DNA of 64,000 nucleotides, taken from positions 1 through 64,000 of the forward strand of contig JAKZZE010000037.1 of NCBI GenBank assembly GCA_024220505.1, written 5' to 3'. This document shows, piece by piece, positions 1 through 64,000 of the stretch. The notes beneath the pieces were generated by a model. The model saw nothing but the letters and a program-made list of their open reading frames with translations, was not told the DNA's origin and did not search any database. The position numbers were made by a program, and so were the translations under genes. Source of the DNA: Rhizopus arrhizus. Lineage: Eukaryota; Mucoromycota; Mucoromycetes; Mucorales; Rhizopodaceae. Each line of letters starts with the position of its first letter. Positions within the stretch are counted from its first letter, which is position 1.

Positions 1-10
1 TTCATTCCGT

Positions 11-370
11 CTAACAAGTTGCAAAATACATTTCAATAAATAAAACCTTTCTTATATTAAATACTTTGCTGATTAAAAATATACCTTCAGTTACTGGTTC
101 AGGAATGGCTGATGAGTATTCGACAGTTTCCTCCCCGTTGTCGTTAGCTTCAGATACTCTTCTCGATTCTATTTTGTTTTTTTTTTTTTTGAAAATTAGC
201 ACGTTTGGATTTCTATTGAAAAATAAAACAAAAAAACCTCTATTTCTAACTCTGTCGATAAGTTCATGACCTCTTACAGTTCTCTTTGCAAGCATTCTGA
301 ATCCATTGGGATGGTTGCTGCATTCAGAACAGGTACAAATAATTTTGGTGGTGTTGAAGTTGTTCATGTT
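11..370 (-). CDS. Possible N-terminal exon of a CACTA/KDZ-like transposase (partial)
   Basis: An open frame on the minus strand runs toward the left edge. I take the ATG near 370 as start because the residues upstream of it are hydrophobic low complexity. Near the start is a C-x-C-x2-C cluster (CTCSEC) followed by a Gly and a conserved-looking His some 25 residues on. This resembles the N-terminal Cys/His cluster of tnp2/KDZ-type fungal transposases; that link is inference. The basic middle (KKKKNKIESRR) is compatible with nuclear localisation. A GTATAT sequence near the frame's 3' part could be a splice donor. The rest of the gene would lie left of the window. It could also be a chance ORF. 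Confidence 0.25.
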   Translation of the reverse strand, partial: NMNNFNTTKIICTCSECSNHPNGFRMLAKRTVRGHELIDRVRNRGFFVLFFNRNPNVLIFKKKKNKIESRRVSEANDNGEETVEYSSAIPEPVTEGIFLISKVFNIRKVLFIEMYFATC

Positions 371-460
371 TATATTTTTTAAATTTGGAAATAGCAAAGA
401 AAATTGGTAGAAAGAGAAAATATGCCTGATAAAAAAAAACATGTTAAATTTAAAAAACAA

Positions 461-921
461 AGTCGGTGCTTAAAGTAACCTTTTTTTTTTCCTCGTTTTG
501 TTTCATAGAATACTCTAGATGCCAAAGGCATAAGAAAAAAGGAAAGCTCAAGCACTGGTCAAATGTAAGTTTATTAAAAAAAAATAACAACCAAGTCTAA
601 TGTCGATTTCTTTTTTTTTTTTTTTTTTTTTTTTACAGTAGGAATTCCTAATGGGACACATTCGGATGATGAACATTAACCTCATGAGAGAAGCTGTTCT
701 TTCCAACATGACAAAGCTATAAGAATATCAAACTTTTATTACTGCTTGCTGCTGAAAATTCCTCTTTGGTAACGGAAGTTGGCAATGTTAACATCTCTAA
801 TGGCTAATGGCCTAATGGCAAATTACACCCATGTGTAAACATAAAGTAAGTAATGAACCAGTGTAAGCTTAAAAACATATATTCTCTTGTATTATTTGTC
901 ATAAAAAATAATAAAGCCATC
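461..921. other. AT-rich sequence without a recognisable gene
   Basis: Contains long T tracts (for example around 610-634) and A/T-rich text. Short open frames exist but show no domain or repeat homology elsewhere in the window. I see nothing else here. Confidence 0.6.
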
Positions 922-1143
922 TACAGTAGGTCAAAAAATTGCTGCAAGGAATTGCAAAATACCGGTTTTACAGCTGGTTGTCTATGGATACTGCATGAAA
1001 CTATCTCAAACATTGATTGTTTGTACCTCACTAGAAGGGGCATTTATTCGTCGATTATCTGATATGGGCAATAGTTATTGGTGGAATTTGATATTGTTAA
1101 AGGGAATTTTATAAACATCCGGCATTTTTTACTTGTTTACATA

Positions 1144-2773
1144 CAGTAGCGGACAAAACTGGTGCACAAAACTTAAAAATAACATTGTATCTCCGCCATA
1201 TGTCTGCGACTTTTGTGGTATATACCATCTGAAAGACAGTCTAAAATATACATTACGTTATGTAAACCGGAACTGTGCCGGACATCCTTCAGGCATAAGG
1301 TCATTTTTAGTGATTTTTTGCATATTTCAATTTTCGCCAAAAATGTGGTGCTTGTCTAGCCTTCTTTCAATTTTCCCCATATCTCTCCCGTTTGCTTTCA
1401 GATTTCACAGCAGATTAGTAAATTCTAGTAGCTCTTAAAAAATATATAAAACTGTACTTATTTTGTATTTCCCATTGAGCCCCCCCTTTTGTTTTTACCC
1501 TATTCACTATAACAAAGTACTAGCCTTATATGTTTAAGAAAATAAGCAACTGTAAAAACGAAACTCTGAGATCTCGAACACGCCTAGTTCGTACGACAAC
1601 AGATATTCCTAGAGTAACAAGAATCTCTAAATGGACAATCAACAGGAGAAAGAGGGAAGAAAGAAACTTAATGTCTTGTGATCATGAAGGTATTCCGCTA
1701 TTAGCCTGAAAAGTTATTAGTTCAGTCATCAACCTAGAGCTTGGACAAGGTCCGCTACACACAGTTTCTGATGCTCAGCACATTTTGAGGACCTTAAGAT
1801 ACAGTGTTAGCAGACTGTCAGTCTAAAGGCACAGTAGGAAGCTAGATTTTGAGTCCGGAAGTAAGGAATCGAAGAATTTCATCAGCTGTATAAGTCGGAA
1901 AAAGCGATGAATGTGGTATCACGACAAGCCATTGTATACTATAGAGGGCTGGAAGCCTGCTATCTTTAGCAATGAAACAAATATGAACATTATGGATGCA
2001 GACAGTATACACTAATATTGAAAGCAAGTCGAGCAACCTTAGCGATTTTTTCACGGTGATCAAACAATGAAGCATGCTGGCTGCTTTGTTATGTTTTAAG
2101 GCTGTATTAGATATTGAGGACCAGAATATGTGTGTCAGGTATACGATGGTATAATGAACTCATAAATATACACATATATTTCGCTTACTTCATACCACAA
2201 AAGCCTAGCGTATAGTGGTCTAAAACGTCGTAATCTCTCGTTTCAGCATGACAATGACACAAGGCACAAGTCAACGCATACCACAAACTCAATATTTGAT
2301 AACAGCGCTTCTGTGCTACAAGTTTAGCCGCCACTAATCCCGGCCTAAGTCCGCTTAAGCATACCAGGTGGCAATTGATGGCAAAGGTATGATGATACGA
2401 CACTAGATCAAAAAGGGTCGATGATCTTTGGAAAAGAATAGTTAAAGAGCCGGGTTCTTTTACTGAAAATGATATACACGCATATTATTAGCATATGCAA
2501 AGAAGAATATCCGATAATATCAAGAGATGAGATGATTGTATAAAGTCTAAGGTCTTAGCCACTTTTGCGGTTTTTAGAAAATATAAAATTTTATAAATTT
2601 AAAACACGCTCATCGCTCAGTTTTAACACTGTCATGCTTAGAACATACATAAATTACAATGACTAGTATATCCTCCTTCTAGTACAGTTTCATGACTATT
2701 GCAATTACCATGAGCAGGTAATGGTAGTTAAAAGCCGAAAAAAAGTTTTGTGCACCAGTTTTGTCCGCTACTG
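1144..2773 (+). mobile_element. Decayed Tc1-like relic, copy 1 (1,630 bp)
   Basis: Bounded by about 30-bp inverted repeats starting CAGTAGCGGACAAAACTGGT and flanked by TA on both sides (1142-1143, 2774-2775). The interior on the plus strand still shows shreds of a Tc1 transposase: a CQVYDG-like block near 2136 and a QHDNDT-like second catalytic block near 2250. It is full of stops. Copies 2 (11744-13373) and 3 (27748-29377), both in the opposite orientation, have the same length and the same damage, so the element was amplified after its transposase had died. Confidence 0.85.
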
Positions 2774-2946
2774 TATGTTTGGAATAACAAATTTTAATAC
2801 GACCCAACCGGTTGCTATCATAATTTTTCACATTCTTGACATGATTAGAATGTTGCCAGTATATAAAAGCGCTTACAATTCCTTTATTCTAAATTTTAAA
2901 TTTTCTTATCTAAATTATTTCTCTTTTTTACCTTATTACCAATCGC

Positions 2947-3969
2947 ATGCCTAAACGACTGCCAGAAGAAAAAGTAAACGATCTCAAGCAAGCATTAACT
3001 GGATCCACATCAACGTACGATATTGCTAAGGAGGTTGGAGTACATGAATCAACTGTTAGTAGATACTCTAGGCGGTTGTTTTCAAATAGGACAATGGGCT
3101 CAGCTGGTAGACCTACATTAGTCGCCAAAGTGACGAAACGGCTAATCAAAAGAAAAGTCATTGAAGGGGTTCTAAAGACTGCCAAAGAGGTACACCGGGA
3201 GCTGGTTCAACTTGGCTATGCTATCTCATACCAGTCAGCAATTAACGTCCTGAAATCAATGGAGTTCCATTCTTCAATAAAAAAAAAGAAGCCGTTTCTG
3301 ACAAAAGCTCATATGCAGCATCGATTCGAATGGGCCAAGAAGCACCAGGATTGGACAGTGGAAGAATGGCGAAAAGTCGTCTTTTCTGATGAAACCAAGA
3401 TCAACGTATGGGGCTCTGATGGTTGTAAGTATTAATGGAAAAGACCAAGTGATCCTCTTCAACCGCATCATCTAGAGTTTACAGTCAAGCATGGAGGCGG
3501 CAAGTTGATGATGTGGGGCTGCATAACATCTGAAGGACCAGGATATGCTTGTCAAATTTACGATGGGAACATGAACGCGGATGTTTATCAGCATATATTA
3601 GACACTACACTTCGTGATACTATGGAGTACTACAATTTCAACTGGTCCAACATTTACTTTCAGCATGATAATGATCCAAAGCACAAGGCAAAATCCACAA
3701 TAGCCTGGTTAGATAATCATCAAGTGCGCTATATTAGCGATTGGCCAGCTCAGAGTCCGGACTTAAATCCAATAGAACATGTATGGCATCAACTGAAGTT
3801 AAAGCTCAGCTGTTACGAACGTAGAGCAAAGAATACGGATGAACTTTGGGAACGAGTAGAAAAAGCATGGAATGAATTTGATAAAGAACTTTGCCAAAGG
3901 TATATCGATAGCATGCCGGCAAGAATTGAAGAGGTTATTAATAAAAAAGGAGGACCAACTAAATATTAA
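2947..3969 (+). pseudogene. Tc1-like transposase of T1, one internal stop
   Basis: About 340 codons, DDE transposase of the IS630/Tc1/mariner superfamily. The N-terminal part has a helix-turn-helix (STYDIAKEVGVHESTVSRYS) and a GRP box. The catalytic blocks are FSDETKINVWGSDG, QHDNDPKH and SPDLNPIEHVW, with about 35 residues between the second D and the E. The frame is broken once, by TAA at 3433-3435; reading resumes in the same frame directly afterwards (WKRPSDPLQPHH, matching WSLPGSPLQPHH of transposon H). It ends GGPTKY. Start chosen at the ATG just before the PEEK/HTH region, as in H. Confidence 0.85.
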
Positions 3970-4196
3970 TAAATAAACCCATTTCGTTCAAATTTTCGTT
4001 TTTTCAAATTTTCAAATTGCGCGCCTCATACTTCCTTCAATACTTATCCAATTGGGCTTAAACTCTTTCGGATTTTTCAAGACATGTAGAAAATCTACTA
4101 TGTAGAAACAGAAGCAGTTTGTACCATTGTGACAGGATGTACGCTACAAAAACTGAGAAAAATGGATTCCTTGCAGCAATTTTTTGACCTACTGTA

Positions 4197-4975
4197 TTTA
4201 CTTGAAAAACAAAAACGCTGACTTGTATGTGTTAATTATAACAAAATGTGAGCAAAGCTTCTTTATTTTTTTATTCTTTTTAGAATATACAAGTATTCTT
4301 TTGTTATAACATAAAAGCATTTGCATTTCTATAAAGTATATTTGCTCTAGATTATTGTTTTCATTTGAATAAGGAACCTTTTATTGCTATATTCTTTTTT
4401 TTTTTTCGCTGTCTTTTTTTTTAACTTTGTCTTTTTTTTTTACTTTTAATTTTTCAGCTTCTTTTTTTTTTTACTAAACGCAACTATTTTGTTACGTTCT
4501 GTTACACATTTCCAATGAGCTTAGCTAAAGATCACAGATTGCCTTCCTAATATGTATTCTTCTGTACAAAATAATCGCACGGTGCTTTTGATTTCCGCAT
4601 TTTGCCCTCAAAAATAAAAAAAAGAAAATATCGGTCTTTAAACAATGGAGAGAAATACGCTTTCCAAAAAAAGATCGTTTGTAAAAAAAGAAATTTCTTT
4701 AAAAATGTGAATAACTCCATGAATATTTACCCTACAAATAAAATAATAACATCGTTAAATTTCTTTATTTTTTTCGCATCTAAATCTTTTTTCAAAATTC
4801 GAAAATGATCAATACAGCAAGATTTAATTTTTTTCACGAAAAAAAGTAACAATTTGTTACCCAAACGAAGAGCAATCTTGCGAAATCCGGTACCTAATTG
4901 GAACGATTATTTGCAGTGTCAAAAAGGTATCAAAGGCGATTATCAACGAAAATCCGACTTTGTCAATAAGGAAGT
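4197..4975. other. AT-rich spacer between T1 and tRNA-Leu
   Basis: Very AT-rich with several T8-T10 runs between 4390 and 4475. A short Lys/Phe-rich open frame at 4602-4808 looks like a composition artefact. No gene, repeat copy or RNA recognised. Confidence 0.6.
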
Positions 4976-5059
4976 GGTATCATGACCGAGTGGTCTAAGG
5001 TGTTAGACTTAAGATCTAATCCGCGTAAGCGGGCGTGGGTTCGAACCCCACTGATATCA
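4976..5059 (+). tRNA. trnL-TAA: tRNA-Leu(TAA)
   Basis: Folds as an 84-nt class II tRNA. The acceptor is GGTATCA with TGATATC (one G-T pair) and the discriminator is A. The anticodon stem TTAGA/TCTAA carries loop CTTAAGA, anticodon TAA. There is a long variable arm (TCCGCGTAAGCGGGC) and a T arm GTGGG-TTCGAAC-CCCAC. No intron. A TTTT run at 5061-5064 can serve as the Pol III terminator. The LTR-retrotransposon nest starts 34 bp downstream of its 3' end. Confidence 0.95.
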
Positions 5060-5096
5060 ATTTTAACATCACTATCATGTTGTAGTGTTTTGTTGT

Positions 5097-5131
5097 TGAA
5101 AGAAGACAAACAGTAAATATTTTTTTTGTAC
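5097..5131 (+). repeat. B 5' LTR, first part
   Basis: The first 35 bp of the 503-bp B LTR, beginning TGAAAGAAGACAAACAG, identical to 22138 onward. It stops at GTAC, the target duplicated by the insertion of element A; the LTR resumes at 14733. Confidence 0.9.
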
Positions 5132-5730
5132 TGTGACGTAGTTGGTGTAACTTTTGCGGAAGAAGGGACTCAGTCCTAGGAGGGACTCAGTCGTAGGAGG
5201 GACCTCAGTCGTAGGAGGGACCTCAGTCCTAGGAGGGACATCAGTCCCTGAAGATAAACAAAAAAAGTTCAAAAATAGAAAAACACAAAAAAAACACAAC
5301 CCTATAAATATCCCTTTATCCTTTCACTTTTGAAAGACTTACTTACTTTTCGATATATACTGACTTTTGATATAACTTACTTTTTACTTTTGACATATTT
5401 TACTTTAACATAAAATAAAAAGAATATCTTCAAGGATCTACATTTAAAATCTTTCTGATCCCCTACATATACATCAAGTCAAGTCCTTTGAAGTCAAATT
5501 ATCTTCATCGTATCAATCTTATATTCTCTTATCAAGAAAACTCTTATTACTTTTTACTGTTTGATCTACAATACAAGATCTGGTGGTCACTTACTACAAG
5601 CAAACCAAATTTATCAACATAAAACAAGCTTTTGATCTCAAATTCTTTTACACTTCAAAGAAAAGTCAAATTATTTCTAAACTCTTAAGGCCATTTAAAC
5701 GAAACAATACCTATCACAAGAAAAATTACA
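5132..5730 (+). repeat. A 5' LTR
   Basis: A 599-bp LTR. U3 holds a tandem array of about 18-20-bp units (GGAGGGACCTCAGTCGTA and variants, 5163-5250). A TATA box (TATAAATA) is at 5303-5310. Toward the 3' end is the hairpin GATCT...AGATC followed by TGGTGGTCACT at 5581-5591, the LTR-internal complement of the tRNA-Ile 3' end. Ends AAAATTACA. Confidence 0.92.
5163..5250 (+). repeat. Tandem repeats in U3 of the A LTR
   Basis: Four to five imperfect units around GGGACCTCAGTCGTAGGA, alternating CCTAGGA and CGTAGGA variants. The same array is at 14161-14248 in the 3' LTR. It could be an enhancer-like array; there is no direct evidence for function. Confidence 0.75.
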
Positions 5731-5732
5731 TT

Positions 5733-5750
5733 TGGTGGTCACTACGAGGG
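5733..5750 (+). other. Primer-binding site of A (tRNA-Ile)
   Basis: TGGTGGTCACTACGAGGG begins 2 nt after the LTR end. It is an exact 18-nt complement of the 3' end (T arm, acceptor, discriminator A, CCA) of the tRNA-Ile(AAT) encoded at 43627-43700. Confidence 0.9.
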
Positions 5751-5889
5751 AACAAATCAACAAATTACAAACATTATTAACAAGCAATTGGAAAAATCTA
5801 TCAAATTAAAACAAATCGTCAAGAAAACTATCAAAACTCTACTTCAAGAACTACAGAACGTACCAAAAACAAAAATATCAAATTTAAAA

Positions 5890-7119
5890 ATGGCCTCATA
5901 CTCTACAGGACAAATCGCGTTGGCAAATGCTAACAATCAAACTTTTACACAAGGTTTTCGCCCAAGGTTAATTGAATTTTATGGCTATGAAGGAGAAGAC
6001 TTTCGCCACTTTCAAGAAATACTTGATTCATACCTTGCAATCACTAATACACTCAGTGATGACAGAAAACTTATCGTACTCAAGTCTCAATTGCGTCGAG
6101 CTGCTAAAATATATTTTGAGAAAGAAATACTCAAGAGAATCCCTAATGTCACATATGACAACGCCATGGAATTACTCAAGCAACACTACATCACGCCTGA
6201 ACTAATTCAGAGCTATGAATTAGAATTTAACGAAATGTTTCAAGGTGAACAGGAACATCCACAAATCTTTTTGGCGAGACTCCGTGAAGCTGCTGACCTT
6301 GCAAACATTACAAGTGAAGCAGTTGTTGAAAGTCGTTTTCGTGTTGGTCTCCTTAAAGAAATTAAACAATTCTGCATACAAAGTAGCGCCCATACATTCC
6401 AAGAATGGATCAATCATGCTGATGGATGGTGGAATGCCAATCGTCCACGCAAAATAGCCATGGTGGATAATCCTTTTATTCCAAGAAACGTCAACAATGC
6501 CCTCATATATCATGATGACAACAGATATACAAGACACCATGGAGTAAACAATCATAATGTAGAATTAATCGATACAGAAGAAAGACATATTCATGCTGTA
6601 CCTATTAATGACTTACGCAACAATGCTGGAAGTAATTATATTGCTCCTTATTCTGAATTAATCACAAGTCCAAACCAACTAGTCACCATGGAAGTAAAAG
6701 GCAATGCAAATAATAGTCATTTGTATACGCAGCCAATGATGAATGGACATAACAATCAACTAGTGCATACCAATTCACAACACGACTTGGTTAACCTTAT
6801 TCAAGAAACTATACGCAGTGAATTGAATCTACATCAACATTCATCACAACCTACCAGAAATTATAATCGACGTCCAAGATACGATAACTATAACAATTCT
6901 CAAAACAATGATTACAATAATGGATATAATCGAAATGAAATCAACGGTTATACCTACAGAGGCAACAACAGATACAGAAATAACTATGATCATAGTTATG
7001 GAAGAAATGAATATAGCAATCAAAATCGTAATCCAAATCAGCCAACTGATAATTATAATAATCAACCCCAGCAAGGCACCTCTCAGCCTCGCTATCAAAA
7101 CCAACAATCAAAAAACTAA
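5890..7119 (+). CDS. gag: Gag of element A
   Basis: A structural capsid-type protein of about 409 residues. I start at the ATG at 5890 because the other two copies begin at the equivalent point (M-A-S/Y...G.IALAN); an open frame extends upstream to 5788. The conserved core runs from RPRLIEFYGYEGEDFRHF through YITPELIQSYELEFNEM and EHPQIFLARLREAADLANI to WINHADGWWNANRPRKIAM, matching retrotransposon-gag style capsids. No CCHC zinc knuckle is present. Instead the last about 110 residues are rich in Asn, Tyr, Gln and Arg, a basic disordered tail that could bind RNA. It ends at TAA directly after the slippery heptamer. Confidence 0.88.
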   Translation: MASYSTGQIALANANNQTFTQGFRPRLIEFYGYEGEDFRHFQEILDSYLAITNTLSDDRKLIVLKSQLRRAAKIYFEKEILKRIPNVTYDNAMELLKQHYITPELIQSYELEFNEMFQGEQEHPQIFLARLREAADLANITSEAVVESRFRVGLLKEIKQFCIQSSAHTFQEWINHADGWWNANRPRKIAMVDNPFIPRNVNNALIYHDDNRYTRHHGVNNHNVELIDTEERHIHAVPINDLRNNAGSNYIAPYSELITSPNQLVTMEVKGNANNSHLYTQPMMNGHNNQLVHTNSQHDLVNLIQETIRSELNLHQHSSQPTRNYNRRPRYDNYNNSQNNDYNNGYNRNEINGYTYRGNNRYRNNYDHSYGRNEYSNQNRNPNQPTDNYNNQPQQGTSQPRYQNQQSKN

Positions 7120-7167
7120 ATGGGTCGGTTGCTTTTGATAATCAAAAGAATGGTCGATCGAACACCC
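7110..7167 (+). promoter_or_regulatory. -1 programmed frameshift signal, element A
   Basis: Slippery heptamer A-AAA-AAC at 7110-7116 is followed at once by the gag stop TAA. A -1 slip puts ribosomes into the pol frame, which is open from here. After a 5-nt spacer comes a stem: GGGT (7122) with ACCC (7164-7167), and CGGTT with GATCG. The loop arm holds a CTTTTGAT/ATCAAAAG hairpin. Site, spacing and stem are conserved in B and C, with compensatory changes in C. Confidence 0.82.
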
Positions 7168-10100
7168 ATCATAATAACAAACCCATTAAACAACAGAACC
7201 AACAACATAATCTCAATGCCATACTTACTCAAAATGAATACGATAACCCATATCAAGCCCAAGATCTTTATGCTGCTATAAGACCTGAACACCCGCCCGA
7301 AGTTCTAAGCTCCAAGCCTTACTCTAAGCCTATAACAAGAGAAAAAGGAAAACAACCAAGTAGTACTTCAGTTACTAAGCGTGTGAACAAACGTAATCAA
7401 GTCAAGGAAACAAGCAACGTACCCAAACAACCTATACAGGCTACAGGAAATATGGAAGTAGACTCTGATCTCCCTATTGAAATCAAGCCAAAACCAATAA
7501 GAAGGAAAACGAAGGCTCCACCTATCAGATATGATATTGTATCAGATGTTATGAATCAAAAAGCAGACATATCTGTAGCAGATCTGATAGTAGCTGCACC
7601 CATACTTAGAAGGAGTTTGGCAAATGCATGTAAACCCAAAAGAATACCTGTAACAGAAGCTTCAAAGGAGACTATGGTTGTAATAGAAGAGGATGACATC
7701 AATACCACTGCCGTATATTCGAAAATCAATATCGGAGACAAAACGGTGAAAGTACTTGTTGACTGTGGTGCTGCCAAGACGTGTATGTCAAAATCCCTAG
7801 CAGACGCTCTAGGATTAGAAATAGATGCTGCCTCAGAAAGCGTATTTACCCTAGGAAACGGCACTAAACAACCTGCTTTGGGAGTAATATACGATGTACC
7901 TATTGAAGTACAAGAGGATTTAATTATTCCATGCACTGTTGAAGTATTACCATCTTGCCCAACTCATTTAATTATCGGAAACAATTGGCTAAACAGAGCA
8001 AAGGCCAAAATTGATTTTAATAGTTCAACCCTGAAGGTGTCCTATAAAAACAAAAAAGCAGAAATAGAAATATTCTTTTTACGTAAGAATACACCTCTAC
8101 CAAAAATGGCCAGTTACATCCAAAGTTACCAACATCCTATCAGTTCAACAAATTCAAAAGAAACGAAAAAAGTGCATTTCGAGGATGATAAAACAGATTT
8201 AGAAGAAGATGAAGTTGATGAAGAATCAGAAGAAAGCACTGACGAAGAATCTACTGAAGAAGAAGAAGAAGAAGCTGAAGATGAAGAACATTCACTATTA
8301 TTGCTTGAAAACAACTACAAGGAAGACATACAGATAAAAAATCTTAAAGATCAATGCATTCTGGAAGCCTCATCAGATGGATTAATTATTCCAGCAAACT
8401 CATCAAAAACTATCATAATCAAGAAACCTAAAGATGAACTTACAGAATTAATGTATAATTTTGAAATAACCAGTGCCAAAATATTACAAAAATCTGGTGT
8501 TCTTGATCCTTGTCACAACTTTATTATCAACAGAAAAAGCTTGGAAATTCGAATATACAATCGCTCTAATGATAATATAATTCTGGACCCAGGTGAAGAA
8601 ATAGGAATCTTGGAAAAACTTAACCTTAAAGAGGATACAATTATACAAGCATATCATGTTGAAAAAAACCTGCAACTTTGTACAATGGAAATGACCGACG
8701 AAATGGATAAAGAAACTTTGGATGAAGACAAAGAAACTTTAGAAACAGAAAAGTACAATAAGCTTGAAGTTGGAGAAATGGATAGAAAAACAACAAGAAA
8801 GCTAAAAGGCTCTTAAAGAAATACGAAGAAATTTTCGACTGGAATAATGACAGTATCGGCCATACAAGGTTGTTACAACACAAAATAATTGTACAAGAAG
8901 GCACCTTGCCTATCAGTCACCGACCATATCGGATTAGCCCCTTGGAAGCGGAACACTTGCAAAAGGAACTAGAAAAATATACAAAACTAGGTGTGATCTC
9001 CCCTTCAAACAGTCCGTGGGCTGCGCCAGTCATCTTAGTTAAAAAGAAAAATGGAGAATATAGAATGGTGATAGACTACCGAAAGCTTAACGCAGTTACA
9101 AAAAAAGATGCATACCCATTACCACGAATTGATGACTTGCTAGACACGTTAGGAAAAGCTAAAGTTTTCTCAGCATTAGATATGCGAGCTGGTTTTCATC
9201 AAGTGCCGATGGAGGAAGATAGTAAAGAATTAACTGCCTTCACAACAAAATTTGGAATATACCATTACAATACATTACCAATGGGACTTGTAAACTCTCC
9301 TGCCACATTCCAAAGACTTATTGATTTATATTTTCGGCCACTCATTAATAAGTGCCTAGTAGCTTATATAGACGACTTAAATGTATATTCATTCAACCAA
9401 CAAGACCATTTACACCACTTGGAACAAGTTTTTCAATGTATACAAATTGCAAATCTCAAACTAAATCCCGAAAAGTGTTTTTTCTTCAAAGATCATCTCA
9501 AATTTCTTGGCTATATCGTAACAAAAGATGGTGTACAAACAGACCCAGAAAAAATCAAGAAAATCATCGAATATCCACAACCAAAGACACTTAAACAAGT
9601 CAGAGGATTTTTAGGCTTGGCTTCTTATTACAGGCGATTTATAAAAAACTTTGCCGCTATAGCAAGACCTCTACATGATCAGACAAAAACTACTAAACAA
9701 GTTCCATGGACAGAAAAGACCACTGAATCCTTTGAAACCTTGAAGAAACTGCTTACAACAGCTCCTGTTTTGACTAGACCCGATTTCAATAAGCCTTTTA
9801 TTTTGGTCACAGACGCTTCAAAAGCAGGACTTGGGTGTATCCTTACACAATTAGATGAAAATGGTCACGAGCATCCGGTCATATTCGCGAGTAGGGGACT
9901 AAGGTCTAGTGAAATAAATTACGCACCGACAAAGCTAGAATGTTTGGCAGTCATATGGGCAGTAAAAATGTTTCGTCCTTATCTGTTGGGAAAAAGATTC
10001 ACAATTATCACAGATCATTCAGCATTACACGGATTACTCAAATCGCCAAATCCTACCGGAATCATAGCACGATGGATCACAACACTTGCTGAATACGATT

Positions 10101-10168
10101 TCGAAATAAAATATCGACCTGGAAGAGTAAACGAAAGCGCAGACTTTTTATCAAGGCTCGGATATTAA
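7110..10168 (+). pseudogene. pol: Pol of element A: protease, dUTPase-like domain, RT, RNase H (one frameshift)
   Basis: Translated by -1 frameshift from gag. Order: a linker with a conserved DLYAAIRPE box; a retropepsin domain with VLVDCGAAKTCM (Cys replacing the usual Ser/Thr of the D-S/T-G triad) and LIIGNNWL; an acidic stretch (about 8190-8290); a beta-rich domain with NRS...LDPGEEIGIL resembling dUTPase; RT with FSALDMRAGFHQV, LPMGLVNSPATFQ and the YIDD active site; and RNase H with LVTDASKAG, TKLECLAVIWA and ITDHSAL. One base is missing in the A run near 8801-8808, so the frame stops at 8816 and resumes just after. The protein ends LSRLGY without an integrase. Confidence 0.88.
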
Positions 10169-10347
10169 AGATATACAACAATGAAGACAAATAAATAACA
10201 ATACCAATCTATATATATATATATTATCAAAACTACATGGAGGAAGGGAGGGGTAGTTGAAACAAAATTCATAAAATCTTACAAAAACAGTATAAAAAAA
10301 AAAAAAAAAAATCTGAAACAATACACCTACTTCAAACAATAAGCATA
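10169..10347 (+). other. RNase H-integrase spacer of A with poly(A) and purine tract
   Basis: A 179-bp non-coding gap between pol and the integrase ORF. It holds a purine-rich block (GGAGGAAGGGAGGGG, about 10239-10253), also present twice in C, and an A17 run near 10294-10310. No intron-like GT...AG with branch site was evident that would join the two ORFs. Confidence 0.7.
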
Positions 10348-11694
10348 ATGGAACAATACAAAATCGATCAGTTGACACAATATCTACAAACAATGAAAAT
10401 AGCTGAAGACACAACTTCTAGAATGAAGAAATACCTCAAGAAAGAAGCGAACAAGTTTACAATCTACCGAGACATCTTATATAGATACAATACTGAGAAT
10501 GGGATCATCAGAAAAGTATTAAACAAAAAAGAAGCAGAAGAAATCATGTACGCATACCATCAACATCCATTGGGTGGTCACCTGGCTTACAATAATACAC
10601 TACACAAGATATCATCTCGTTACTACTGGGATAATATGTCTCAAGATATTATGAATTATGTCAAGAAATGTTACAGATGCCAAATGCATGGGAAGAAAAC
10701 ATTAAAAGAAGAATTATATCCCGTAGCAGTTTCAGCAAAACCATTTGATCGGGTTGCCTTGGATGTGAAACATGTACAAACATCAAGATCAGGACATAGA
10801 TATATTATTGCTGCTATAGATTATCTTACAAAATATGTGGAAGCGAGACCCTTGCGATTTCAAAATGCATCAGAAATAGCTTTGTTTGTTTATGAAGACA
10901 TTATCTGCAGGCATGGATGCCCAACGATCATGGTGTCAGATAACGGTAAACCCTTTCTAAGTGATCTCATCCGACAGGTGTGCAGAAATTACAACATAAT
11001 ACACAAAACCACAACACCTTACAATCCACAAAGCAATGGCCTAATAGAACGGTTCAACCGAACACTTGGACAAATATTACAAAGACGTTCTTATGAAGAA
11101 AAATTAGACTGGGATACTTATTTACCTGCGACATTGTTTGCCTACCGATCAATCAAGCAAGCTACAACCAAACATTCTCCTTTTTTCTTAATTTATGGTT
11201 ACGAACCCAGAACACCTTTTGACCTAGATCACCACTTGTATGAGAAAAATTCTCCCAAATTTGAAGCAAAGCTGTGGCACAGGACAACACATCAAATACA
11301 TAACTTGAATAGGATCCGTGAACAAGCTACTCAAGCCATCAAGCAAACTCAAAATGCTCAAAAGAAAGCTATAGAGAAAAAGATATTAGACCAGAGTAAA
11401 GAATTGAAACCTCCTTTCAAGATAGGTGAACTAGTATTAGTGTTTAAAGACTATATGTCCACCTCTTGGTCAGGAAAATTGCAAGACAAATGGGAAGGTC
11501 CATTCATCATACAACATATATTGGGAAAAGGCACGTATCACATCAAGAGTGCAGACATCCGGGATACCAAATTAAGAAGAGTACATGGGAATCGACTGAA
11601 AGCATATTTGCTCCCCAAGACGCAATGGATCATGGAGAACGAGCGAATTCTTGTACACCAAATGGATACTGAAACGCAAGAACTTCTTCATTAA
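10348..11694 (+). CDS. int: Integrase of element A, encoded as a separate ORF
   Basis: 448 residues. It catalyses insertion of retrotransposon cDNA. An N-terminal HHCC zinc finger (His73, His78, Cys108, Cys111; GGHLAYNNTLHKI...CYRC) is followed by an rve catalytic core with Asp139 (ALDVKHV), Asp198 (VSDNGKPF) and Glu234 (SNGLIERFNRTL), giving DD35E spacing. Near the C-terminus is a GPY/F-type module (WEGPFIIQHILGKGTYHI). No chromodomain follows. Unlike typical Ty3/gypsy pol, it has its own ATG after a stop and a 179-bp spacer; the same holds in B and C, so this is the family's architecture rather than damage. Confidence 0.92.
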   Translation: MEQYKIDQLTQYLQTMKIAEDTTSRMKKYLKKEANKFTIYRDILYRYNTENGIIRKVLNKKEAEEIMYAYHQHPLGGHLAYNNTLHKISSRYYWDNMSQDIMNYVKKCYRCQMHGKKTLKEELYPVAVSAKPFDRVALDVKHVQTSRSGHRYIIAAIDYLTKYVEARPLRFQNASEIALFVYEDIICRHGCPTIMVSDNGKPFLSDLIRQVCRNYNIIHKTTTPYNPQSNGLIERFNRTLGQILQRRSYEEKLDWDTYLPATLFAYRSIKQATTKHSPFFLIYGYEPRTPFDLDHHLYEKNSPKFEAKLWHRTTHQIHNLNRIREQATQAIKQTQNAQKKAIEKKILDQSKELKPPFKIGELVLVFKDYMSTSWSGKLQDKWEGPFIIQHILGKGTYHIKSADIRDTKLRRVHGNRLKAYLLPKTQWIMENERILVHQMDTETQELLH

Positions 11695-11741
11695 AGTCAC
11701 ACATACAAAAAAAAAAAAAAAAAAAAAAAAAAAAACATATA
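11695..11741 (+). other. Poly(A) spacer upstream of ORF4 (A)
   Basis: A run of about 29 A residues (11707-11735) follows the integrase stop. The relic transposon then interrupts the spacer, and another A17 run precedes ORF4 at 13385. Equivalent A-rich leaders occur before ORF4 in B and, as a roughly 30-T run on the plus strand, in C. Confidence 0.65.
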
Positions 11742-11743
11742 TA

Positions 11744-13373
11744 CAGTAGCGGACAAAACTGGTGCACAAAACTTTTTTTCAGCTTTTAACTACCATTACC
11801 TGCTCATGGTAATTGCAATAGTCATGAAACTGTACTAGAAGGAGGATATACTAGTCATTGTAATTTATGTATGTTCTAAGCATGACATTGTTAAAACTGA
11901 GCGATAAGCGTGTTTTAAATTTATAAAATTTTATATTTTCTAAAAACCGCAAAAGTGGCTAAGACCTTAGAATTTATATAATCATCTCATCTCTTGATAT
12001 CGTCGGATGTTCTTCTTTGCATATGCTAATAATATGCGTGTATATCATTTTCAGTAAAAGAACCCGGCTCTTTAACTATTCTTTTCCAAAGATCATCGAC
12101 CCTTTTTGATCTAGTGTCGTATCATCATACCTTTGCCATCAATTGCCACCTGGTATGCTTAAGCGGACTTAGGCCGGGATTAGTGGCGGCTAAACTTGTA
12201 GCACAGAAGCGCTGTTATCAAATATTGAGTTTGTGACATGCGTTGACTTGTGCCTTGTGTCATTGTCATACTGAAACGAGAGATTACGACGTTTTAGACT
12301 ACTATACGCTAGGCTTTTGTGGTATGAAGTAAGCGAAATATATGTGTATATTTATGAGTTCATTATACCATCGTATACCTGACACACATATTCTGGTCCT
12401 CAATATCTAATACAGCCTTAAAACATAACAGAGCAGCCAGCATGCTTCATTGTTTGATCACCGTGAAAAAATCGCTAAGGTTGCTCGACTTGCTTTCAAT
12501 ATTAGTGTATACTGTCTGCATCCATAATGTTCATATTTGTTTCATTGCTAAAGATAGAAGACTTCCAGCCCTCTATAGTATACAATGGCTTGTCGTGATA
12601 CCACATTCATCGCTTTTTCCGACTTATACAGCTGATGAAATTCTTCGATTCCTTACTTCCAGACTCAAAATCTAGCTTCCTACTGTGCCTTTAGACTGAC
12701 AGTCTGCTAACACTGTATCTTAAGGTCCTCAAAATGTGCTGAGCATCAGGAACTGTGTGTAGCGGACCTTGTCCAAGCTCTAGGTTGATGACTGAACTAA
12801 TAACTTTTCAGGCTAATAGCGGAATACCTTCATGATCACAAGACATTAAGTTTCTTTCTTCCCTCTTTCTCCTGTTGATTGTCCATTTAGAGATTCTTGT
12901 TACTCTAGGAATATCTGTTGTCGTACGAACTAAGTGTATTCGAGATCTCAGAGTTTCGTTTTTACAGTTGCTTATTTTCTTAAACATATAAGGCTAGTAC
13001 TTTGTTATAGTGAATAGGGTAAAAACAAAAGGGGGGGCTCAATGGGAAATACAAAATAAGTGCAGTTTTATATATTTTTTATGAGCTACTAGAATTTACT
13101 AATCTGCTGTGAAATCTGAAAGCAAACGGGAGAGATTTGGGGAAAATTGAAAGAAGGCTAGACAAGCACTACATTTTTGGCGAAAATTGAAATATGCAAA
13201 AAATCACTAAAAATGACCTTATGCCTGAGGGATGTCCGGCACAGTTCCGGTTTACATAACGTAATGTATATTTTAGACTGTCTTTCAGATGGTATATACC
13301 ACAAAAGTCGCAGACATATGGCGGAGATACAATGTTAATTTTAAGTTTTGTGCACCAGTTTTGTCCGCTACTG
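11744..13373 (-). mobile_element. Decayed Tc1-like relic, copy 2 (1,630 bp)
   Basis: Same inverted repeats as copy 1, TA duplication at 11742-11743 and 13374-13375, inserted between integrase and ORF4 of element A. Transposase remnants read on the minus strand. Because A is nested in the young element B and its LTRs are nearly identical, this relic must have moved very recently despite having no transposase. Confidence 0.88.
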
Positions 13374-13436
13374 TATATATCAATGAAAAAAAAAAAAAAA
13401 AAGAGAGAGAATCATTATATCAAATATTTAAACAAA

Positions 13437-14177
13437 ATGAGCAACATTCAAGAAGTACAAGAAAACTCTGCTGCTAACACTCAAGGACCTGTCTACTTGG
13501 ACACAGTTGAGAACTATGTCAAGAAGCAATACATCGAACAAGGAATCGAGGCTGCCTGTCAAGCCTTAGACAACTTCTTGATCTTTTATGAGAATCAATA
13601 CAAGAACTACACATATCAAGTTGATGGTCAAATCGTGAGCAAGTATCAGTTCATCGCAAGTACAATTACTCGAATCGAATCCGAAATCATGGAACAGCAA
13701 GAGGCAAGCATGGTTAATGAAGAAGAAAAGGAAGGAGAAGAAAACAATGATGCTACTTTAAATCAACCTTTGATTCAAACCTACCAAAGTACTACTGATG
13801 ATTTGTGGTTCTATGAACTATGCTTGGCTGAATACTTTGAGCAATATCGATCGTTATTAGAACAGCAATCGATGATAAACCGTCAAAAAGAAATCATAGC
13901 TGATAACTTTGCACAAAACGCAACTGAATGGGCTCATTCGAAATTCAAAAGACCTGAAAACAATCAGCGAGACATTTACTTGTATGAAACAGCAAAATAT
14001 AACCAACTCAAGACTATTGTTCCTAACTGTACTGTTTACCGCACCCTGTTTACAAAAATGAAAAATCACGACCAATGGGGTCAGGTGTTGTCTCGAACCG
14101 AGAGCGGTTCTTCCCTTGGTGGGGGGATCTGTGACGCAGTTGGTGTAACTTTTGCGGAAGAAGGGACTCAGTCCTAG
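13437..14177 (+). CDS. ORF4 of element A, conserved protein of unknown function
   Basis: 246 residues from the ATG at 13437 (an upstream in-frame Met lies in the relic and poly-A stretch and is unlikely). Not recognised as any known family. It aligns with ORF4 of B and C: an N-terminal YIEQG.EAA block, a YQVDGQIVSKYQF block, an acidic middle, a central QYRSLLEQQ helix, then WAHSKFKRP, K.NQLKTIVPN and DQWG near the end. No signal peptide, transmembrane helix or zinc finger, so it is not an envelope protein despite its position. The last 16 codons lie within the 3' LTR (from 14130). Confidence 0.7.
   Translation: MSNIQEVQENSAANTQGPVYLDTVENYVKKQYIEQGIEAACQALDNFLIFYENQYKNYTYQVDGQIVSKYQFIASTITRIESEIMEQQEASMVNEEEKEGEENNDATLNQPLIQTYQSTTDDLWFYELCLAEYFEQYRSLLEQQSMINRQKEIIADNFAQNATEWAHSKFKRPENNQRDIYLYETAKYNQLKTIVPNCTVYRTLFTKMKNHDQWGQVLSRTESGSSLGGGICDAVGVTFAEEGTQS
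14118..14129 (+). other. Polypurine tract of A
   Basis: GGTGGGGGGATC lies directly upstream of the 3' LTR (TGTGACG at 14130), where plus-strand cDNA priming is expected. Confidence 0.7.
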
Positions 14178-14728
14178 GAGGGACTCAGTCGTAGGAGGGA
14201 CCTCAGTCGTAGGAGGGACCTCAGTCCTAGGAGGGACATCAGTCCCTGAAGATAAACAAAAAAAGTTCAAAAATAGAAAAACACAAAAAAAACACAACCC
14301 TATAAATATCCCTTTATCCTTTCACTTTTGAAAGACTTACTTACTTTTCGATATATACTGACTTTTGATATAACTTACTTTTTACTTTTGACATATTTTA
14401 CTTTAACATAAAATAAAAAGAATATCTTCAAGGATCTACATTTAAAATCTTTCTGATCCCCTACATATACATCAAGTCAAGTCCTTTGAAGTCAAATTAT
14501 CTTCATCGTATCAATCTTATATTCTCTTATCAAGAAAACTCTTATTACTTTTTACTGTTTGATCTACAATACAAGATCTGGTGGTCACTTACTACAAGCA
14601 AACCAAATTTATCAACATAAAACAAGCTTTTGATCTCAAATTCTTTTACACTTCAAAGAAAAGTCAAATTATTTCTAAACTCTTAAGGCCATTTAAACGA
14701 AACAATACCTATCACAAGAAAAATTACA
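14130..14728 (+). repeat. A 3' LTR
   Basis: 599 bp, the same as 5132-5730 except for C at 14137 in the stretch compared. The internal tRNA-Ile complement TGGTGGTCACT is at 14579-14589. It contains the ORF4 stop codon. Confidence 0.93.
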
Positions 14729-14732
14729 GTAC

Positions 14733-15200
14733 CACGCCAGTTAGAAAATGAACTTCTGCGTAACGGTCTATTTGAAAACGGAGTATCAACTCTTTTGCTT
14801 GAAAACCAAAAACAACACAAAATCATAAAATCCAAAAACATATAAATACCCTCATATCTTATCCCTATTTTTACTTCACTTCACTTCACTTCACTTCACT
14901 TCTTTACTTTTCTTTATTACAGAATATTATATTCTTTTTATCTTTTCTTTATTTTATAAACCAATAAAACCATCAAGCGTTCAAAAGAAACCCTTTGGTC
15001 TGTGTTCTATTCAAAATACTGAAGTCCCTTGAAGCTAAATCAACTTCATTGTAAACCTATTCCTAAACCTCAAGAGTTTAGCCTATTTTAACAAGTTTGA
15101 TCTACTTAACAAGATCTGGTGGTCACTACCGACAATACTTATTTACTTACAAAAGTAAACCCGCAAACAAGCTATATACATAAAAAAAGAAAAATTTACA
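14733..15200 (+). repeat. B 5' LTR, second part
   Basis: Continues the LTR begun at 5097. It has a TATA box (TATAAATA, 14841-14848), a (TTCAC)n microsatellite (about 14875-14902), a GATCT...AGATC hairpin and TGGTGGTCACT at 15117-15127 (13-nt match with the PBS). Ends ATTTACA. Confidence 0.92.
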
Positions 15201-15202
15201 TT

Positions 15203-15220
15203 TGGTGGTCACTACGAGGG
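15203..15220 (+). other. Primer-binding site of B (tRNA-Ile)
   Basis: The same 18-nt TGGTGGTCACTACGAGGG, 2 nt after the LTR, perfectly complementary to the tRNA-Ile(AAT) 3' end. Confidence 0.9.
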
Positions 15221-15325
15221 CTCAAAATCAAGAAACTATCTAAAACTATCAAGAAATCAACAAACTTAGTCAAAAAAAAAATTATCAAAATCGAATCAAC
15301 AATATCTAAACACTTACTAGCAACA

Positions 15326-16537
15326 ATGACAACAACAGGACCTAACGTGTTGGCCTCACTTAACAATCAAAGCACTATTCAAGGTTATCGACCAAGACTT
15401 ATTGAATTCTATGGGTACGAAGGAGAAGACTTTCGTCACTTTCAAGAGATACTAGAGTCCTACTTAGCCATTAGCAACACTCAAAATGACTCAAGAAAAC
15501 TCATTATACTCAAATCTCAATTAAGGCGCTCTGCTAAAGTTTACTTCGAACGTGTAATTCTGAAGGAACAACCTGATATCAACTATGAACAAGCTATGGA
15601 AAAGCTTCGAAAACATTATATTACTCCCGAACTTATTCAAAATTACGAACTTGAATTCAATGAAATGTGTCAAGGAGAACAAGAACATCCGCAGATATAC
15701 CTTGCAAGATTACGAGAAGCAGCAGATCTTGCTAATATCGATAACGAAGCAGTCATTGAAAGCCGATTCCGTGCTGGCTTACTAAAAGAAATCAAATTAT
15801 TTTGCATACAAAGTAGCTCAAGAACTTTCCAAGATTGGATTAATCATTCTGAAGGATGGTGGAATGCACATAGGCCACGAAAGATCGCCATGGTGGATAA
15901 TCCGTTCATACCTAGAAACGTCAACAATGCACTTATCTATCACGACGACAACAACCAGTATTATCACCACTCCGCAAATAATCACAACATTGAATTAATA
16001 GATACTGAGGAACGACCGATTCAATATGTCCCTGTAACTGATCTGCGTACCAATGTAAACTACGAGCACTTGAACAATGCACCAAATGTTGTAACTGGTT
16101 CTCATCAGTTGTCAACTATGGACATTGTAGGTAGGCACGGTAGTATACCAGTACGGCAACATCATTATACTAGGACAAATGAAGGTCAGACTATGTATCA
16201 AAATTCAACTGAAGACCTTGTTAACCTTATACAACAAACTATTCGAGATGAATTGAACATACCGCCCAAACTATCCTATCCTAATAGAAGTTATCAACGC
16301 AATAACAGACCAAATTATAACAACAATCGAAATAATATATATCCATATTATAATAACTACGGTCAATACAATCAAGATAACCGAAGAAATGATCAGTATC
16401 AGCAAAATCAACCTCAACCGAGAAGAGAATATCCTCAAAATAACCAAATCAATCAACCACATCAACAATCTTCACAACACATCTATAATCACCAACCACC
16501 TTCTCAACAAACACAATCACAACCGTCAAAAAACTAA
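15326..16537 (+). CDS. gag: Gag of element B
   Basis: 403 residues from the ATG at 15326, which matches the start of the C gag. The open frame extends back across the PBS into the LTR, so an earlier start is possible but would not be conserved. The core (RPRLIEFYGYEGEDFRHFQE, YITPELIQNYELEFNEM, WINHSEGWWNAHRPRKIAMV) is highly similar to A. The tail is Asn/Gln/Pro/Tyr-rich with no zinc knuckle. It ends at TAA 16535-16537, right after the slippery site. Confidence 0.88.
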   Translation: MTTTGPNVLASLNNQSTIQGYRPRLIEFYGYEGEDFRHFQEILESYLAISNTQNDSRKLIILKSQLRRSAKVYFERVILKEQPDINYEQAMEKLRKHYITPELIQNYELEFNEMCQGEQEHPQIYLARLREAADLANIDNEAVIESRFRAGLLKEIKLFCIQSSSRTFQDWINHSEGWWNAHRPRKIAMVDNPFIPRNVNNALIYHDDNNQYYHHSANNHNIELIDTEERPIQYVPVTDLRTNVNYEHLNNAPNVVTGSHQLSTMDIVGRHGSIPVRQHHYTRTNEGQTMYQNSTEDLVNLIQQTIRDELNIPPKLSYPNRSYQRNNRPNYNNNRNNIYPYYNNYGQYNQDNRRNDQYQQNQPQPRREYPQNNQINQPHQQSSQHIYNHQPPSQQTQSQPSKN

Positions 16538-16582
16538 ATGGGTCGGTTGCTTTTAATCAAAGAAATGGTCAATCGAACACCC
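16528..16582 (+). promoter_or_regulatory. -1 programmed frameshift signal, element B
   Basis: A-AAA-AAC at 16528-16534, then TAA. A 5-nt spacer is followed by GGGT...ACCC (16579-16582) plus CGGTT paired with AATCG. Same layout as A. Confidence 0.82.
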
Positions 16583-19562
16583 AACAAATCACTAAACCCA
16601 TAAATCAACAAAGTAAACAACATCCTCTTAACGTCATCTTAAATTACAATGAATATGATGATAACACACAATATAAAGATCTTTATTCTGCAGTTAGACC
16701 TGAACGTCCGCCTGAAGTACTGAACGCAACCCCATATCCAAAAGCAAAAGTCCCCAGAATTAAAAGAAAGCAAACTGAACCTACAACAACTAGAAGGATA
16801 ACTACAAGAAACCATCTAGAAGAAATACCTATAACAACAAATCCTATAACAATCCCCCAGGATATTGAAATGGAAACAGATGCATCAGTAAAAGGTACTA
16901 CTCAAGAAAAACAAAAGAGACCTAGAATAAAAAGAACACCACCCAAAATTGATTATCAAATTGGAAAAGATGTATTAGACCAAAAAGCAAACATATCAGT
17001 ACGAGATCTCATAACTGTTAGTCCTGCCATGCGAAGACAACTAGTAGGCGAATGTAGACCCAGTCACTCAACAAAGATAAATCCAAATGATCAAACAATG
17101 GCACTCATAGAAGATGATGATATGGATACGACAGCCGTATATTCTCAAGTCTCTATAGAAAATAAACCAATAAGAGCTTTAATCGACTGTGGAGCAGCTA
17201 AAACCTGCATGTCAAAGAAATTAGCAGATGAACTTGGACTAAAAATAGATGCCTCATCAGAAAGTGTGTTTACACTTGGAAATGGAACCAAACAACCTGC
17301 TCTTGGTGTAATTTATGATGTACCACTCGAAGTAAAAAGAAACATGACAATTCCTTGTACCATCGAAGTACTTCCTATTTGTCCCAATCAGCTCATCATT
17401 GGAAACAATTGGTTGAGTAGAGCTAAAGCAAGAATCGATTTTAACAACTCCTCGCTAAAAGTCACCTACAAAGAAAACAAAGCTGAATTAAAAATAACTT
17501 ATTTACAAAAAGATAAACCGAGAGTACCAGTTATAAAGAAACATATCAACAGCCAAAAAGTCTTACAAATTCTAAAAAGCACGTGCACTTTGAAGAAAGT
17601 ACATCTGAAGAAGAAAATGAAGTCGACAACGAATCTGAAAGTTTTAGTAATGAAGAATCCTCAAGTGAAGACCAGTCAACATCTACAGAAGAAGAACATG
17701 AACCAGAAACTCCATTATTTGTATTGGAAAAAAATAAAACAGAAGAAGTATCAGTAACTGAAAAAGATGATGGATACATCATTGCAGCTTCAGCAGATGG
17801 ATTAAGAATACAAGCCAATTCATCCAAAAGAATAACTCTCAATAAGCCAAGAAACCAGTACAAAAATATTTTTTTCAATTTCGAGACAACAAATCCAAAA
17901 CTTTTATATGCACTTGGATATTTTGATACATGTATCAACTTTATAGTCAACAAACGGAATGTGGAAATCAGAATATACAATCGATCTAAGAAAGATATAT
18001 TTATAAAACCTGACGAAAAAATAGGAATATTAGAAAAATTCAATACAACAAAAGATACAATAGTCAAAGCTTATGTATTTGATAAAAGACCACAATTGAA
18101 TGTTATGGACATACAGCAGAAAACCGAGCCTCTAGAAATGCATTTATATTCCAAATTGGAAGTTGGAGAAGTTGATAAGAAAACAATTGTAAAACTAAGA
18201 AGATTACTCAAGAAATACAAAGAAATCTTTGATTGGGATAACGACACAATTGGTCATACAGAATTATTAAAACATAAAATAATCATCGAAAATAATGCTC
18301 ATCCAATTAGCCATCGCCCGTACAGAATCAGTCCTATAGAAGCAGAATATCTTCAAAAAGAGTTAGATAAATATTGTAAACTTGGTGTCATAACTCCCTC
18401 AAATAGTCCTTGGGCAGCTCCAGTAATATTAGTAAAGAAGAAAAATGGTGATTATCGTATGGTGATTGACTATAGAAAACTGAACGCCATAACAAAAAAG
18501 GATGCATACCCTCTACCTCGTATTGATGACTTACTTGATACACTTGGAAAAGCCAAAATATTCTCAGCTCTAGATATGCGAGCAGGTTTTCATCAAGTTC
18601 CCTTAGAACAAGATAGTAAAGAGCTTACAGCTTTTACAACCAAGTTTGGAACATATCATTATAATACATTACCAATGGGATTAGTAAATTCACCTGCAAC
18701 ATTTCAAAGATTAATTGATCTATGTTTTCGCCCCCTTATCAACAAATGCTTAGTAGCTTACATCGACGACCTCAACGTATATTCACTTGACCATCATCAA
18801 CATCTAAATCATCTAGAACAAGTTTTTCAATGCATTCAAATTGCAAACCTAAAACTCAACCCAGAGAAATGTTTCTTTTTCAAAGATCATCTGAAGTTCT
18901 TGGGATACATGGTAACAAAAGATGGAATACAAACTGATCCAAGCAAAATTGAAAAAATTGTTAATTATCCAATACCCAAATCTACTACTCAAGTTCGAGC
19001 CTTTTTGGGATTAGCTTCATACTATCGAAGATTCATTAAGAACTTTGCCGCTATAGCACGTCCATTGCATGATCAAACTAAAACCTCTAAAAATATCCCA
19101 TGGACGCAAAAGACCACTGATTCATTTGAAAAATTAAAACAACTACTGACAACTGCACCTGTTCTAGCAAGACCCGATTTCAATAAACCCTTTTTACTCG
19201 TAACCGATGCATCAAAAGCTGGTTTAGGCTGTATCTTGACACAGTTAGACGAAAATGGACATGAACATCCAATTGTATTTGCAAGTAGAGCACTCAAGAC
19301 AAACGAAGCAAATTATGCTGCAACCAAACTAGAATGTTTAGCCGTAATATGGGCAGTAAAACAGTTTAGACCATATTTGCTAGGACAAAAATTCACTATT
19401 ATCACTGATCATTCTGCGCTAAATGGATTACTTAAAACAAGCAACCCAACAGGAATTATTGCAAGATGGATAACAATATTATCAGAATATGAATTTGAAA
19501 TCAAATACCGTCCTGGAAGAGTCAATGAAAGTGCTGACTTCTTATCAAGACTAGGATATTAA
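16528..19562 (+). pseudogene. pol: Pol of element B (one frameshift before the acidic region)
   Basis: Same domain order as in A: DLYSAVRPE linker, retropepsin (ALIDCGAAKTCM, again Cys in the triad), acidic segment, dUTPase-like beta domain (NRSKKDIFIKPDEKIGIL), RT (YIDDLNVYS), RNase H (LVTDASKAG, ITDHSAL). Reading leaves the frame near 17520-17535, where one base has been lost relative to A and C. It then continues open from about 17535 to 19562. Ends LSRLGY; integrase is a separate ORF. Confidence 0.88.
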
Positions 19563-19815
19563 GCGTACAAAAAAAATATATAACAATAATAAAAAAAAAA
19601 AAAAAAATATTAACCACAAACCACAAACCAAACATTACAACATAAATCACATTACAACATCAATCATCTCAAATAATCCGCAGCAACTCGAAATAAACCA
19701 ATACACCAGATAAATAAACAACAAGTTCCACAATTATTGTGCCCCCAGAAATAGAAATCTAGTATCACTAAAACAGAAGTTACAAACCCTGTGCCCCCAG
19801 AAACGGAAATTAAAT
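19563..19815 (+). other. RNase H-integrase spacer of B with duplicated motif
   Basis: 253 bp. It has an A-rich run near 19590-19606 and a direct repeat TGTGCCCCCAGAAA..GGAAAT at about 19739 and 19790, the second copy ending just before the integrase ATG. The purine block seen in A and C is absent. Confidence 0.65.
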
Positions 19816-21162
19816 ATGGAAACAGAAAAAATTCAACAACTAAAACATTACCTGCTCACGCTCAAGATGCCTGATCAAATATCAGATAAAATGCAAAAAT
19901 ACATCAAAAGAGAATCCAAGAATTATACCGTTTTTCAAGATGTACTCTTTAGATACAACACAACAAATGGCGTTATTAGAAAAGTTCTCAATAAGAACGA
20001 AGCTCAGGAAATAATTGAAGCTTATCATCAACATCCACTTGGAGGTCACCTTGCCTATAATAACACCTTACACAAAATTGCATCTCGTTTCTATTGGGAT
20101 GGAATGAATCAGCAAATATTAGAATACGTACAAAAATGTAAAAGATGTCAGATGTACGGCAGTAAATCCTTGAATGAAGAACTGTATCCAGTTCCCATAT
20201 CAACAAAACTATTTGATCGTATTGCCCTTGATGTTAAACATGTACAGACCTCAAGATCTGGTTACAGATATATAATTGCAGCTATAGACTACTTGACAAA
20301 ATACGTAGAAGCCAAGCCAATGAGATTCCAGACAGCATCAGAAATAGCCATCTTTCTCTATGAAGAAATTATCTGTCGACATGGATGCCCTACAATTATA
20401 GTATCAGATAATGGAAAACCCTTTTTAAGCGACTTGATACGAAAAGTTTGCCAAAATTATTCAATTATACACAAGACTACAACCCCCTATAATCCTCAGA
20501 GCAATGGTCTCATTGAAAGATTTAATCGAACTTTAGGCCAAATACTACAAAGGCGATCAGAAGATGAAAAGAAGGACTGGGATCTATACTTACCAGCAGC
20601 ATTATTCGCTTACAGATCCATCAAACAGGCTACAACCAAACAAAGTCCATTCTTCTTAACATATGGATATGAGCCAAAGACACCTTTTGACATGAAACAT
20701 CATCTATATGATAGAAAATCACCTAAATTTGAAGCTACATTGTATCACCGAACCTCTCATCAAATACATAATCTTAATCGTATCAGAGAACAAGCCGCAT
20801 CAGCCATAAAGACAACTCAAGCAGCACAACGCAAAGCAATTGAAAACAAAATCTTGGATCAACGTAAAGAATTAAAGCCGCCATTCAAGCTTGGAGAATT
20901 AGTTTTATTATATAAGGACTATTTATCTACCTCTTGGTCAGGCAAACTACAGGATAAATGGGAAGGACCTTTTATCATACACCAAATACTTGGAAAAGGC
21001 ACCTACCATATCAAACATATGGATGTACAAGATACCCGGATTAGGAGAGTCCATGGAAACCGTCTCAAGTCATACACAATGCCTGATATTAGTTGGAGAA
21101 CGGACCACTTGCGAAACGTTACAAGCATTATGGATGATGAAACAAATGAACTCCTCCAGTAA
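19816..21162 (+). CDS. int: Integrase of element B (separate ORF)
   Basis: 448 residues, the same length as in A and C. HHCC finger (YHQHPLGGHLAYNNTLHKI...CKRCQ), DDE core (ALDVKHV, VSDNGKPF, NGLIERFNRTL) and the C-terminal WEGPFIIHQILGKGTYHI module are all intact. The ORF has its own ATG after a 253-bp spacer. Confidence 0.92.
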   Translation: METEKIQQLKHYLLTLKMPDQISDKMQKYIKRESKNYTVFQDVLFRYNTTNGVIRKVLNKNEAQEIIEAYHQHPLGGHLAYNNTLHKIASRFYWDGMNQQILEYVQKCKRCQMYGSKSLNEELYPVPISTKLFDRIALDVKHVQTSRSGYRYIIAAIDYLTKYVEAKPMRFQTASEIAIFLYEEIICRHGCPTIIVSDNGKPFLSDLIRKVCQNYSIIHKTTTPYNPQSNGLIERFNRTLGQILQRRSEDEKKDWDLYLPAALFAYRSIKQATTKQSPFFLTYGYEPKTPFDMKHHLYDRKSPKFEATLYHRTSHQIHNLNRIREQAASAIKTTQAAQRKAIENKILDQRKELKPPFKLGELVLLYKDYLSTSWSGKLQDKWEGPFIIHQILGKGTYHIKHMDVQDTRIRRVHGNRLKSYTMPDISWRTDHLRNVTSIMDDETNELLQ

Positions 21163-21288
21163 ACTAAACATCTTATAAAAAAAAAGGAAAACAATACGAA
21201 ACACAAAAAGAAATATATATATATATCCTATCAATATCAATTATTCTCAAAATTCATCAAATCAAAAAAAAACAATATAATAACAACA

Positions 21289-22140
21289 ATGAACTCTACT
21301 GCTCTTAACTGTCTCTCTCTTGCTTCTGACTCAAATTCTGATATGTCAAGAGTATCGGATATGCTGTTCGTAACATGGAAGCGCTCTTATACTCCAAAGG
21401 AAGAAGATTTTCCATCCAAGGATGCTTATCGAAATGAAATCCATACAAATTATTTTAAAGAACTATACAAGAACGAAGGTTATAATTCCTTGATCGTGTG
21501 CATAGATGATTTTCTTCGAGAAAATGAATGTGAAGATGATGAAGACGTAATTTACCTGGTTGAAGGAGATCGTGCTAATACAAGATGGAATTATGCAGTA
21601 GACTGCGCCAACAAAATCCAAGGTCAAGTTGAAGCCCAACGCTTGTCAATCCTAGATGAGCCCATCCCTGATATCAATGTGGTGCCTATATCACCCATCT
21701 CCATGATAAAATCCTCTCAAACTTCAAGTAATATTATCGATCAAAGCATCCTAGATGCATACTTAGAAATGGACTGGGACTTTAATGGTTCCAAACAAGC
21801 AATTGAAATGTATAAAATCAAATTTACCAACACCTTTTTCGATTACCAATGTGTTCTTGATCAAGAAAGAAAACTTGCCCGACAAAAAGAACAATTGATG
21901 AAGCAATTCGCCGAAGAAGTAAACGAATGGAGTCATTTGAAATTTGAAAAGCCCACACAAGAACCAGGAAGTATCCAAAGATACCTTACTTCAAAATACA
22001 ATCAATTAAAATCACTCATACCAAATGGAAGAATAAATCCAAACATTATGAGAAGAATCAAAGAAGGCGACTACTGGACCCGCAAATTAAAGAATAATCA
22101 AACGTTCGAGGACGAACTTTTCCCCACCCGGAGGATCTGA
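21289..22140 (+). CDS. ORF4 of element B, conserved unknown protein
   Basis: 283 residues, the longest ORF4. Shared landmarks with A and C are a FLRENE helix region, a YLVEGD block, NEWSHLKFEKP, KYNQLKSLIPN and DYWTRKL. The N-terminal about 40 residues are specific to B. Predominantly charged and helical-looking, with no membrane segment. A 126-bp spacer with an A-run separates it from integrase. The stop (TGA, 22138-22140) is the first codon of the 3' LTR. Confidence 0.7.
   Translation: MNSTALNCLSLASDSNSDMSRVSDMLFVTWKRSYTPKEEDFPSKDAYRNEIHTNYFKELYKNEGYNSLIVCIDDFLRENECEDDEDVIYLVEGDRANTRWNYAVDCANKIQGQVEAQRLSILDEPIPDINVVPISPISMIKSSQTSSNIIDQSILDAYLEMDWDFNGSKQAIEMYKIKFTNTFFDYQCVLDQERKLARQKEQLMKQFAEEVNEWSHLKFEKPTQEPGSIQRYLTSKYNQLKSLIPNGRINPNIMRRIKEGDYWTRKLKNNQTFEDELFPTRRI
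22128..22137 (+). other. Polypurine tract of B
   Basis: CCGGAGGATC is immediately upstream of the 3' LTR at 22138. Short, but at the expected position. Confidence 0.55.
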
Positions 22141-22640
22141 AAGAAGACAAACAGTAAATATTTTTTTTGTACCACGCCAGTTAGAAAATGAACTTCTGCG
22201 TAACAGTCTATTTGAAAACGGAGTATCAACTCTTTTGCTTGAAAACCAAAAACAACACAAAATCATAAAATCCAAAAACATATAAATACCCTCATATCTT
22301 ATCCCTATTTTTACTTCACTTCACTTCACTTCACTTCACTTCTTTACTTTTCTTTATTACAGAATATTATATTCTTTTTATCTTTTCTTTATTTTATAAA
22401 CCAATAAAACCATCAAGCGTTCAAAAGAAACCCTTTGGTCTGTGTTCTATTCAAAATACTGAAGTCCCTTGAAGCTAAATCAACTTCATTGTAAACCTAT
22501 TCCTAAACCTCAAGAGTTTAGCCTATTTTAACAAGTTTGATCTACTTAACAAGATCTGGTGGTCACTACCGACAATACTTATTTACTTACAAAAGTAAAC
22601 CCGCAAACAAGCTATATACATAAAAAAAGAAAAATTTACA
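22138..22640 (+). repeat. B 3' LTR
   Basis: Intact 503-bp LTR, TGAAAGAAG...ATTTACA. TATA box at 22281, (TTCAC)n run, internal TGGTGGTCACT at 22557-22567. It defines the true LTR length that is split by element A at the 5' end. Confidence 0.94.
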
Positions 22641-22641
22641 T

Positions 22642-23259
22642 TGTAACACAATGCAGCAAACTTTTGCAGCATTTGACTTTTCTCTCTCCAACTAATTCAA
22701 ATCCAGGAAAATACAAACAAATACGTATGAATACGTATGAATACAGATAAATCCAGAAAAATACAAAAAAATACAGAATATCTACAAAATCATCAAAAAC
22801 AGCATATAATCAGAAAAGCCAAAAACATATAAATAACTTCAATATTTCTTATACTTACTCTTGACTTACTTACTTACTTACTTCACTTTTAACTTTTGTT
22901 TTACTTTACTTTATTTACTTTACTTTTGATTATTTTAATAAATATCATACAAAGTAAATCTCTTTTGTTTTTCTTTTATTTTATCTAATATCAAGAACAA
23001 GAAGTCCCTTGAAGCATATACACTTCATTATAAATCCTTTTTATTTTATTTTATCTTTATTTTACCTTTTTATTTTTACTTTACTCAAAACAGTTTGATC
23101 TACTTATAAGATCTGGTGGTCACTTTACTCAAGCAACTTATATTCAAATCATTACTCTTTTTGGAATCAAATCCTACCTAAACCTTTGATCTTACATCAA
23201 GACTCTCTTAAATCAAACCTATTTAACACTATATAAACCTTACAAACTCCAATCTCACA
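22642..23259 (+). repeat. LTR of a different family (E), plus strand
   Basis: Begins TGTAACACAATG (its first bases were shared with the TTGT target of B) and ends AATCTCACA. It holds the hairpin plus TGGTGGTCACT at 23114-23124. A related LTR lies inverted at 29750. No internal coding region follows, so it is solo or truncated. Confidence 0.7.
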
Positions 23260-23263
23260 ATAT

Positions 23264-23556
23264 TGTAGCTTTGTTGCCATCAACGTCCGGTTATCCTTAC
23301 ACTACTTCCAAAAGAGGTTTAGCCAGAAATTAGCTTTTATTGATTTACTTTTACAACAGCAAATGTTAACAAAAAAAATAGAAAACGTGAGAAAAACCAA
23401 AAACATGAAAAGATATAAAATACTCCCCTTTTTCAACTTTACTTTTGACTTACTTAACTTCCCTCATATATTTTATCAAATAAATATCAAGTTCCCTTTT
23501 TATAAAAACCTCTGAATTATTCATATCGAGCACGAACAAGTCCCTTGAAGACAATA
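23264..23556 (+). repeat. Truncated LTR (family F), plus strand
   Basis: Starts TGTAGCTTTGTTGCC. It is the inverted counterpart of the right half of the solo LTR at 32070-32574. It breaks off at the insertion point of transposon G. Beyond G the sequence belongs to another element (J), so the LTR lost its 3' half by deletion. Confidence 0.75.
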
Positions 23557-23786
23557 TACAGTGCCCCACAAAACCCTTCAAGTGTTTTGCTTTTTTTCGT
23601 TTTTTGCTTGTCACGAAGCATTGAGTACTACAATTGGTAGCATGCTATACCTTATTTGAAAGCTACGGTGGCAGGGTATTTGAATAATGTTTAAACTCCA
23701 AGATCCATGCAATGGCCGCGGAGTAATGACACTTTAAAAACAGACACACACTTGAAGGGTTTTGTGGAATTTTTGTTTAACAACAA

Positions 23787-24798
23787 TTAATATTTAGGAT
23801 GTCCTCCTTTTGCATTGTAAACTGCTTTAATGCGTTTAGGCATACTTTCTATGAGTTTTTGACACTCATTCTGAGTAATTGACTCCCAAACATTCTCTAC
23901 TCTTGACCATAATTCGAGCATTCCGTCAGGCTGCTTTTCATATTGTAATAAACGACGGTTTACGATTGACCATAGGTTCTCAATAGGATTTAAGTCAGGA
24001 GAGTGAGGTGGCCATCTTGATACAGTAATATTATTGTTTTCCAGTCATTCAGAGACTTTTTTGGCAGTATGGATACTAGCATTGTCTTGCTGAAATATAA
24101 TATCTTCTTTTTGAAGGTCATACCAATCAATCGTTTTCATTAATTCATCTTCCAAAATACCAATATAAAAGTCAGAATTGATGCTTCTCTTGATATTCGA
24201 TAGGTATCCAACGCCATACCATGTTAAACAGCCCCACAGCATCAATGAACCTCCTCCATGCTTGATCATATGCTGAACCTGAAAGTCTTTTAACTTGTCA
24301 CCATTTGTCCAAGTCCATTGTAAACCATCTGAACCAATTCTATTCACTTTAGTTTCGTCGCTGAAAATGACCTTTTTCCAGTCCTCGATGGTCCATGATA
24401 GATGCGCACGTGCAAATTCATATCTTTTCTTCATACGGTGCTTAGTCAAAGGTAGGACTTTAGGCGTATGAATTGCTGCATAACCTGATTCTTTTAAAAA
24501 ACGTCTAATAGTCTCAGCACTAATATTTTCACCATCTTCTAACAACTTTCTAGCAGCGTCTGAAGCATTTTTGTAATTGCCAGAGTTGAAGTTTCGCAAG
24601 ATTCGACGACCTAGTAATGTCGAGATTACGAATGGCCTGCCTCCATTAGTTTTGAAATCTCCCAAATCATGGTTTTTTTCGAATTTTTGAAATAGTTCCA
24701 GTACTGACACCAGTCTTCGTTGATACTTCTTCTCCAGAAACTCTCTCTTTAAGAAGTTGAACGATTCTGTTCTGCATGTCATTGCTAATTGGTCGCAT
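23787..24798 (-). pseudogene. Tc1-like transposase of G (frameshift and nonsense)
   Basis: The natural start appears to be the ATG at 24798 (MRPISNDMQNRIVQLLKE, a helix-turn-helix). It shifts frame at an A run near 24672; the catalytic part is in the frame that also opens at 24803. Blocks: FSDETKVNRIGSDG, HGGGSLMLWGC, FQQDNASIHTA, SPDLNPIENLW (about 34 residues between second D and E). TGA at 24045-24047 interrupts between the second D and the E; the frame continues to GGHPKY. Inactive as written. Confidence 0.85.
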
Positions 24799-24820
24799 GT
24801 CACTTAATTAGGTTATGTTA

Positions 24821-26480
24821 CAGTGAGTTAAAAAACCGTTTCAGTGTTTTTCCTAAATATGGTTTTGCTACCATAACTACTGATATACTAAATAAAATGC
24901 TACATTTCATACATCATACGGAAGCACTAGTCCTGATGTATAATACAATATAAAAATAGTATTGCTTTTTCAATATTTGCTCCCTAAAACTTATAAAATT
25001 ACTACAGTCGGTGCACTGAAACGGTTTTTTAACTCCATTAAAAAACCATAAATCCCAGTTACAATTATGCAGACTTCATTTTTCATTTATGCAATACACA
25101 TAAAGTTAGGGGAAGAGCATAATACTTTGCATTTATTAAAAAAATAAGTATATAAACACTTTATTTTATTAATAGACGCGTAACAAATTTCATCCTTTTT
25201 CATTTTACATTTTCAACCCAATCTTTATTAAAAATGACTCGCTCCATTTCCCAAGATACTCAAAATGATTTGAGAGTGCTCTTAGAGTCTGATTTGTCTT
25301 ATGAAGAGATTGCTAATCGCTTGACTCTCTCTAAAGCCACTGTTCATCGATATTGCAAAAAATGGAATATCCAAAGACCCGATAACACTGGCGGACGACC
25401 TCAGATCTTAACTGAAGCAAGCAAGTCCCTCATGAAGAGAATGGTAATCTTAAGACGATTGAAGTCAGGTGTTGAGGTCTTCGATTATTTTAAGGCCATT
25501 TACCCAAGGTTGACTTACAACACCACCCTAAACGCCTTAAAGAGCCTAGGATTCAAAGCCCGACCAAAAAGAAAGGTACCTCTTTTGTCAGCAAAACACA
25601 GGAAAGCACGCTTGGAATGGGCACTTGCTCACAGGTACTGGACTACTGACGACTGGAGAAAGGTTATCTTCTCTGACGAGTCGAAAATCAACGTTTGGGG
25701 CTCTGATGGAGTTGAATTCTATTGGAGTCTGCCTGGAAGCCCATTACAGCCTCATCATGTAATCCCAACCGTAAAACATGGCGGTGGAAGTGTTATGGTG
25801 TGGGCTTGTATGACTTCCCATGGAGTTGGATATATCGGCGAGATATACGACGGCAGAATGACTGCATCCGATTACATCCATATCCTAAAAACCGAACTGG
25901 CAGATACCCTTGATTACTATCGATTAGGAGATGGTGATTTCATCTTTCAGCATGATAATGATCCGAAACACACTGCCAAGATAACGACGACTTACCTTAA
26001 AGAAGAAGCAAAGTACCCAGTATTGCCTTGGCCTTCTCAATCGCCTGACCTGAACCCAATTGAGCACATGTGGAGACATTTAAAGTTGAAATTAGCTCTA
26101 TATAAGCAAAGGGTAAGAGGTGTCCATGAACTATGGGAAAGAATCAAAATTGAATGGGAAACATTTGATAGAGATGTTTGTTGTAAATATATTGATAGTA
26201 TGCCGGCTAGAGTTCAAGCTGTAATAAAAGCTAAGGATGGAAATATTATATATTAGTATTTTTTTACCTAGTTAAAAAACCGTTTCAGTCATCCCCTTTT
26301 TTTAAAATGGCCATTACTCAAGATGTAATTCATAGATTAAGATGGGGTGTATATTGCTTTGTTGCAAAAAAGCCATATAATAACATAATAAAAAAGAACA
26401 CGTATACTCTAAATATTTCTTTCAAAAAAAGGATAAATGTGTGAGTTTCAATTTTACTGAAACGGTTTTTTAATTCACTG
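24821..26480 (+). mobile_element. Tc1/mariner-like element H, apparently intact
   Basis: 1,660 bp, TA at 24819-24820 and 26481-26482. Terminal motif CAGTGAGTTAAAAAACCGTT at the left, inverted at the right. An inner inverted copy of the motif lies about 215 bp inward on each side (25014-25036, 26270-26289). Outside the motifs the two arms do not match. The ORF at 25234-26256 is complete. Inserted in the upstream region of the transposase of G. Confidence 0.9.
25234..26256 (+). CDS. Tc1-like transposase of H (intact)
   Basis: 340 residues, full length for the family. Cut-and-paste transposase. Residues about 5-55: helix-turn-helix (YEEIANRLTLSKATVHRYCK) and GRPQ linker. Then a second DNA-binding half and the DDE core: FSDESKINVWGSDG, KHGGGSVMVWACMT, FQHDNDPKHTAK, SPDLNPIEHMWR (second D to E about 35 residues apart). 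No stops or frameshifts. It shares most motifs with the T1 transposase. This is the best candidate for an active Tc1 transposase in the window together with D. Confidence 0.92.
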   Translation: MTRSISQDTQNDLRVLLESDLSYEEIANRLTLSKATVHRYCKKWNIQRPDNTGGRPQILTEASKSLMKRMVILRRLKSGVEVFDYFKAIYPRLTYNTTLNALKSLGFKARPKRKVPLLSAKHRKARLEWALAHRYWTTDDWRKVIFSDESKINVWGSDGVEFYWSLPGSPLQPHHVIPTVKHGGGSVMVWACMTSHGVGYIGEIYDGRMTASDYIHILKTELADTLDYYRLGDGDFIFQHDNDPKHTAKITTTYLKEEAKYPVLPWPSQSPDLNPIEHMWRHLKLKLALYKQRVRGVHELWERIKIEWETFDRDVCCKYIDSMPARVQAVIKAKDGNIIY

Positions 26481-26820
26481 TATAAAAAAGGCAAACAAAA
26501 AAATAGAAAGTTGTAAATAAACAAAACGTTTTACACAAAAAGTTGACAAATCACATTTTTCTGACGTTTATGATGATTTTTACGACATTAAGATGAGATT
26601 TTTTAAATTCCACAAAACCCTTCAAGTGTGTGTCTGTTTTTAAAGTGTCATTACTCCGCGGCCATTGCATGGATCTTGGAGTTTAAACATTATTCAAATA
26701 CCCTGCCACCGTAGCTTTCAAATAAGGTATAGCATGCTACCAATTGTAGTACTCAATGCTTCGTGACAAGCAAAAAACGAAAAAAAGCAAAACACTTGAA
26801 GGGTTTTGTGGGGCACTGTA

Positions 26821-27349
26821 AACTCGTATCAAAATGGCTAAATGAGCAAGAATTTCATGTAATGAAATGGCCACCGCAATTATCATTTTAAAACCCAATC
26901 GAAAACATGTGGCAATTACGTAAAAGACGATTGTTTAGAAACTATGGCTGCCCTCCATGTGGCATACATGAGCTATGGGACCGTATAGGACACACTTGGT
27001 AGCAAATCACAGCTGAAGAATACCAAACGTCTATTAAAAGTATATCAGAGAGATGCCGTGCAGTTATTGAGGCTGATGGCCTTTATATTGGATATTAAAT
27101 AAACTTGTTTGACACATTTTGATTTCAAAACATACGGCCGCAAAACCGTTCGAATGTACCTTTGAGTTTTGATTGTCCGTAGTACCGTTTAGGGTGCGCT
27201 TAGGGTAACGTATCATACGTCATCAGGGAGCCAAGAGCTTGTAATTTTAGACAATATGTATTATAGATAGCGCTTAATAGAAGTAATATGTCGTAAAAGG
27301 CGCAGAAAGAAAAAAATACGTTTTGTGCGAACGGTTTTGCTGGCCACTG
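26821..27349 (+). mobile_element. 5'-truncated Tc1-like element J
   Basis: The right end is intact: terminal repeat ending CCACTG before TA (27350-27351), with an inner inverted motif (GGCCGCAAAACCGTTCG) at 27136, giving an arm of about 214 bp. The left part is missing; the sequence begins mid-transposase where G is inserted. Confidence 0.75.
26822..27098 (+). pseudogene. C-terminal fragment of the J transposase
   Basis: Reads LVSKWLNEQEFHVMKWPPQ, NPIENMWQL, CGIHELWDRI, ending GLYIGY. It contains two internal stops (near 26890 and 27001). The glutamate of the DDE triad (PIEN) is present; the upstream catalytic half is lost. Confidence 0.75.
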
Positions 27350-27351
27350 TA

Positions 27352-27559
27352 AGTAAATAAAATGTAAAGATAAAAAAAAAAAAAAATGAAGGGATCAGGA
27401 ACCTTTTATGAGAAGGTTACCTGTTTATTGAATAATATATAATAAAATATATGAGTAGAACTGTACTGTCCTTTTCTTTGACTAAATGGTTGGGATATTT
27501 ATATGTAATTTTTTTTTTCATTTTTTTGACTTTTTTCATTTTTTAGCTTCTTTGTTACA
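27352..27559 (-). repeat. LTR fragment, family K (minus)
   Basis: Similar to about 33470-33745 (AGGGATCAGGAAC..., repeated TTTTTTGAC tracts, ending TTGTTACA). Its U5 end was lost or displaced at the insertion of J. Confidence 0.65.
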
Positions 27560-27724
27560 ATATTTTGTGAGTCATGATGAAAGTTCATTATTGTCTACTT
27601 CATGAGTCATCTTCAGTAACTCGTACAAAAGCCTTGATAAGGAACGAATTGTAACATTGCCAAAATTAGAAAATAAAAGATATGACAATACAATCCAAAT
27701 CCCAAGTACTAACAAGTTACACTA
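27560..27724. other. Mixed LTR debris
   Basis: Includes 27689-27721, a 33-bp fragment that is the inverse of the start of the LTR at 31494 (AATCCAAATCCCAAGTACTA). The remainder contains a GTGAGTCAT motif also seen near 34000. No gene. Confidence 0.5.
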
Positions 27725-29749
27725 TAGTAAATTTTTCTTTTTATATACAGTAGCGGACAAAACTGGTGCACAAAACTTTTTTTCAGCTTTTAACTACCAT
27801 TACCTGCTCATGGTAATTGCAATAGTCATGAAACTGTACTAGAAGGAGGATATACTAGTCATTGTAATCTATGTATGTTCTAAGCATGACATTGTTAAAA
27901 CTGAGCGATAAGCGTGCTTTGAATTTATAAAATCTTATATTTTCTAAAAACCGCAAAAGTGGCTAAAATCTTAGACTTTATATAATCATCTCATCTCTTG
28001 ATATCATCGGATGTTCTTCTTTGCATATGCTAATAATATGCGTGTATATCATTTTCAATAAAAGAACCCGGCTCTTTAACTACTCTTTTCCAAAGATCAT
28101 CGACCCTTTTTGATCTAGTGTCGTATCATCATACCTTTGCCATCAATTGCCACCTGGCATGCTTAAGCGGACTTAGGCCGGGATTAGTGGCGGCTAAACT
28201 TGTAGCACAGAAGCGCTGTTATCAAATATTGAGTTTGTGGTATGCGTTGACTTGTGCCTTGTGTCATTGTCATGCTGAAACGAGAGATTACGACGTTTTA
28301 GACCACTATACGCTAGGCTTTTGTGGTATGAAGTAAGCGAAATATATGTGTATATTTATGAGTTCATTATACCATCGTATACCTGACACACATATTCTGG
28401 TCCTCAATATCTAATACAGCCTTAAAACATAACAAAGCAGCCAGCATGCTTCATTGTTTGATCACCGTGAAAAAATCGCTAAGGTTGCTCGACTTGCTTT
28501 CAATATTAGTGTATACTATCTGCATCCATAATGTTCATATTTGTTTCATTGCTAAAGATAGCAGACTTCCAGCCCTCTATTGTATACAATGGCTTGTCGT
28601 GATACCACATTCATCGCTTTTTCCGCCTAATACAGCTGATGAAATTCTTCGATTCCTTACTTCCAGACTCAAAATCTAGCTTCCTACAGTGCCTTCAGAC
28701 TGACAATTTGCTAATACTGTAACTTAAGGTCCTCAAAATGTGCTGAGCATCGGGAGCTGTGTGTAACGGACCTTGTCCAAGCTTTAGGTTGGTGATTGAG
28801 CTAGTAACTTTTCAGACTAAAAGCGGGAGACCTTCATGATCACAAGACATTAAGTTTCTTTCTTCCCTCTTTCTCCTGTTGATTGTCCATTTAGAGATTC
28901 TTGTTATTCTAGAAATATCTGTTGTCGTACGAACTAAGTGTATTCGAGATCTCAGAGTTTCGTTTTTACAGTTGCTTATTTTCTTAAACATATAAGGCTA
29001 GTACTTTGTTATAGTGAATAGGGTAAAAACAAAAGGGGGGATTCAATGGGAAATACAAAATAACTACGGTTTTATATATTTTTTAAGAGCTACTAAAATT
29101 CACTAATATGCGGTGAAATCTGAAAGCAAACGGGAGAGATATGGGGAAAATTGAAAGAAGGCTAGACAAGCACCACATTTTTGGCGAAAATTGAAATATG
29201 CAAAAAATCACTGAAAATGACCTTATGCCTGGGGGATGTCCGGTACAGTTCCGGTTTACATAACATAATGTATATTTTGGACTGTCTTTCAGATGGTATA
29301 TGCCACAAAAGTCGCAGACATATGGCGGAGATACAATGTTGATTTTAATTTTTGTGCACCAGTTTTGTCCGCTACTGTATATATAGCTTGTTTGCGGGTT
29401 TACTTTTGTAAGTAAATAAGTATTGTCGGTAATGACCACCAGATCTTGTTAAGTAGATCAAACTTGTTAAAATAGGCTAAACTCTTGAGGTTTAGGAATA
29501 GGTTTACAATGAAGTTGATTTAGCTTCAAGGGACTTCAGTATTTTGAATAGAACACAGACAAAAGAATTTCAATTAAGCGCTTGGTTTTATTGGTTTATA
29601 AAATAAAGAAAAGTAAAGTGAAGTGAAGTAAAAATAGGGATAAAATATGAGAGGTATTAATATGTTTTTTGGTTTTCAAGCAAAAGAGTTGATACTCCGT
29701 TTTCAAATATGTTGTTACGCAGAAGTTCATTTTCTAACTGGCGTGGTAC
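27725..29749 (-). repeat. B-family LTR, minus strand, interrupted by relic copy 3
   Basis: 27725-27747 and 29378-29749 together correspond to the reverse complement of most of the B LTR (from TTTACA back to GTACCACGCC). It is more diverged than the LTRs of B and lacks the first about 30 bp. The internal tRNA-complement motif is at 29432 with one mismatch. Confidence 0.75.
27748..29377 (-). mobile_element. Decayed Tc1-like relic, copy 3 (1,630 bp)
   Basis: Same inverted repeats, length and damaged transposase as copies 1 and 2. TA duplication at 27746-27747 and 29378-29379. Inserted in a minus-strand B-type LTR. Confidence 0.88.
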
Positions 29750-30298
29750 TGTGAGATTGGAGTTTGTAAGGTTTATATAGTGTTAAATAGGTTTGATTTA
29801 AGAGTATCTTGATATAAGATCAAAAGTTTAGGTAGGATTTGATTCCAAAAAGAGTAATGATTTGAATATAAGTTGCTTGAGTAAAGTGACCACCAGATCT
29901 TATAAGTAGATCAAACTGTTTTGAGTAAAGTAAAAATAAAAGGTAAAATAAAGATAAAATAAAATAAAAAGGATTTATAATGAAGTGTATATGCTTCAAG
30001 GGACTTCTTGTTCTTGATATTAGATAAAATAAAAGAAAAACAAAAGAGATTTACTTTGTATGCTATTTATTCAAATAATCAAAAGTAAAGTAAATAAAGT
30101 AAAGTAAAACAAAAGTTAAGAGTGAGGTAAGTAAGTAAGTAAGTCTTGATTGCTGTTAAAATGTCGAGGTATTTATATATTTTTCGAGTTTTCTGATTAT
30201 CTGTTGTTTTTGGTTTTTAGTGTGGAAAAGTTTTGTATGAATCTACATAGCCATCTGAATTCAGACACTGTCTGTATTCATTCAATTCTTGTGGTACA
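29750..30298 (-). repeat. E-like LTR, minus strand
   Basis: Starts TGTGAGATTGGAGTTTG, the reverse complement of the 23259 end of LTR E, with matching text through the hairpin and tRNA-complement motif (AGTGACCACCA at 29885-29895). The far end is diverged; I placed it at GGTACA but no clean duplication was found. Confidence 0.55.
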
Positions 30299-30888
30299 AT
30301 TTTTTAATATTTTCCCATTGTGTGTGTTGTAATAAATTTTTACTAGTTCGCTTGAGTGTGTTGAGTTGAGGTTTAAATAAACAGATTTAAGTTGTAGTTG
30401 ATATAATAATTGTTTTTATATGAGTTGGATTTGGCTTAATTCGCTTGTTATAGTGATCACCAGATCTTATAAAGCAGATCAAACTGTTTTGATTAAGGTA
30501 GAATAAAAATAAAAAGATAAAATAAAATTAAAAAGGGGATTTACAATGAAGTATAATAGCTTCAAGGGACTTCTTGTTCTTGATGTTAAGTAAGAGATAG
30601 TTTGCCTCTTTAAAAGAATATTTATTTGATAAAAAGAAAAAGTAAAAGTAAAATAAAAAGTTGTGAAGTAGTTAAGAAGTTAAGAAGTGAAGTATTTTTT
30701 GAGATTATTATTTGGAGTTTTTTAAAATTTTGGATTTTATGATTTTGTTCTGTTTTTGGTATTTTGAATGGTTGTTATAACATAAGAGGCGGTTGTTGTA
30801 TAGTGTAAGGTGGTTGTTGTAAACTGCAAGGCGTTCGTTATAAACTGCAACGATTTAAATTCCGCCGTTTTATTCTTGTGTGTTACAG
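30299..30888 (-). repeat. LTR-like sequence M, minus strand (boundary uncertain)
   Basis: Carries the diagnostic hairpin and motif (AGTGATCACCA at 30452-30462, one mismatch) and ends GTGTTACA at 30887. The left limit could not be fixed. Confidence 0.5.
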
Positions 30889-31450
30889 TGTAAGGTTCGT
30901 TATGTTTTCGGGTTTCGATAGGTTCGATATAAGTTGTTGAGATAAAGTATTAGGTCAATTGAGATCCAATAAGGGTAAGTAATTTGAATTATAGGCTTGC
31001 TTGTATATAGTGACCACCAGATCTTGTTAAGTGGATCAAACTTGATTTGTAAAGTAAAATGTAAAGAAATATAATAAAAATATAAAAGGGATACAATGAA
31101 GATAATTTACTTCAAGGGAATTCGACTTGTTTGTTATAAAATAAGAAAAATAGATTTTGTCTTTTAAGAGACTATTTATTCAAAGTAAAAATAGGTTTTT
31201 GAATAGAAGTGAATTTAAGTGAACTAAAGTGAATTGAAATAAAAGATATAGAGATATTTATATAAAAATGAAAGAGAAAAAAGAAAAGGAAATAAGGTTG
31301 ATATTTTTACTTGAGTTAATATTTTTACTTGTGTCGATATTTTTACTTGAGTCGATGTTGTGTATTTCAGTTAAATTACTGAAGTAAGTCGATTTCAAAG
31401 TCAGTTGTACTGTCCAAAATTTTATAGATGTCTTCATCATTCTCGTTACA
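30889..31450 (-). repeat. Solo LTR N with ACAG duplication
   Basis: 562 bp, TGTAAGGTTCG...CTCGTTACA, flanked by ACAG at 30885-30888 and 31451-31454. Motif AGTGACCACCA at 31009-31019. No internal region, hence a solo LTR left by LTR-LTR recombination. Confidence 0.8.
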
Positions 31451-31493
31451 ACAGTAAAAAAAAAAAAAAATTCGACTGCATATCTTTCACCAT

Positions 31494-32659
31494 TGTAACT
31501 TGTTAGTACTTGGGATTTGGATTGTGTTAAAGTGTTGTAGATTTGTTTAATTTGAATTTTGAAGCCTTGAATGACTTGAGTTTGATTAACTTGATTGAAC
31601 GTTTAACAGTTCTTTTGATATAGTAATTTGGTTTTAAGTAGTGACCACCAGATCTTTATAGATCAATAAGGTTAGGAGTAAGATTGTTTAATAAAAGATA
31701 AAAATAAAAGGGATCTTTCTTGATTCGTGATAATTCAGGTATCAGATCAGAAAGAATAAGTAAAAATAAAAAGAAAAGAAAAGGTGTTTGTGACCCAATA
31801 AGAAACAATTGCTTTTAAGCGCAAGAAGATTTTGTTTATTGAATGTGAATTGGATTCAAATTGGATGTCTTTTATTTTGTTCAAAATATTCATCTTATTT
31901 ATATAAAAAAAGGCGTGACTTATTGTTTATGTCGAACGACATCAATGTCGCTGGACATCAAAATTTGTTCTTGTGATCATCATTGTTCTGAACTGTAAAT
32001 TACAGTTCATGTTCTTCATCCAAACTGTATCGGGGACTAAACCATTGTTCGTGTTACAATGTTGTTTGTTGTAAAAGTTCGCGTTCACGGAGTTTGAGTA
32101 ATTGAGATAGATAAAATATATGCGCGTTTGCTTGGAATAAAGGTAGTTCTTGACTAAGTAGAATTGATTTCGGTTCTTGTAAGAGTGACCACCAGATCTT
32201 GTTAAGCAGATCAGACTTGAGTTTGATAGAGTAAAAATTAAAAGTAAAAGAATAAAATAAAAAGGGATTACAATGAAGATATATTGGCTTCAAGGGACTT
32301 GTTCGTGCTCGATATGAATAATTCAGAGGTTTTTATAAAAAGGGAACTTGATATTTATTTGATAAAATATATGAGGGAAGTTAAGTAAGTCAAAAGTAAA
32401 GTTGAAAAAGGGGAGTATTTTATATCTTTTCATGTTTTTGGTTTTTCTCACGTTTTCTATTTTTTTTGTTAACATTTGCTGTTGTAAAAGTAAATCAATA
32501 AAAGCTAATTTCTGGCTAAACCTCTTTTGGAAGTAGTGTAAGGATAACCGGACGTTGATGGCAACAAAGCTACATTGTTATCTATGTCGCTGGACATCAA
32601 AATTGGTTCTTGTGATCATCATTGTTCTCAGGATCCAAAATTTCATCATTTGTGCTACA
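31494..32659 (-). repeat. Solo LTR L with CCAT duplication (interrupted by LTR F')
   Basis: Begins TGTAACTTGTTAG and ends TGTGCTACA. CCAT flanks at 31490-31493 and 32660-32663. Net length about 657 bp after removing F' (32070-32574). Motif at 31640-31650. It contains a 45-bp direct repeat (ATGTCGCTGGACATCAAAAT...) at 31945-31989 and 32584-32628, brought apart by the insertion of F'. Confidence 0.75.
32070..32574 (-). repeat. Solo LTR F' with TTGT duplication
   Basis: 505 bp, TGTAAAAGTTCG...AAAGCTACA, TTGT at 32066-32069 and 32575-32578. Motif at 32184-32194. Its right half is the inverted partner of the truncated LTR at 23264. Nested in LTR L. Confidence 0.82.
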
Positions 32660-32663
32660 CCAT

Positions 32664-32784
32664 TGTCGTGCTTGATCACGAACAGATATTTTATAAGATA
32701 ATTAATAAAGGTACCAGATGATAAATTAAGTAGTAAAAAGCTGCCTTCTTTATTTAATAACTATAAGGTCTATTTATATTATTT
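32664..32784. other. AT-rich LTR debris
   Basis: Sequence between solo LTRs L and C'. Probably part of an older LTR split by these insertions; no independent feature seen. Confidence 0.4.
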
Positions 32785-32788
32785 ATGT

Positions 32789-33270
32789 TGTTATTTTATA
32801 TTCGGTTGGCTTGTAGGTTTGTGTTTTAATAGAGTAAGTTTGCTTGTAAAGCTTGATTGTAAGGTTGTGATTGCCTTGTAAGTTGTTGTTTTATATAGAA
32901 TTTAAGCAGATGCTTGATAAGTAGTGACCACCAGATCTTATGTGTAAGATCAATACGATGTTTCTTGATAAAAGTTAAAGTAGAGTAAAAAGTTTAAGTG
33001 AACAGGGACTTTCTTGTTAAAGTTTGTTAATTATTGAGTAAAAATATATGATTTATTTAAACTGACTAACAATTTCTTCACAAAAAGATGGTATATATAT
33101 ATATGAATAATATTTTTTTGTTTTCTTTTTAGCTTTTCTTATTTTTTTGACTTTTTTTTATATTTTCAACTTTTTTTATCTTTTTAACATTTTTTATATT
33201 TTTAATTTTTTTTATCTTTCTGACTTGACTCGGCTAATCTCTGTGTATCCTTATTGCCATTTTCGTTACA
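32789..33270 (-). repeat. Solo LTR of the C family with ATGT duplication
   Basis: 482 bp, TGTTATTTTATA...TTTCGTTACA, closely similar to the 486-bp LTRs of element C. ATGT flanks at 32785-32788 and 33271-33274. Motif AGTGACCACCA at 32933-32943 followed by the hairpin. Confidence 0.88.
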
Positions 33271-33274
33271 ATGT

Positions 33275-33745
33275 TTGCTGCGGTGGAGATGTTTGATAAT
33301 TGTAGCAATGATGTTATTATTGAAGATACTGCGGTTCTACTGCGGTTGATATTGTTATTTTTGTAACCTTGTGGGTTTATTGAGTGCTTTATATAGAAGT
33401 TTTTCTTGAAATTTCAAAGTAAGGTACTGTAGTGACCACCAGATCTTTTATGTAAGATCAAATATAAGTAAGTAAAATGTAAAGATAAAAAAAATAAAGG
33501 GATCAGGAACTTTTTATGAGAAGGTTGCCTGTTTATTGAATAAAATATATAATAAAATATATGAGTAGAACTGTACTGTCCTTTTTCTTTGACTAAATGG
33601 TTGGGATATTTATATGCTGTAAATTTTTTTTTTTTTCTTTTTGACTTTTTTCATTTTCTTGACTTTTTTCATTTTCTTGACTTTTTCATTTTTTTGACTT
33701 TTTTCGTTTTTTTGACTTTTTTCATTTTTTAGCTTCTTTGTTACA
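33275..33745 (-). repeat. LTR, family K, minus strand
   Basis: Carries the motif AGTGACCACCA at 33431-33441 and hairpin, repeated TTTTTTGACTTTTTTCATTT units at about 33640-33730, and ends TTTGTTACA. Related to 27352-27559. Its left part was split by the C-family solo LTR. Confidence 0.65.
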
Positions 33746-34042
33746 ATATTTTACAATTGAAAGGCCAAAGGAATAATCGTGTTACATACCAAAAGTGGAG
33801 CAAAAGGTATGATATCAAGCTTGTTTTACAAATAAATATAAAAGGAGATATAACGTAGAATAATAGCTTTTATGTAAATAGATGATGATCTTTTATTACT
33901 GTTATTATTCAGGGCTATTTATATTAAAATACAAAGGTAATTCATATACAGTCATTATTTAACATGAGTCATCTTGATAGTTGCTAAGTACTTCTTGTGA
34001 GTCATGGTTCATAATACTTCTACTTCTTGTGAGTCATCAATG
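33746..34042. other. Repeat debris left of element C
   Basis: Contains two CTTGTGAGTCAT repeats (about 33995 and 34027) and a CATACCAAAAGTGGAGC segment resembling text at about 43535 on the far side of C. No gene. Confidence 0.45.
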
Positions 34043-34046
34043 GTAA

Positions 34047-34532
34047 TGTTATTTTATAGGTTGGCTTGTTGTAAGTGAGTTAATAGAGTAAAGTTTGCTT
34101 GTAAAGCTTGATTGTAAGGTTGTGATTGCCTTGTAAGTTGTTGTTTTATATAGAATTTAAGCAGATGCTTGATAAGTAGTGACCACCAGATCTTATATGT
34201 AAGATCAATACGATATTTCTTGATAAAAGTTAAAGTAGAGTAAAAAGTTTAAGTGAACAGGGACTTTCTTGTTAAAGTTTGTTAATTATTGAGTAAAAAT
34301 ATATGATTTATTTAAACTGACTGACAATTTCTTCACAAAAAGATGGTATATATATATATATATGAATAATATTTTTTTTTTTGTTTTCTTTTTAGCTTTT
34401 CTTATTTTTTTGACTTTTTTTATATTTTTAACTTTTTTTATCTTTTTAACATTTTTTATATTTTTAATTTTTTTTATCTTTCTGACTTGACTCGGCTAAT
34501 CTCTGTGTATCCTTATTACCATTTTCGTTACA
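34047..34532 (-). repeat. C 3' LTR
   Basis: 486 bp. Motif AGTGACCACCA at 34178-34188 followed by the 7-bp-stem hairpin GATCTTA-TATG-TAAGATC. The ORF4 stop lies inside it. The adjacent purine tract on the minus strand reads GTGGTGCGGGAATC. Confidence 0.93.
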
Positions 34533-35165
34533 GATTCCCGCACCACGGGAAGAATCGCCCACGATTCTTGTCCAGGGATCTACTTGCTTTATCTTGTTAG
34601 CGAGGGCTCGATGGAAGCTGTAACCAGGTAAGATTGTCTTTAACATAGTTTGCTTTATTGCTGAATATATTCCTACTGACTCTTTTGTGGATCTTGGTTT
34701 AGCAAATCGAAAATGAGCCCAATGTCTTATGTTAGTTGCTAGTGTATCGCACAAGGTATCCCTTAAGATTAAAAGTTCTTCTATTTCTCGTATGGTGGTA
34801 GTATATTGCTGATACTGCTCGCTGATTAGACCTTCCACATTATTTAAAAGCTCCATATCGTCTTCCTCTTCCCACGAGGTCTCCAGTTTTTCTTTTCTCA
34901 TAGCTTCTCCATGTATACATAATTTGATACTGTCAATTACATGAATAGCATAGTCTTCTCTCGTTAATATGTCTCCATCCACTTCATATGTCAAGTTTTT
35001 GGGCCCTACATTGCAGCTTTCCCACATCTTGAGGAAGTCAATTGTTGCGACCATGGCAGCTTCATATCCTTGTTCTATGTATACTCTTTTTAAGTATACA
35101 TCTACTTCCATAGAGAAAAATTCATCGTTCGAGTCTTGTTGTTGTTTGTTTTCTGAGTTGGTCAT
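34464..35165 (-). CDS. ORF4 of element C, conserved unknown protein
   Basis: 233 residues. Closest to ORF4 of A: YIEQGYEAAMVATIDFLK, LTYEVDGDILTRED, an acidic EEEDDMELL segment, QYQQYTTTIREIEELL, WAHFRFAKP, MLKTILPGYSFHR, DPWTR. No known domain, signal peptide or membrane helix recognised. About 114 bp, including a roughly 30-nt poly(A) run on the coding strand, separate it from integrase. The last 23 codons are in the LTR. Confidence 0.7.
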   Translation of the reverse strand: MTNSENKQQQDSNDEFFSMEVDVYLKRVYIEQGYEAAMVATIDFLKMWESCNVGPKNLTYEVDGDILTREDYAIHVIDSIKLCIHGEAMRKEKLETSWEEEDDMELLNNVEGLISEQYQQYTTTIREIEELLILRDTLCDTLATNIRHWAHFRFAKPRSTKESVGIYSAIKQTMLKTILPGYSFHRALANKIKQVDPWTRIVGDSSRGAGICNENGNKDTQRLAESSQKDKKN

Positions 35166-35190
35166 TGGTTTTAATAAGTTCTTGTCTTCT

Positions 35191-35221
<31 letters not shown>

Positions 35222-35279
35222 GTCTATATATATATTCTTTCTGTGTTGATTATTGTTATATATCATCTGTTGTTTTGTT

Positions 35280-36626
35280 TCATAGGAAGAGCTCCTTTGT
35301 TTGCTCATCCAGGTTGGTCATGATACTTCTTTCATTTTCTTGGCACCATTGAACTTTAGGTAACAAATAAGGCTTCATTCTATTTCCATGTATCCTTCTA
35401 AGCTTTGTGTCATGAGGATCCATGCTTTTGATATGATATGTTCCTTTTCCAAGTATATGCTGTATAACGTATGGTCCTTCCCACTTATCTTGTAACTTTG
35501 CTGACCATGATGTTGACAAATAATCTCGGTAAATGAGAACTATATCTCCTAATTTGAACGGTGGTTTCAGTTCCTTGCGTTCATCTAGTATCTTTTTATC
35601 AATCTGCTTTTTCTGCGTTTCTTGAGCTCGTTGTATGTTTTTCACGGCCATTTCTCTTATTCTGTTAAGATTGTATATTTGGTGAATTGTCCGATGTCGT
35701 AGGATAGCGTCAAATTTGGGTGAATTCCGTTCATACACATGATGATCTATATCGAATGGTGTCTTCGGTTCATACCCATATAGTAAGAAAAATGGTGTAT
35801 TCTTTGTTGATCCTTGTTTAATGGTTCGATAAGCAAATAGTGCAGCTGGTAAGTACAAGTCCCAATCGTCTTTTTCTTCTTTTGTACGTTTTTGTAGGAT
35901 TTGTCCTAAGGTTCTGTTGAAACGTTCAATCAATCCATTACTTTGAGGGTTGTATGGTGTAGTGGTCTTGTGAATAATCGAAAAATTCCTGCATACTTGT
36001 TGTATCATCTTGCTAACAAATGGTTTGCCATTGTCCGAAACTATAATTGTAGGACAACCATGTCTACATATGATTTCTTCGTATAAGAATAAAGCAATTT
36101 CTGATGCAGTTTGGAAACGAATGGGTCTTGCTTCCACATATTTAGTAAGGTAGTCAATTCCTGCTATGATATATCTGTTTCCGGATCGTGAAGCTTGTAC
36201 ATGTTTTACGTCTAAAGCGATGCGATCGAAAGGTTTTGCTGATATTGGCACAGGGTATAATTCTTCTTTTAACGACTTTTTCCCATGTCTCTGACATCTG
36301 TGACATTTCTTTACATATTCCATTATGTCCTTGGTCATGTTTTCCCAATAATAACGTGATGCGATTTTGTGTAGTGTATTGTTATATGCCAAATGTCCAC
36401 CAAGAGGGTGTTGATGATATGAGTACATGATTTCTTCAGCTTCTTGCTTGTTCAGTACTTTTCGTATTATTCCGTTTTCGGTGTTGTATCTATACAGATT
36501 ATCCTTGTATATGGTAAACTTATGTGCTTGCTTCTGTAAGTATCTTTTCTGTTTGTGCGTGATATCTTCTGGTAGTTTCAACTCTTGCAGATATTGTTTC
36601 ACGATGTCAATTTGCTGTTGTTCCAT
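35280..36626 (-). CDS. int: Integrase of element C (separate ORF)
   Basis: 448 residues. HHCC finger (YHQHPLGGHLAYNNTLHKI...CHRCQ), DDE core (ALDVKHV, VSDNGKPF, NGLIERFNRTL) and C-terminal GPYVIQHILGKGTYHI are intact. Identical length in all three elements argues for selection on the separate ORF. Confidence 0.92.
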   Translation of the reverse strand: MEQQQIDIVKQYLQELKLPEDITHKQKRYLQKQAHKFTIYKDNLYRYNTENGIIRKVLNKQEAEEIMYSYHQHPLGGHLAYNNTLHKIASRYYWENMTKDIMEYVKKCHRCQRHGKKSLKEELYPVPISAKPFDRIALDVKHVQASRSGNRYIIAGIDYLTKYVEARPIRFQTASEIALFLYEEIICRHGCPTIIVSDNGKPFVSKMIQQVCRNFSIIHKTTTPYNPQSNGLIERFNRTLGQILQKRTKEEKDDWDLYLPAALFAYRTIKQGSTKNTPFFLLYGYEPKTPFDIDHHVYERNSPKFDAILRHRTIHQIYNLNRIREMAVKNIQRAQETQKKQIDKKILDERKELKPPFKLGDIVLIYRDYLSTSWSAKLQDKWEGPYVIQHILGKGTYHIKSMDPHDTKLRRIHGNRMKPYLLPKVQWCQENERSIMTNLDEQTKELFL

Positions 36627-36945
36627 TTTTGGTAATATAAAGTTCTTGATATGTTATTGTTTCAGGGTCTTGATTTTTATGTGTGATATTTCCAATTTTA
36701 GTGTTGTTAAAGTTTTTTCTTCTCACGACTGTTTGTTTTCTAGGGCCGACCTTCCTCCTCTTATGATTTTTGTATTTTTCTATTGTTTTTGATGATTTTG
36801 TATATTTTGTTTCAACTTCCCCTCCCATCCTCCTTGTAGTTGATAATATGATTTTTCTTTTTTTTTTTTTTTGTGTATTTTGTGTTGTTTTTGGATTTTT
36901 CTAGAGTTTATGTATCATCTACCCTCCCATCCTCCATGTAGTTGA
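36627..36945 (-). other. RNase H-integrase spacer of C with duplicated purine tract
   Basis: 319 bp. On the coding strand it has two copies of a CTACAWGGAGGATGGGAGGG block (plus-strand positions about 36920-36942 and 36816-36840) and a poly(A) run (36855-36872). Element A has one copy of the block. It may be a central polypurine tract. Confidence 0.65.
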
Positions 36946-39900
36946 TTAATATCCAAGTCTTGACAGGAAATCTGCACTTTCGTTGACACGTCCAGGTCTA
37001 TATTTAATTTCAAAGTCGTATTCTGATAATGTGACGATCCATCGGGCTATTATTCCGGTTGGGTTTGGTGTCTTGAGAAGTCCAGTTAAGGCTGAGTGAT
37101 CTGTAATGATCATGAATTTCTTTCCAAGTAAATATGGTCTAAAGAGTTTTACTGCCCAAATAACTGCTAAGCATTCTAATTTTGTGGGGGCATAATTGGC
37201 TTCGTTAGGTTTGAGCCCACGACTTGCAAATATAATAGGATGTTCTTTTCCATCATCGTCGAGTTGAGTTAAGACACATCCTAGTCCTAACTTTGAGGCG
37301 TCTGTAACTAGGATAAAACTTTTGCTGAAATCCGGTCTTGCCAGGACGGGTGCAGTTGTTAATAATTTCTTGAGTGTTCCAAATGACTTGGTTGCGGCTT
37401 CTGTCCATGGGATTTTCTTCTTGGTTTTAGTTTGTTCATGTAACGGCCTTGCAATAGCTGCAAAATTCTTTATAAATCTTCGATAATATGATGCTATTCC
37501 TAGGAAAGATCTGACTTGCGTAATAGTGGTTGGTATCGGATATTCGACAATCTTCTTTATTTTGTCTGGATCGGTTTGTATGCCTTGGTTGGTAACGATG
37601 TATCCAAGAAATTTCAAATGATCTTTAAAGAAGAAACATTTCTCTGGATTCAATTTGAGATTGGCGGTTTCTATGCACTGAAATACTTGTTCTAGATGTA
37701 TTAAATGCTCTTCATCGTTATGGGAGTATACATTAAGGTCGTCTATATAGGCTACTAAGCACTTGTTCATTAGCGGGCGGAAACATAAATCTATTAAACG
37801 CTGAAAGGTTGCTGGCGAATTTACAAGTCCCATAGGCAAGGTGTTATAGTGGTATGTTCCATATTTGGTAGTGAAAGCAGTAAATTCCTTGCTATCCTCG
37901 TCTAATGGTACTTGATGGAAACCAGAGCGCATGTCGAGTGCTGAAAATACTTTGGCTTTTCCTAGGGTGTCCAATAAATCGTCTATTCTTGGTAAAGGAT
38001 ATGCATCTTTCTTCGTCTTTGCATTTAATTTTCTGTAGTCTATGACCATTCTGTAATCACCATTCTTCTTCTTTACTAATATCACTGGTGCTGCCCACGG
38101 GCTATTCGATGGTGATATAACTCCTAATTTACAATATTTATCCAATTCCTTTTGAAGGTGATCTGCTTCCAAAGGACTGATTCTGTACGGGCGGTGACTA
38201 ATAGGTAATGTATTTTCTTCTATGATAATCTTGTGATTGATTAGGTTTGTGCGTCTAATTGTATCGTTGTCCCAGTCAAATATATGCTGGTATCTTTTCA
38301 GTAACTTAAGCAGTTCTTCTTTCATTGATTTATTTATATCTCCTATTTCTAGTTTTTCCAATAGCTGTGGCTTTAGCGTATCTTGTTCTTCCTTGTTTAG
38401 ATTTTGTTCAATAATATCGTGTTCTAAAGTGCATAATGTCGAGTTTCTGTCTATTTCATATGCTTTGATTATTGTATCGTCATTTAGATCATGAGCTTCC
38501 AATATTCCAATTTCTTCACCAGGTTCTAGATAAATATCATTTTCTGTGCGATTATATATGCGTATGTCGAGTGACTTTTTGTTGATTATGAATGAAGATG
38601 ACTGATCAAAATATCCTGAAGACTGCATTAACTTTGGATGTGTAATGTAAAAGTCATATAGTATATTCTGAGTGTCTTCTTTGGATTTGTCTAAGCTGAT
38701 ATGTTTCGATGAATACGCTTGTACTAAAAGTCCTGTGTCTGTTGACTTTATCGAATACATTTCTTGTGAATTTGTAATAACTACTTCCTCGTATTTGTCA
38801 TTTTCCAAAACTTGCAATGATTCTTGTTCATAACTTCTTTCTAAGGCTGTTACTTCCATTTCTATATCATCGTCACTGGTTTCTTCGCTTTCTGATTCAG
38901 ATTCCTCTTCGGTTGATGAGTAACTTCCTTCTGAATCGCTATCTTCAAAATGTACATGCTTCTCGGAATGTGAGTTCGTGAGACTTATAGGATGTTGATA
39001 GTCTTGATGGAATGTTTTCATTTTGGGTAACGGTGTACTTTTTCGTATGAAGTGTATTGGTAGTTCTGCCTTTTGATTTTTATATTTGACTTTTAATGAA
39101 GAGCTATTGAAATCAATCTTGGCTTTAGCACGGTTTAACCAATTGCTTCCTAGTATAAGATGTGAAGGGCATGATGGCAATACTTCAATTGTGCAGGGTA
39201 TGACCATGTCTTCCTTGACTTCAATTGGGACGTCGTATATCAATCCAAGAGCGGGTTGCTTGGTTCCATTTCCTAGTGTGAATACGTTTTCGGATGCTGA
39301 ATCTATTTCTAATTCAAGAGCGTCTGCTAGGGCCTTTGACATACAGGTTTTTGATGCACCACTATCTACTAGGGCTTTAATGTTTTTGTCTCCAATACTC
39401 ACAGTTGAGTAGGCTGCAGTGGTATTGATTTCCTCGTCTTCTATCAGAGCCATTGTTTGTTGGGTAGCTTGTTTATTTCCTTCTTGTCTTGGTTTTCTTT
39501 TGGTCTACATTCTTCCACAAGCTTTTTGCGTAAAGATGGGGCTACTGTGATCAAATCTCCAATTTCGATATCGGCTTTTTGTTTTAATACATCTGAGACT
39601 ATATCATATTTGATATCTGGATCTATTCTTCTAGTCCTTGGTTTATTTAGTCGACCATTAACCTTGTCTTGTATAGGAAGATCCGTATCCATAGCTTCAG
39701 TTCGAGTGGGTTGCGTTTGTTGTACTGGTGTGGGATTTTTCACTTCTTCGATATGACTTCGTGTAGTGACTTTTCTGGTTATGGTAGGTTTTGCTACTTG
39801 TTTTCCTTTTTCTTTATTTGTGGGTCTAGAGTTTGGATAGGGTGTAGCTGTAGCAACGTCAGGAGGTCTTTCTGGTCTGATTGCTGCATAGAGATCCTTT

Positions 39901-40040
39901 TGTTTGTTATTGTATTTATCTGTTAATATTGCATTGAGCTGTTGTTGTTTAGGGGTTTTAATGGTTTTTGTATCTTTTTGGGTGTTCAGTTGACCATTCT
40001 TCTGTGAGTTATCAAAAGCAACTGACCCTAATAGTTTTTT
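36946..40040 (-). pseudogene. pol: Pol of element C (one frameshift upstream of protease)
   Basis: The -1 frame is open from the slippery site (40040) to about 39455, then shifts by one base near 39455-39480. From the ATG at 39453 an 835-residue frame runs unbroken: protease with ALVDSGASKTCM (normal Ser in the triad, unlike A and B), acidic segment, dUTPase-like domain (NRTENDIYLEPGEEIGIL), RT with YIDDLNVYS, RNase H with LVTDASKLG and ITDHSAL, ending LSRLGY. It is the least damaged pol of the three; the 835-residue part could itself be translated. Confidence 0.88.
39980..40040 (-). promoter_or_regulatory. -1 programmed frameshift signal, element C
   Basis: A-AAA-AAC at 40040-40034 on the minus strand, then TAT TAG. 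Downstream stem GGGT/ACCC plus CAGTT/AACTG. Relative to A and B the second stem has a G-C to A-T replacement and a G-T to G-C change, so pairing is preserved by covariation. Confidence 0.82.
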
Positions 40041-41182
40041 GACTGATTATTCTGTTGATTGTTATGTTGGTTACTGGGTTGGTTATTTGGTTGCCGTTGA
40101 TCCTGACTTGCTGGTTGGTCATATGATCTCCTTTGATTTGGCGTATAATTTCTGTTACTGTTATCGTATCGTCCATTGCTGTCGTTATTTCCATATCTTC
40201 CAGACCTATTATAATTATTGTTATAATTATTATACCTGTTGTTTCTAGTAGGTTGCTGTTGATATTGTTGACTACTAAGCTCTTGGCGAATAGCTTGTTG
40301 TATAAGACCAATAAGATCTTGTTGTTGGTTAGGACGTATGTGTTGATGTCCATTGTATTGAACATGATGCAACTGATTACGGTTTCTTGATGTATCCATT
40401 GTTGTCAATTGATTTGTGCCATGTGTATTGTCATAATAGTAATTACTACTAGGTTGAGCATTGTTATAATGTATTTGATTATATGCTAGTGCTGGCATGG
40501 CATGTTCATTTGTATCAATTAAGTCAATATTATGATTGCTTGATAGATGATGATGATGTTGATTTTCATTATGATATATCAAAGCTTGATTGGCATTCCT
40601 TGGTATGAAAGGATTATCAACCATTGCAATCTTTCGAGGTCGATTGGCGTTCCACCATCCTTCGGCGTGATTGATCCAGTCTTGTAAGTTTTTAGAACTA
40701 CTCTGTATACAGAACTGTTTGATTTCTCGTAAGAGACCTGCACGAAATCGGCTTTCGATGACTGCATCATTAGTTATGTTAGCAAGGTCTGCGGCTTCTT
40801 TTAGTCTGGCCAAGAATATTTGTGGGTGTTCCTGTTCGCCTTGATACATTTCGTTAAATTCTAATTCGTAACTCTGTATCAATTCTGGAGTTATGTAATA
40901 ATTTTTCAATAGGTCTACGGCTTGTTCGTAGTTGATTCCAGGTATTCTTTTGAGTATTTCTTTTTCGTAATACACTTTGGCGGCTCCTCTTAGTTGTGCC
41001 TTGAGAATAATAAGCTTGCGTGGTTCTTGAGTAATATTGTTAATAGCAAAGTAAGATTCCAAACTTTCTACAAAATGACGGAAGTCTTCTCCTTCGTAGC
41101 CATGGAAATCAATTAAAGTAGGTCGATAACTTGCGTTCATGTTAGCATTTGCCAACGCGATGTGTCCGTTTATATAAGCCAT
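40028..41182 (-). CDS. gag: Gag of element C
   Basis: 384 residues. The ATG at 41182 opens MAYINGHIALANAN, matching internal starts in A and B. The capsid-like core is conserved (FHGYEGEDFRHFVESLESYF, YITPELIQSYELEFNEM, WINHAEGWWNANRPRKIAM). The tail is Asn/Gln/Tyr/Arg-rich with no zinc knuckle. It ends one codon later than in A and B (Tyr before TAG). Confidence 0.9.
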   Translation of the reverse strand: MAYINGHIALANANMNASYRPTLIDFHGYEGEDFRHFVESLESYFAINNITQEPRKLIILKAQLRGAAKVYYEKEILKRIPGINYEQAVDLLKNYYITPELIQSYELEFNEMYQGEQEHPQIFLARLKEAADLANITNDAVIESRFRAGLLREIKQFCIQSSSKNLQDWINHAEGWWNANRPRKIAMVDNPFIPRNANQALIYHNENQHHHHLSSNHNIDLIDTNEHAMPALAYNQIHYNNAQPSSNYYYDNTHGTNQLTTMDTSRNRNQLHHVQYNGHQHIRPNQQQDLIGLIQQAIRQELSSQQYQQQPTRNNRYNNYNNNYNRSGRYGNNDSNGRYDNSNRNYTPNQRRSYDQPASQDQRQPNNQPSNQHNNQQNNQSKNY

Positions 41183-41296
41183 TTTAGTTCCAGGTAAATT
41201 TGATAATATTTTTTTGTTTAAGGTTGTTTCTTGGTTGTTGAATTTCTTGATTTGATGTTTTATTTCGATTTGATTTCTTGATTTGTTGTTTTATTT

Positions 41297-41314
41297 CCCT
41301 CGTAGTGACCACCA
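41297..41314 (-). other. Primer-binding site of C (tRNA-Ile)
   Basis: On the minus strand TGGTGGTCACTACGAGGG, 2 nt after the 5' LTR; the same as in A and B. Confidence 0.9.
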
Positions 41315-41730
41315 AATGTTATTTTATAGGTTGGCTTGTTGTAAGTGAGTTAATAGAGTAAAGTTTGCTTGTAAAGCTTGATTGTAAGGTTGTGATTGCC
41401 TTGTAAGTTGTTGTTTTATATAGAATTTAAGCAGATGCTTGATAAGTAGTGACCACCAGATCTTATATGTAAGATCAATACGATATTTCTTGATAAAAGT
41501 TAAAGTAGAGTAAAAAGTTTAAGTGAACAGGGACTTTCTTGTTAAAGTTTGTTAATTATTGAGTAAAAATATATGATTTATTTAAACTGACTGACAATTT
41601 CTTCACAAAAAGATGGTATATATATATATATATGAATAATATTTTTTTTTTTGTTTTCTTTTTAGCTTTTCTTATTTTTTTGACTTTTTTTATATTTTTA
41701 ACTTTTTTTATCTTTTTAACATTTTTTATA

Positions 41731-43411
41731 CACTATTTTCAGAAATTATTCGCCAAACTTTTGAAAAAATTAGCTGAATTTAAAAAATACAATTAGCCAT
41801 TTTCCTGAGGCAATCTTAGCCAAAAAATAAAAATCCTTTTAGCCAAATTCAGCATATAAATTAGCCATTTCGTAGTACACTTTCTTTACTGTTTCTTTTT
41901 ACTTTGATTAATCCCTAGTTATGAGTACTTTTGTATATGAAGACGGCCTTGGAAATTTTGTGGGAGAGAATGGAGAAGAAGCAATAATTACTGAAATGGA
42001 GGTTGACGATGAAACTTATCCACTAGACAGCGTTACGAATTATGATCAGTACATGGACTTGAAGCCTCCTGAGAAGCAAGTTATAAAAAAAGAAAAGATT
42101 GTGAGCGCTGGTGGAGTACTAGTCGAGGCTCATTCAACAGGAAAAGGAAGACGTGCTTACAGAAAGTACTCAGACGAGGATAAAGAGTATTTCTTTGAGC
42201 TAGTTTATGAAAAGGGTCTGAAAGTAGCCGAAGCCGCAAGGAAGCTAGGTATGCCTACGCGGACTGCCCAGGGCTGGTACGATAGAGACCAAAAAGATCC
42301 ACAAGACATTATTCAGCGAAAAGCTGCTAAGAATCCTGTTGGAAGACCACCATCTTTAGGCGAGGAACACAGGGTATTTTTAGTTGATTACATTGATAAG
42401 AAGCCATCGTTAACATTAGATGAAATAATGGACGGTTTATCAGCTCAATTTATGGACCTGAGCATCTCTAAAACTGCTGTATACAATTTCATGAAAGAAA
42501 AATGTAGAATCAGCTTGAAGAAGGCACACTTCCATTCAGCGGAAAGAAACTCATCTGAGAATATCGAAAGAAGATACAAATGGATTAAAAGATGGATGGA
42601 GACTGATATGGACTATCTCAGTAATTGTATATTTATCGATGAAGCTGCTTTTCATATCAATATGAAGAGAACTGTAGCTTGGTCTAAGATAGGTAGTCGT
42701 GCCGAAGTAGTTATACCCAAGACAAGAGCAAAGACTACGACCATACTTGGGGCAATTTCTCCATATGGAGTTATCAATGTGAAAGTGAGAAAGCCAAGAG
42801 CCGTTAATCAAAATAAGAAAAGAAAATCAGGAGGCGGTAAAGCTGTAATCAACACTCAAAGTAGAGGTGGTACTGTTACCGGCCACTATTTCAATTTCAT
42901 ATGCGACACAATGGATATTTTAGACAAGCACGAGGAGTTCAAAGATTGCTACATAGTAATGGATAACGCGCCTATTCACAAGAACGCTGACATTGAAAAA
43001 GAGATTAACAGACGGGGATATGGTTGTGTGTATCTTCCTCCATATTTCCCTGAGCTAAATCCTATTGAGCAGTTTTGGTCTGTTTGTAAGAGCAAAATGA
43101 AAAGAGAAGAACTCTTGCAAGAAGAAACATTATCCTCAAGAATACGTGATGCATGCAATAGTATTCTTTTGAGTGATCTTAAAGGATTTTGTAGATATTC
43201 CATGACAAGGTTTGAAGATTGCTTAAATAGAAAACATATTTAATAAAGAAAGGATTACACTTAATTAGCATAATTTAGCTAATTTATATGCTGAATTTGG
43301 CTAAAAGGATTTTTATTTTTTGGCTAAGATTGCCTCAGGAAAATGGCTAATTGTATTTTTAAATTCAGCTAATTTTTTCAAAAGTTTGGCGAATAATTTC
43401 TGAAAATAGTG
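41731..43411 (+). mobile_element. IS630/Tc1-superfamily transposon D with about 137-bp inverted repeats
   Basis: 1,681 bp. Ends CACTATTTTCAGAAATTATT / inverted, TA duplication at 41729-41730 and 43412-43413. The inverted repeats extend about 137 bp (41731-41867, 43275-43411) with few mismatches and contain several AATTAGCC/T motifs. It carries a single intact ORF. Inserted in the 5' LTR of C, so it arrived after C. Confidence 0.92.
41921..43243 (+). CDS. DDE transposase of D (intact)
   Basis: 440 residues. An acidic N-terminus (about 1-60) is followed by an HTH (KVAEAARKLGMPTRTAQGWY, about residues 106-125), an NPVGRPPSL linker and a second winged-helix-like part (SISKTAVYNFMKEKC). The DDE_3-type catalytic core is FIDEAAFHINMKR, VMDNAPIHKN and FPELNPIEQFW, with 34 residues between second D and E. 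It belongs to the IS630/Tc1 superfamily but not to the Tc1 subgroup seen in T1, G and H. No stops. Confidence 0.9.
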   Translation: MSTFVYEDGLGNFVGENGEEAIITEMEVDDETYPLDSVTNYDQYMDLKPPEKQVIKKEKIVSAGGVLVEAHSTGKGRRAYRKYSDEDKEYFFELVYEKGLKVAEAARKLGMPTRTAQGWYDRDQKDPQDIIQRKAAKNPVGRPPSLGEEHRVFLVDYIDKKPSLTLDEIMDGLSAQFMDLSISKTAVYNFMKEKCRISLKKAHFHSAERNSSENIERRYKWIKRWMETDMDYLSNCIFIDEAAFHINMKRTVAWSKIGSRAEVVIPKTRAKTTTILGAISPYGVINVKVRKPRAVNQNKKRKSGGGKAVINTQSRGGTVTGHYFNFICDTMDILDKHEEFKDCYIVMDNAPIHKNADIEKEINRRGYGCVYLPPYFPELNPIEQFWSVCKSKMKREELLQEETLSSRIRDACNSILLSDLKGFCRYSMTRFEDCLNRKHI

Positions 43412-43489
43412 TATTTTTAATTTTTTTTATCTTTCTGACTTGACTCGGCTAATCTCTGTGTATCCTTATTACCATTTTCGTTACAGTAA

Positions 43490-43626
43490 CTTGCTAATAA
43501 TTACTTGAAAAGGAATTCTTGTTTAACATACCAAAAGTAGAACCAAAAGATGTGACAATGACACCATAATCAAAACAAAGGATAAAAAGTCAAAGATTAA
43601 TATCCATGATGAGCAGATTTTATCAA
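43490..43626. other. Flank between element C and tRNA-Ile
   Basis: 137 bp AT-rich flank downstream of the tRNA-Ile 3' end. An A5 run near 43588-43592 is a T5 on the tRNA strand and could act as its Pol III terminator. No other feature. Confidence 0.5.
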
Positions 43627-43700
43627 TGGTCACTACGAGGGTCGAACTCGCGACCTTGGCGTTATTAGCACCACGCTCTAACCAACTGAGCTAAGCGACC
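43627..43700 (-). tRNA. trnI-AAT: tRNA-Ile(AAT)
   Basis: 74 nt. Acceptor GGTCGCT with AGTGACC, D arm GCTC...GAGC, anticodon stem TGGTG/CGCCA with loop CTAATAA (anticodon AAT), T arm GCGAG-TTCGACC-CTCGT, discriminator A. No intron. Its 3' end plus CCA is the exact complement of the 18-nt PBS of all three gypsy elements. Its first 15 nt (GGTCGCTTAGCTCAG) are the LINE target duplication; LINE copy 1 starts directly at its 5' end, so its natural 5' flank is replaced. Confidence 0.95.
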
Positions 43701-43889
43701 ACCTTTCTTTCGCTCTTCCGACCGTTACACAAGGTATAGTACGCGTAATCAACTTTGAACTCAAATATCTCTGCGAATACGATACATCCATCCACCGTTT
43801 TAACACCAAAATAATCGTCGTATTTTTCTCTACAAACTATATTTTTTTCAACTCGATTGCTGTATTTTTCACCATTTTCGACATTTCCC

Positions 43890-44894
43890 ATGTCTCAACA
43901 ATCTGGCTCCCCCATTTCGCTCATCTCGCAAGATGGAGTTGCAAATGTCGACATTTCTAATGTTTCCAACATTCAAAACACCTTGCAGTATTTGTTAAAT
44001 ACTGTTAATACTCTACAACAAGAAGTTTCGACACATGCTAGTGTCATTGCTGAACTCTCTGCTCTGCGTAGTGAAAATGCGTCTTTGAAGGCGAAAATCG
44101 CTTCGCTTGAATCACAAATCTCCGCTGGCGCTGACATCAACAGTTCTTCCGCTTTCTCCTCTTTGGTTTCCGACCCGGCATCCATACGTGCACCCCAAGA
44201 TGCACCCCAAATGAACAAAACATCCTATAGTGCTATTGCTGCCAAGGCTGCTGCTACTGCTGCTATCACCTCTCGTCGCCCACCTAGCAAGAAGCGTAAG
44301 CTTGCTGCTAGTCGTCCCTTTCAACCTGTGGATCCCTCTGCTCCTCGTGGTTTTGAATACCTGTACTTGCACAGAAACCGCAAGCTGTCCCGTGCTGAAG
44401 TTAGGCGCAACCTGCGTCTACTTGGTCTTGATCTGTCCCGTGTCCTCGACATTTGCTTCCCTGGCCCAAAGGCCATTGGTCTCTTGGTCCACGTTCAATA
44501 CAAAGAAGAGGTGGTTTCTCTTCTCTCTGCTTCCAAGGTTCCGTTGGTTGACGGTTTTGATCCATTGGATCCTATCAACTTGGCGGATCCTGAGCTCCAG
44601 CATCTCTCATCGGCTGACAAGGCTAATGAATGTGCTGAGCTTCAGTTCACTCGCTGCTCCCGTGCTCTCTCTCGTCTTGGTGCTGGCCGTGCTCACCTAG
44701 TAGGTCCCGTAGGTAAGTACTTTTCTTCCAAGGGTTGGATCGATGAGGACTCTTTGAGTCAGATTCTGTCTTCCCTTCCCCCTTCCTCTTTTGCTTCTCG
44801 TGGTCGTGACCCAGGCGCTGCTTTCCGTGGTGACACGGTCATGTCAGATGCTTTGGCCTCTGATACCGCTAGTGCTGGATCACACTCATTATGA
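43890..44894 (+). CDS. LINE ORF1 protein, copy 1
   Basis: 334 residues from the ATG at 43890 (the CCCATGTC context is shared by all copies). Likely the RNA-binding chaperone of the LINE RNP. Residues about 27-80 form a heptad-like coiled coil (LQYLLNTVNTLQQEV...LRSENASLKAKIASLESQ). A Ser/Ala-rich linker and a basic PSKKRKLAA nuclear-localisation-like motif follow. Then comes a conserved alpha/beta block (GFEYLYLHRNRKL, EVRRNLRLLGLDL, GLLVHVQYKEEVVSLL) reminiscent of an RRM-like fold; that is inference. The tail has a Ser/Asp-rich end. The stop overlaps the ORF2 start as ATGA. Confidence 0.85.
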   Translation: MSQQSGSPISLISQDGVANVDISNVSNIQNTLQYLLNTVNTLQQEVSTHASVIAELSALRSENASLKAKIASLESQISAGADINSSSAFSSLVSDPASIRAPQDAPQMNKTSYSAIAAKAAATAAITSRRPPSKKRKLAASRPFQPVDPSAPRGFEYLYLHRNRKLSRAEVRRNLRLLGLDLSRVLDICFPGPKAIGLLVHVQYKEEVVSLLSASKVPLVDGFDPLDPINLADPELQHLSSADKANECAELQFTRCSRALSRLGAGRAHLVGPVGKYFSSKGWIDEDSLSQILSSLPPSSFASRGRDPGAAFRGDTVMSDALASDTASAGSHSL

Positions 44895-47800
44895 GTGAGG
44901 TCCAACACCTTTCTATAAGCCTTTGGAACGCGAATGGTCTTCGGACCACGACCGTTCATGAGGTCTTGTCTCATTGTCTCTCATCTACTCTCCTTTTCAT
45001 CACCGAGACTTGGCTTCTTTCCCCTTCTCTCCTTCCTACTGACTGGATGCAGTATCATGTGTATGGTGTTCCTGTACCTTCGGCCAACCGTGGTTCGATG
45101 GGTGTTACTGCTCTGGTCTCTCCTTCTTGTCCCTTTCCGGTCTCTCAACTTCCTTCAGCGAATCGGTATACCCTTTCGTTGAAGGTCGGACCCTTTCGCA
45201 TTCATTGTTTGTATGTACCTCCTCCTCTCTCTAACTCTCAATTTATAAATGTACTCTCCTCCATTCCTTCGTTACCCAATACTTTTATTTGTGGCGACTT
45301 TAATGCTCGTCTTGGTGACCTCACTGGTGATGCATTGGTCTCTCCTCGTGGTGCTGCTATGGCTCGCTGGCTTGCTGATCGTTCTTTGACCGTTCTGAAC
45401 GGCCCACTGGCTCATGGTATTCCTACCTGGGTCGGGTTTCGTGATGATCGAGAGATGAGTAGCATCATTGACATGTTTTTAACCAACGCGTCATTGATGT
45501 CTCCTCGCCTTGACATCGCGTCTGACTTGTCTCTTGGTTCTGATCATCGTCTACTCACGCTGTCTTTTTCATTTACTCAGTCAAGTGCCTCTGAGTCATT
45601 GTCTGATACATCTGATACCACACTACATCCTCGTCGATTATGGAACTTGTCTCGCCTTGGTGAACCTGATCCATGTCAGCTGTATCAAGATACATTTCGT
45701 TCATCTTCCGCTCCTTTGCTCTCTCAACTGAAGAGGTTGGTTCAACACCCTCCTTCTTCACGTCCGCCAATTGACGACCTCAACGCGTCGCTCAACAACA
45801 TAATCTACAGCTCTCTTGACTCTTCTGTCGGTGATCGTCCTCCTCGTCCTTCGCATTGGAAAAAGTACTGGACACAACAACTTCAAGATGCTGCTGATTT
45901 CCGCAACCGGTGCTACCGTAGATGGCGTCGTGCCTTTGGTATTGACAAAGTCTATTGGTGGCATCAACATCAACAAGCAAATGTTTCTTTCCGTCAAGCT
46001 GTGGCCAATGCCAAGCGTCTATCCTGGCAAGCATTCTGCAAGTCTCTTGAGTCTGACTTTACTAAAGCCATTTCAAAAGTAAAGCAACTCAATCGACGAC
46101 ATCAGTCATCCTCATCGTTCTCACATCCTGATGGTCCGTCAAAGGCAGTGGAGGTAATGGCTAGTCACTTGGCTTCGGTCTTTGATGGCAGTCTTCTACC
46201 TTCCACTCGCCCATCACCTCCTCCATCTTCATCCTCTCTTGGTTTGCCTCTTGGTCTCCATGGTTCGTCTCCTTCCGGTTCGTCTCCCTCTGGTTCCTCT
46301 GGTCCTACTGGTTCAAGTCACTCTTTGTTCACTCCTTTAACTATTCACATGTACATCGGTCAGCTCCCTACTCGTAAAGCTCCTGGTGCTGATCACATCA
46401 AGGCCGAGATGCTCAAGCCGATCAGTACTGACCTCTCCCACTTGCTGTCTTGGTTTTTTTCCTTGTGCTGTCAATGGTCTTACGTTCCTTCTCTCTGGCG
46501 GCATGCTCAAGTCTATCCGATCTTCAAGAAAGGTGATCCTTCGCTGCCGTCCAATTATCGACCGATCTCACTGACCTCGGTGTTCAGAAAGCTCCTTGAG
46601 CTTAGTCTCGCTCCATGGTTGTCTTCTGTCTCTCCTCCCCTTGACCTCGCTCAAGGTGGTTTCCGTCCTCGTCGCTCAGCTCTTGATCAAGCCCTATGCC
46701 TTCATGAGCTGATGCAGTCTTACTATCGTCGATCTCATCGTTTTCCTGTGGTTGCATTCCTGGATATCAAGTCGGCCTACGATACCGTCGACCGGCGTGT
46801 TATCTGGGATGCTCTCTCTCGCTCTGGTGCTGGTTCCTCTCCTTGTTTGCCTCTCTTGGTCCATCTCTTTGATGATGTCTCGGTGTCTGTCTTGGTGTCC
46901 AATCACTCGTCCACTCCTTTTTCTCCTGTCACCGGTGTCTTGCAAGGTTCTGTTCTCAGTCCTCACTTGTACTCGGTGTACATCAATACATTACCTGCTC
47001 TCCTTCGTCAAGTCGCTGCTCCTGCCACTCATTTGGTTCCCTCCTCTGGTCGCCCCGATGCTGGTATGGTCCCAGTCAACTCTCTCCTCTTTGCTGATGA
47101 TGTCGCAGTCATTGGCTCGGCAAAGTCAGTCAAAGAGATGCTCAAGCTCTGTGAGGATCACTCGTTGTCTCTTGGATATCGCTGGAATCCTCTGAAGTGT
47201 GCGGTGCTCAACCACCCCACTTCCTCTTCATCGTCATCTGGTTCAACCCAACTAAGCCTCTATGGTACCTCTCTGCCTTTGGTCGACAAGTTCGTATACC
47301 TTGGTATGCCTTTCGTCAAGACTGGTCTCTCTGCTGCTTCGGTGCTTTCTCTTCGTTCTCCTGGTGTGCTTCAACTAATGGGTATTCTCAACAAGATTGG
47401 CGTGAATCGTCAAGGCTTTTCTCTGCTCCTGTGTGCTCGCATCTATGCCACATTTGTCCGTCCAAAGTTCGAATATGGTCTCGCCATTTCCAAATTTTCT
47501 GCTGCTCAAGTGAAAGAAATTGAACGTCTTCAAGATCGCTGCCTTCGTATGATGGTAGGTGGTCATGCCACTTCTTCCACCACTATCATCAAGCATCTCA
47601 CTACCTTGCCGTCTATGCATCACCGCATAGATGTGCTTACAACTCGTTTCTGCCTTCGTGCCCGCTCTCTTCCTGGTTCTTGCCTGCTGTCTCTGCTATC
47701 AACCACGCTACCTGTCTCACGTATCAAGGTCCATCTTGACAAGAATCCGCTCTTCTTGGCTTTGCCTTCTCCTCCTCCGTCCTCCGATGCTCGGCTCAAG

Positions 47801-48316
47801 ACCTTCTTTCGCCAGTATCGTGAGCGTCAACTCACTTCACTCGTCACCTCCACTACCCAGGTTCTCCTACGCGCATGTCGCCCTGCTCTGGTGGTTGATC
47901 CCATCTTATACGTTCCTGCAACCCGTGCAGAACGCTCTCTCTTGGTTCGTTGGCGTCTTGGCTGGCTGCCAGGTAAGCCTGAAGATTGTCCTTGTGGCCG
48001 TGATCGTCGTTCTCGTCGCCACTTCTTAGAATGCGATCTTATACCTTCGTTCCTTTGGTCTGATCTGCCTCGCTGTCCTCCTGGGTGCTATCCCATTGAC
48101 TTTGCTCTTTCCTCGTTGCCTCTTGGTCGCTCAGCTCGCTGTCCTCCTTGGTGGTCATCACTCCTATTGATGCTTCGCATATCCAACGTCTCTGTCGTCC
48201 TGATAGGAATCTTCCTATTGACTCTTCTCCTGGTGCCTTATGGTATTCTCGTTCTTCTCGTCACCCTGACTGAAACCCTTCTTTGTCTGTCTCCTGCTGA
48301 TCCCCCACGGAAGTAA
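44891..48316 (+). pseudogene. LINE ORF2 (endonuclease-RT), copy 1, C-terminal frameshift
   Basis: About 1,141 codons. The N-terminal APE-type endonuclease has WNANGL (13-18), ETWL (39), GDFNARLGD (136-144) and SDHR (217-220). A variable Ser/Gly/Pro linker follows (about 450-480). RT: RKAPGADHIKAEM, FRKLLELSL, FLDIKSAYDTVDR (about 623), GVLQGSVLSPHLY, FADD (about 735). Near the end a CPCGRDRRSRRHFLEC zinc-knuckle-like motif. One base is missing near 48172-48178, so the last about 45 residues are out of frame; the homologous stop would be at 48271. No RNase H seen. Confidence 0.88.
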
Positions 48317-48539
48317 AGCCATCAAAGTTCCTTACCGTTGGGTTGTGACAGTAGGTCAGCTAAGTTGTGGAAGTAAGCTGCCATTCTCATCTTTTTCTTT
48401 ATCTTTTTTTTTGGAGTTTTTCTGTTTCTCAGGCTCCTTTTTTTGTACTTATTCTTTTTCTTTGTACTGGAAGATGCAATAATGACTTTTTAGTCGCCTG
48501 CAATATATCTTCGTTATTTAATAAAACAAAATCTTTAAC

Positions 48540-48554
48540 CTGAGCTAAGCGACC
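48540..48554 (-). repeat. Target duplication: tRNA-Ile nucleotides 1-15
   Basis: CTGAGCTAAGCGACC, the reverse complement of the tRNA-Ile 5' end, separates LINE copies 1 and 2. Confidence 0.93.
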
Positions 48555-48743
48555 ACCTTTCTTTCGCTCTTCCGACCGTTACACAAGGTAGACGACGCGT
48601 AATCAACTTTGAACTCGATTATCTCGCTCAATATAATACATCCATCAACCGTTTTAACATCAAAAAATTCGCTAATTTTTTCTCTACAAACCATATTTTT
48701 TTCAAGTTCATAACTCCTTTTTTTACAATTTTCGACATCTCCC

Positions 48744-49727
48744 ATGTCAGAACATTCCACCCTTGCTAATTTGCAAATGTCGACAAATGTCACAACTAAT
48801 GTCGACATGCCCAACTCAACCGACCTCACACAAGCTGTGCAGTATCTATTAAATACTGTTCAAACCCTCCAACACCGTGTTACAACACACGACGACCTCT
48901 TGGCCGAACTTACTGCATTACGCAGTGAAAACTCTACATTGAAAGCCGAGATTGCTAATCTCAAAGCTCAATTGAATGCTGCATCTGGCGAATCTGTCGC
49001 TAAGGCTACTTTTTCTGTTCCTGTCTCTTCTGTCCCTACTTCTGTGGTCGAACAAGCGCCAACTACTGTCCGCCCTACTTATAGTGCTGTTGCCGCCCGT
49101 AACACTTCCAAACCTGCGTCTAAAAAGCGTAAGCTTGCTGCCGGCCGAACTTTTCAACCTGTGGATCCTACTGCACCTCGTGGATTCGAGTACTTGTACT
49201 TGAACCGTAACCGTAAGCTCACCCGCGCTGAAGTCAGACGTAATCTACGTCTACTTGGTCTTGACCTCTCTCGTCTGCTCGATATCTGCTTCCCTGGCCC
49301 AAAGGTCATTGGTCTATTGGTGCACGTTCTTTACAAAGAAGAGGTGGTTTCTCTTCTTTCTGCTGCCAAGGTTCCGTTGGTTGACGGTTTTGATCCATTG
49401 GATCCTGTCAACTTGGCGGATCCTGAGCTCCAGCATCTTTCATCGGCTGACAAGGCTAATGAATGTGCTGAGCTCCAGTTCACTCGCTGCTCCCGTGCTC
49501 TCTCTCGTCTTGGTGCTGGCCGTGCTCACCTGGTGGGTCCCATAGGTAAGTACTTTTCTTCCAAGGGTTGGCTTGATGAGGACTCTTTGAGTCAGATTCT
49601 GTCTTCCCTTCCCCCTTCCTCTTTTGCTTCTCGTGGTCGTGACCCAGGCGCTGCTTTCCGTGGTGACACGGTCATGTCAGATGCTTTGGTCTCTGATTCC
49701 GCTAGTGCTGGATCACACTCATTATGA
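48744..49727 (+). CDS. LINE ORF1 protein, copy 2
   Basis: 327 residues. Same layout as in copy 1: coiled coil (AVQYLLNTVQTLQHRV...LRSENSTLKAEIANLKAQL), ASKKRKLAAG basic motif, GFEYLYLNRNRKL and EVRRNLRLLGLDLSRLL core. The N-terminal half is clearly diverged from the other copies while the C-terminal half is nearly identical. ATGA overlap with ORF2. Confidence 0.85.
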   Translation: MSEHSTLANLQMSTNVTTNVDMPNSTDLTQAVQYLLNTVQTLQHRVTTHDDLLAELTALRSENSTLKAEIANLKAQLNAASGESVAKATFSVPVSSVPTSVVEQAPTTVRPTYSAVAARNTSKPASKKRKLAAGRTFQPVDPTAPRGFEYLYLNRNRKLTRAEVRRNLRLLGLDLSRLLDICFPGPKVIGLLVHVLYKEEVVSLLSAAKVPLVDGFDPLDPVNLADPELQHLSSADKANECAELQFTRCSRALSRLGAGRAHLVGPIGKYFSSKGWLDEDSLSQILSSLPPSSFASRGRDPGAAFRGDTVMSDALVSDSASAGSHSL

Positions 49728-52700
49728 GTGAGGTCCAACACCTTTCTATAAGCCTTTGGAACGCGAATGGTCTTCGGACCACGACCGTTCATGAGGTCTT
49801 GTCTCATTGTCTCTCCTCTACTCTCCTTTTCATCACCGAGACTTGGCTTCTTTCCCCTTCTCTTCTTCCTACTGACTGGATGCAGTATCATGTGTATGGT
49901 GTTCCTGTACCTTCGGCCAACCGTGGTTCGATGGGTGTTACTGCCCTGGTCTCTCCTTCTTGTCCCTTTCCTATCTCTCAACTTCCTTCACCGAATCGGT
50001 ATACCCTTTCGTTGAAGGTCGGACCCTTTCGCATTCATTGTTTGTATGTTCCTCCTCCTCTTTCCAACTCTGAATTTGTAAATGTACTTTCCTCCATCCC
50101 CTCCTTACCCAATACTTTTATTTGTGGCGACTTTAATGCTCGTCTTGGTGACCTCACTGGTGATGCATTGGTCTCTCCTCGTGGTGCTGCTATGGCTCGC
50201 TGGCTTGCTGATCGCTCCTTGACCGTTCTGAACGGCCCACTGGCTCATGGTATTCCTACCTGGGTCGGGTTTCGTGATGATCGAGAGATGAGTAGCATCA
50301 TTGACATGTTTTAACAAACGCGTCATTGATGTCTCCTCGCCTTGACATCGCGTCTGACTTGTCTCTTGGTTCTGACCATCGTCTGCTGACCTTGTCTTTC
50401 TCATTTGCTCAGTCAAGTGCCTCTGAGTCTTCATCTGAAACTACTGATGCTACCATTCATCCTCGTCGATTATGGAACTTGTCTCGCCTTGGTGAACCTG
50501 ATCCATGTCAATTGTATCAAGACACCTTTCGTTCGTCCTCTGCTCCTTTGCTGTCTCAACTGAAGAGGTTGGTTCAACACCCTCCTTCTTCACGTCCACC
50601 TATTGACGACCTCAACGCGTCGCTCAACTCAATCATCTACCGCTCTCTTGACTCTTCTGTCGGTGATCGTCCTCCTCGTCCTTCACATTGGAAAAAGTAC
50701 TGGACACAACAACTACAAGATGCTGCTGACTTCCGCAACAGGTGCTACCGTAGATGGCGTCGTGCCTTTGGCATCGACAAAGTCTATTGGTGGCATCAAC
50801 ATCAACAAGCGAATACCTCTTTCCGTCAAGCTGTGGCCAATGCCAAACGTCTGTCCTGGCAAGCATTTTGCAAGTCTCTCGAATCTGACTTCACTAAAGC
50901 CGTTTCCAAAGTCAAGCAACTCAATCGACGACATCAGTCATCATCGTCGTTTTCCCATCCTGATGGTCCGTCTAAGGCAGTGGAGGTAATGGCTAGTCAC
51001 TTGGCTTCGGTCTTTGATGGCAGTCTTCTACCTTCCACTCGCCCACCACCTCCATCATCTTCATCCTCTCTTGGTCTGCCTCTTGGTCTCCATGGTTCGT
51101 CTCCCTCTGGTTCGTCTCCTTCTGGTTCGTTTCCCTCTGGTTCCGCTGGTTCTCCTGGTCCTTCAAATTCTCTCTTCGCTCCTTTAACTATTCACATGTA
51201 CATCGGTCAGCTCCCTACTCGTAAAGCTCCTGGTGCTGATCACATCAAGGCCGAGATGCTCAAGCCGATCAGTACTGACCTGTCATTCATTCTTTCCTGG
51301 TTCTTTACTCTATGCTATCAATGGTCCTATGTTCCTTCTCTGTGGCGACATGCTCAAGTTTATCCCATTTTCAAGAAAGGTGATTCATCACTTCCCTCAA
51401 ACTACCGTCCAATCTCACTCACATCTGTATTCCGCAAGCTACTTGAGCTGTCGCTGTCTCCATGGTTGTCCTCTGTCTCTCCTCCTCTTGACCTTGCTCA
51501 AGGTGGTTTCCGTCCTCGTCGATCTGCCCTGGATCAGGCTCTGTGCCTTCATGAACTAATACAGTCGTATTACCGTCGATCTCATCGGTTTCCTGTGGTG
51601 GCATTCCTGGATATCAAGTCGGCCTACGACACCGTCGACCGGCGTGTTATCTGGGATGCTCTCTCTCGTTCTGGTGCTGGTTCCTCTCCTTGTCTGCCTC
51701 TCTTGGTTCATCTTTTTGATGATGTCTCGGTGTCTGTCCTGGTGTCAAACCATTCTTCTGCTGCTTTCTCTCCTGTCACCGGTGTCTTGCAAGGTTCTGT
51801 TCTCAGTCCTCACTTGTACTCGGTGTACATCAACACTCTTCCTTCCCTCCTTCGTCAAGTCGCTGCTCCTGCCACTCATTTGGTTCCCTCCTCTGGTTCT
51901 GCTAATGCTGGTATGGTCCCAGTGAACTCTCTCCTCTTTGCTGACGATGTCGCAGTCATTGGCTCGGCAAAGTCAGTCAAAGAGATGCTCAAGCTATGTG
52001 AAGAACACTCCCTGTCTCTTGGATATCGCTGGAATCCTCTGAAGTGCGCGGTGCTCAACCACCCCACTTCCTCTTCATCGTCATCTGGTTCAACCCAACT
52101 AAAGCTCTATGGTACTTCTCTCCCCTTGGTCGACAAGTTCGTATACCTTGGTATGCCTTTCGTCAAGACTGGTCTCTCTGCTGCTTCGGTGCTTTCTCTT
52201 CGTTCTCCTGGTGTGCTTCAACTAATGGGTATTCTCAACAAGATTGGCGTGAATCGTCAAGGCTTTTCTCTGCTCCTGTGTGCTCGCATCTATGCCACAT
52301 TTGTCCGTCCAAAGTTCGAATATGGTCTTGCTATCTCAAAGTTTACTGCAACTCAAGTCAAAGAAATAGAACGTCTTCAAGACCGATGCCTTCGTATGAT
52401 GGTTGGTGGTCATGCTACCTCCTCTACGCTGGTCATCAAGCACATGACAACATTGCCATCTATGCACCACCGCATAGATGTGCTTACAACTCGTTTCTGC
52501 CTTCGTGCCCGCTCTCTTCCTGGTTCTTGCCTGCTGTCTCTCCTGTCGTCAACGCTGCCTGTCTCTCGAATCAAGATCCATCTTGACAAGAATCAGCTCT
52601 TCCTGGCTCTGCCCTCTCCTCCTCCGTCCTCCGATGCTCGGCTCAAGACCTTCTTTCGCCAGTATCGTGAGCGTCAAGTCACATCCATTGTCACCTCCAC

Positions 52701-53121
52701 TACCCAGGTTCTCTTACGCGCATGTCGCCCTGCTCTGGTGGTTGATCCCATCTTATACGTTCCTGCAACCCGTGCAGAACGCTCTCTCTTGGTTCGTTGG
52801 CGTCTTGGTTGGTTGCCAGGCAAGCCTGAAGACTGTCCTTGTGGCCGTGATCGTCGCTCTCGCCGTCACTTTTTCGAGTGCGATCTTATCCCGTCTTTCC
52901 TTTGGTCTGACCTTCCTCGCTGTCCTCCTGGGACTTATCCCATTGACTTTGCTCTTTCCTCGTTGCCTCTTGGTCGCTCAGCTCGCTGTCCTCCTTGGTG
53001 GTCATCTCTCTTGTTGATGCTCTGGCATATACAACGTCTGTGCCGTCCTGATAGCTTCTATGCTATTGACTCTTCTCCTGGTGCCTTATGGTATTCACGA
53101 TCATCTCGTAACTCTGACTGA
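49724..53121 (+). pseudogene. LINE ORF2, copy 2, frameshift in the endonuclease domain
   Basis: All endonuclease, RT and C-terminal motifs are present. A single T is missing from the T run in GACATGTTTT near 50308-50312, so the first frame ends at 50314 just before the SDHR motif; the rest (50326-53121) is open. The linker has an extra SPSG-type repeat compared with copies 3 and 4. Confidence 0.88.
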
Positions 53122-53388
53122 AAACCTTCTTTGTCTGTCTCCTACTGATCCCCCACGGAAGTAAAGCCATCAAAGTTCCTTGCCGTTGGGTTGTGACAGT
53201 AGGTCAGCTAAGTTGTGGAAGTAGGCAGTCAATCTCATCTTTTGCTTTGTCTTTTTTTTGGAGTTTTTCTGTTTCTCAGGCTCCTTTTTTTGTATCTTAT
53301 TCTCTTTTTTTTGTACTTGAAGATGCAATAATGACTTTTTAGTCGCCTGCAAAATATCTTCCTATTAAATAAAAACAAAATCTTTAAC

Positions 53389-53403
53389 CTGAGCTAAGCG
53401 ACC
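53389..53403 (-). repeat. Target duplication: tRNA-Ile nucleotides 1-15
   Basis: CTGAGCTAAGCGACC between LINE copies 2 and 3. Confidence 0.93.
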
Positions 53404-53592
53404 ACCTTTCTTTCGCTCTTCCGACCGTTACACAAGGTATAGTACGCGTAATCAAATTTGAACTCAAATATCTCTGCGAATACGATACATCCATCTACCG
53501 TTTTAACACCAAAATAATCGTCGTATTTTTCTCTACAAACTATATTTTTTTCAACTCGATTGCTGTATTTTTCACCATTTTCGACATTTCCC

Positions 53593-54597
53593 ATGTCTCA
53601 ACAATCTGGTTCCCCCATTTCGCTCATCTCGCAAGATGGAGTGGCAAATGTCAACATTACAGACCCTTCTGACATGCAACAAGCTTTGCAATATTTATTG
53701 CACAACTTCCAAACCCTCCAGCAACGTGTTTCAACACACGATGACTTATTTGCTGAACTGACTGCTTTACGCAGTGAAAATGCTACTTTGAAGGCGAAAA
53801 TCGCCTCACTCGAATCTCAACTTTCCGCTGGCGCTGACGTCAACCGTTCTTCTGCTTTTTCCTCTTTGGCTTCCGACCCGGTTACCATACGTGCACCCCA
53901 AGATGCACCCCAAACGAACAATGCAACCTATAGTTCTATTGCTGCCAAGGCTGCTGCTACTACTGCTACTACTACCCGTCGCCCACCTAGCAAGAAGCGA
54001 AAGCTTGCTGCTAGTCGTCCCTTCCAACCTGTGGATCCTTCTGCTCCTCGTGGTTTTGAATACCTGTACTTGCACCGTAACCGTAAGCTCACCCGTGCTG
54101 AAGTTAGACGCAACTTGCGTCTACTTGGTCTTGACCTCTCTCGTCTGCTTGATATCTGCTTCCCTGGACCCAAGGTCATTGGTCTATTGGTCCATGTTCT
54201 CTACAAAGAAGAGGTGATCTCTCTTTTATCCACAGCCAAGGTTCCGTTGGTTGACGGTTTTGATCCTCTGGATCCTGGCAACTTGGCGGATCCTGAGCTC
54301 CAGCATCTTTCATCGGCTGACAAAGCTAACGAATGTGCTGAGCTCCAGTTCACTCGCTGCTCCCGTGCACTCTCTCGTCTTGGTGCTGGTCGTGCTCACC
54401 TGGTGGGTCCCATAGGTAAGTACTTTTCTTCCAAGGGATGGATCGATGAGGACTCTTTGAGTCAGATTCTGTCTTCCCTCCCCTCTCCTCTTTCTGCTTC
54501 TCGTGGTCGTGACCCAGGCGCTGCTTTCCGTGGTGACACGGTCATGTCAGATGCTTTGGTCTCTGATTCCGCTAGTGCTGGATCACACTCATTATGA
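53593..54597 (+). CDS. LINE ORF1 protein, copy 3
   Basis: 334 residues. The coiled coil has the copy-2-like core (LQQRVSTHDDLFAELTALRSEN) but the N-terminal residues of copy 1 (MSQQSGSPISLISQDG), a mosaic. Basic PSKKRKLAAS motif and conserved core present. ATGA overlap with ORF2. Confidence 0.85.
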   Translation: MSQQSGSPISLISQDGVANVNITDPSDMQQALQYLLHNFQTLQQRVSTHDDLFAELTALRSENATLKAKIASLESQLSAGADVNRSSAFSSLASDPVTIRAPQDAPQTNNATYSSIAAKAAATTATTTRRPPSKKRKLAASRPFQPVDPSAPRGFEYLYLHRNRKLTRAEVRRNLRLLGLDLSRLLDICFPGPKVIGLLVHVLYKEEVISLLSTAKVPLVDGFDPLDPGNLADPELQHLSSADKANECAELQFTRCSRALSRLGAGRAHLVGPIGKYFSSKGWIDEDSLSQILSSLPSPLSASRGRDPGAAFRGDTVMSDALVSDSASAGSHSL

Positions 54598-57500
54598 GTG
54601 AGGTCCAACACCTTTCTATAAGCCTTTGGAACGCGAATGGTCTTCGGACCACGACCGTTCATGAGGTCTTGTCTCATTGTCTCTCCTCTACTCTCCTTTT
54701 TATCACCGAGACTTGGCTTCTTTCCCCTTCTCTTCTTCCTACTGACTGGATGCAGTATCATGTGTATGGTGTTCCTGTACCTTCGGCCAACCGTGGTTCG
54801 ATGGGTGTTACTGCTCTGGTCTCTCCTTCTTGTCCCTTTCCTGTCTCTCAACTTCCTTCACCGAATCGGTATACCCTTTCGTTGAAGGTCGGACCCTTTC
54901 GCCTTCATTGTTTGTATGTACCTCCTCCTCTTTCCAACTCTGAATTTGTAAATGTACTTTCCTCCATCCCCTCCTTACCCAATACTTTTATTTGTGGCGA
55001 CTTCAATGCTCGTCTTGGTGACCTCACTGGTGATGCATTGGTCTCTCCTCGTGGTGCTGCTATGGCTCGCTGGCTTGCTGATCGCTCCTTGACCGTTCTG
55101 AACGGCCCACTGGCTCATGGTATTCCTACCTGGGTCGGGTTTCGTGATGATCGAGAGATGAGTAGCATCATTGACATGTTTTTAACAAACGCGTCATTGA
55201 TGTCTCCTCGCCTTGACATCGCGTCTGACTTGTCTCTTGGTTCTGATCATCGTCTACTAACGCTGTCATTTTCTTTTGCTCAGTCAAGTGCCTCTGAGTC
55301 TATGTCTGATACCAATGATACCACACTACATCCTCGTCGACTATGGAACTTGTCTCGCCTTGGTGAACCTGATCCATGTCAGCTGTATCAAGATACTTTT
55401 CGTTCGTCCTCTGCTCCTTTGCTTTCTCAACTGAAAAGGTTGGTTCAACACCCTCCTTCTTCACCTCCGCCTATTGACGACCTCAACGCGTCGCTCAACG
55501 ATATCATCTACCGCTCCCTTGACTCTTCTGTCGGTGATCGTCCACCTCGTCCTTCACATTGGAAAAAGTACTGGACACAACAACTTCAAGATGCTGCTGA
55601 CTTCCGCAACAGGTGCTACCGTAGATGGCGTCGTGCCTTTCGCATCGACAAAGTCTATTGGTGGCATCAACATCAACAAGCGAATACCTCTTTCCGTCAA
55701 GCTGTGGCCAATGCCAAACGTCTGTCCTGGCAAGCATTTTGCAAGTCTCTCGAATCTGACTTCACTAAAGCCGTTTCCAAAGTCAAGCAACTCAATCGAC
55801 GACATCAGTCATCATCGTCGTTTTTCCATCCTGATGGTCCATCTAAGGCAGTGGAGGTAATGGCTAGTCACTTGGCTTCGGTCTTTGATGGCAGTCTTCT
55901 ACCTTCCACTCGCCCACCACCTCCATCATCTCCATCCTCTCTTGGTTTGCCTCTTGGTCTCCATGGTTCATCTCCTTCTGGTTCGTTTCCCTCTGGTTCC
56001 TCTGGTTCTCCTGGTCCTTCAAATTCTCTCTTCGCTCCTTTAACTATTCACATGTATATCGGTCAGCTCCCTACTCGTAAAGCTCCTGGTGCTGATCACA
56101 TCAAGGCCGAGATGCTCAAGCCGATCAGTACTGACCTCTCCCACTTGCTGTCTTGGCTCTTTTCCCTATGCTGTCAATGGTCTTACGTTCCTTCTCTCTG
56201 GCGGCATGCTCAAGTCTATCCGATCTTCAAGAAAGGTGATCCTTCGCTGCCGTCCAATTATCGACCCATCTCACTGACCTCGGTGTTCAGAAAGCTCCTT
56301 GAGCTTAGTCTTGTTCCATGGCTCGCCTCGGTGTCGCCTCGACTTGATCTGGCTCAAGGTGGCTTTCGTCCTCGTCGCTCAGCTCTTGATCAAGCCTTAT
56401 GTCTTCATGAGCTGATGCAGTCTTACTATCGTCGATCTCATCGTTTTCCTGTGGTTGCATTCCTGGATATCAAGTCGGCCTACGATACCGTCGACCGGCG
56501 TGTTATCTGGGATGCTCTCTCTCGCTCTGGTGCTGGTTCCTCTCCTTGTCTGCCTCTCTTGGTTCATCTTTTCGATGATGTCTCGGTGTCTGTCTTGGTG
56601 TCCAATCACTCGTCCGCTCCTTTTCTCCTGTCACCGGTGTCTTGCAAGGTTCTGTTCTCAGTCCTCACTTGTACTCGGTGTACATCAATACTCTTCCTGC
56701 TTTACTTCGTCAAGTCGCTGCTCCTGCCACCCATTTGGTTCCCTCCTCTGGTTCTGCTGATGCTGGTATGGTCCCAGTCAACTCTCTCCTCTTTGCTGAC
56801 GATGTCGCAGTCATTGGCTCGGCAAAGTCAGTCAAAGAGATGCTCAAGCTCTGTGAGGATCACTCACTGTCTCTTGGTTATCGATGGAATCCTCTAAAGT
56901 GTGCGGTGCTCAACCACCCCACTTCCTCTTCATCGTCATCTGGTTCAACCCAACTAAGTCTCTATGGTACTTCTCTGCCCTTGGTCGACAAGTTCGTATA
57001 CCTTGGTATGCCGTTTGTCAAGACTGGTCTCTCTGCTGCTTCGGTGCTTCCTCTTCGTTCTCCTGGTGTGCTTCAACTGATGGGTATTCTCAACAAGATT
57101 GGTGTAAACCGTCAAGGCTTTTCTCTTCTCTTGTGTGCTCGGATCTACGCTACTTTTGTCCGTCCAAAATTCGAATATGGCCTCGCCATTTCCAAGTTTT
57201 CTGCTGCTCAAGTTAAAGAAATTGACCGCTTACAAGACCGATGCCTTCGTATGATGGTAGGTGGTCATGCCACCTCCTCTACGTTGGTTATCAAACATAT
57301 GACAACCTTGCCATCTATGCACCACCGCATAGATGTGCTTACAACTCGCTACTGTCTTCGTGCTCGCTCTCTCCCTGGTTCTTGCCTGCTGTCTCTGCTA
57401 TCGTCAACGCTTCCAGTATCTCGCATCAAGGTCCATCTTGAAAAGAATCCGCTCTTCTTGGCTCTGCCTTCTCCTCTTCCGTCCTCCGATGCTCGGCTCA

Positions 57501-57976
57501 AGACCTTCTTTCGCCAGTATCGTGAGCGTCAAGTCACGTCTATTGTCACCTCCACTACCCAGGTTCTCCTACGCGCATGTCGCCCTGCTCTGGTGGTTGA
57601 TCCCGTTCTTTACGTTCCTGCAACCCGTGCAGAACGCTCTCTCTTGGTTCGTTGGCGTCTTGGCTGGCTGCCAGGTAAGCCTGAAGACTGTCCTTGTGGC
57701 CGTGATCGTCGTTCCCGTCGCCACTTTCTTGAGTGCGATTTGATCCCGTCTTTCCTTTGGTCTGACCTTCCTCGCTGTCCTCCTGGGTCTTATCCCATTG
57801 ACTTTGCTCTTTCCTCGTTGCCTCTTGGTCGCTCAGCTCGCTGTCCTCCTTGGTGGTCTTCTCTTCTGTTAATGCTCTGGCACATCCAACGCCTCTGCCG
57901 TCCTGATAGCTTCTATGCTATTGACTCTTCTCCTGGTGCCTTATGGTATTCTAGCTCTTCTCGTAACTCTGACTGA
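54594..57976 (+). pseudogene. LINE ORF2, copy 3, frameshift within RT
   Basis: Endonuclease and RT motifs as in copy 1. One T is missing in the run near 56618-56625 (between the FDDVSVSVLV segment and the GVLQGSV block), so the frame diverges to 56897; the correct frame resumes and runs to 57976 (FADD, CPCG...HFLEC, ending SSSRNSD). Confidence 0.88.
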
Positions 57977-58242
57977 AACCCTTCTTTGTCTGTCTCCTAC
58001 TGATCCCCCACGGAAGTAAAGCCATCAAAGTTCCTTACCGTTGGGCTGTGACAGTAGGTCAGTTAAGTTGTGGAAGTAGGCAGTCAATCTGATCTTTTTT
58101 CTTTATCATTTTTTTGGAGTTTTTCTGTTTCTCAGGCTCCTTTTTTGTACCTTATTCTTTTTTCATTGTACTTGAAGATGCAACAATGACTTTTTAGTCG
58201 CCTGCAAATATCTTCCTATTAAATAAAAACAAAATCTTTAAC

Positions 58243-58257
58243 CTGAGCTAAGCGACC
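58243..58257 (-). repeat. Target duplication: tRNA-Ile nucleotides 1-15
   Basis: CTGAGCTAAGCGACC between LINE copies 3 and 4. Confidence 0.93.
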
Positions 58258-58455
58258 ACCTTTCTTTCGCTCTTCCGACCGTTACACAAGGTAGACGACG
58301 CGTAATCAACTTTGAACCCGATTATCTCACCCAATACTATACATCCATCAACCGTTTTACTATCAAAAAATTCGCCTAATTTTTCTCTACAAGATATATT
58401 TTTTTCAAGTTCATAACTCCTTTTCTTGCAATTTTCGACATCTTCGACATTACCC

Positions 58456-59442
58456 ATGTCAACTAATCCCGGTCTTAACATTTCACCCATCTCAACAGAT
58501 GGCGTTGCAAATGTCGACATTTCCAATATTCCAAATATTCAAGAAACTTTACACTATTTGTTAAACACCGTTACTGCACTACAACAAGAAGTTTCGACAC
58601 ATGCTAGTGTCATTGCTGAACTTTCTGCTCTGCGCACTGAAAATGCGTCTTTAAAATCCAAAATTGCGACTTTAGAAGCGCAATTGGCTTCATCTTCTTC
58701 TCCTTCTGTCGCTTCTGCTGCTTCTGTCTCTGTTCCTGCTGCTAAACCAACTTCTTTGGCTGCACAAAATGTTTCGCCTGCTGTCCAAGCTACATACTCT
58801 GCTGTTGCTGCTCGTCCTGCTGTTCGTTCTCCATCTAAAAAGCGCAAATTGGCTGCTAGTCGCGCTTTCCAACCCATTGATCCCGATGCCCCACGCGGTT
58901 TTAAATACTTGTATCTCAATCGCAATCGTAAGTTAACTCGCTCTGAGATTCGAAGAAATCTTCGCTTGCTTGGTCTGGACTTGTCTCGTGTCCTCGATGT
59001 CTGTTTCCCTGGCCCCAAGGCTATTGGTCTTTTGGTCCATGTTCAGTATGTGCCAGAGGTGATCTCTCTGCTCGCTACTGCAAAGGTTCCGTTGGTTGAC
59101 GGTTTTGATCCCCTGGATCCCGTCAACTTGGCTGATCCTGAGCTTCAGCACCTCTCCCTATCTGCAAAGGCGGATAAGTGTGCTGAACTTCACTACTCCC
59201 GCTGTTGTCGTGCTCTTTCTCGTCTTGGTGCTGGTCGTCCCCATTTGGTCGCCCCAGTAGGTAAGTATTTCTCTTCCCATGGCTGGATCGATGACGACTC
59301 CTTGAGTCAGATTCTTTCTGAGCTTCCCCCTTCCTCTTTTGCTTCTCGTGGTAGAGATCCAGGCGCTGCTTTCCGTGGTGACACGGTCATGTCAGATGCT
59401 TTGGCCTCTGATTCCGCTAGTGCTGGATCACACTCATTATGA
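58456..59442 (+). CDS. LINE ORF1 protein, copy 4
   Basis: 328 residues, the most diverged ORF1. Coiled coil LHYLLNTVTALQQEV...LRTENASLKSKIATLEAQL, Ser/Ala-rich linker, PSKKRKLAAS, then GFKYLYLNRNRKLTRSEIRRNLRLLGLDL. It ends in the same Ser-rich tail and overlaps ORF2 by ATGA. Confidence 0.85.
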   Translation: MSTNPGLNISPISTDGVANVDISNIPNIQETLHYLLNTVTALQQEVSTHASVIAELSALRTENASLKSKIATLEAQLASSSSPSVASAASVSVPAAKPTSLAAQNVSPAVQATYSAVAARPAVRSPSKKRKLAASRAFQPIDPDAPRGFKYLYLNRNRKLTRSEIRRNLRLLGLDLSRVLDVCFPGPKAIGLLVHVQYVPEVISLLATAKVPLVDGFDPLDPVNLADPELQHLSLSAKADKCAELHYSRCCRALSRLGAGRPHLVAPVGKYFSSHGWIDDDSLSQILSELPPSSFASRGRDPGAAFRGDTVMSDALASDSASAGSHSL

Positions 59443-62400
59443 GTGAGGTCCAACACCTTTGTATAAGCCTTTGGAACGCGAATGGTCTTCGGACCACGAC
59501 CGTTCATGAAGTCCTGTCTCATTGCTTATCCTCCACACTCCTTTTTATTACCGAGACTTGGCTTCTTTCCCCTTCTCTCCTTCCCACTGACTGGATGCAG
59601 TATCATGTGTATGGTGTTCCTGTACCTTCGGCCAACCGTGGTTCGATGGGTGTTACTGCTCTGGTCTCTCCTTCTTGTCCCTTTCCTGTCTCTCAACTTC
59701 CTTCACCGAATCGGTATACCCTTTCGTTGAAGGTCGGACCCTTTCGCATTCATTGTTTGTATGTTCCTCCTCCTCTTTCCAACTCTGAATTTGTAAATGT
59801 ACTTTCCTCCATCCCCTCCTTACCCAATACTTTTATTTGTGGCGACTTTAATGCTCGTCTTGGTGACCTCACTGGTGATGCATTGGTCTCTCCTCGTGGT
59901 GCTGCTATGGCTCGCTGGCTTGCTGATCGCTCCTTGACCGTTCTGAACGGCCCACTGGCTCATGGTATTCCTACCTGGGTCGGGTTTCGTGATGATCGAG
60001 AGATGAGTAGCATCATTGACATGTTTTTAACAAACGCGTCATTGATGTCTCCTCGCCTTGACATCGCGTCTGACTTGTCTCTTGGTTCTGATCATCGTCT
60101 ACTCACGCTGTCTTTTTCATTTACTCAGTCAAGTGCCTCTGAGTCATTGTCTGATATACCTGATACCACTCTACATCCTCGTCGATTATGGAACTTGTCT
60201 CGCCTTGGTGAACCTGATCCATGTCAGCTGTATCAAGATACATTTCGTACGTCCTCTGCTCCTTTGCTTTCTCAACTGAAAAGGTTGGTTCAACACCCTC
60301 CTTCTTCACGTCCACCTATTGACGACCTCAACGCGTCGCTCAACAACATAATCTACAGCTCTCTTGACTCTTCTGTCGGTGATCGTCCTCCTCGTCCTTC
60401 GCATTGGAAAAAGTACTGGACACAACAACTTCAAGATGCTGCTGATTTCCGCAACCGGTGCTACCGTAGATGGCGTCGTGCCTTTGGCATCGACAAAGTC
60501 TATTGGTGGCATCAACATCAACACGCAAATGTTTCTTTCCGTCAAGCTGTGGCCAATGCCAAGCGTCTGTCCTGGCAAGCATTTTGCAAGTCTCTCGAAT
60601 CTGACTTCACTAAAGCCGTTTCCAAAGTCAAGCAACTCAATCGACGACATCAGTCATCATCGTCGTTTTCCCATCCTGATGGTCCATCTAAGGCAGTGGA
60701 GGTAATGGCTAGTCACTTGGCTTCGGTCTTTGATGGCAGTCTTCTACCTTCCACTCGCCCACCACCTCCGTCATCTCCATCCTCTCTTGGTTTGCCTCTT
60801 GGTCTCCATGGTTCGTCTCCCTCTGGTTCGTTTCCCTCTGGTTCCGCTGGTTCTCCTGGTCCTTCAAATTCTCTCTTCGCTCCTTTAACTATTCACATGT
60901 ACATCGGTCAGCTCCCTACTCGTAAAGCTCCTGGTGCTGATCACATCAAGGCCGAGATGCTCAAGCCGATCAGTACTGACCTGTCATTCATTCTTTCCTG
61001 GTTCTTTACTCTATGCTATCAATGGTCCTATGTTCCTTCTCTGTGGCGACATGCTCAAGTTTATCCCATTTTCAAGAAAGGTGATTCATCACTTCCCTCA
61101 AACTACCGTCCAATCTCACTCACATCTGTATTCCGCAAGCTACTTGAGCTGTCGCTGTCTCCATGGTTGTCCTCTGCATCTCCTCCTCTTGACCTTGCTC
61201 AAGGTGGTTTCCGTCCTCGTCGATCTGCCCTGGATCAGGCTCTGTGTCTACATGAACTGATACAATCATATTACCGTCGTTCTCATCGGTTTCCTGTGGT
61301 GGCATTCCTGGATATCAAGTCGGCCTACGATACCGTCGACCGGCGTGTTATCTGGGATGCTCTCTCTCGTTCTGGTGCTGGTTCATCTCCTTGTCTGCCT
61401 CTCTTGGTCCATCTTTTTGATGATGTCTCGGTGTCTGTCCTGGTGTCAAACCATTCTTCTGCTGCTTTCTCTCCTGTCACCGGTGTCTTGCAAGGTTCTG
61501 TTCTCAGTCCTCACTTGTACTCGGTGTACATCAACACATTACCTGCTCTCCTCCGTCAAGTCGCTGCTCCTGCTACCCATTTGGTTCCCTCCTCTGGTTC
61601 TGCTGATGCTGGTATGGTCCCAGTGAACTCTCTCCTCTTTGCTGACGATGTCGCAGTCATTGGCTCGGCAAAGTCAGTCAAAGAGATGCTCAAGCTTTGC
61701 GAACAACATTCACTGTCTCTGGGTTATCGATGGAACCCAACAAAATGTGCGGTGCTCAACCATCCACCATTGTCATCTTCTTCGTCTTCCTCTGATCGCC
61801 TCCAGTTGTACGGTACTCCTCTGCCTTTGGTGGATGAGTTCGTATACCTTGGAGTGCCCTTCGTCAAGTCTGGTCTCTCTGCTCCTTCCTTGGTTTCTCT
61901 TCGGTCTCCTGGTGTACTCAAGGTTATGGCTATTTTAAACAAGATTGGTGTCAACCGTCAAGGTTTCTCTCTTCTGCTCTGCTCACGCATCTATGCTACC
62001 TTTGTTCGCCCGAAGTTTGAGTATGGCCTAGCCATATCTCGGCTGACGGCAACCGACCTCAAATCTATAGAAAATCTGCAAGATCGCTGTCTTCGTCTCT
62101 TGGTTGGTGGTCATCGTACCTCTTCTACAACAATCATCAAGCATATTACCACGCTGCCATCTATGCGTCATCGTGTAGATGTGCTTACAACTCGCTACTG
62201 TCTTCGTGCTCGCTCTCTCCCTGCTTCTTGCTTGCTGTCTCTGCTGTCAACAACGCTACCTGTCTCTCGTATCAAGGTTCATCTTGAAAAGAATCCGCTC
62301 TTCTTGGCTCTGCCTTCTCCTCTTCCGTCCTCCGATGCTCGGCTCAAGACCTTCTTTCGCCAGTATCGTGAGCGTCAAGTCACGTCTATTGTCACCTCCA

Positions 62401-62822
62401 CTACCCAGGTTCTCCTACGCGCATGTCGCCCTGCTCTGGTGGTTGATCCCGTTCTTTACGTTCCTGCAACCCGTGCAGAACGCTCTCTCTTGGTTCGTTG
62501 GCGTCTTGGCTGGCTGCCAGGTAAGCCTGAAGACTGTCCTTGTGGCCGTGATCGTCGTTCCCGTCGCCACTTTCTTGAGTGCGATTTGATCCCGTCTTTC
62601 CTTTGGTCTGACCTTCCTCGCTGTCCTCCTGGGTCTTATCCCATTGACTTTGCTCTTTCCTCGTTGCCTCTTGGTCGCTCAGCTCGCTGTCCTCCTTGGT
62701 GGTCTTCTCTTCTGTTAATGCTCTGGCACATCCAACGCCTCTGCCGTCCTGATAGCTTCTATGCTATTGACTCTTCTCCTGGTGCCTTATGGTATTCTAG
62801 CTCTTCTCGTAACTCTGACTGA
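59439..62822 (+). CDS. LINE ORF2: APE endonuclease-reverse transcriptase, copy 4 (intact)
   Basis: 1,127 residues. It nicks target DNA and reverse-transcribes the LINE RNA at the nick. The endonuclease (1-225) carries WNANGL, ETWL, GDFNARLGD and SDHR. A linker region has WW/aromatic-rich motifs (KVYWWHQH) and a Ser/Gly/Pro repeat. RT: FLDIKSAYDTVDR, GVLQGSVLSPHLY, LLFADDVAVIGS. The C-terminal CPCGRDRRSRRHFLEC is probably a zinc knuckle. About 61690-62250 is much more diverged from the other copies than its surroundings. No RNase H domain recognised. Confidence 0.92.
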   Translation: MSEVQHLCISLWNANGLRTTTVHEVLSHCLSSTLLFITETWLLSPSLLPTDWMQYHVYGVPVPSANRGSMGVTALVSPSCPFPVSQLPSPNRYTLSLKVGPFRIHCLYVPPPLSNSEFVNVLSSIPSLPNTFICGDFNARLGDLTGDALVSPRGAAMARWLADRSLTVLNGPLAHGIPTWVGFRDDREMSSIIDMFLTNASLMSPRLDIASDLSLGSDHRLLTLSFSFTQSSASESLSDIPDTTLHPRRLWNLSRLGEPDPCQLYQDTFRTSSAPLLSQLKRLVQHPPSSRPPIDDLNASLNNIIYSSLDSSVGDRPPRPSHWKKYWTQQLQDAADFRNRCYRRWRRAFGIDKVYWWHQHQHANVSFRQAVANAKRLSWQAFCKSLESDFTKAVSKVKQLNRRHQSSSSFSHPDGPSKAVEVMASHLASVFDGSLLPSTRPPPPSSPSSLGLPLGLHGSSPSGSFPSGSAGSPGPSNSLFAPLTIHMYIGQLPTRKAPGADHIKAEMLKPISTDLSFILSWFFTLCYQWSYVPSLWRHAQVYPIFKKGDSSLPSNYRPISLTSVFRKLLELSLSPWLSSASPPLDLAQGGFRPRRSALDQALCLHELIQSYYRRSHRFPVVAFLDIKSAYDTVDRRVIWDALSRSGAGSSPCLPLLVHLFDDVSVSVLVSNHSSAAFSPVTGVLQGSVLSPHLYSVYINTLPALLRQVAAPATHLVPSSGSADAGMVPVNSLLFADDVAVIGSAKSVKEMLKLCEQHSLSLGYRWNPTKCAVLNHPPLSSSSSSSDRLQLYGTPLPLVDEFVYLGVPFVKSGLSAPSLVSLRSPGVLKVMAILNKIGVNRQGFSLLLCSRIYATFVRPKFEYGLAISRLTATDLKSIENLQDRCLRLLVGGHRTSSTTIIKHITTLPSMRHRVDVLTTRYCLRARSLPASCLLSLLSTTLPVSRIKVHLEKNPLFLALPSPLPSSDARLKTFFRQYRERQVTSIVTSTTQVLLRACRPALVVDPVLYVPATRAERSLLVRWRLGWLPGKPEDCPCGRDRRSRRHFLECDLIPSFLWSDLPRCPPGSYPIDFALSSLPLGRSARCPPWWSSLLLMLWHIQRLCRPDSFYAIDSSPGALWYSSSSRNSD

Positions 62823-63088
62823 AACCCTTCTTTGTCTGTCTCCTGCTGATCCCCCACGGAAGTAAAGCCATCAAAGTTCCTTACCGTTGGGCTGTGACAG
62901 TAGGTCAGCTAAGTTGTGGAAGTAGGCAGTCAATCTGATCTTTTGCTTTATCATTTTTTTGGAGTTTTTCTGTTTCTCAGGCTCCTTTTTTTGTACCTTA
63001 TTCTTTTTTCATTGTACTTGAAGATGCAATAATGACTTTTTAGTCGCCTGCAAATATCTTCCTATTAAATAAAAACAAAATCTTTAAC

Positions 63089-63103
63089 CTGAGCTAAGCG
63101 ACC
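63089..63103 (-). repeat. Target duplication: tRNA-Ile nucleotides 1-15
   Basis: CTGAGCTAAGCGACC between LINE copies 4 and 5; copy 5 begins directly after it with mid-ORF2 sequence. Confidence 0.93.
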
Positions 63104-64000
63104 GCTCTATGGTACTTCTCTCCCCTTGGTCGACAAGTTCGTATACCTTGGTATGCCTTTCGTCAAGACTGGTCTCTCTGCTGCTTCGGTGCTTTCTCTT
63201 CGTTCTCCTGGTGTGCTTCAACTAATGGGTATTCTCAACAAGATTGGCGTGAATCGTCAAGGCTTTTCTCTGCTCCTGTGTGCTCGCATCTATGCCACAT
63301 TTGTCCGTCCAAAGTTCGAATATGGTCTTGCTATCTCAAAGTTTACTGCAACTCAAGTCAAAGAAATAGAACGTCTTCAAGACCGATGCCTTCGTATGAT
63401 GGTTGGTGGTCATGCTACCTCCTCTACGCTGGTCATCAAGCACATGACAACATTGCCATCTATGCACCACCGCATAGATGTGCTTACAACTCGTTTCTGC
63501 CTTCGTGCCCGCTCTCTTCCTGGTTCTTGCCTGCTGTCTCTCCTGTCGTCAACGCTGCCTGTCTCTCGAATCAAGATCCATCTTGACAAGAATCCGCTCT
63601 TCTTGGCTTTGCCTTCTCCTCCTCCGTCCTCCGATGCTCGGCTCAAGACCTTCTTTCGCCAGTATCGTGAGCGTCAAGTCATCACTCTCGTCACCTCCAC
63701 TACCCAGGTTCTCTTACGCGCATGTCGCCCTGCTCTGGTGGTTGATCCCGTCCTATACGTTCCTGCAACCCGTGCAGAACGCTCTCTCTTGGTTCGTTGG
63801 CGTCTTGGTTGGTTGCCAGGCAAGCCTGAAGACTGTCCTTGTGGCCGTGATCGTCGCTCTCGCCGTCACTTTTTCGAGTGCGATCTTATCCCGTCTTTCC
63901 TTTGGTCTGACCTTCCTCGCTGTCCTCCTGGGACTTATCCCATTGACTTTGCTCTTTCCTCGTTGCCTCTTGGTCGCTCAGCTCGCTGTCCTCCTTGGTG
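63104..64000 (+). mobile_element. 5'-truncated LINE, copy 5 (runs off the window)
   Basis: Starts GCTCTATGGTACTTC, corresponding to about 52104 in copy 2, immediately after the tRNA remnant. Classic 5' truncation from incomplete target-primed reverse transcription. Closest to copy 2. Confidence 0.9.
63105..64000 (+). pseudogene. LINE ORF2 fragment, copy 5
   Basis: Open from 63105 (LYGTSLPLVDKFVYLG) through the post-RT region and CPCGRDRRSRRHFFEC to the window end. It lacks endonuclease and RT catalytic motifs, has no start codon, and is not expected to be functional. Confidence 0.88.

Follow-up and report, generated by a model that had tools for sequence, protein, structure and literature searches.

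The window, a stretch of 64,000 nucleotides corresponding to C31:1-64000 in a searched genome of 50.26 Mb and 41 contigs, contains an array of LINEs that begins at an intact tRNA-Ile(AAT) gene. Coordinates and junctions bear out the preliminary description, in which the tRNA gene was followed by four complete LINEs and a truncated one, all in one orientation antisense to the tRNA, with identical junctions and no poly(A) tail; the complete copies measure 4832-4840 bp. The features of the array are as follows.

43627-43700, minus strand: tRNA-Ile(AAT), intact, the target (ARAGORN places the gene at 43626-43701)
43701-48540, plus strand: LINE copy 1, family I, full length, 4840 bp, abutting nt 1 of the tRNA
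43890-44894, plus strand: ORF1 of LINE copy 1
44891-48316, plus strand: ORF2 of LINE copy 1, 1141 aa, AP endonuclease and reverse transcriptase
48541-48554, plus strand: 14-bp target-site duplication TGAGCTAAGCGACC, which is tRNA nt 1-14 in antisense
48555-53389, plus strand: LINE copy 2, 4835 bp, with an open ORF1 and a shortened ORF2 frame (931 aa)
53390-53403, plus strand: second 14-bp duplication, between LINE copies 2 and 3
53404-58243, plus strand: LINE copy 3, 4840 bp, with ORF2 split into two frames
58244-58257, plus strand: third 14-bp duplication, between LINE copies 3 and 4
58258-63089, plus strand: LINE copy 4, 4832 bp, with ORF1 and ORF2 both open (338 and 1127 aa)
63090-63103, plus strand: fourth 14-bp duplication, between LINE copies 4 and 5
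63104-64000, plus strand: LINE copy 5, 5'-truncated, running past the window to C31:64389

Every full LINE copy starts with ACCTTTCTTTCG, ends with AACAAAATCTTTAACC and is followed by TGAGCTAAGCGACC. The 14-bp duplication occurs again beyond the end of copy 5 at C31:64389, where it is followed by a SINE, and outside the window the array extends to ~91.6 kb with more LINEs, SINEs and nested insertions. Along most of their length, copies 2-5 show ~8-14% divergence from copy 1, which would make misassembly of the array unlikely.

The ORF2 protein contains the Pfam domains Exo_endo_phos_2, Exo_endo_phos and RVT_1. ORF1 gave just weak coiled-coil-like Pfam matches, below the cut-off. A sequence comparison with the PDB matched the ORF2 reverse transcriptase to R2 (E 1e-17) and to human L1 (E 8e-15). 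The structure model of ORF2 had a mean pLDDT of 73 and could be aligned along most of its length with human L1 ORF2p, at a low global TM score (0.40). The endonuclease part of the model matched L1-EN and TRAS1-EN with TM scores by target of 0.71-0.76. By its Pfam domains and fold matches the element protein is that of an APE-type LINE, with an N-terminal AP endonuclease and a reverse transcriptase in ORF2. The 14-bp duplication and the presence of 5'-truncated copies with intact 3' ends are traits of target-primed reverse transcription. The initial proposal that an APE-type LINE inserts site-specifically and forms arrays in a fungus is supported.

A 23-base pattern from the 5' end of the family-I LINE (at most one mismatch) matched the genome 71 times and its reversed form 0 times, which excludes chance as the source of the matches. 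In 70 of the 71 cases the 5' end lay at, or at most 9 bases from, nt 1 of a tRNA or its copy, the check on unfetched copies covering just six target bases, CTGAGC. Specifically, 46 of the 5' ends were found 20-34 bases past the first base of a 3'-end pattern containing CTGAGC, and eight adjoined tRNA genes (five tRNA-Ile and three tRNA-Ala). The remaining 17 were read as sequence, and 16 of them had a tRNA or the 14-bp copy of one in front, with two mismatches in one case and 1-9 added bases in some; C37:1346621 was the sole 5' end with no tRNA. The 14-base 3' end of the LINE, used without selection, gave 89 genome matches (control, 3), of which 69 were followed by CTGAGC and 13 by nt 1-14 of another tRNA, in one case after five extra bases. 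Judged by eye, the other seven comprised five off-target ends and two matches with no LINE upstream, giving 82 of 87 LINE 3' ends on target, 69 of these by six target bases, and 5 of 87 off target. TGA came first at four of the five off-target ends and TGG at the fifth. One of the 69, C34:473533, has the Ile copy with a single mismatch and is solitary.

Site specificity is thus strict, with nearly all family-I copies at one position. The preliminary description had expected the flanks to be the 5' end of tRNA-Ile(AAT) or its remnant; the tabulation agrees as to position, in that nt 1 or its duplicate lies at most 9 bases from 70 of the 71 5' ends, and departs from it as to the tRNA, because tRNA-Ala is also used. 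Nor is the target a single tRNA-Ile gene, as had been claimed: family I uses most tRNA-Ile(AAT) and tRNA-Ala(AGC) genes and its sister families use other tRNAs. The idea of a one-gene target was given up when sites turned up at tRNA-Ala, Phe, Lys, Met, Thr, Ser and Cys.

The spacer between copies is constant, as first described, but its length was overstated at 15 bp; it consists of 14 bp of target and the last C of the LINE itself. At tRNA-Ile the gene (...CCAAC|TGAGC) and the LINE end (...TTAACC|TGAGC) have this C in common, and its assignment there is ambiguous. The tRNA-Ala(AGC) gene reads ...CCATT|TGAGC (TTGAGC), whereas the LINE 3' junction at that gene is still ...TTAACC|TGAGC (CTGAGC), and the extra C was therefore assigned to the LINE. 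The duplication is exactly 14 bp at the tRNA-Ala, Lys, Thr-AGT and Thr-CGT sites; at the last three the element is of family II, the tail of which ends in A. Matches of more than 14 bp at the Ile, Phe, Met, Thr-TGT and Ser sites and at the SINE site are consistent with a chance matching base or with a next element that has a similar start. The duplication corresponds to tRNA nt 1-14, which would put the nick on the tRNA-sense strand, 3' of A14, and the second cut at the mature 5' end. The junctions are precise, with a 14-bp duplication and an intact tRNA at one end. Insertion at the A-box end inside the gene, as originally proposed, is upheld; the gene is not destroyed, however, because the duplication restores tRNA nt 1-14 and the gene stays whole. 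Some 5' junctions carry 1-9 additional bases, and the tRNA-Ile at C18 has lost its first bases, showing that insertion is not invariably harmless.

Ten tRNA-Ile(AAT) genes were found genome-wide, nine of them identical (the window gene included) and one a 67/74 copy; an eleventh match in this search was a tRNA-Val. Seven of the ten have an element at the 5' end, which is a LINE in five (C18 among them) and a 162-163-bp element in two. One further gene has LTR-like DNA at nt 1, the nearest LINE 5' end being 7.9 kb out, and two, both on C25, are empty. Among 11 tRNA-Ala(AGC) genes, nine have elements on the LINE side. Four of these have a LINE at the 5' end, one after five extra bases, and for the other five, placed by 3' ends alone, element 3' ends lie 0.4-4.2 kb away. 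The last two had no element among the exact 3' ends. Comparison of an empty site on C25 with the filled site on C9 showed that the flank on the tRNA-3' side matches. Used as a query, the C25 5' flank gave, beyond C25, only matches to a repeat inside the flank (40 of 437 candidates scored).

The coordinate between nt 14 and 15 is common to four ORF2-supported LINE families, a fifth set and tRNA-headed SINEs, which together use ten tRNA species. The ORF2 of the second family (family II) is 43% identical to that of family I; of its copies, ten are full length and, after rounding, 100% identical (one has an in-frame stop), and another two are partial. More ORF2 matches, at ~62-66%, form arrays spaced about 5.4 kb (C4) and 5.6 kb (C12). 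One junction was read per array, giving the spacers TGTGCTAAACGGGC and TCGGTCAAATTGTC. These elements are called families III and IV on account of their targets and ends, irrespective of any closeness between them. In a prediction test, seven stretches were located by ORF2 position together with an assumed length of the 5' part; they comprised 5 of the 12 family-II copies and, for the C4 and C12 arrays, the copy listed first. An intact antisense tRNA was present in 7 of 7, its nt 1 being 0-2 bases away from the LINE 5' end; in the case of family II, the 3' ends of the five copies, and hence the expected tRNA, were known beforehand. The targets were Phe(GAA), Lys(TTT), Met(CAT), Thr(AGT) and Thr(CGT) for family II, Thr(TGT) for family III and Ser(CGA) for family IV. 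At the 3' ends of these seven copies, nt 1-14 of the same tRNA as at the 5' end were found.

A pattern of the A box, seven unspecified bases and ACTTTTCTTT matched the genome 28 times (reversed control, 0), and in every case the seven bases belonged to a group of eight 7-mers corresponding to tRNA 5' ends found elsewhere: Cys 12, Lys 3, Thr-TGT 3, Thr-AGT 3, Met 2, Phe 2, Thr-CGT 2 and Ile 1. Twelve of the 28 matches were read; ten are LINE starts, whereas LTR-like DNA follows at the other two, C9:1135846 and C31:328063, where ACTTTTCTTT may be a remnant or simply part of the flank. Two sites were confirmed as tRNA-Cys(GCA). Elements of the fifth set, which is known from ends and spacing alone, occur at tRNA-Cys in pairs 5.07-5.09 kb apart, and two spacers have the 14-bp copy behind a tail ...TTTTCGAC; the spacing and the copies in the spacers point to arrays at tRNA-Cys too. 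SINEs of ~509 and ~527 bp have tRNA-like heads and the LINE tail ...AAATCTTTAACC, and they occupy the same sites as the LINEs with the same 14-bp copies. One 5'-truncated SINE lies at a tRNA with the tRNA-Thr(CGT) sequence and has a clean duplication, and a 163-bp element at tRNA-Ile has the tail of the tRNA-Cys set.

The LINE ORF2 shares 95-96% identity with proteins of Rhizopus delemar and R. arrhizus that cover ~65% of its length and 89% with one of R. stolonifer over 96%; the host would accordingly be a Rhizopus or a near relative of one. For a tree, 54 rows were picked from 122 proteins and family II; the method was a quick one and some deeper forks are unsure. Families I and II form separate branches inside one 43-row set (SH-aLRT 100), which includes proteins of Mucor, Phycomyces, Umbelopsis and Cokeromyces. 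If both families target tRNA genes by descent, the trait would be older than Rhizopus. A search of viral and genome contigs for relatives with DNA context gave none that was useful.

We conclude that these elements are very probably a group of APE-type LINEs that insert by target-primed reverse transcription at a fixed tRNA-gene coordinate, regenerate their target and build arrays outward. The AP endonuclease would nick the tRNA-sense strand 3' of A14, within the A box; the putative nick motif is TRGCTCA^ in 8 of the 10 tRNAs, TAGCACA^ in Thr-TGT and TGACCGA^ in Ser-CGA. The freed 3' end would serve as primer for reverse transcription starting at the end of the LINE RNA, with no poly(A), the opposite strand would be cut 14 bp away at the mature tRNA 5' end, and fill-in would leave nt 1-14 duplicated. 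Regeneration of both the tRNA gene and the target makes repeated insertion at the same gene possible. To judge from divergence, newcomers would mostly land beside the tRNA and push older copies outward, giving a one-way array. Each family would have its own set of A boxes, and SINEs with the LINE tail would go to the same sites.

Somewhat more likely than not, the endonuclease reads the A-box DNA directly, with no guidance by pol III factors. TFIIIC or TFIIIB could instead bring ORF1/ORF2 to the gene, as is reported for Ty3 and TRE5, TREs being characterized by a contact of ORF1 with TFIIIB, and the nearest permissive site would then be cut; the other parts of the proposed mechanism would stand in that case too. 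Such tethering would accommodate both the constancy of the cut (nt 14/15 and nt 1) across ten tRNAs with differing first seven bases and the outward position of older copies, as if bare 14-bp copies with no B box were poor targets. However, the choice of tRNA and the letters of the A box vary between sister families, TGA is kept at four of the five off-target ends that have no tRNA, and TRE5 insertions are described as spread over a window and not confined to a single base (PMC5911963). We therefore regard tethering as possible, though somewhat doubtful. Selection acting on random insertions, sparing those copies that leave tRNA genes whole, is a general possibility for any biased distribution and has nothing specific in its favor here. 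It would not leave 70 of 71 5' ends within 9 bases of one position, and we give it practically no credence.

The arrays might also have arisen from a single insertion beside the tRNA, the unit of LINE and 14 bp then being multiplied by unequal crossing-over or gene conversion. Near-identity of copy 4 to copies in several arrays would fit such amplification: it has ~100% identity over 2.19 kb with copies at four other places, both shallow and deep, and 99% identity to one further copy elsewhere. Likewise, the first two copies and a nested insert are common to the C3 and C14 arrays, and the neighboring copies 3 and 4 differ by just 1.6% in their last 900 bp. Against amplification, copies 3 and 4 are 89% identical over 2.19 kb, and 8-14% separates copies 2-5 from copy 1. 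The nearest fetched relative lies in another array for 13 of 19 C31 and C3 copies, truncated LINEs and SINEs are interspersed between the same spacers, and the same junction is found at single insertions in other tRNA genes. Amplification as the origin of the arrays is accordingly improbable.

Repeated insertion with mostly outward growth agrees with the divergence data, which were calculated on the last 900 bases, one C3 copy being omitted because an insert had split off its 3' end. Divergence to the nearest fetched relative rose with distance from the tRNA in both arrays (Spearman 0.85, n = 9, p = 0.004 in C31; 0.66, n = 10, p = 0.038 in C3), values that cover fetched copies only, which are not independent. 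Long nested insertions occur past 76 kb in C31 and already within the second copy in C3. The near-identical partners of copy 4 lie at varied depths, so strict outward growth would need exchange or many later insertions. We have moderate confidence, on the basis of these sequence comparisons, that growth was mostly outward with some exchange.

TRE5/TRE3 and NLTR-A/NLTR-B of dictyostelids are, like the Rhizopus elements, APE-type LINEs drawn to tRNA genes, and the orientation of TRE5 is likewise opposite to the tRNA. Insertion is reported upstream of the tRNA gene for TRE5 (~40-54 bp), NLTR-B (39-64 bp) and NLTR-A (2-6 bp) and downstream for TRE3 (PMC5911963, PMC5006619). The dictyostelid elements therefore insert in a window outside the gene, whereas the Rhizopus junctions lie at nt 14/15 and nt 1, with the nick probably inside the gene (nt 14/15) and a 14-bp duplication ending at nt 1. 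NeSL-1_TV (tRNA-Pro), LIN15_SM (tRNA-Arg) and LIN25_SM (tRNA-Glu) are described as tRNA-gene-specific relatives of the NeSL clade, whose endonuclease is restriction-like (PMC4640811). These are sequence-specific in tRNA genes, as are the Rhizopus LINEs, but belong to the restriction-like endonuclease group; an N-terminal AP endonuclease is present in its place in Rhizopus. Dada, cited in the preliminary description as an APE-type LINE, is a group of DDE DNA transposons (PMC3706591). The same source gives Dada-tIA_PMar a putative duplication TAGCTC, part of the tRNA-Ile A box, and describes family-specific tRNAs, both of which resemble the situation in Rhizopus. However, Dada has a DDE transposase and a 6-7 bp duplication (PMC3706591), whereas the Rhizopus elements have a reverse transcriptase and a duplication of 14 bp.

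Exact targets are described for APE LINEs of the R1/Tx1 clade (PMC4640811). The Rhizopus LINEs can be likened by description to these site-specific elements in the exactness of their target. R1 makes a 14-bp duplication, and the R1/Tx1-clade targets are not known to include the Rhizopus tRNA site. Grem-LINE1 of Mucor is another group of L1-like LINEs, many of them in pericentric regions of a Mucorales fungus, where they flank the kinetochore-binding region. It is described with zf-RVT and ORF1 zinc fingers, and the main text on it does not contain the word tRNA (PMC7377519). Neither zf-RVT nor ORF1 zinc fingers were present in our elements among Pfam matches up to E 5, a search in which HMMER filters drop weak matches. 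For R. oryzae, Ty3-like LTR elements are reported often to co-localize with tRNA genes, and LINEs make up 3.78% of the assembly, given with no statement of a target (PMC2699053). The suggestion that the arrangement might be new holds in part. tRNA-specific non-LTR elements were already known (PMC4640811), and the titles and abstract openings of open-access papers among the matches listed mention no APE-type LINE with this cut site and none such in Rhizopus.

By inserting in this way the LINEs exploit the internal promoter of tRNA genes and normally leave the gene whole, and the safe site is not exhausted. It may be, although we hold this tentatively, that the cut position (A14/15 and the mature 5' end) is a fixed structural coordinate inherited within a LINE lineage that spans the Mucoromycota, while the choice of tRNA switches between families. 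The tRNA gene would then serve as a dock open to repeated use, and the arrays would log past waves of retrotransposition in rough order, a record shared by parasitic SINEs. Sister families with differing tRNAs and one cut position offer a natural series for the gain and switching of AP endonuclease specificity, a question that bears on targeted gene insertion. Arrays may preserve a layered succession of elements, and the SINEs within them test the inheritance of target choice. The arrays are also relevant to the location of repeats in Mucorales chromosomes. Divergent tRNA pairs with outward arrays on C9, C11 and C24 might hint at a link to centromeres, although on C25 the pair is oriented inward.

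The target sites of the LINE are also used by two SINE families, both of which combine a tRNA-like head with the tail of the LINE. The SINE sites are as follows.

C31:64404-64912 and C31:69781-70307 (genome stretch L020), SINEs
Genome stretches L062, L068 and L079, further SINE sites

At the tRNA-Ala sites in stretches L064 and L087 the LINE carries an additional CGACC or CGACCGACC at its 5' end. These bases resemble those that end the tRNA-Ile copy, which would fit a source transcript that had started upstream, within a tRNA-Ile array. The arrays at C3:1635564-1647689 and C14:1062381-1074460 have their structure and one nested insert in common over the first two array copies; they may represent alleles, a segmental duplication or an assembly duplicate.

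Divergent tRNA gene pairs are spaced 12-78 kb apart, with the LINE-side elements directed outward.

C9:1148004/1161698, divergent tRNA pair
C11:54673/67241, divergent tRNA pair
C24:133669/212027, divergent tRNA pair

This outward-pointing arrangement is reminiscent of the repeats that surround Mucor centromeres. Unlike these pairs, the tRNA pair on C25 is inward-facing. At C25:412646-420435 (L036, L037) an inverted repeat of 1266 bp (99% identical) holds two empty tRNA-Ile genes, between which the GC content is 0.29.

Several tRNA genes have an LTR-like sequence (around GTCGGATTTTGGTCGATGATCGCC) a few bases upstream.

Window 4935-4965, similar sequence just upstream of tRNA-Leu
L012, L019, L023, L045 and L052, LTR-like sequence near tRNA genes

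The putative LTR fits the co-localization of Ty3-like elements with tRNA genes reported in PMC2699053. The window also contains three ORFs that are perhaps copies of a single transposon gene.

10348-11694, 448-aa ORF
19816-21162, 448-aa ORF
35280-36626, 448-aa ORF
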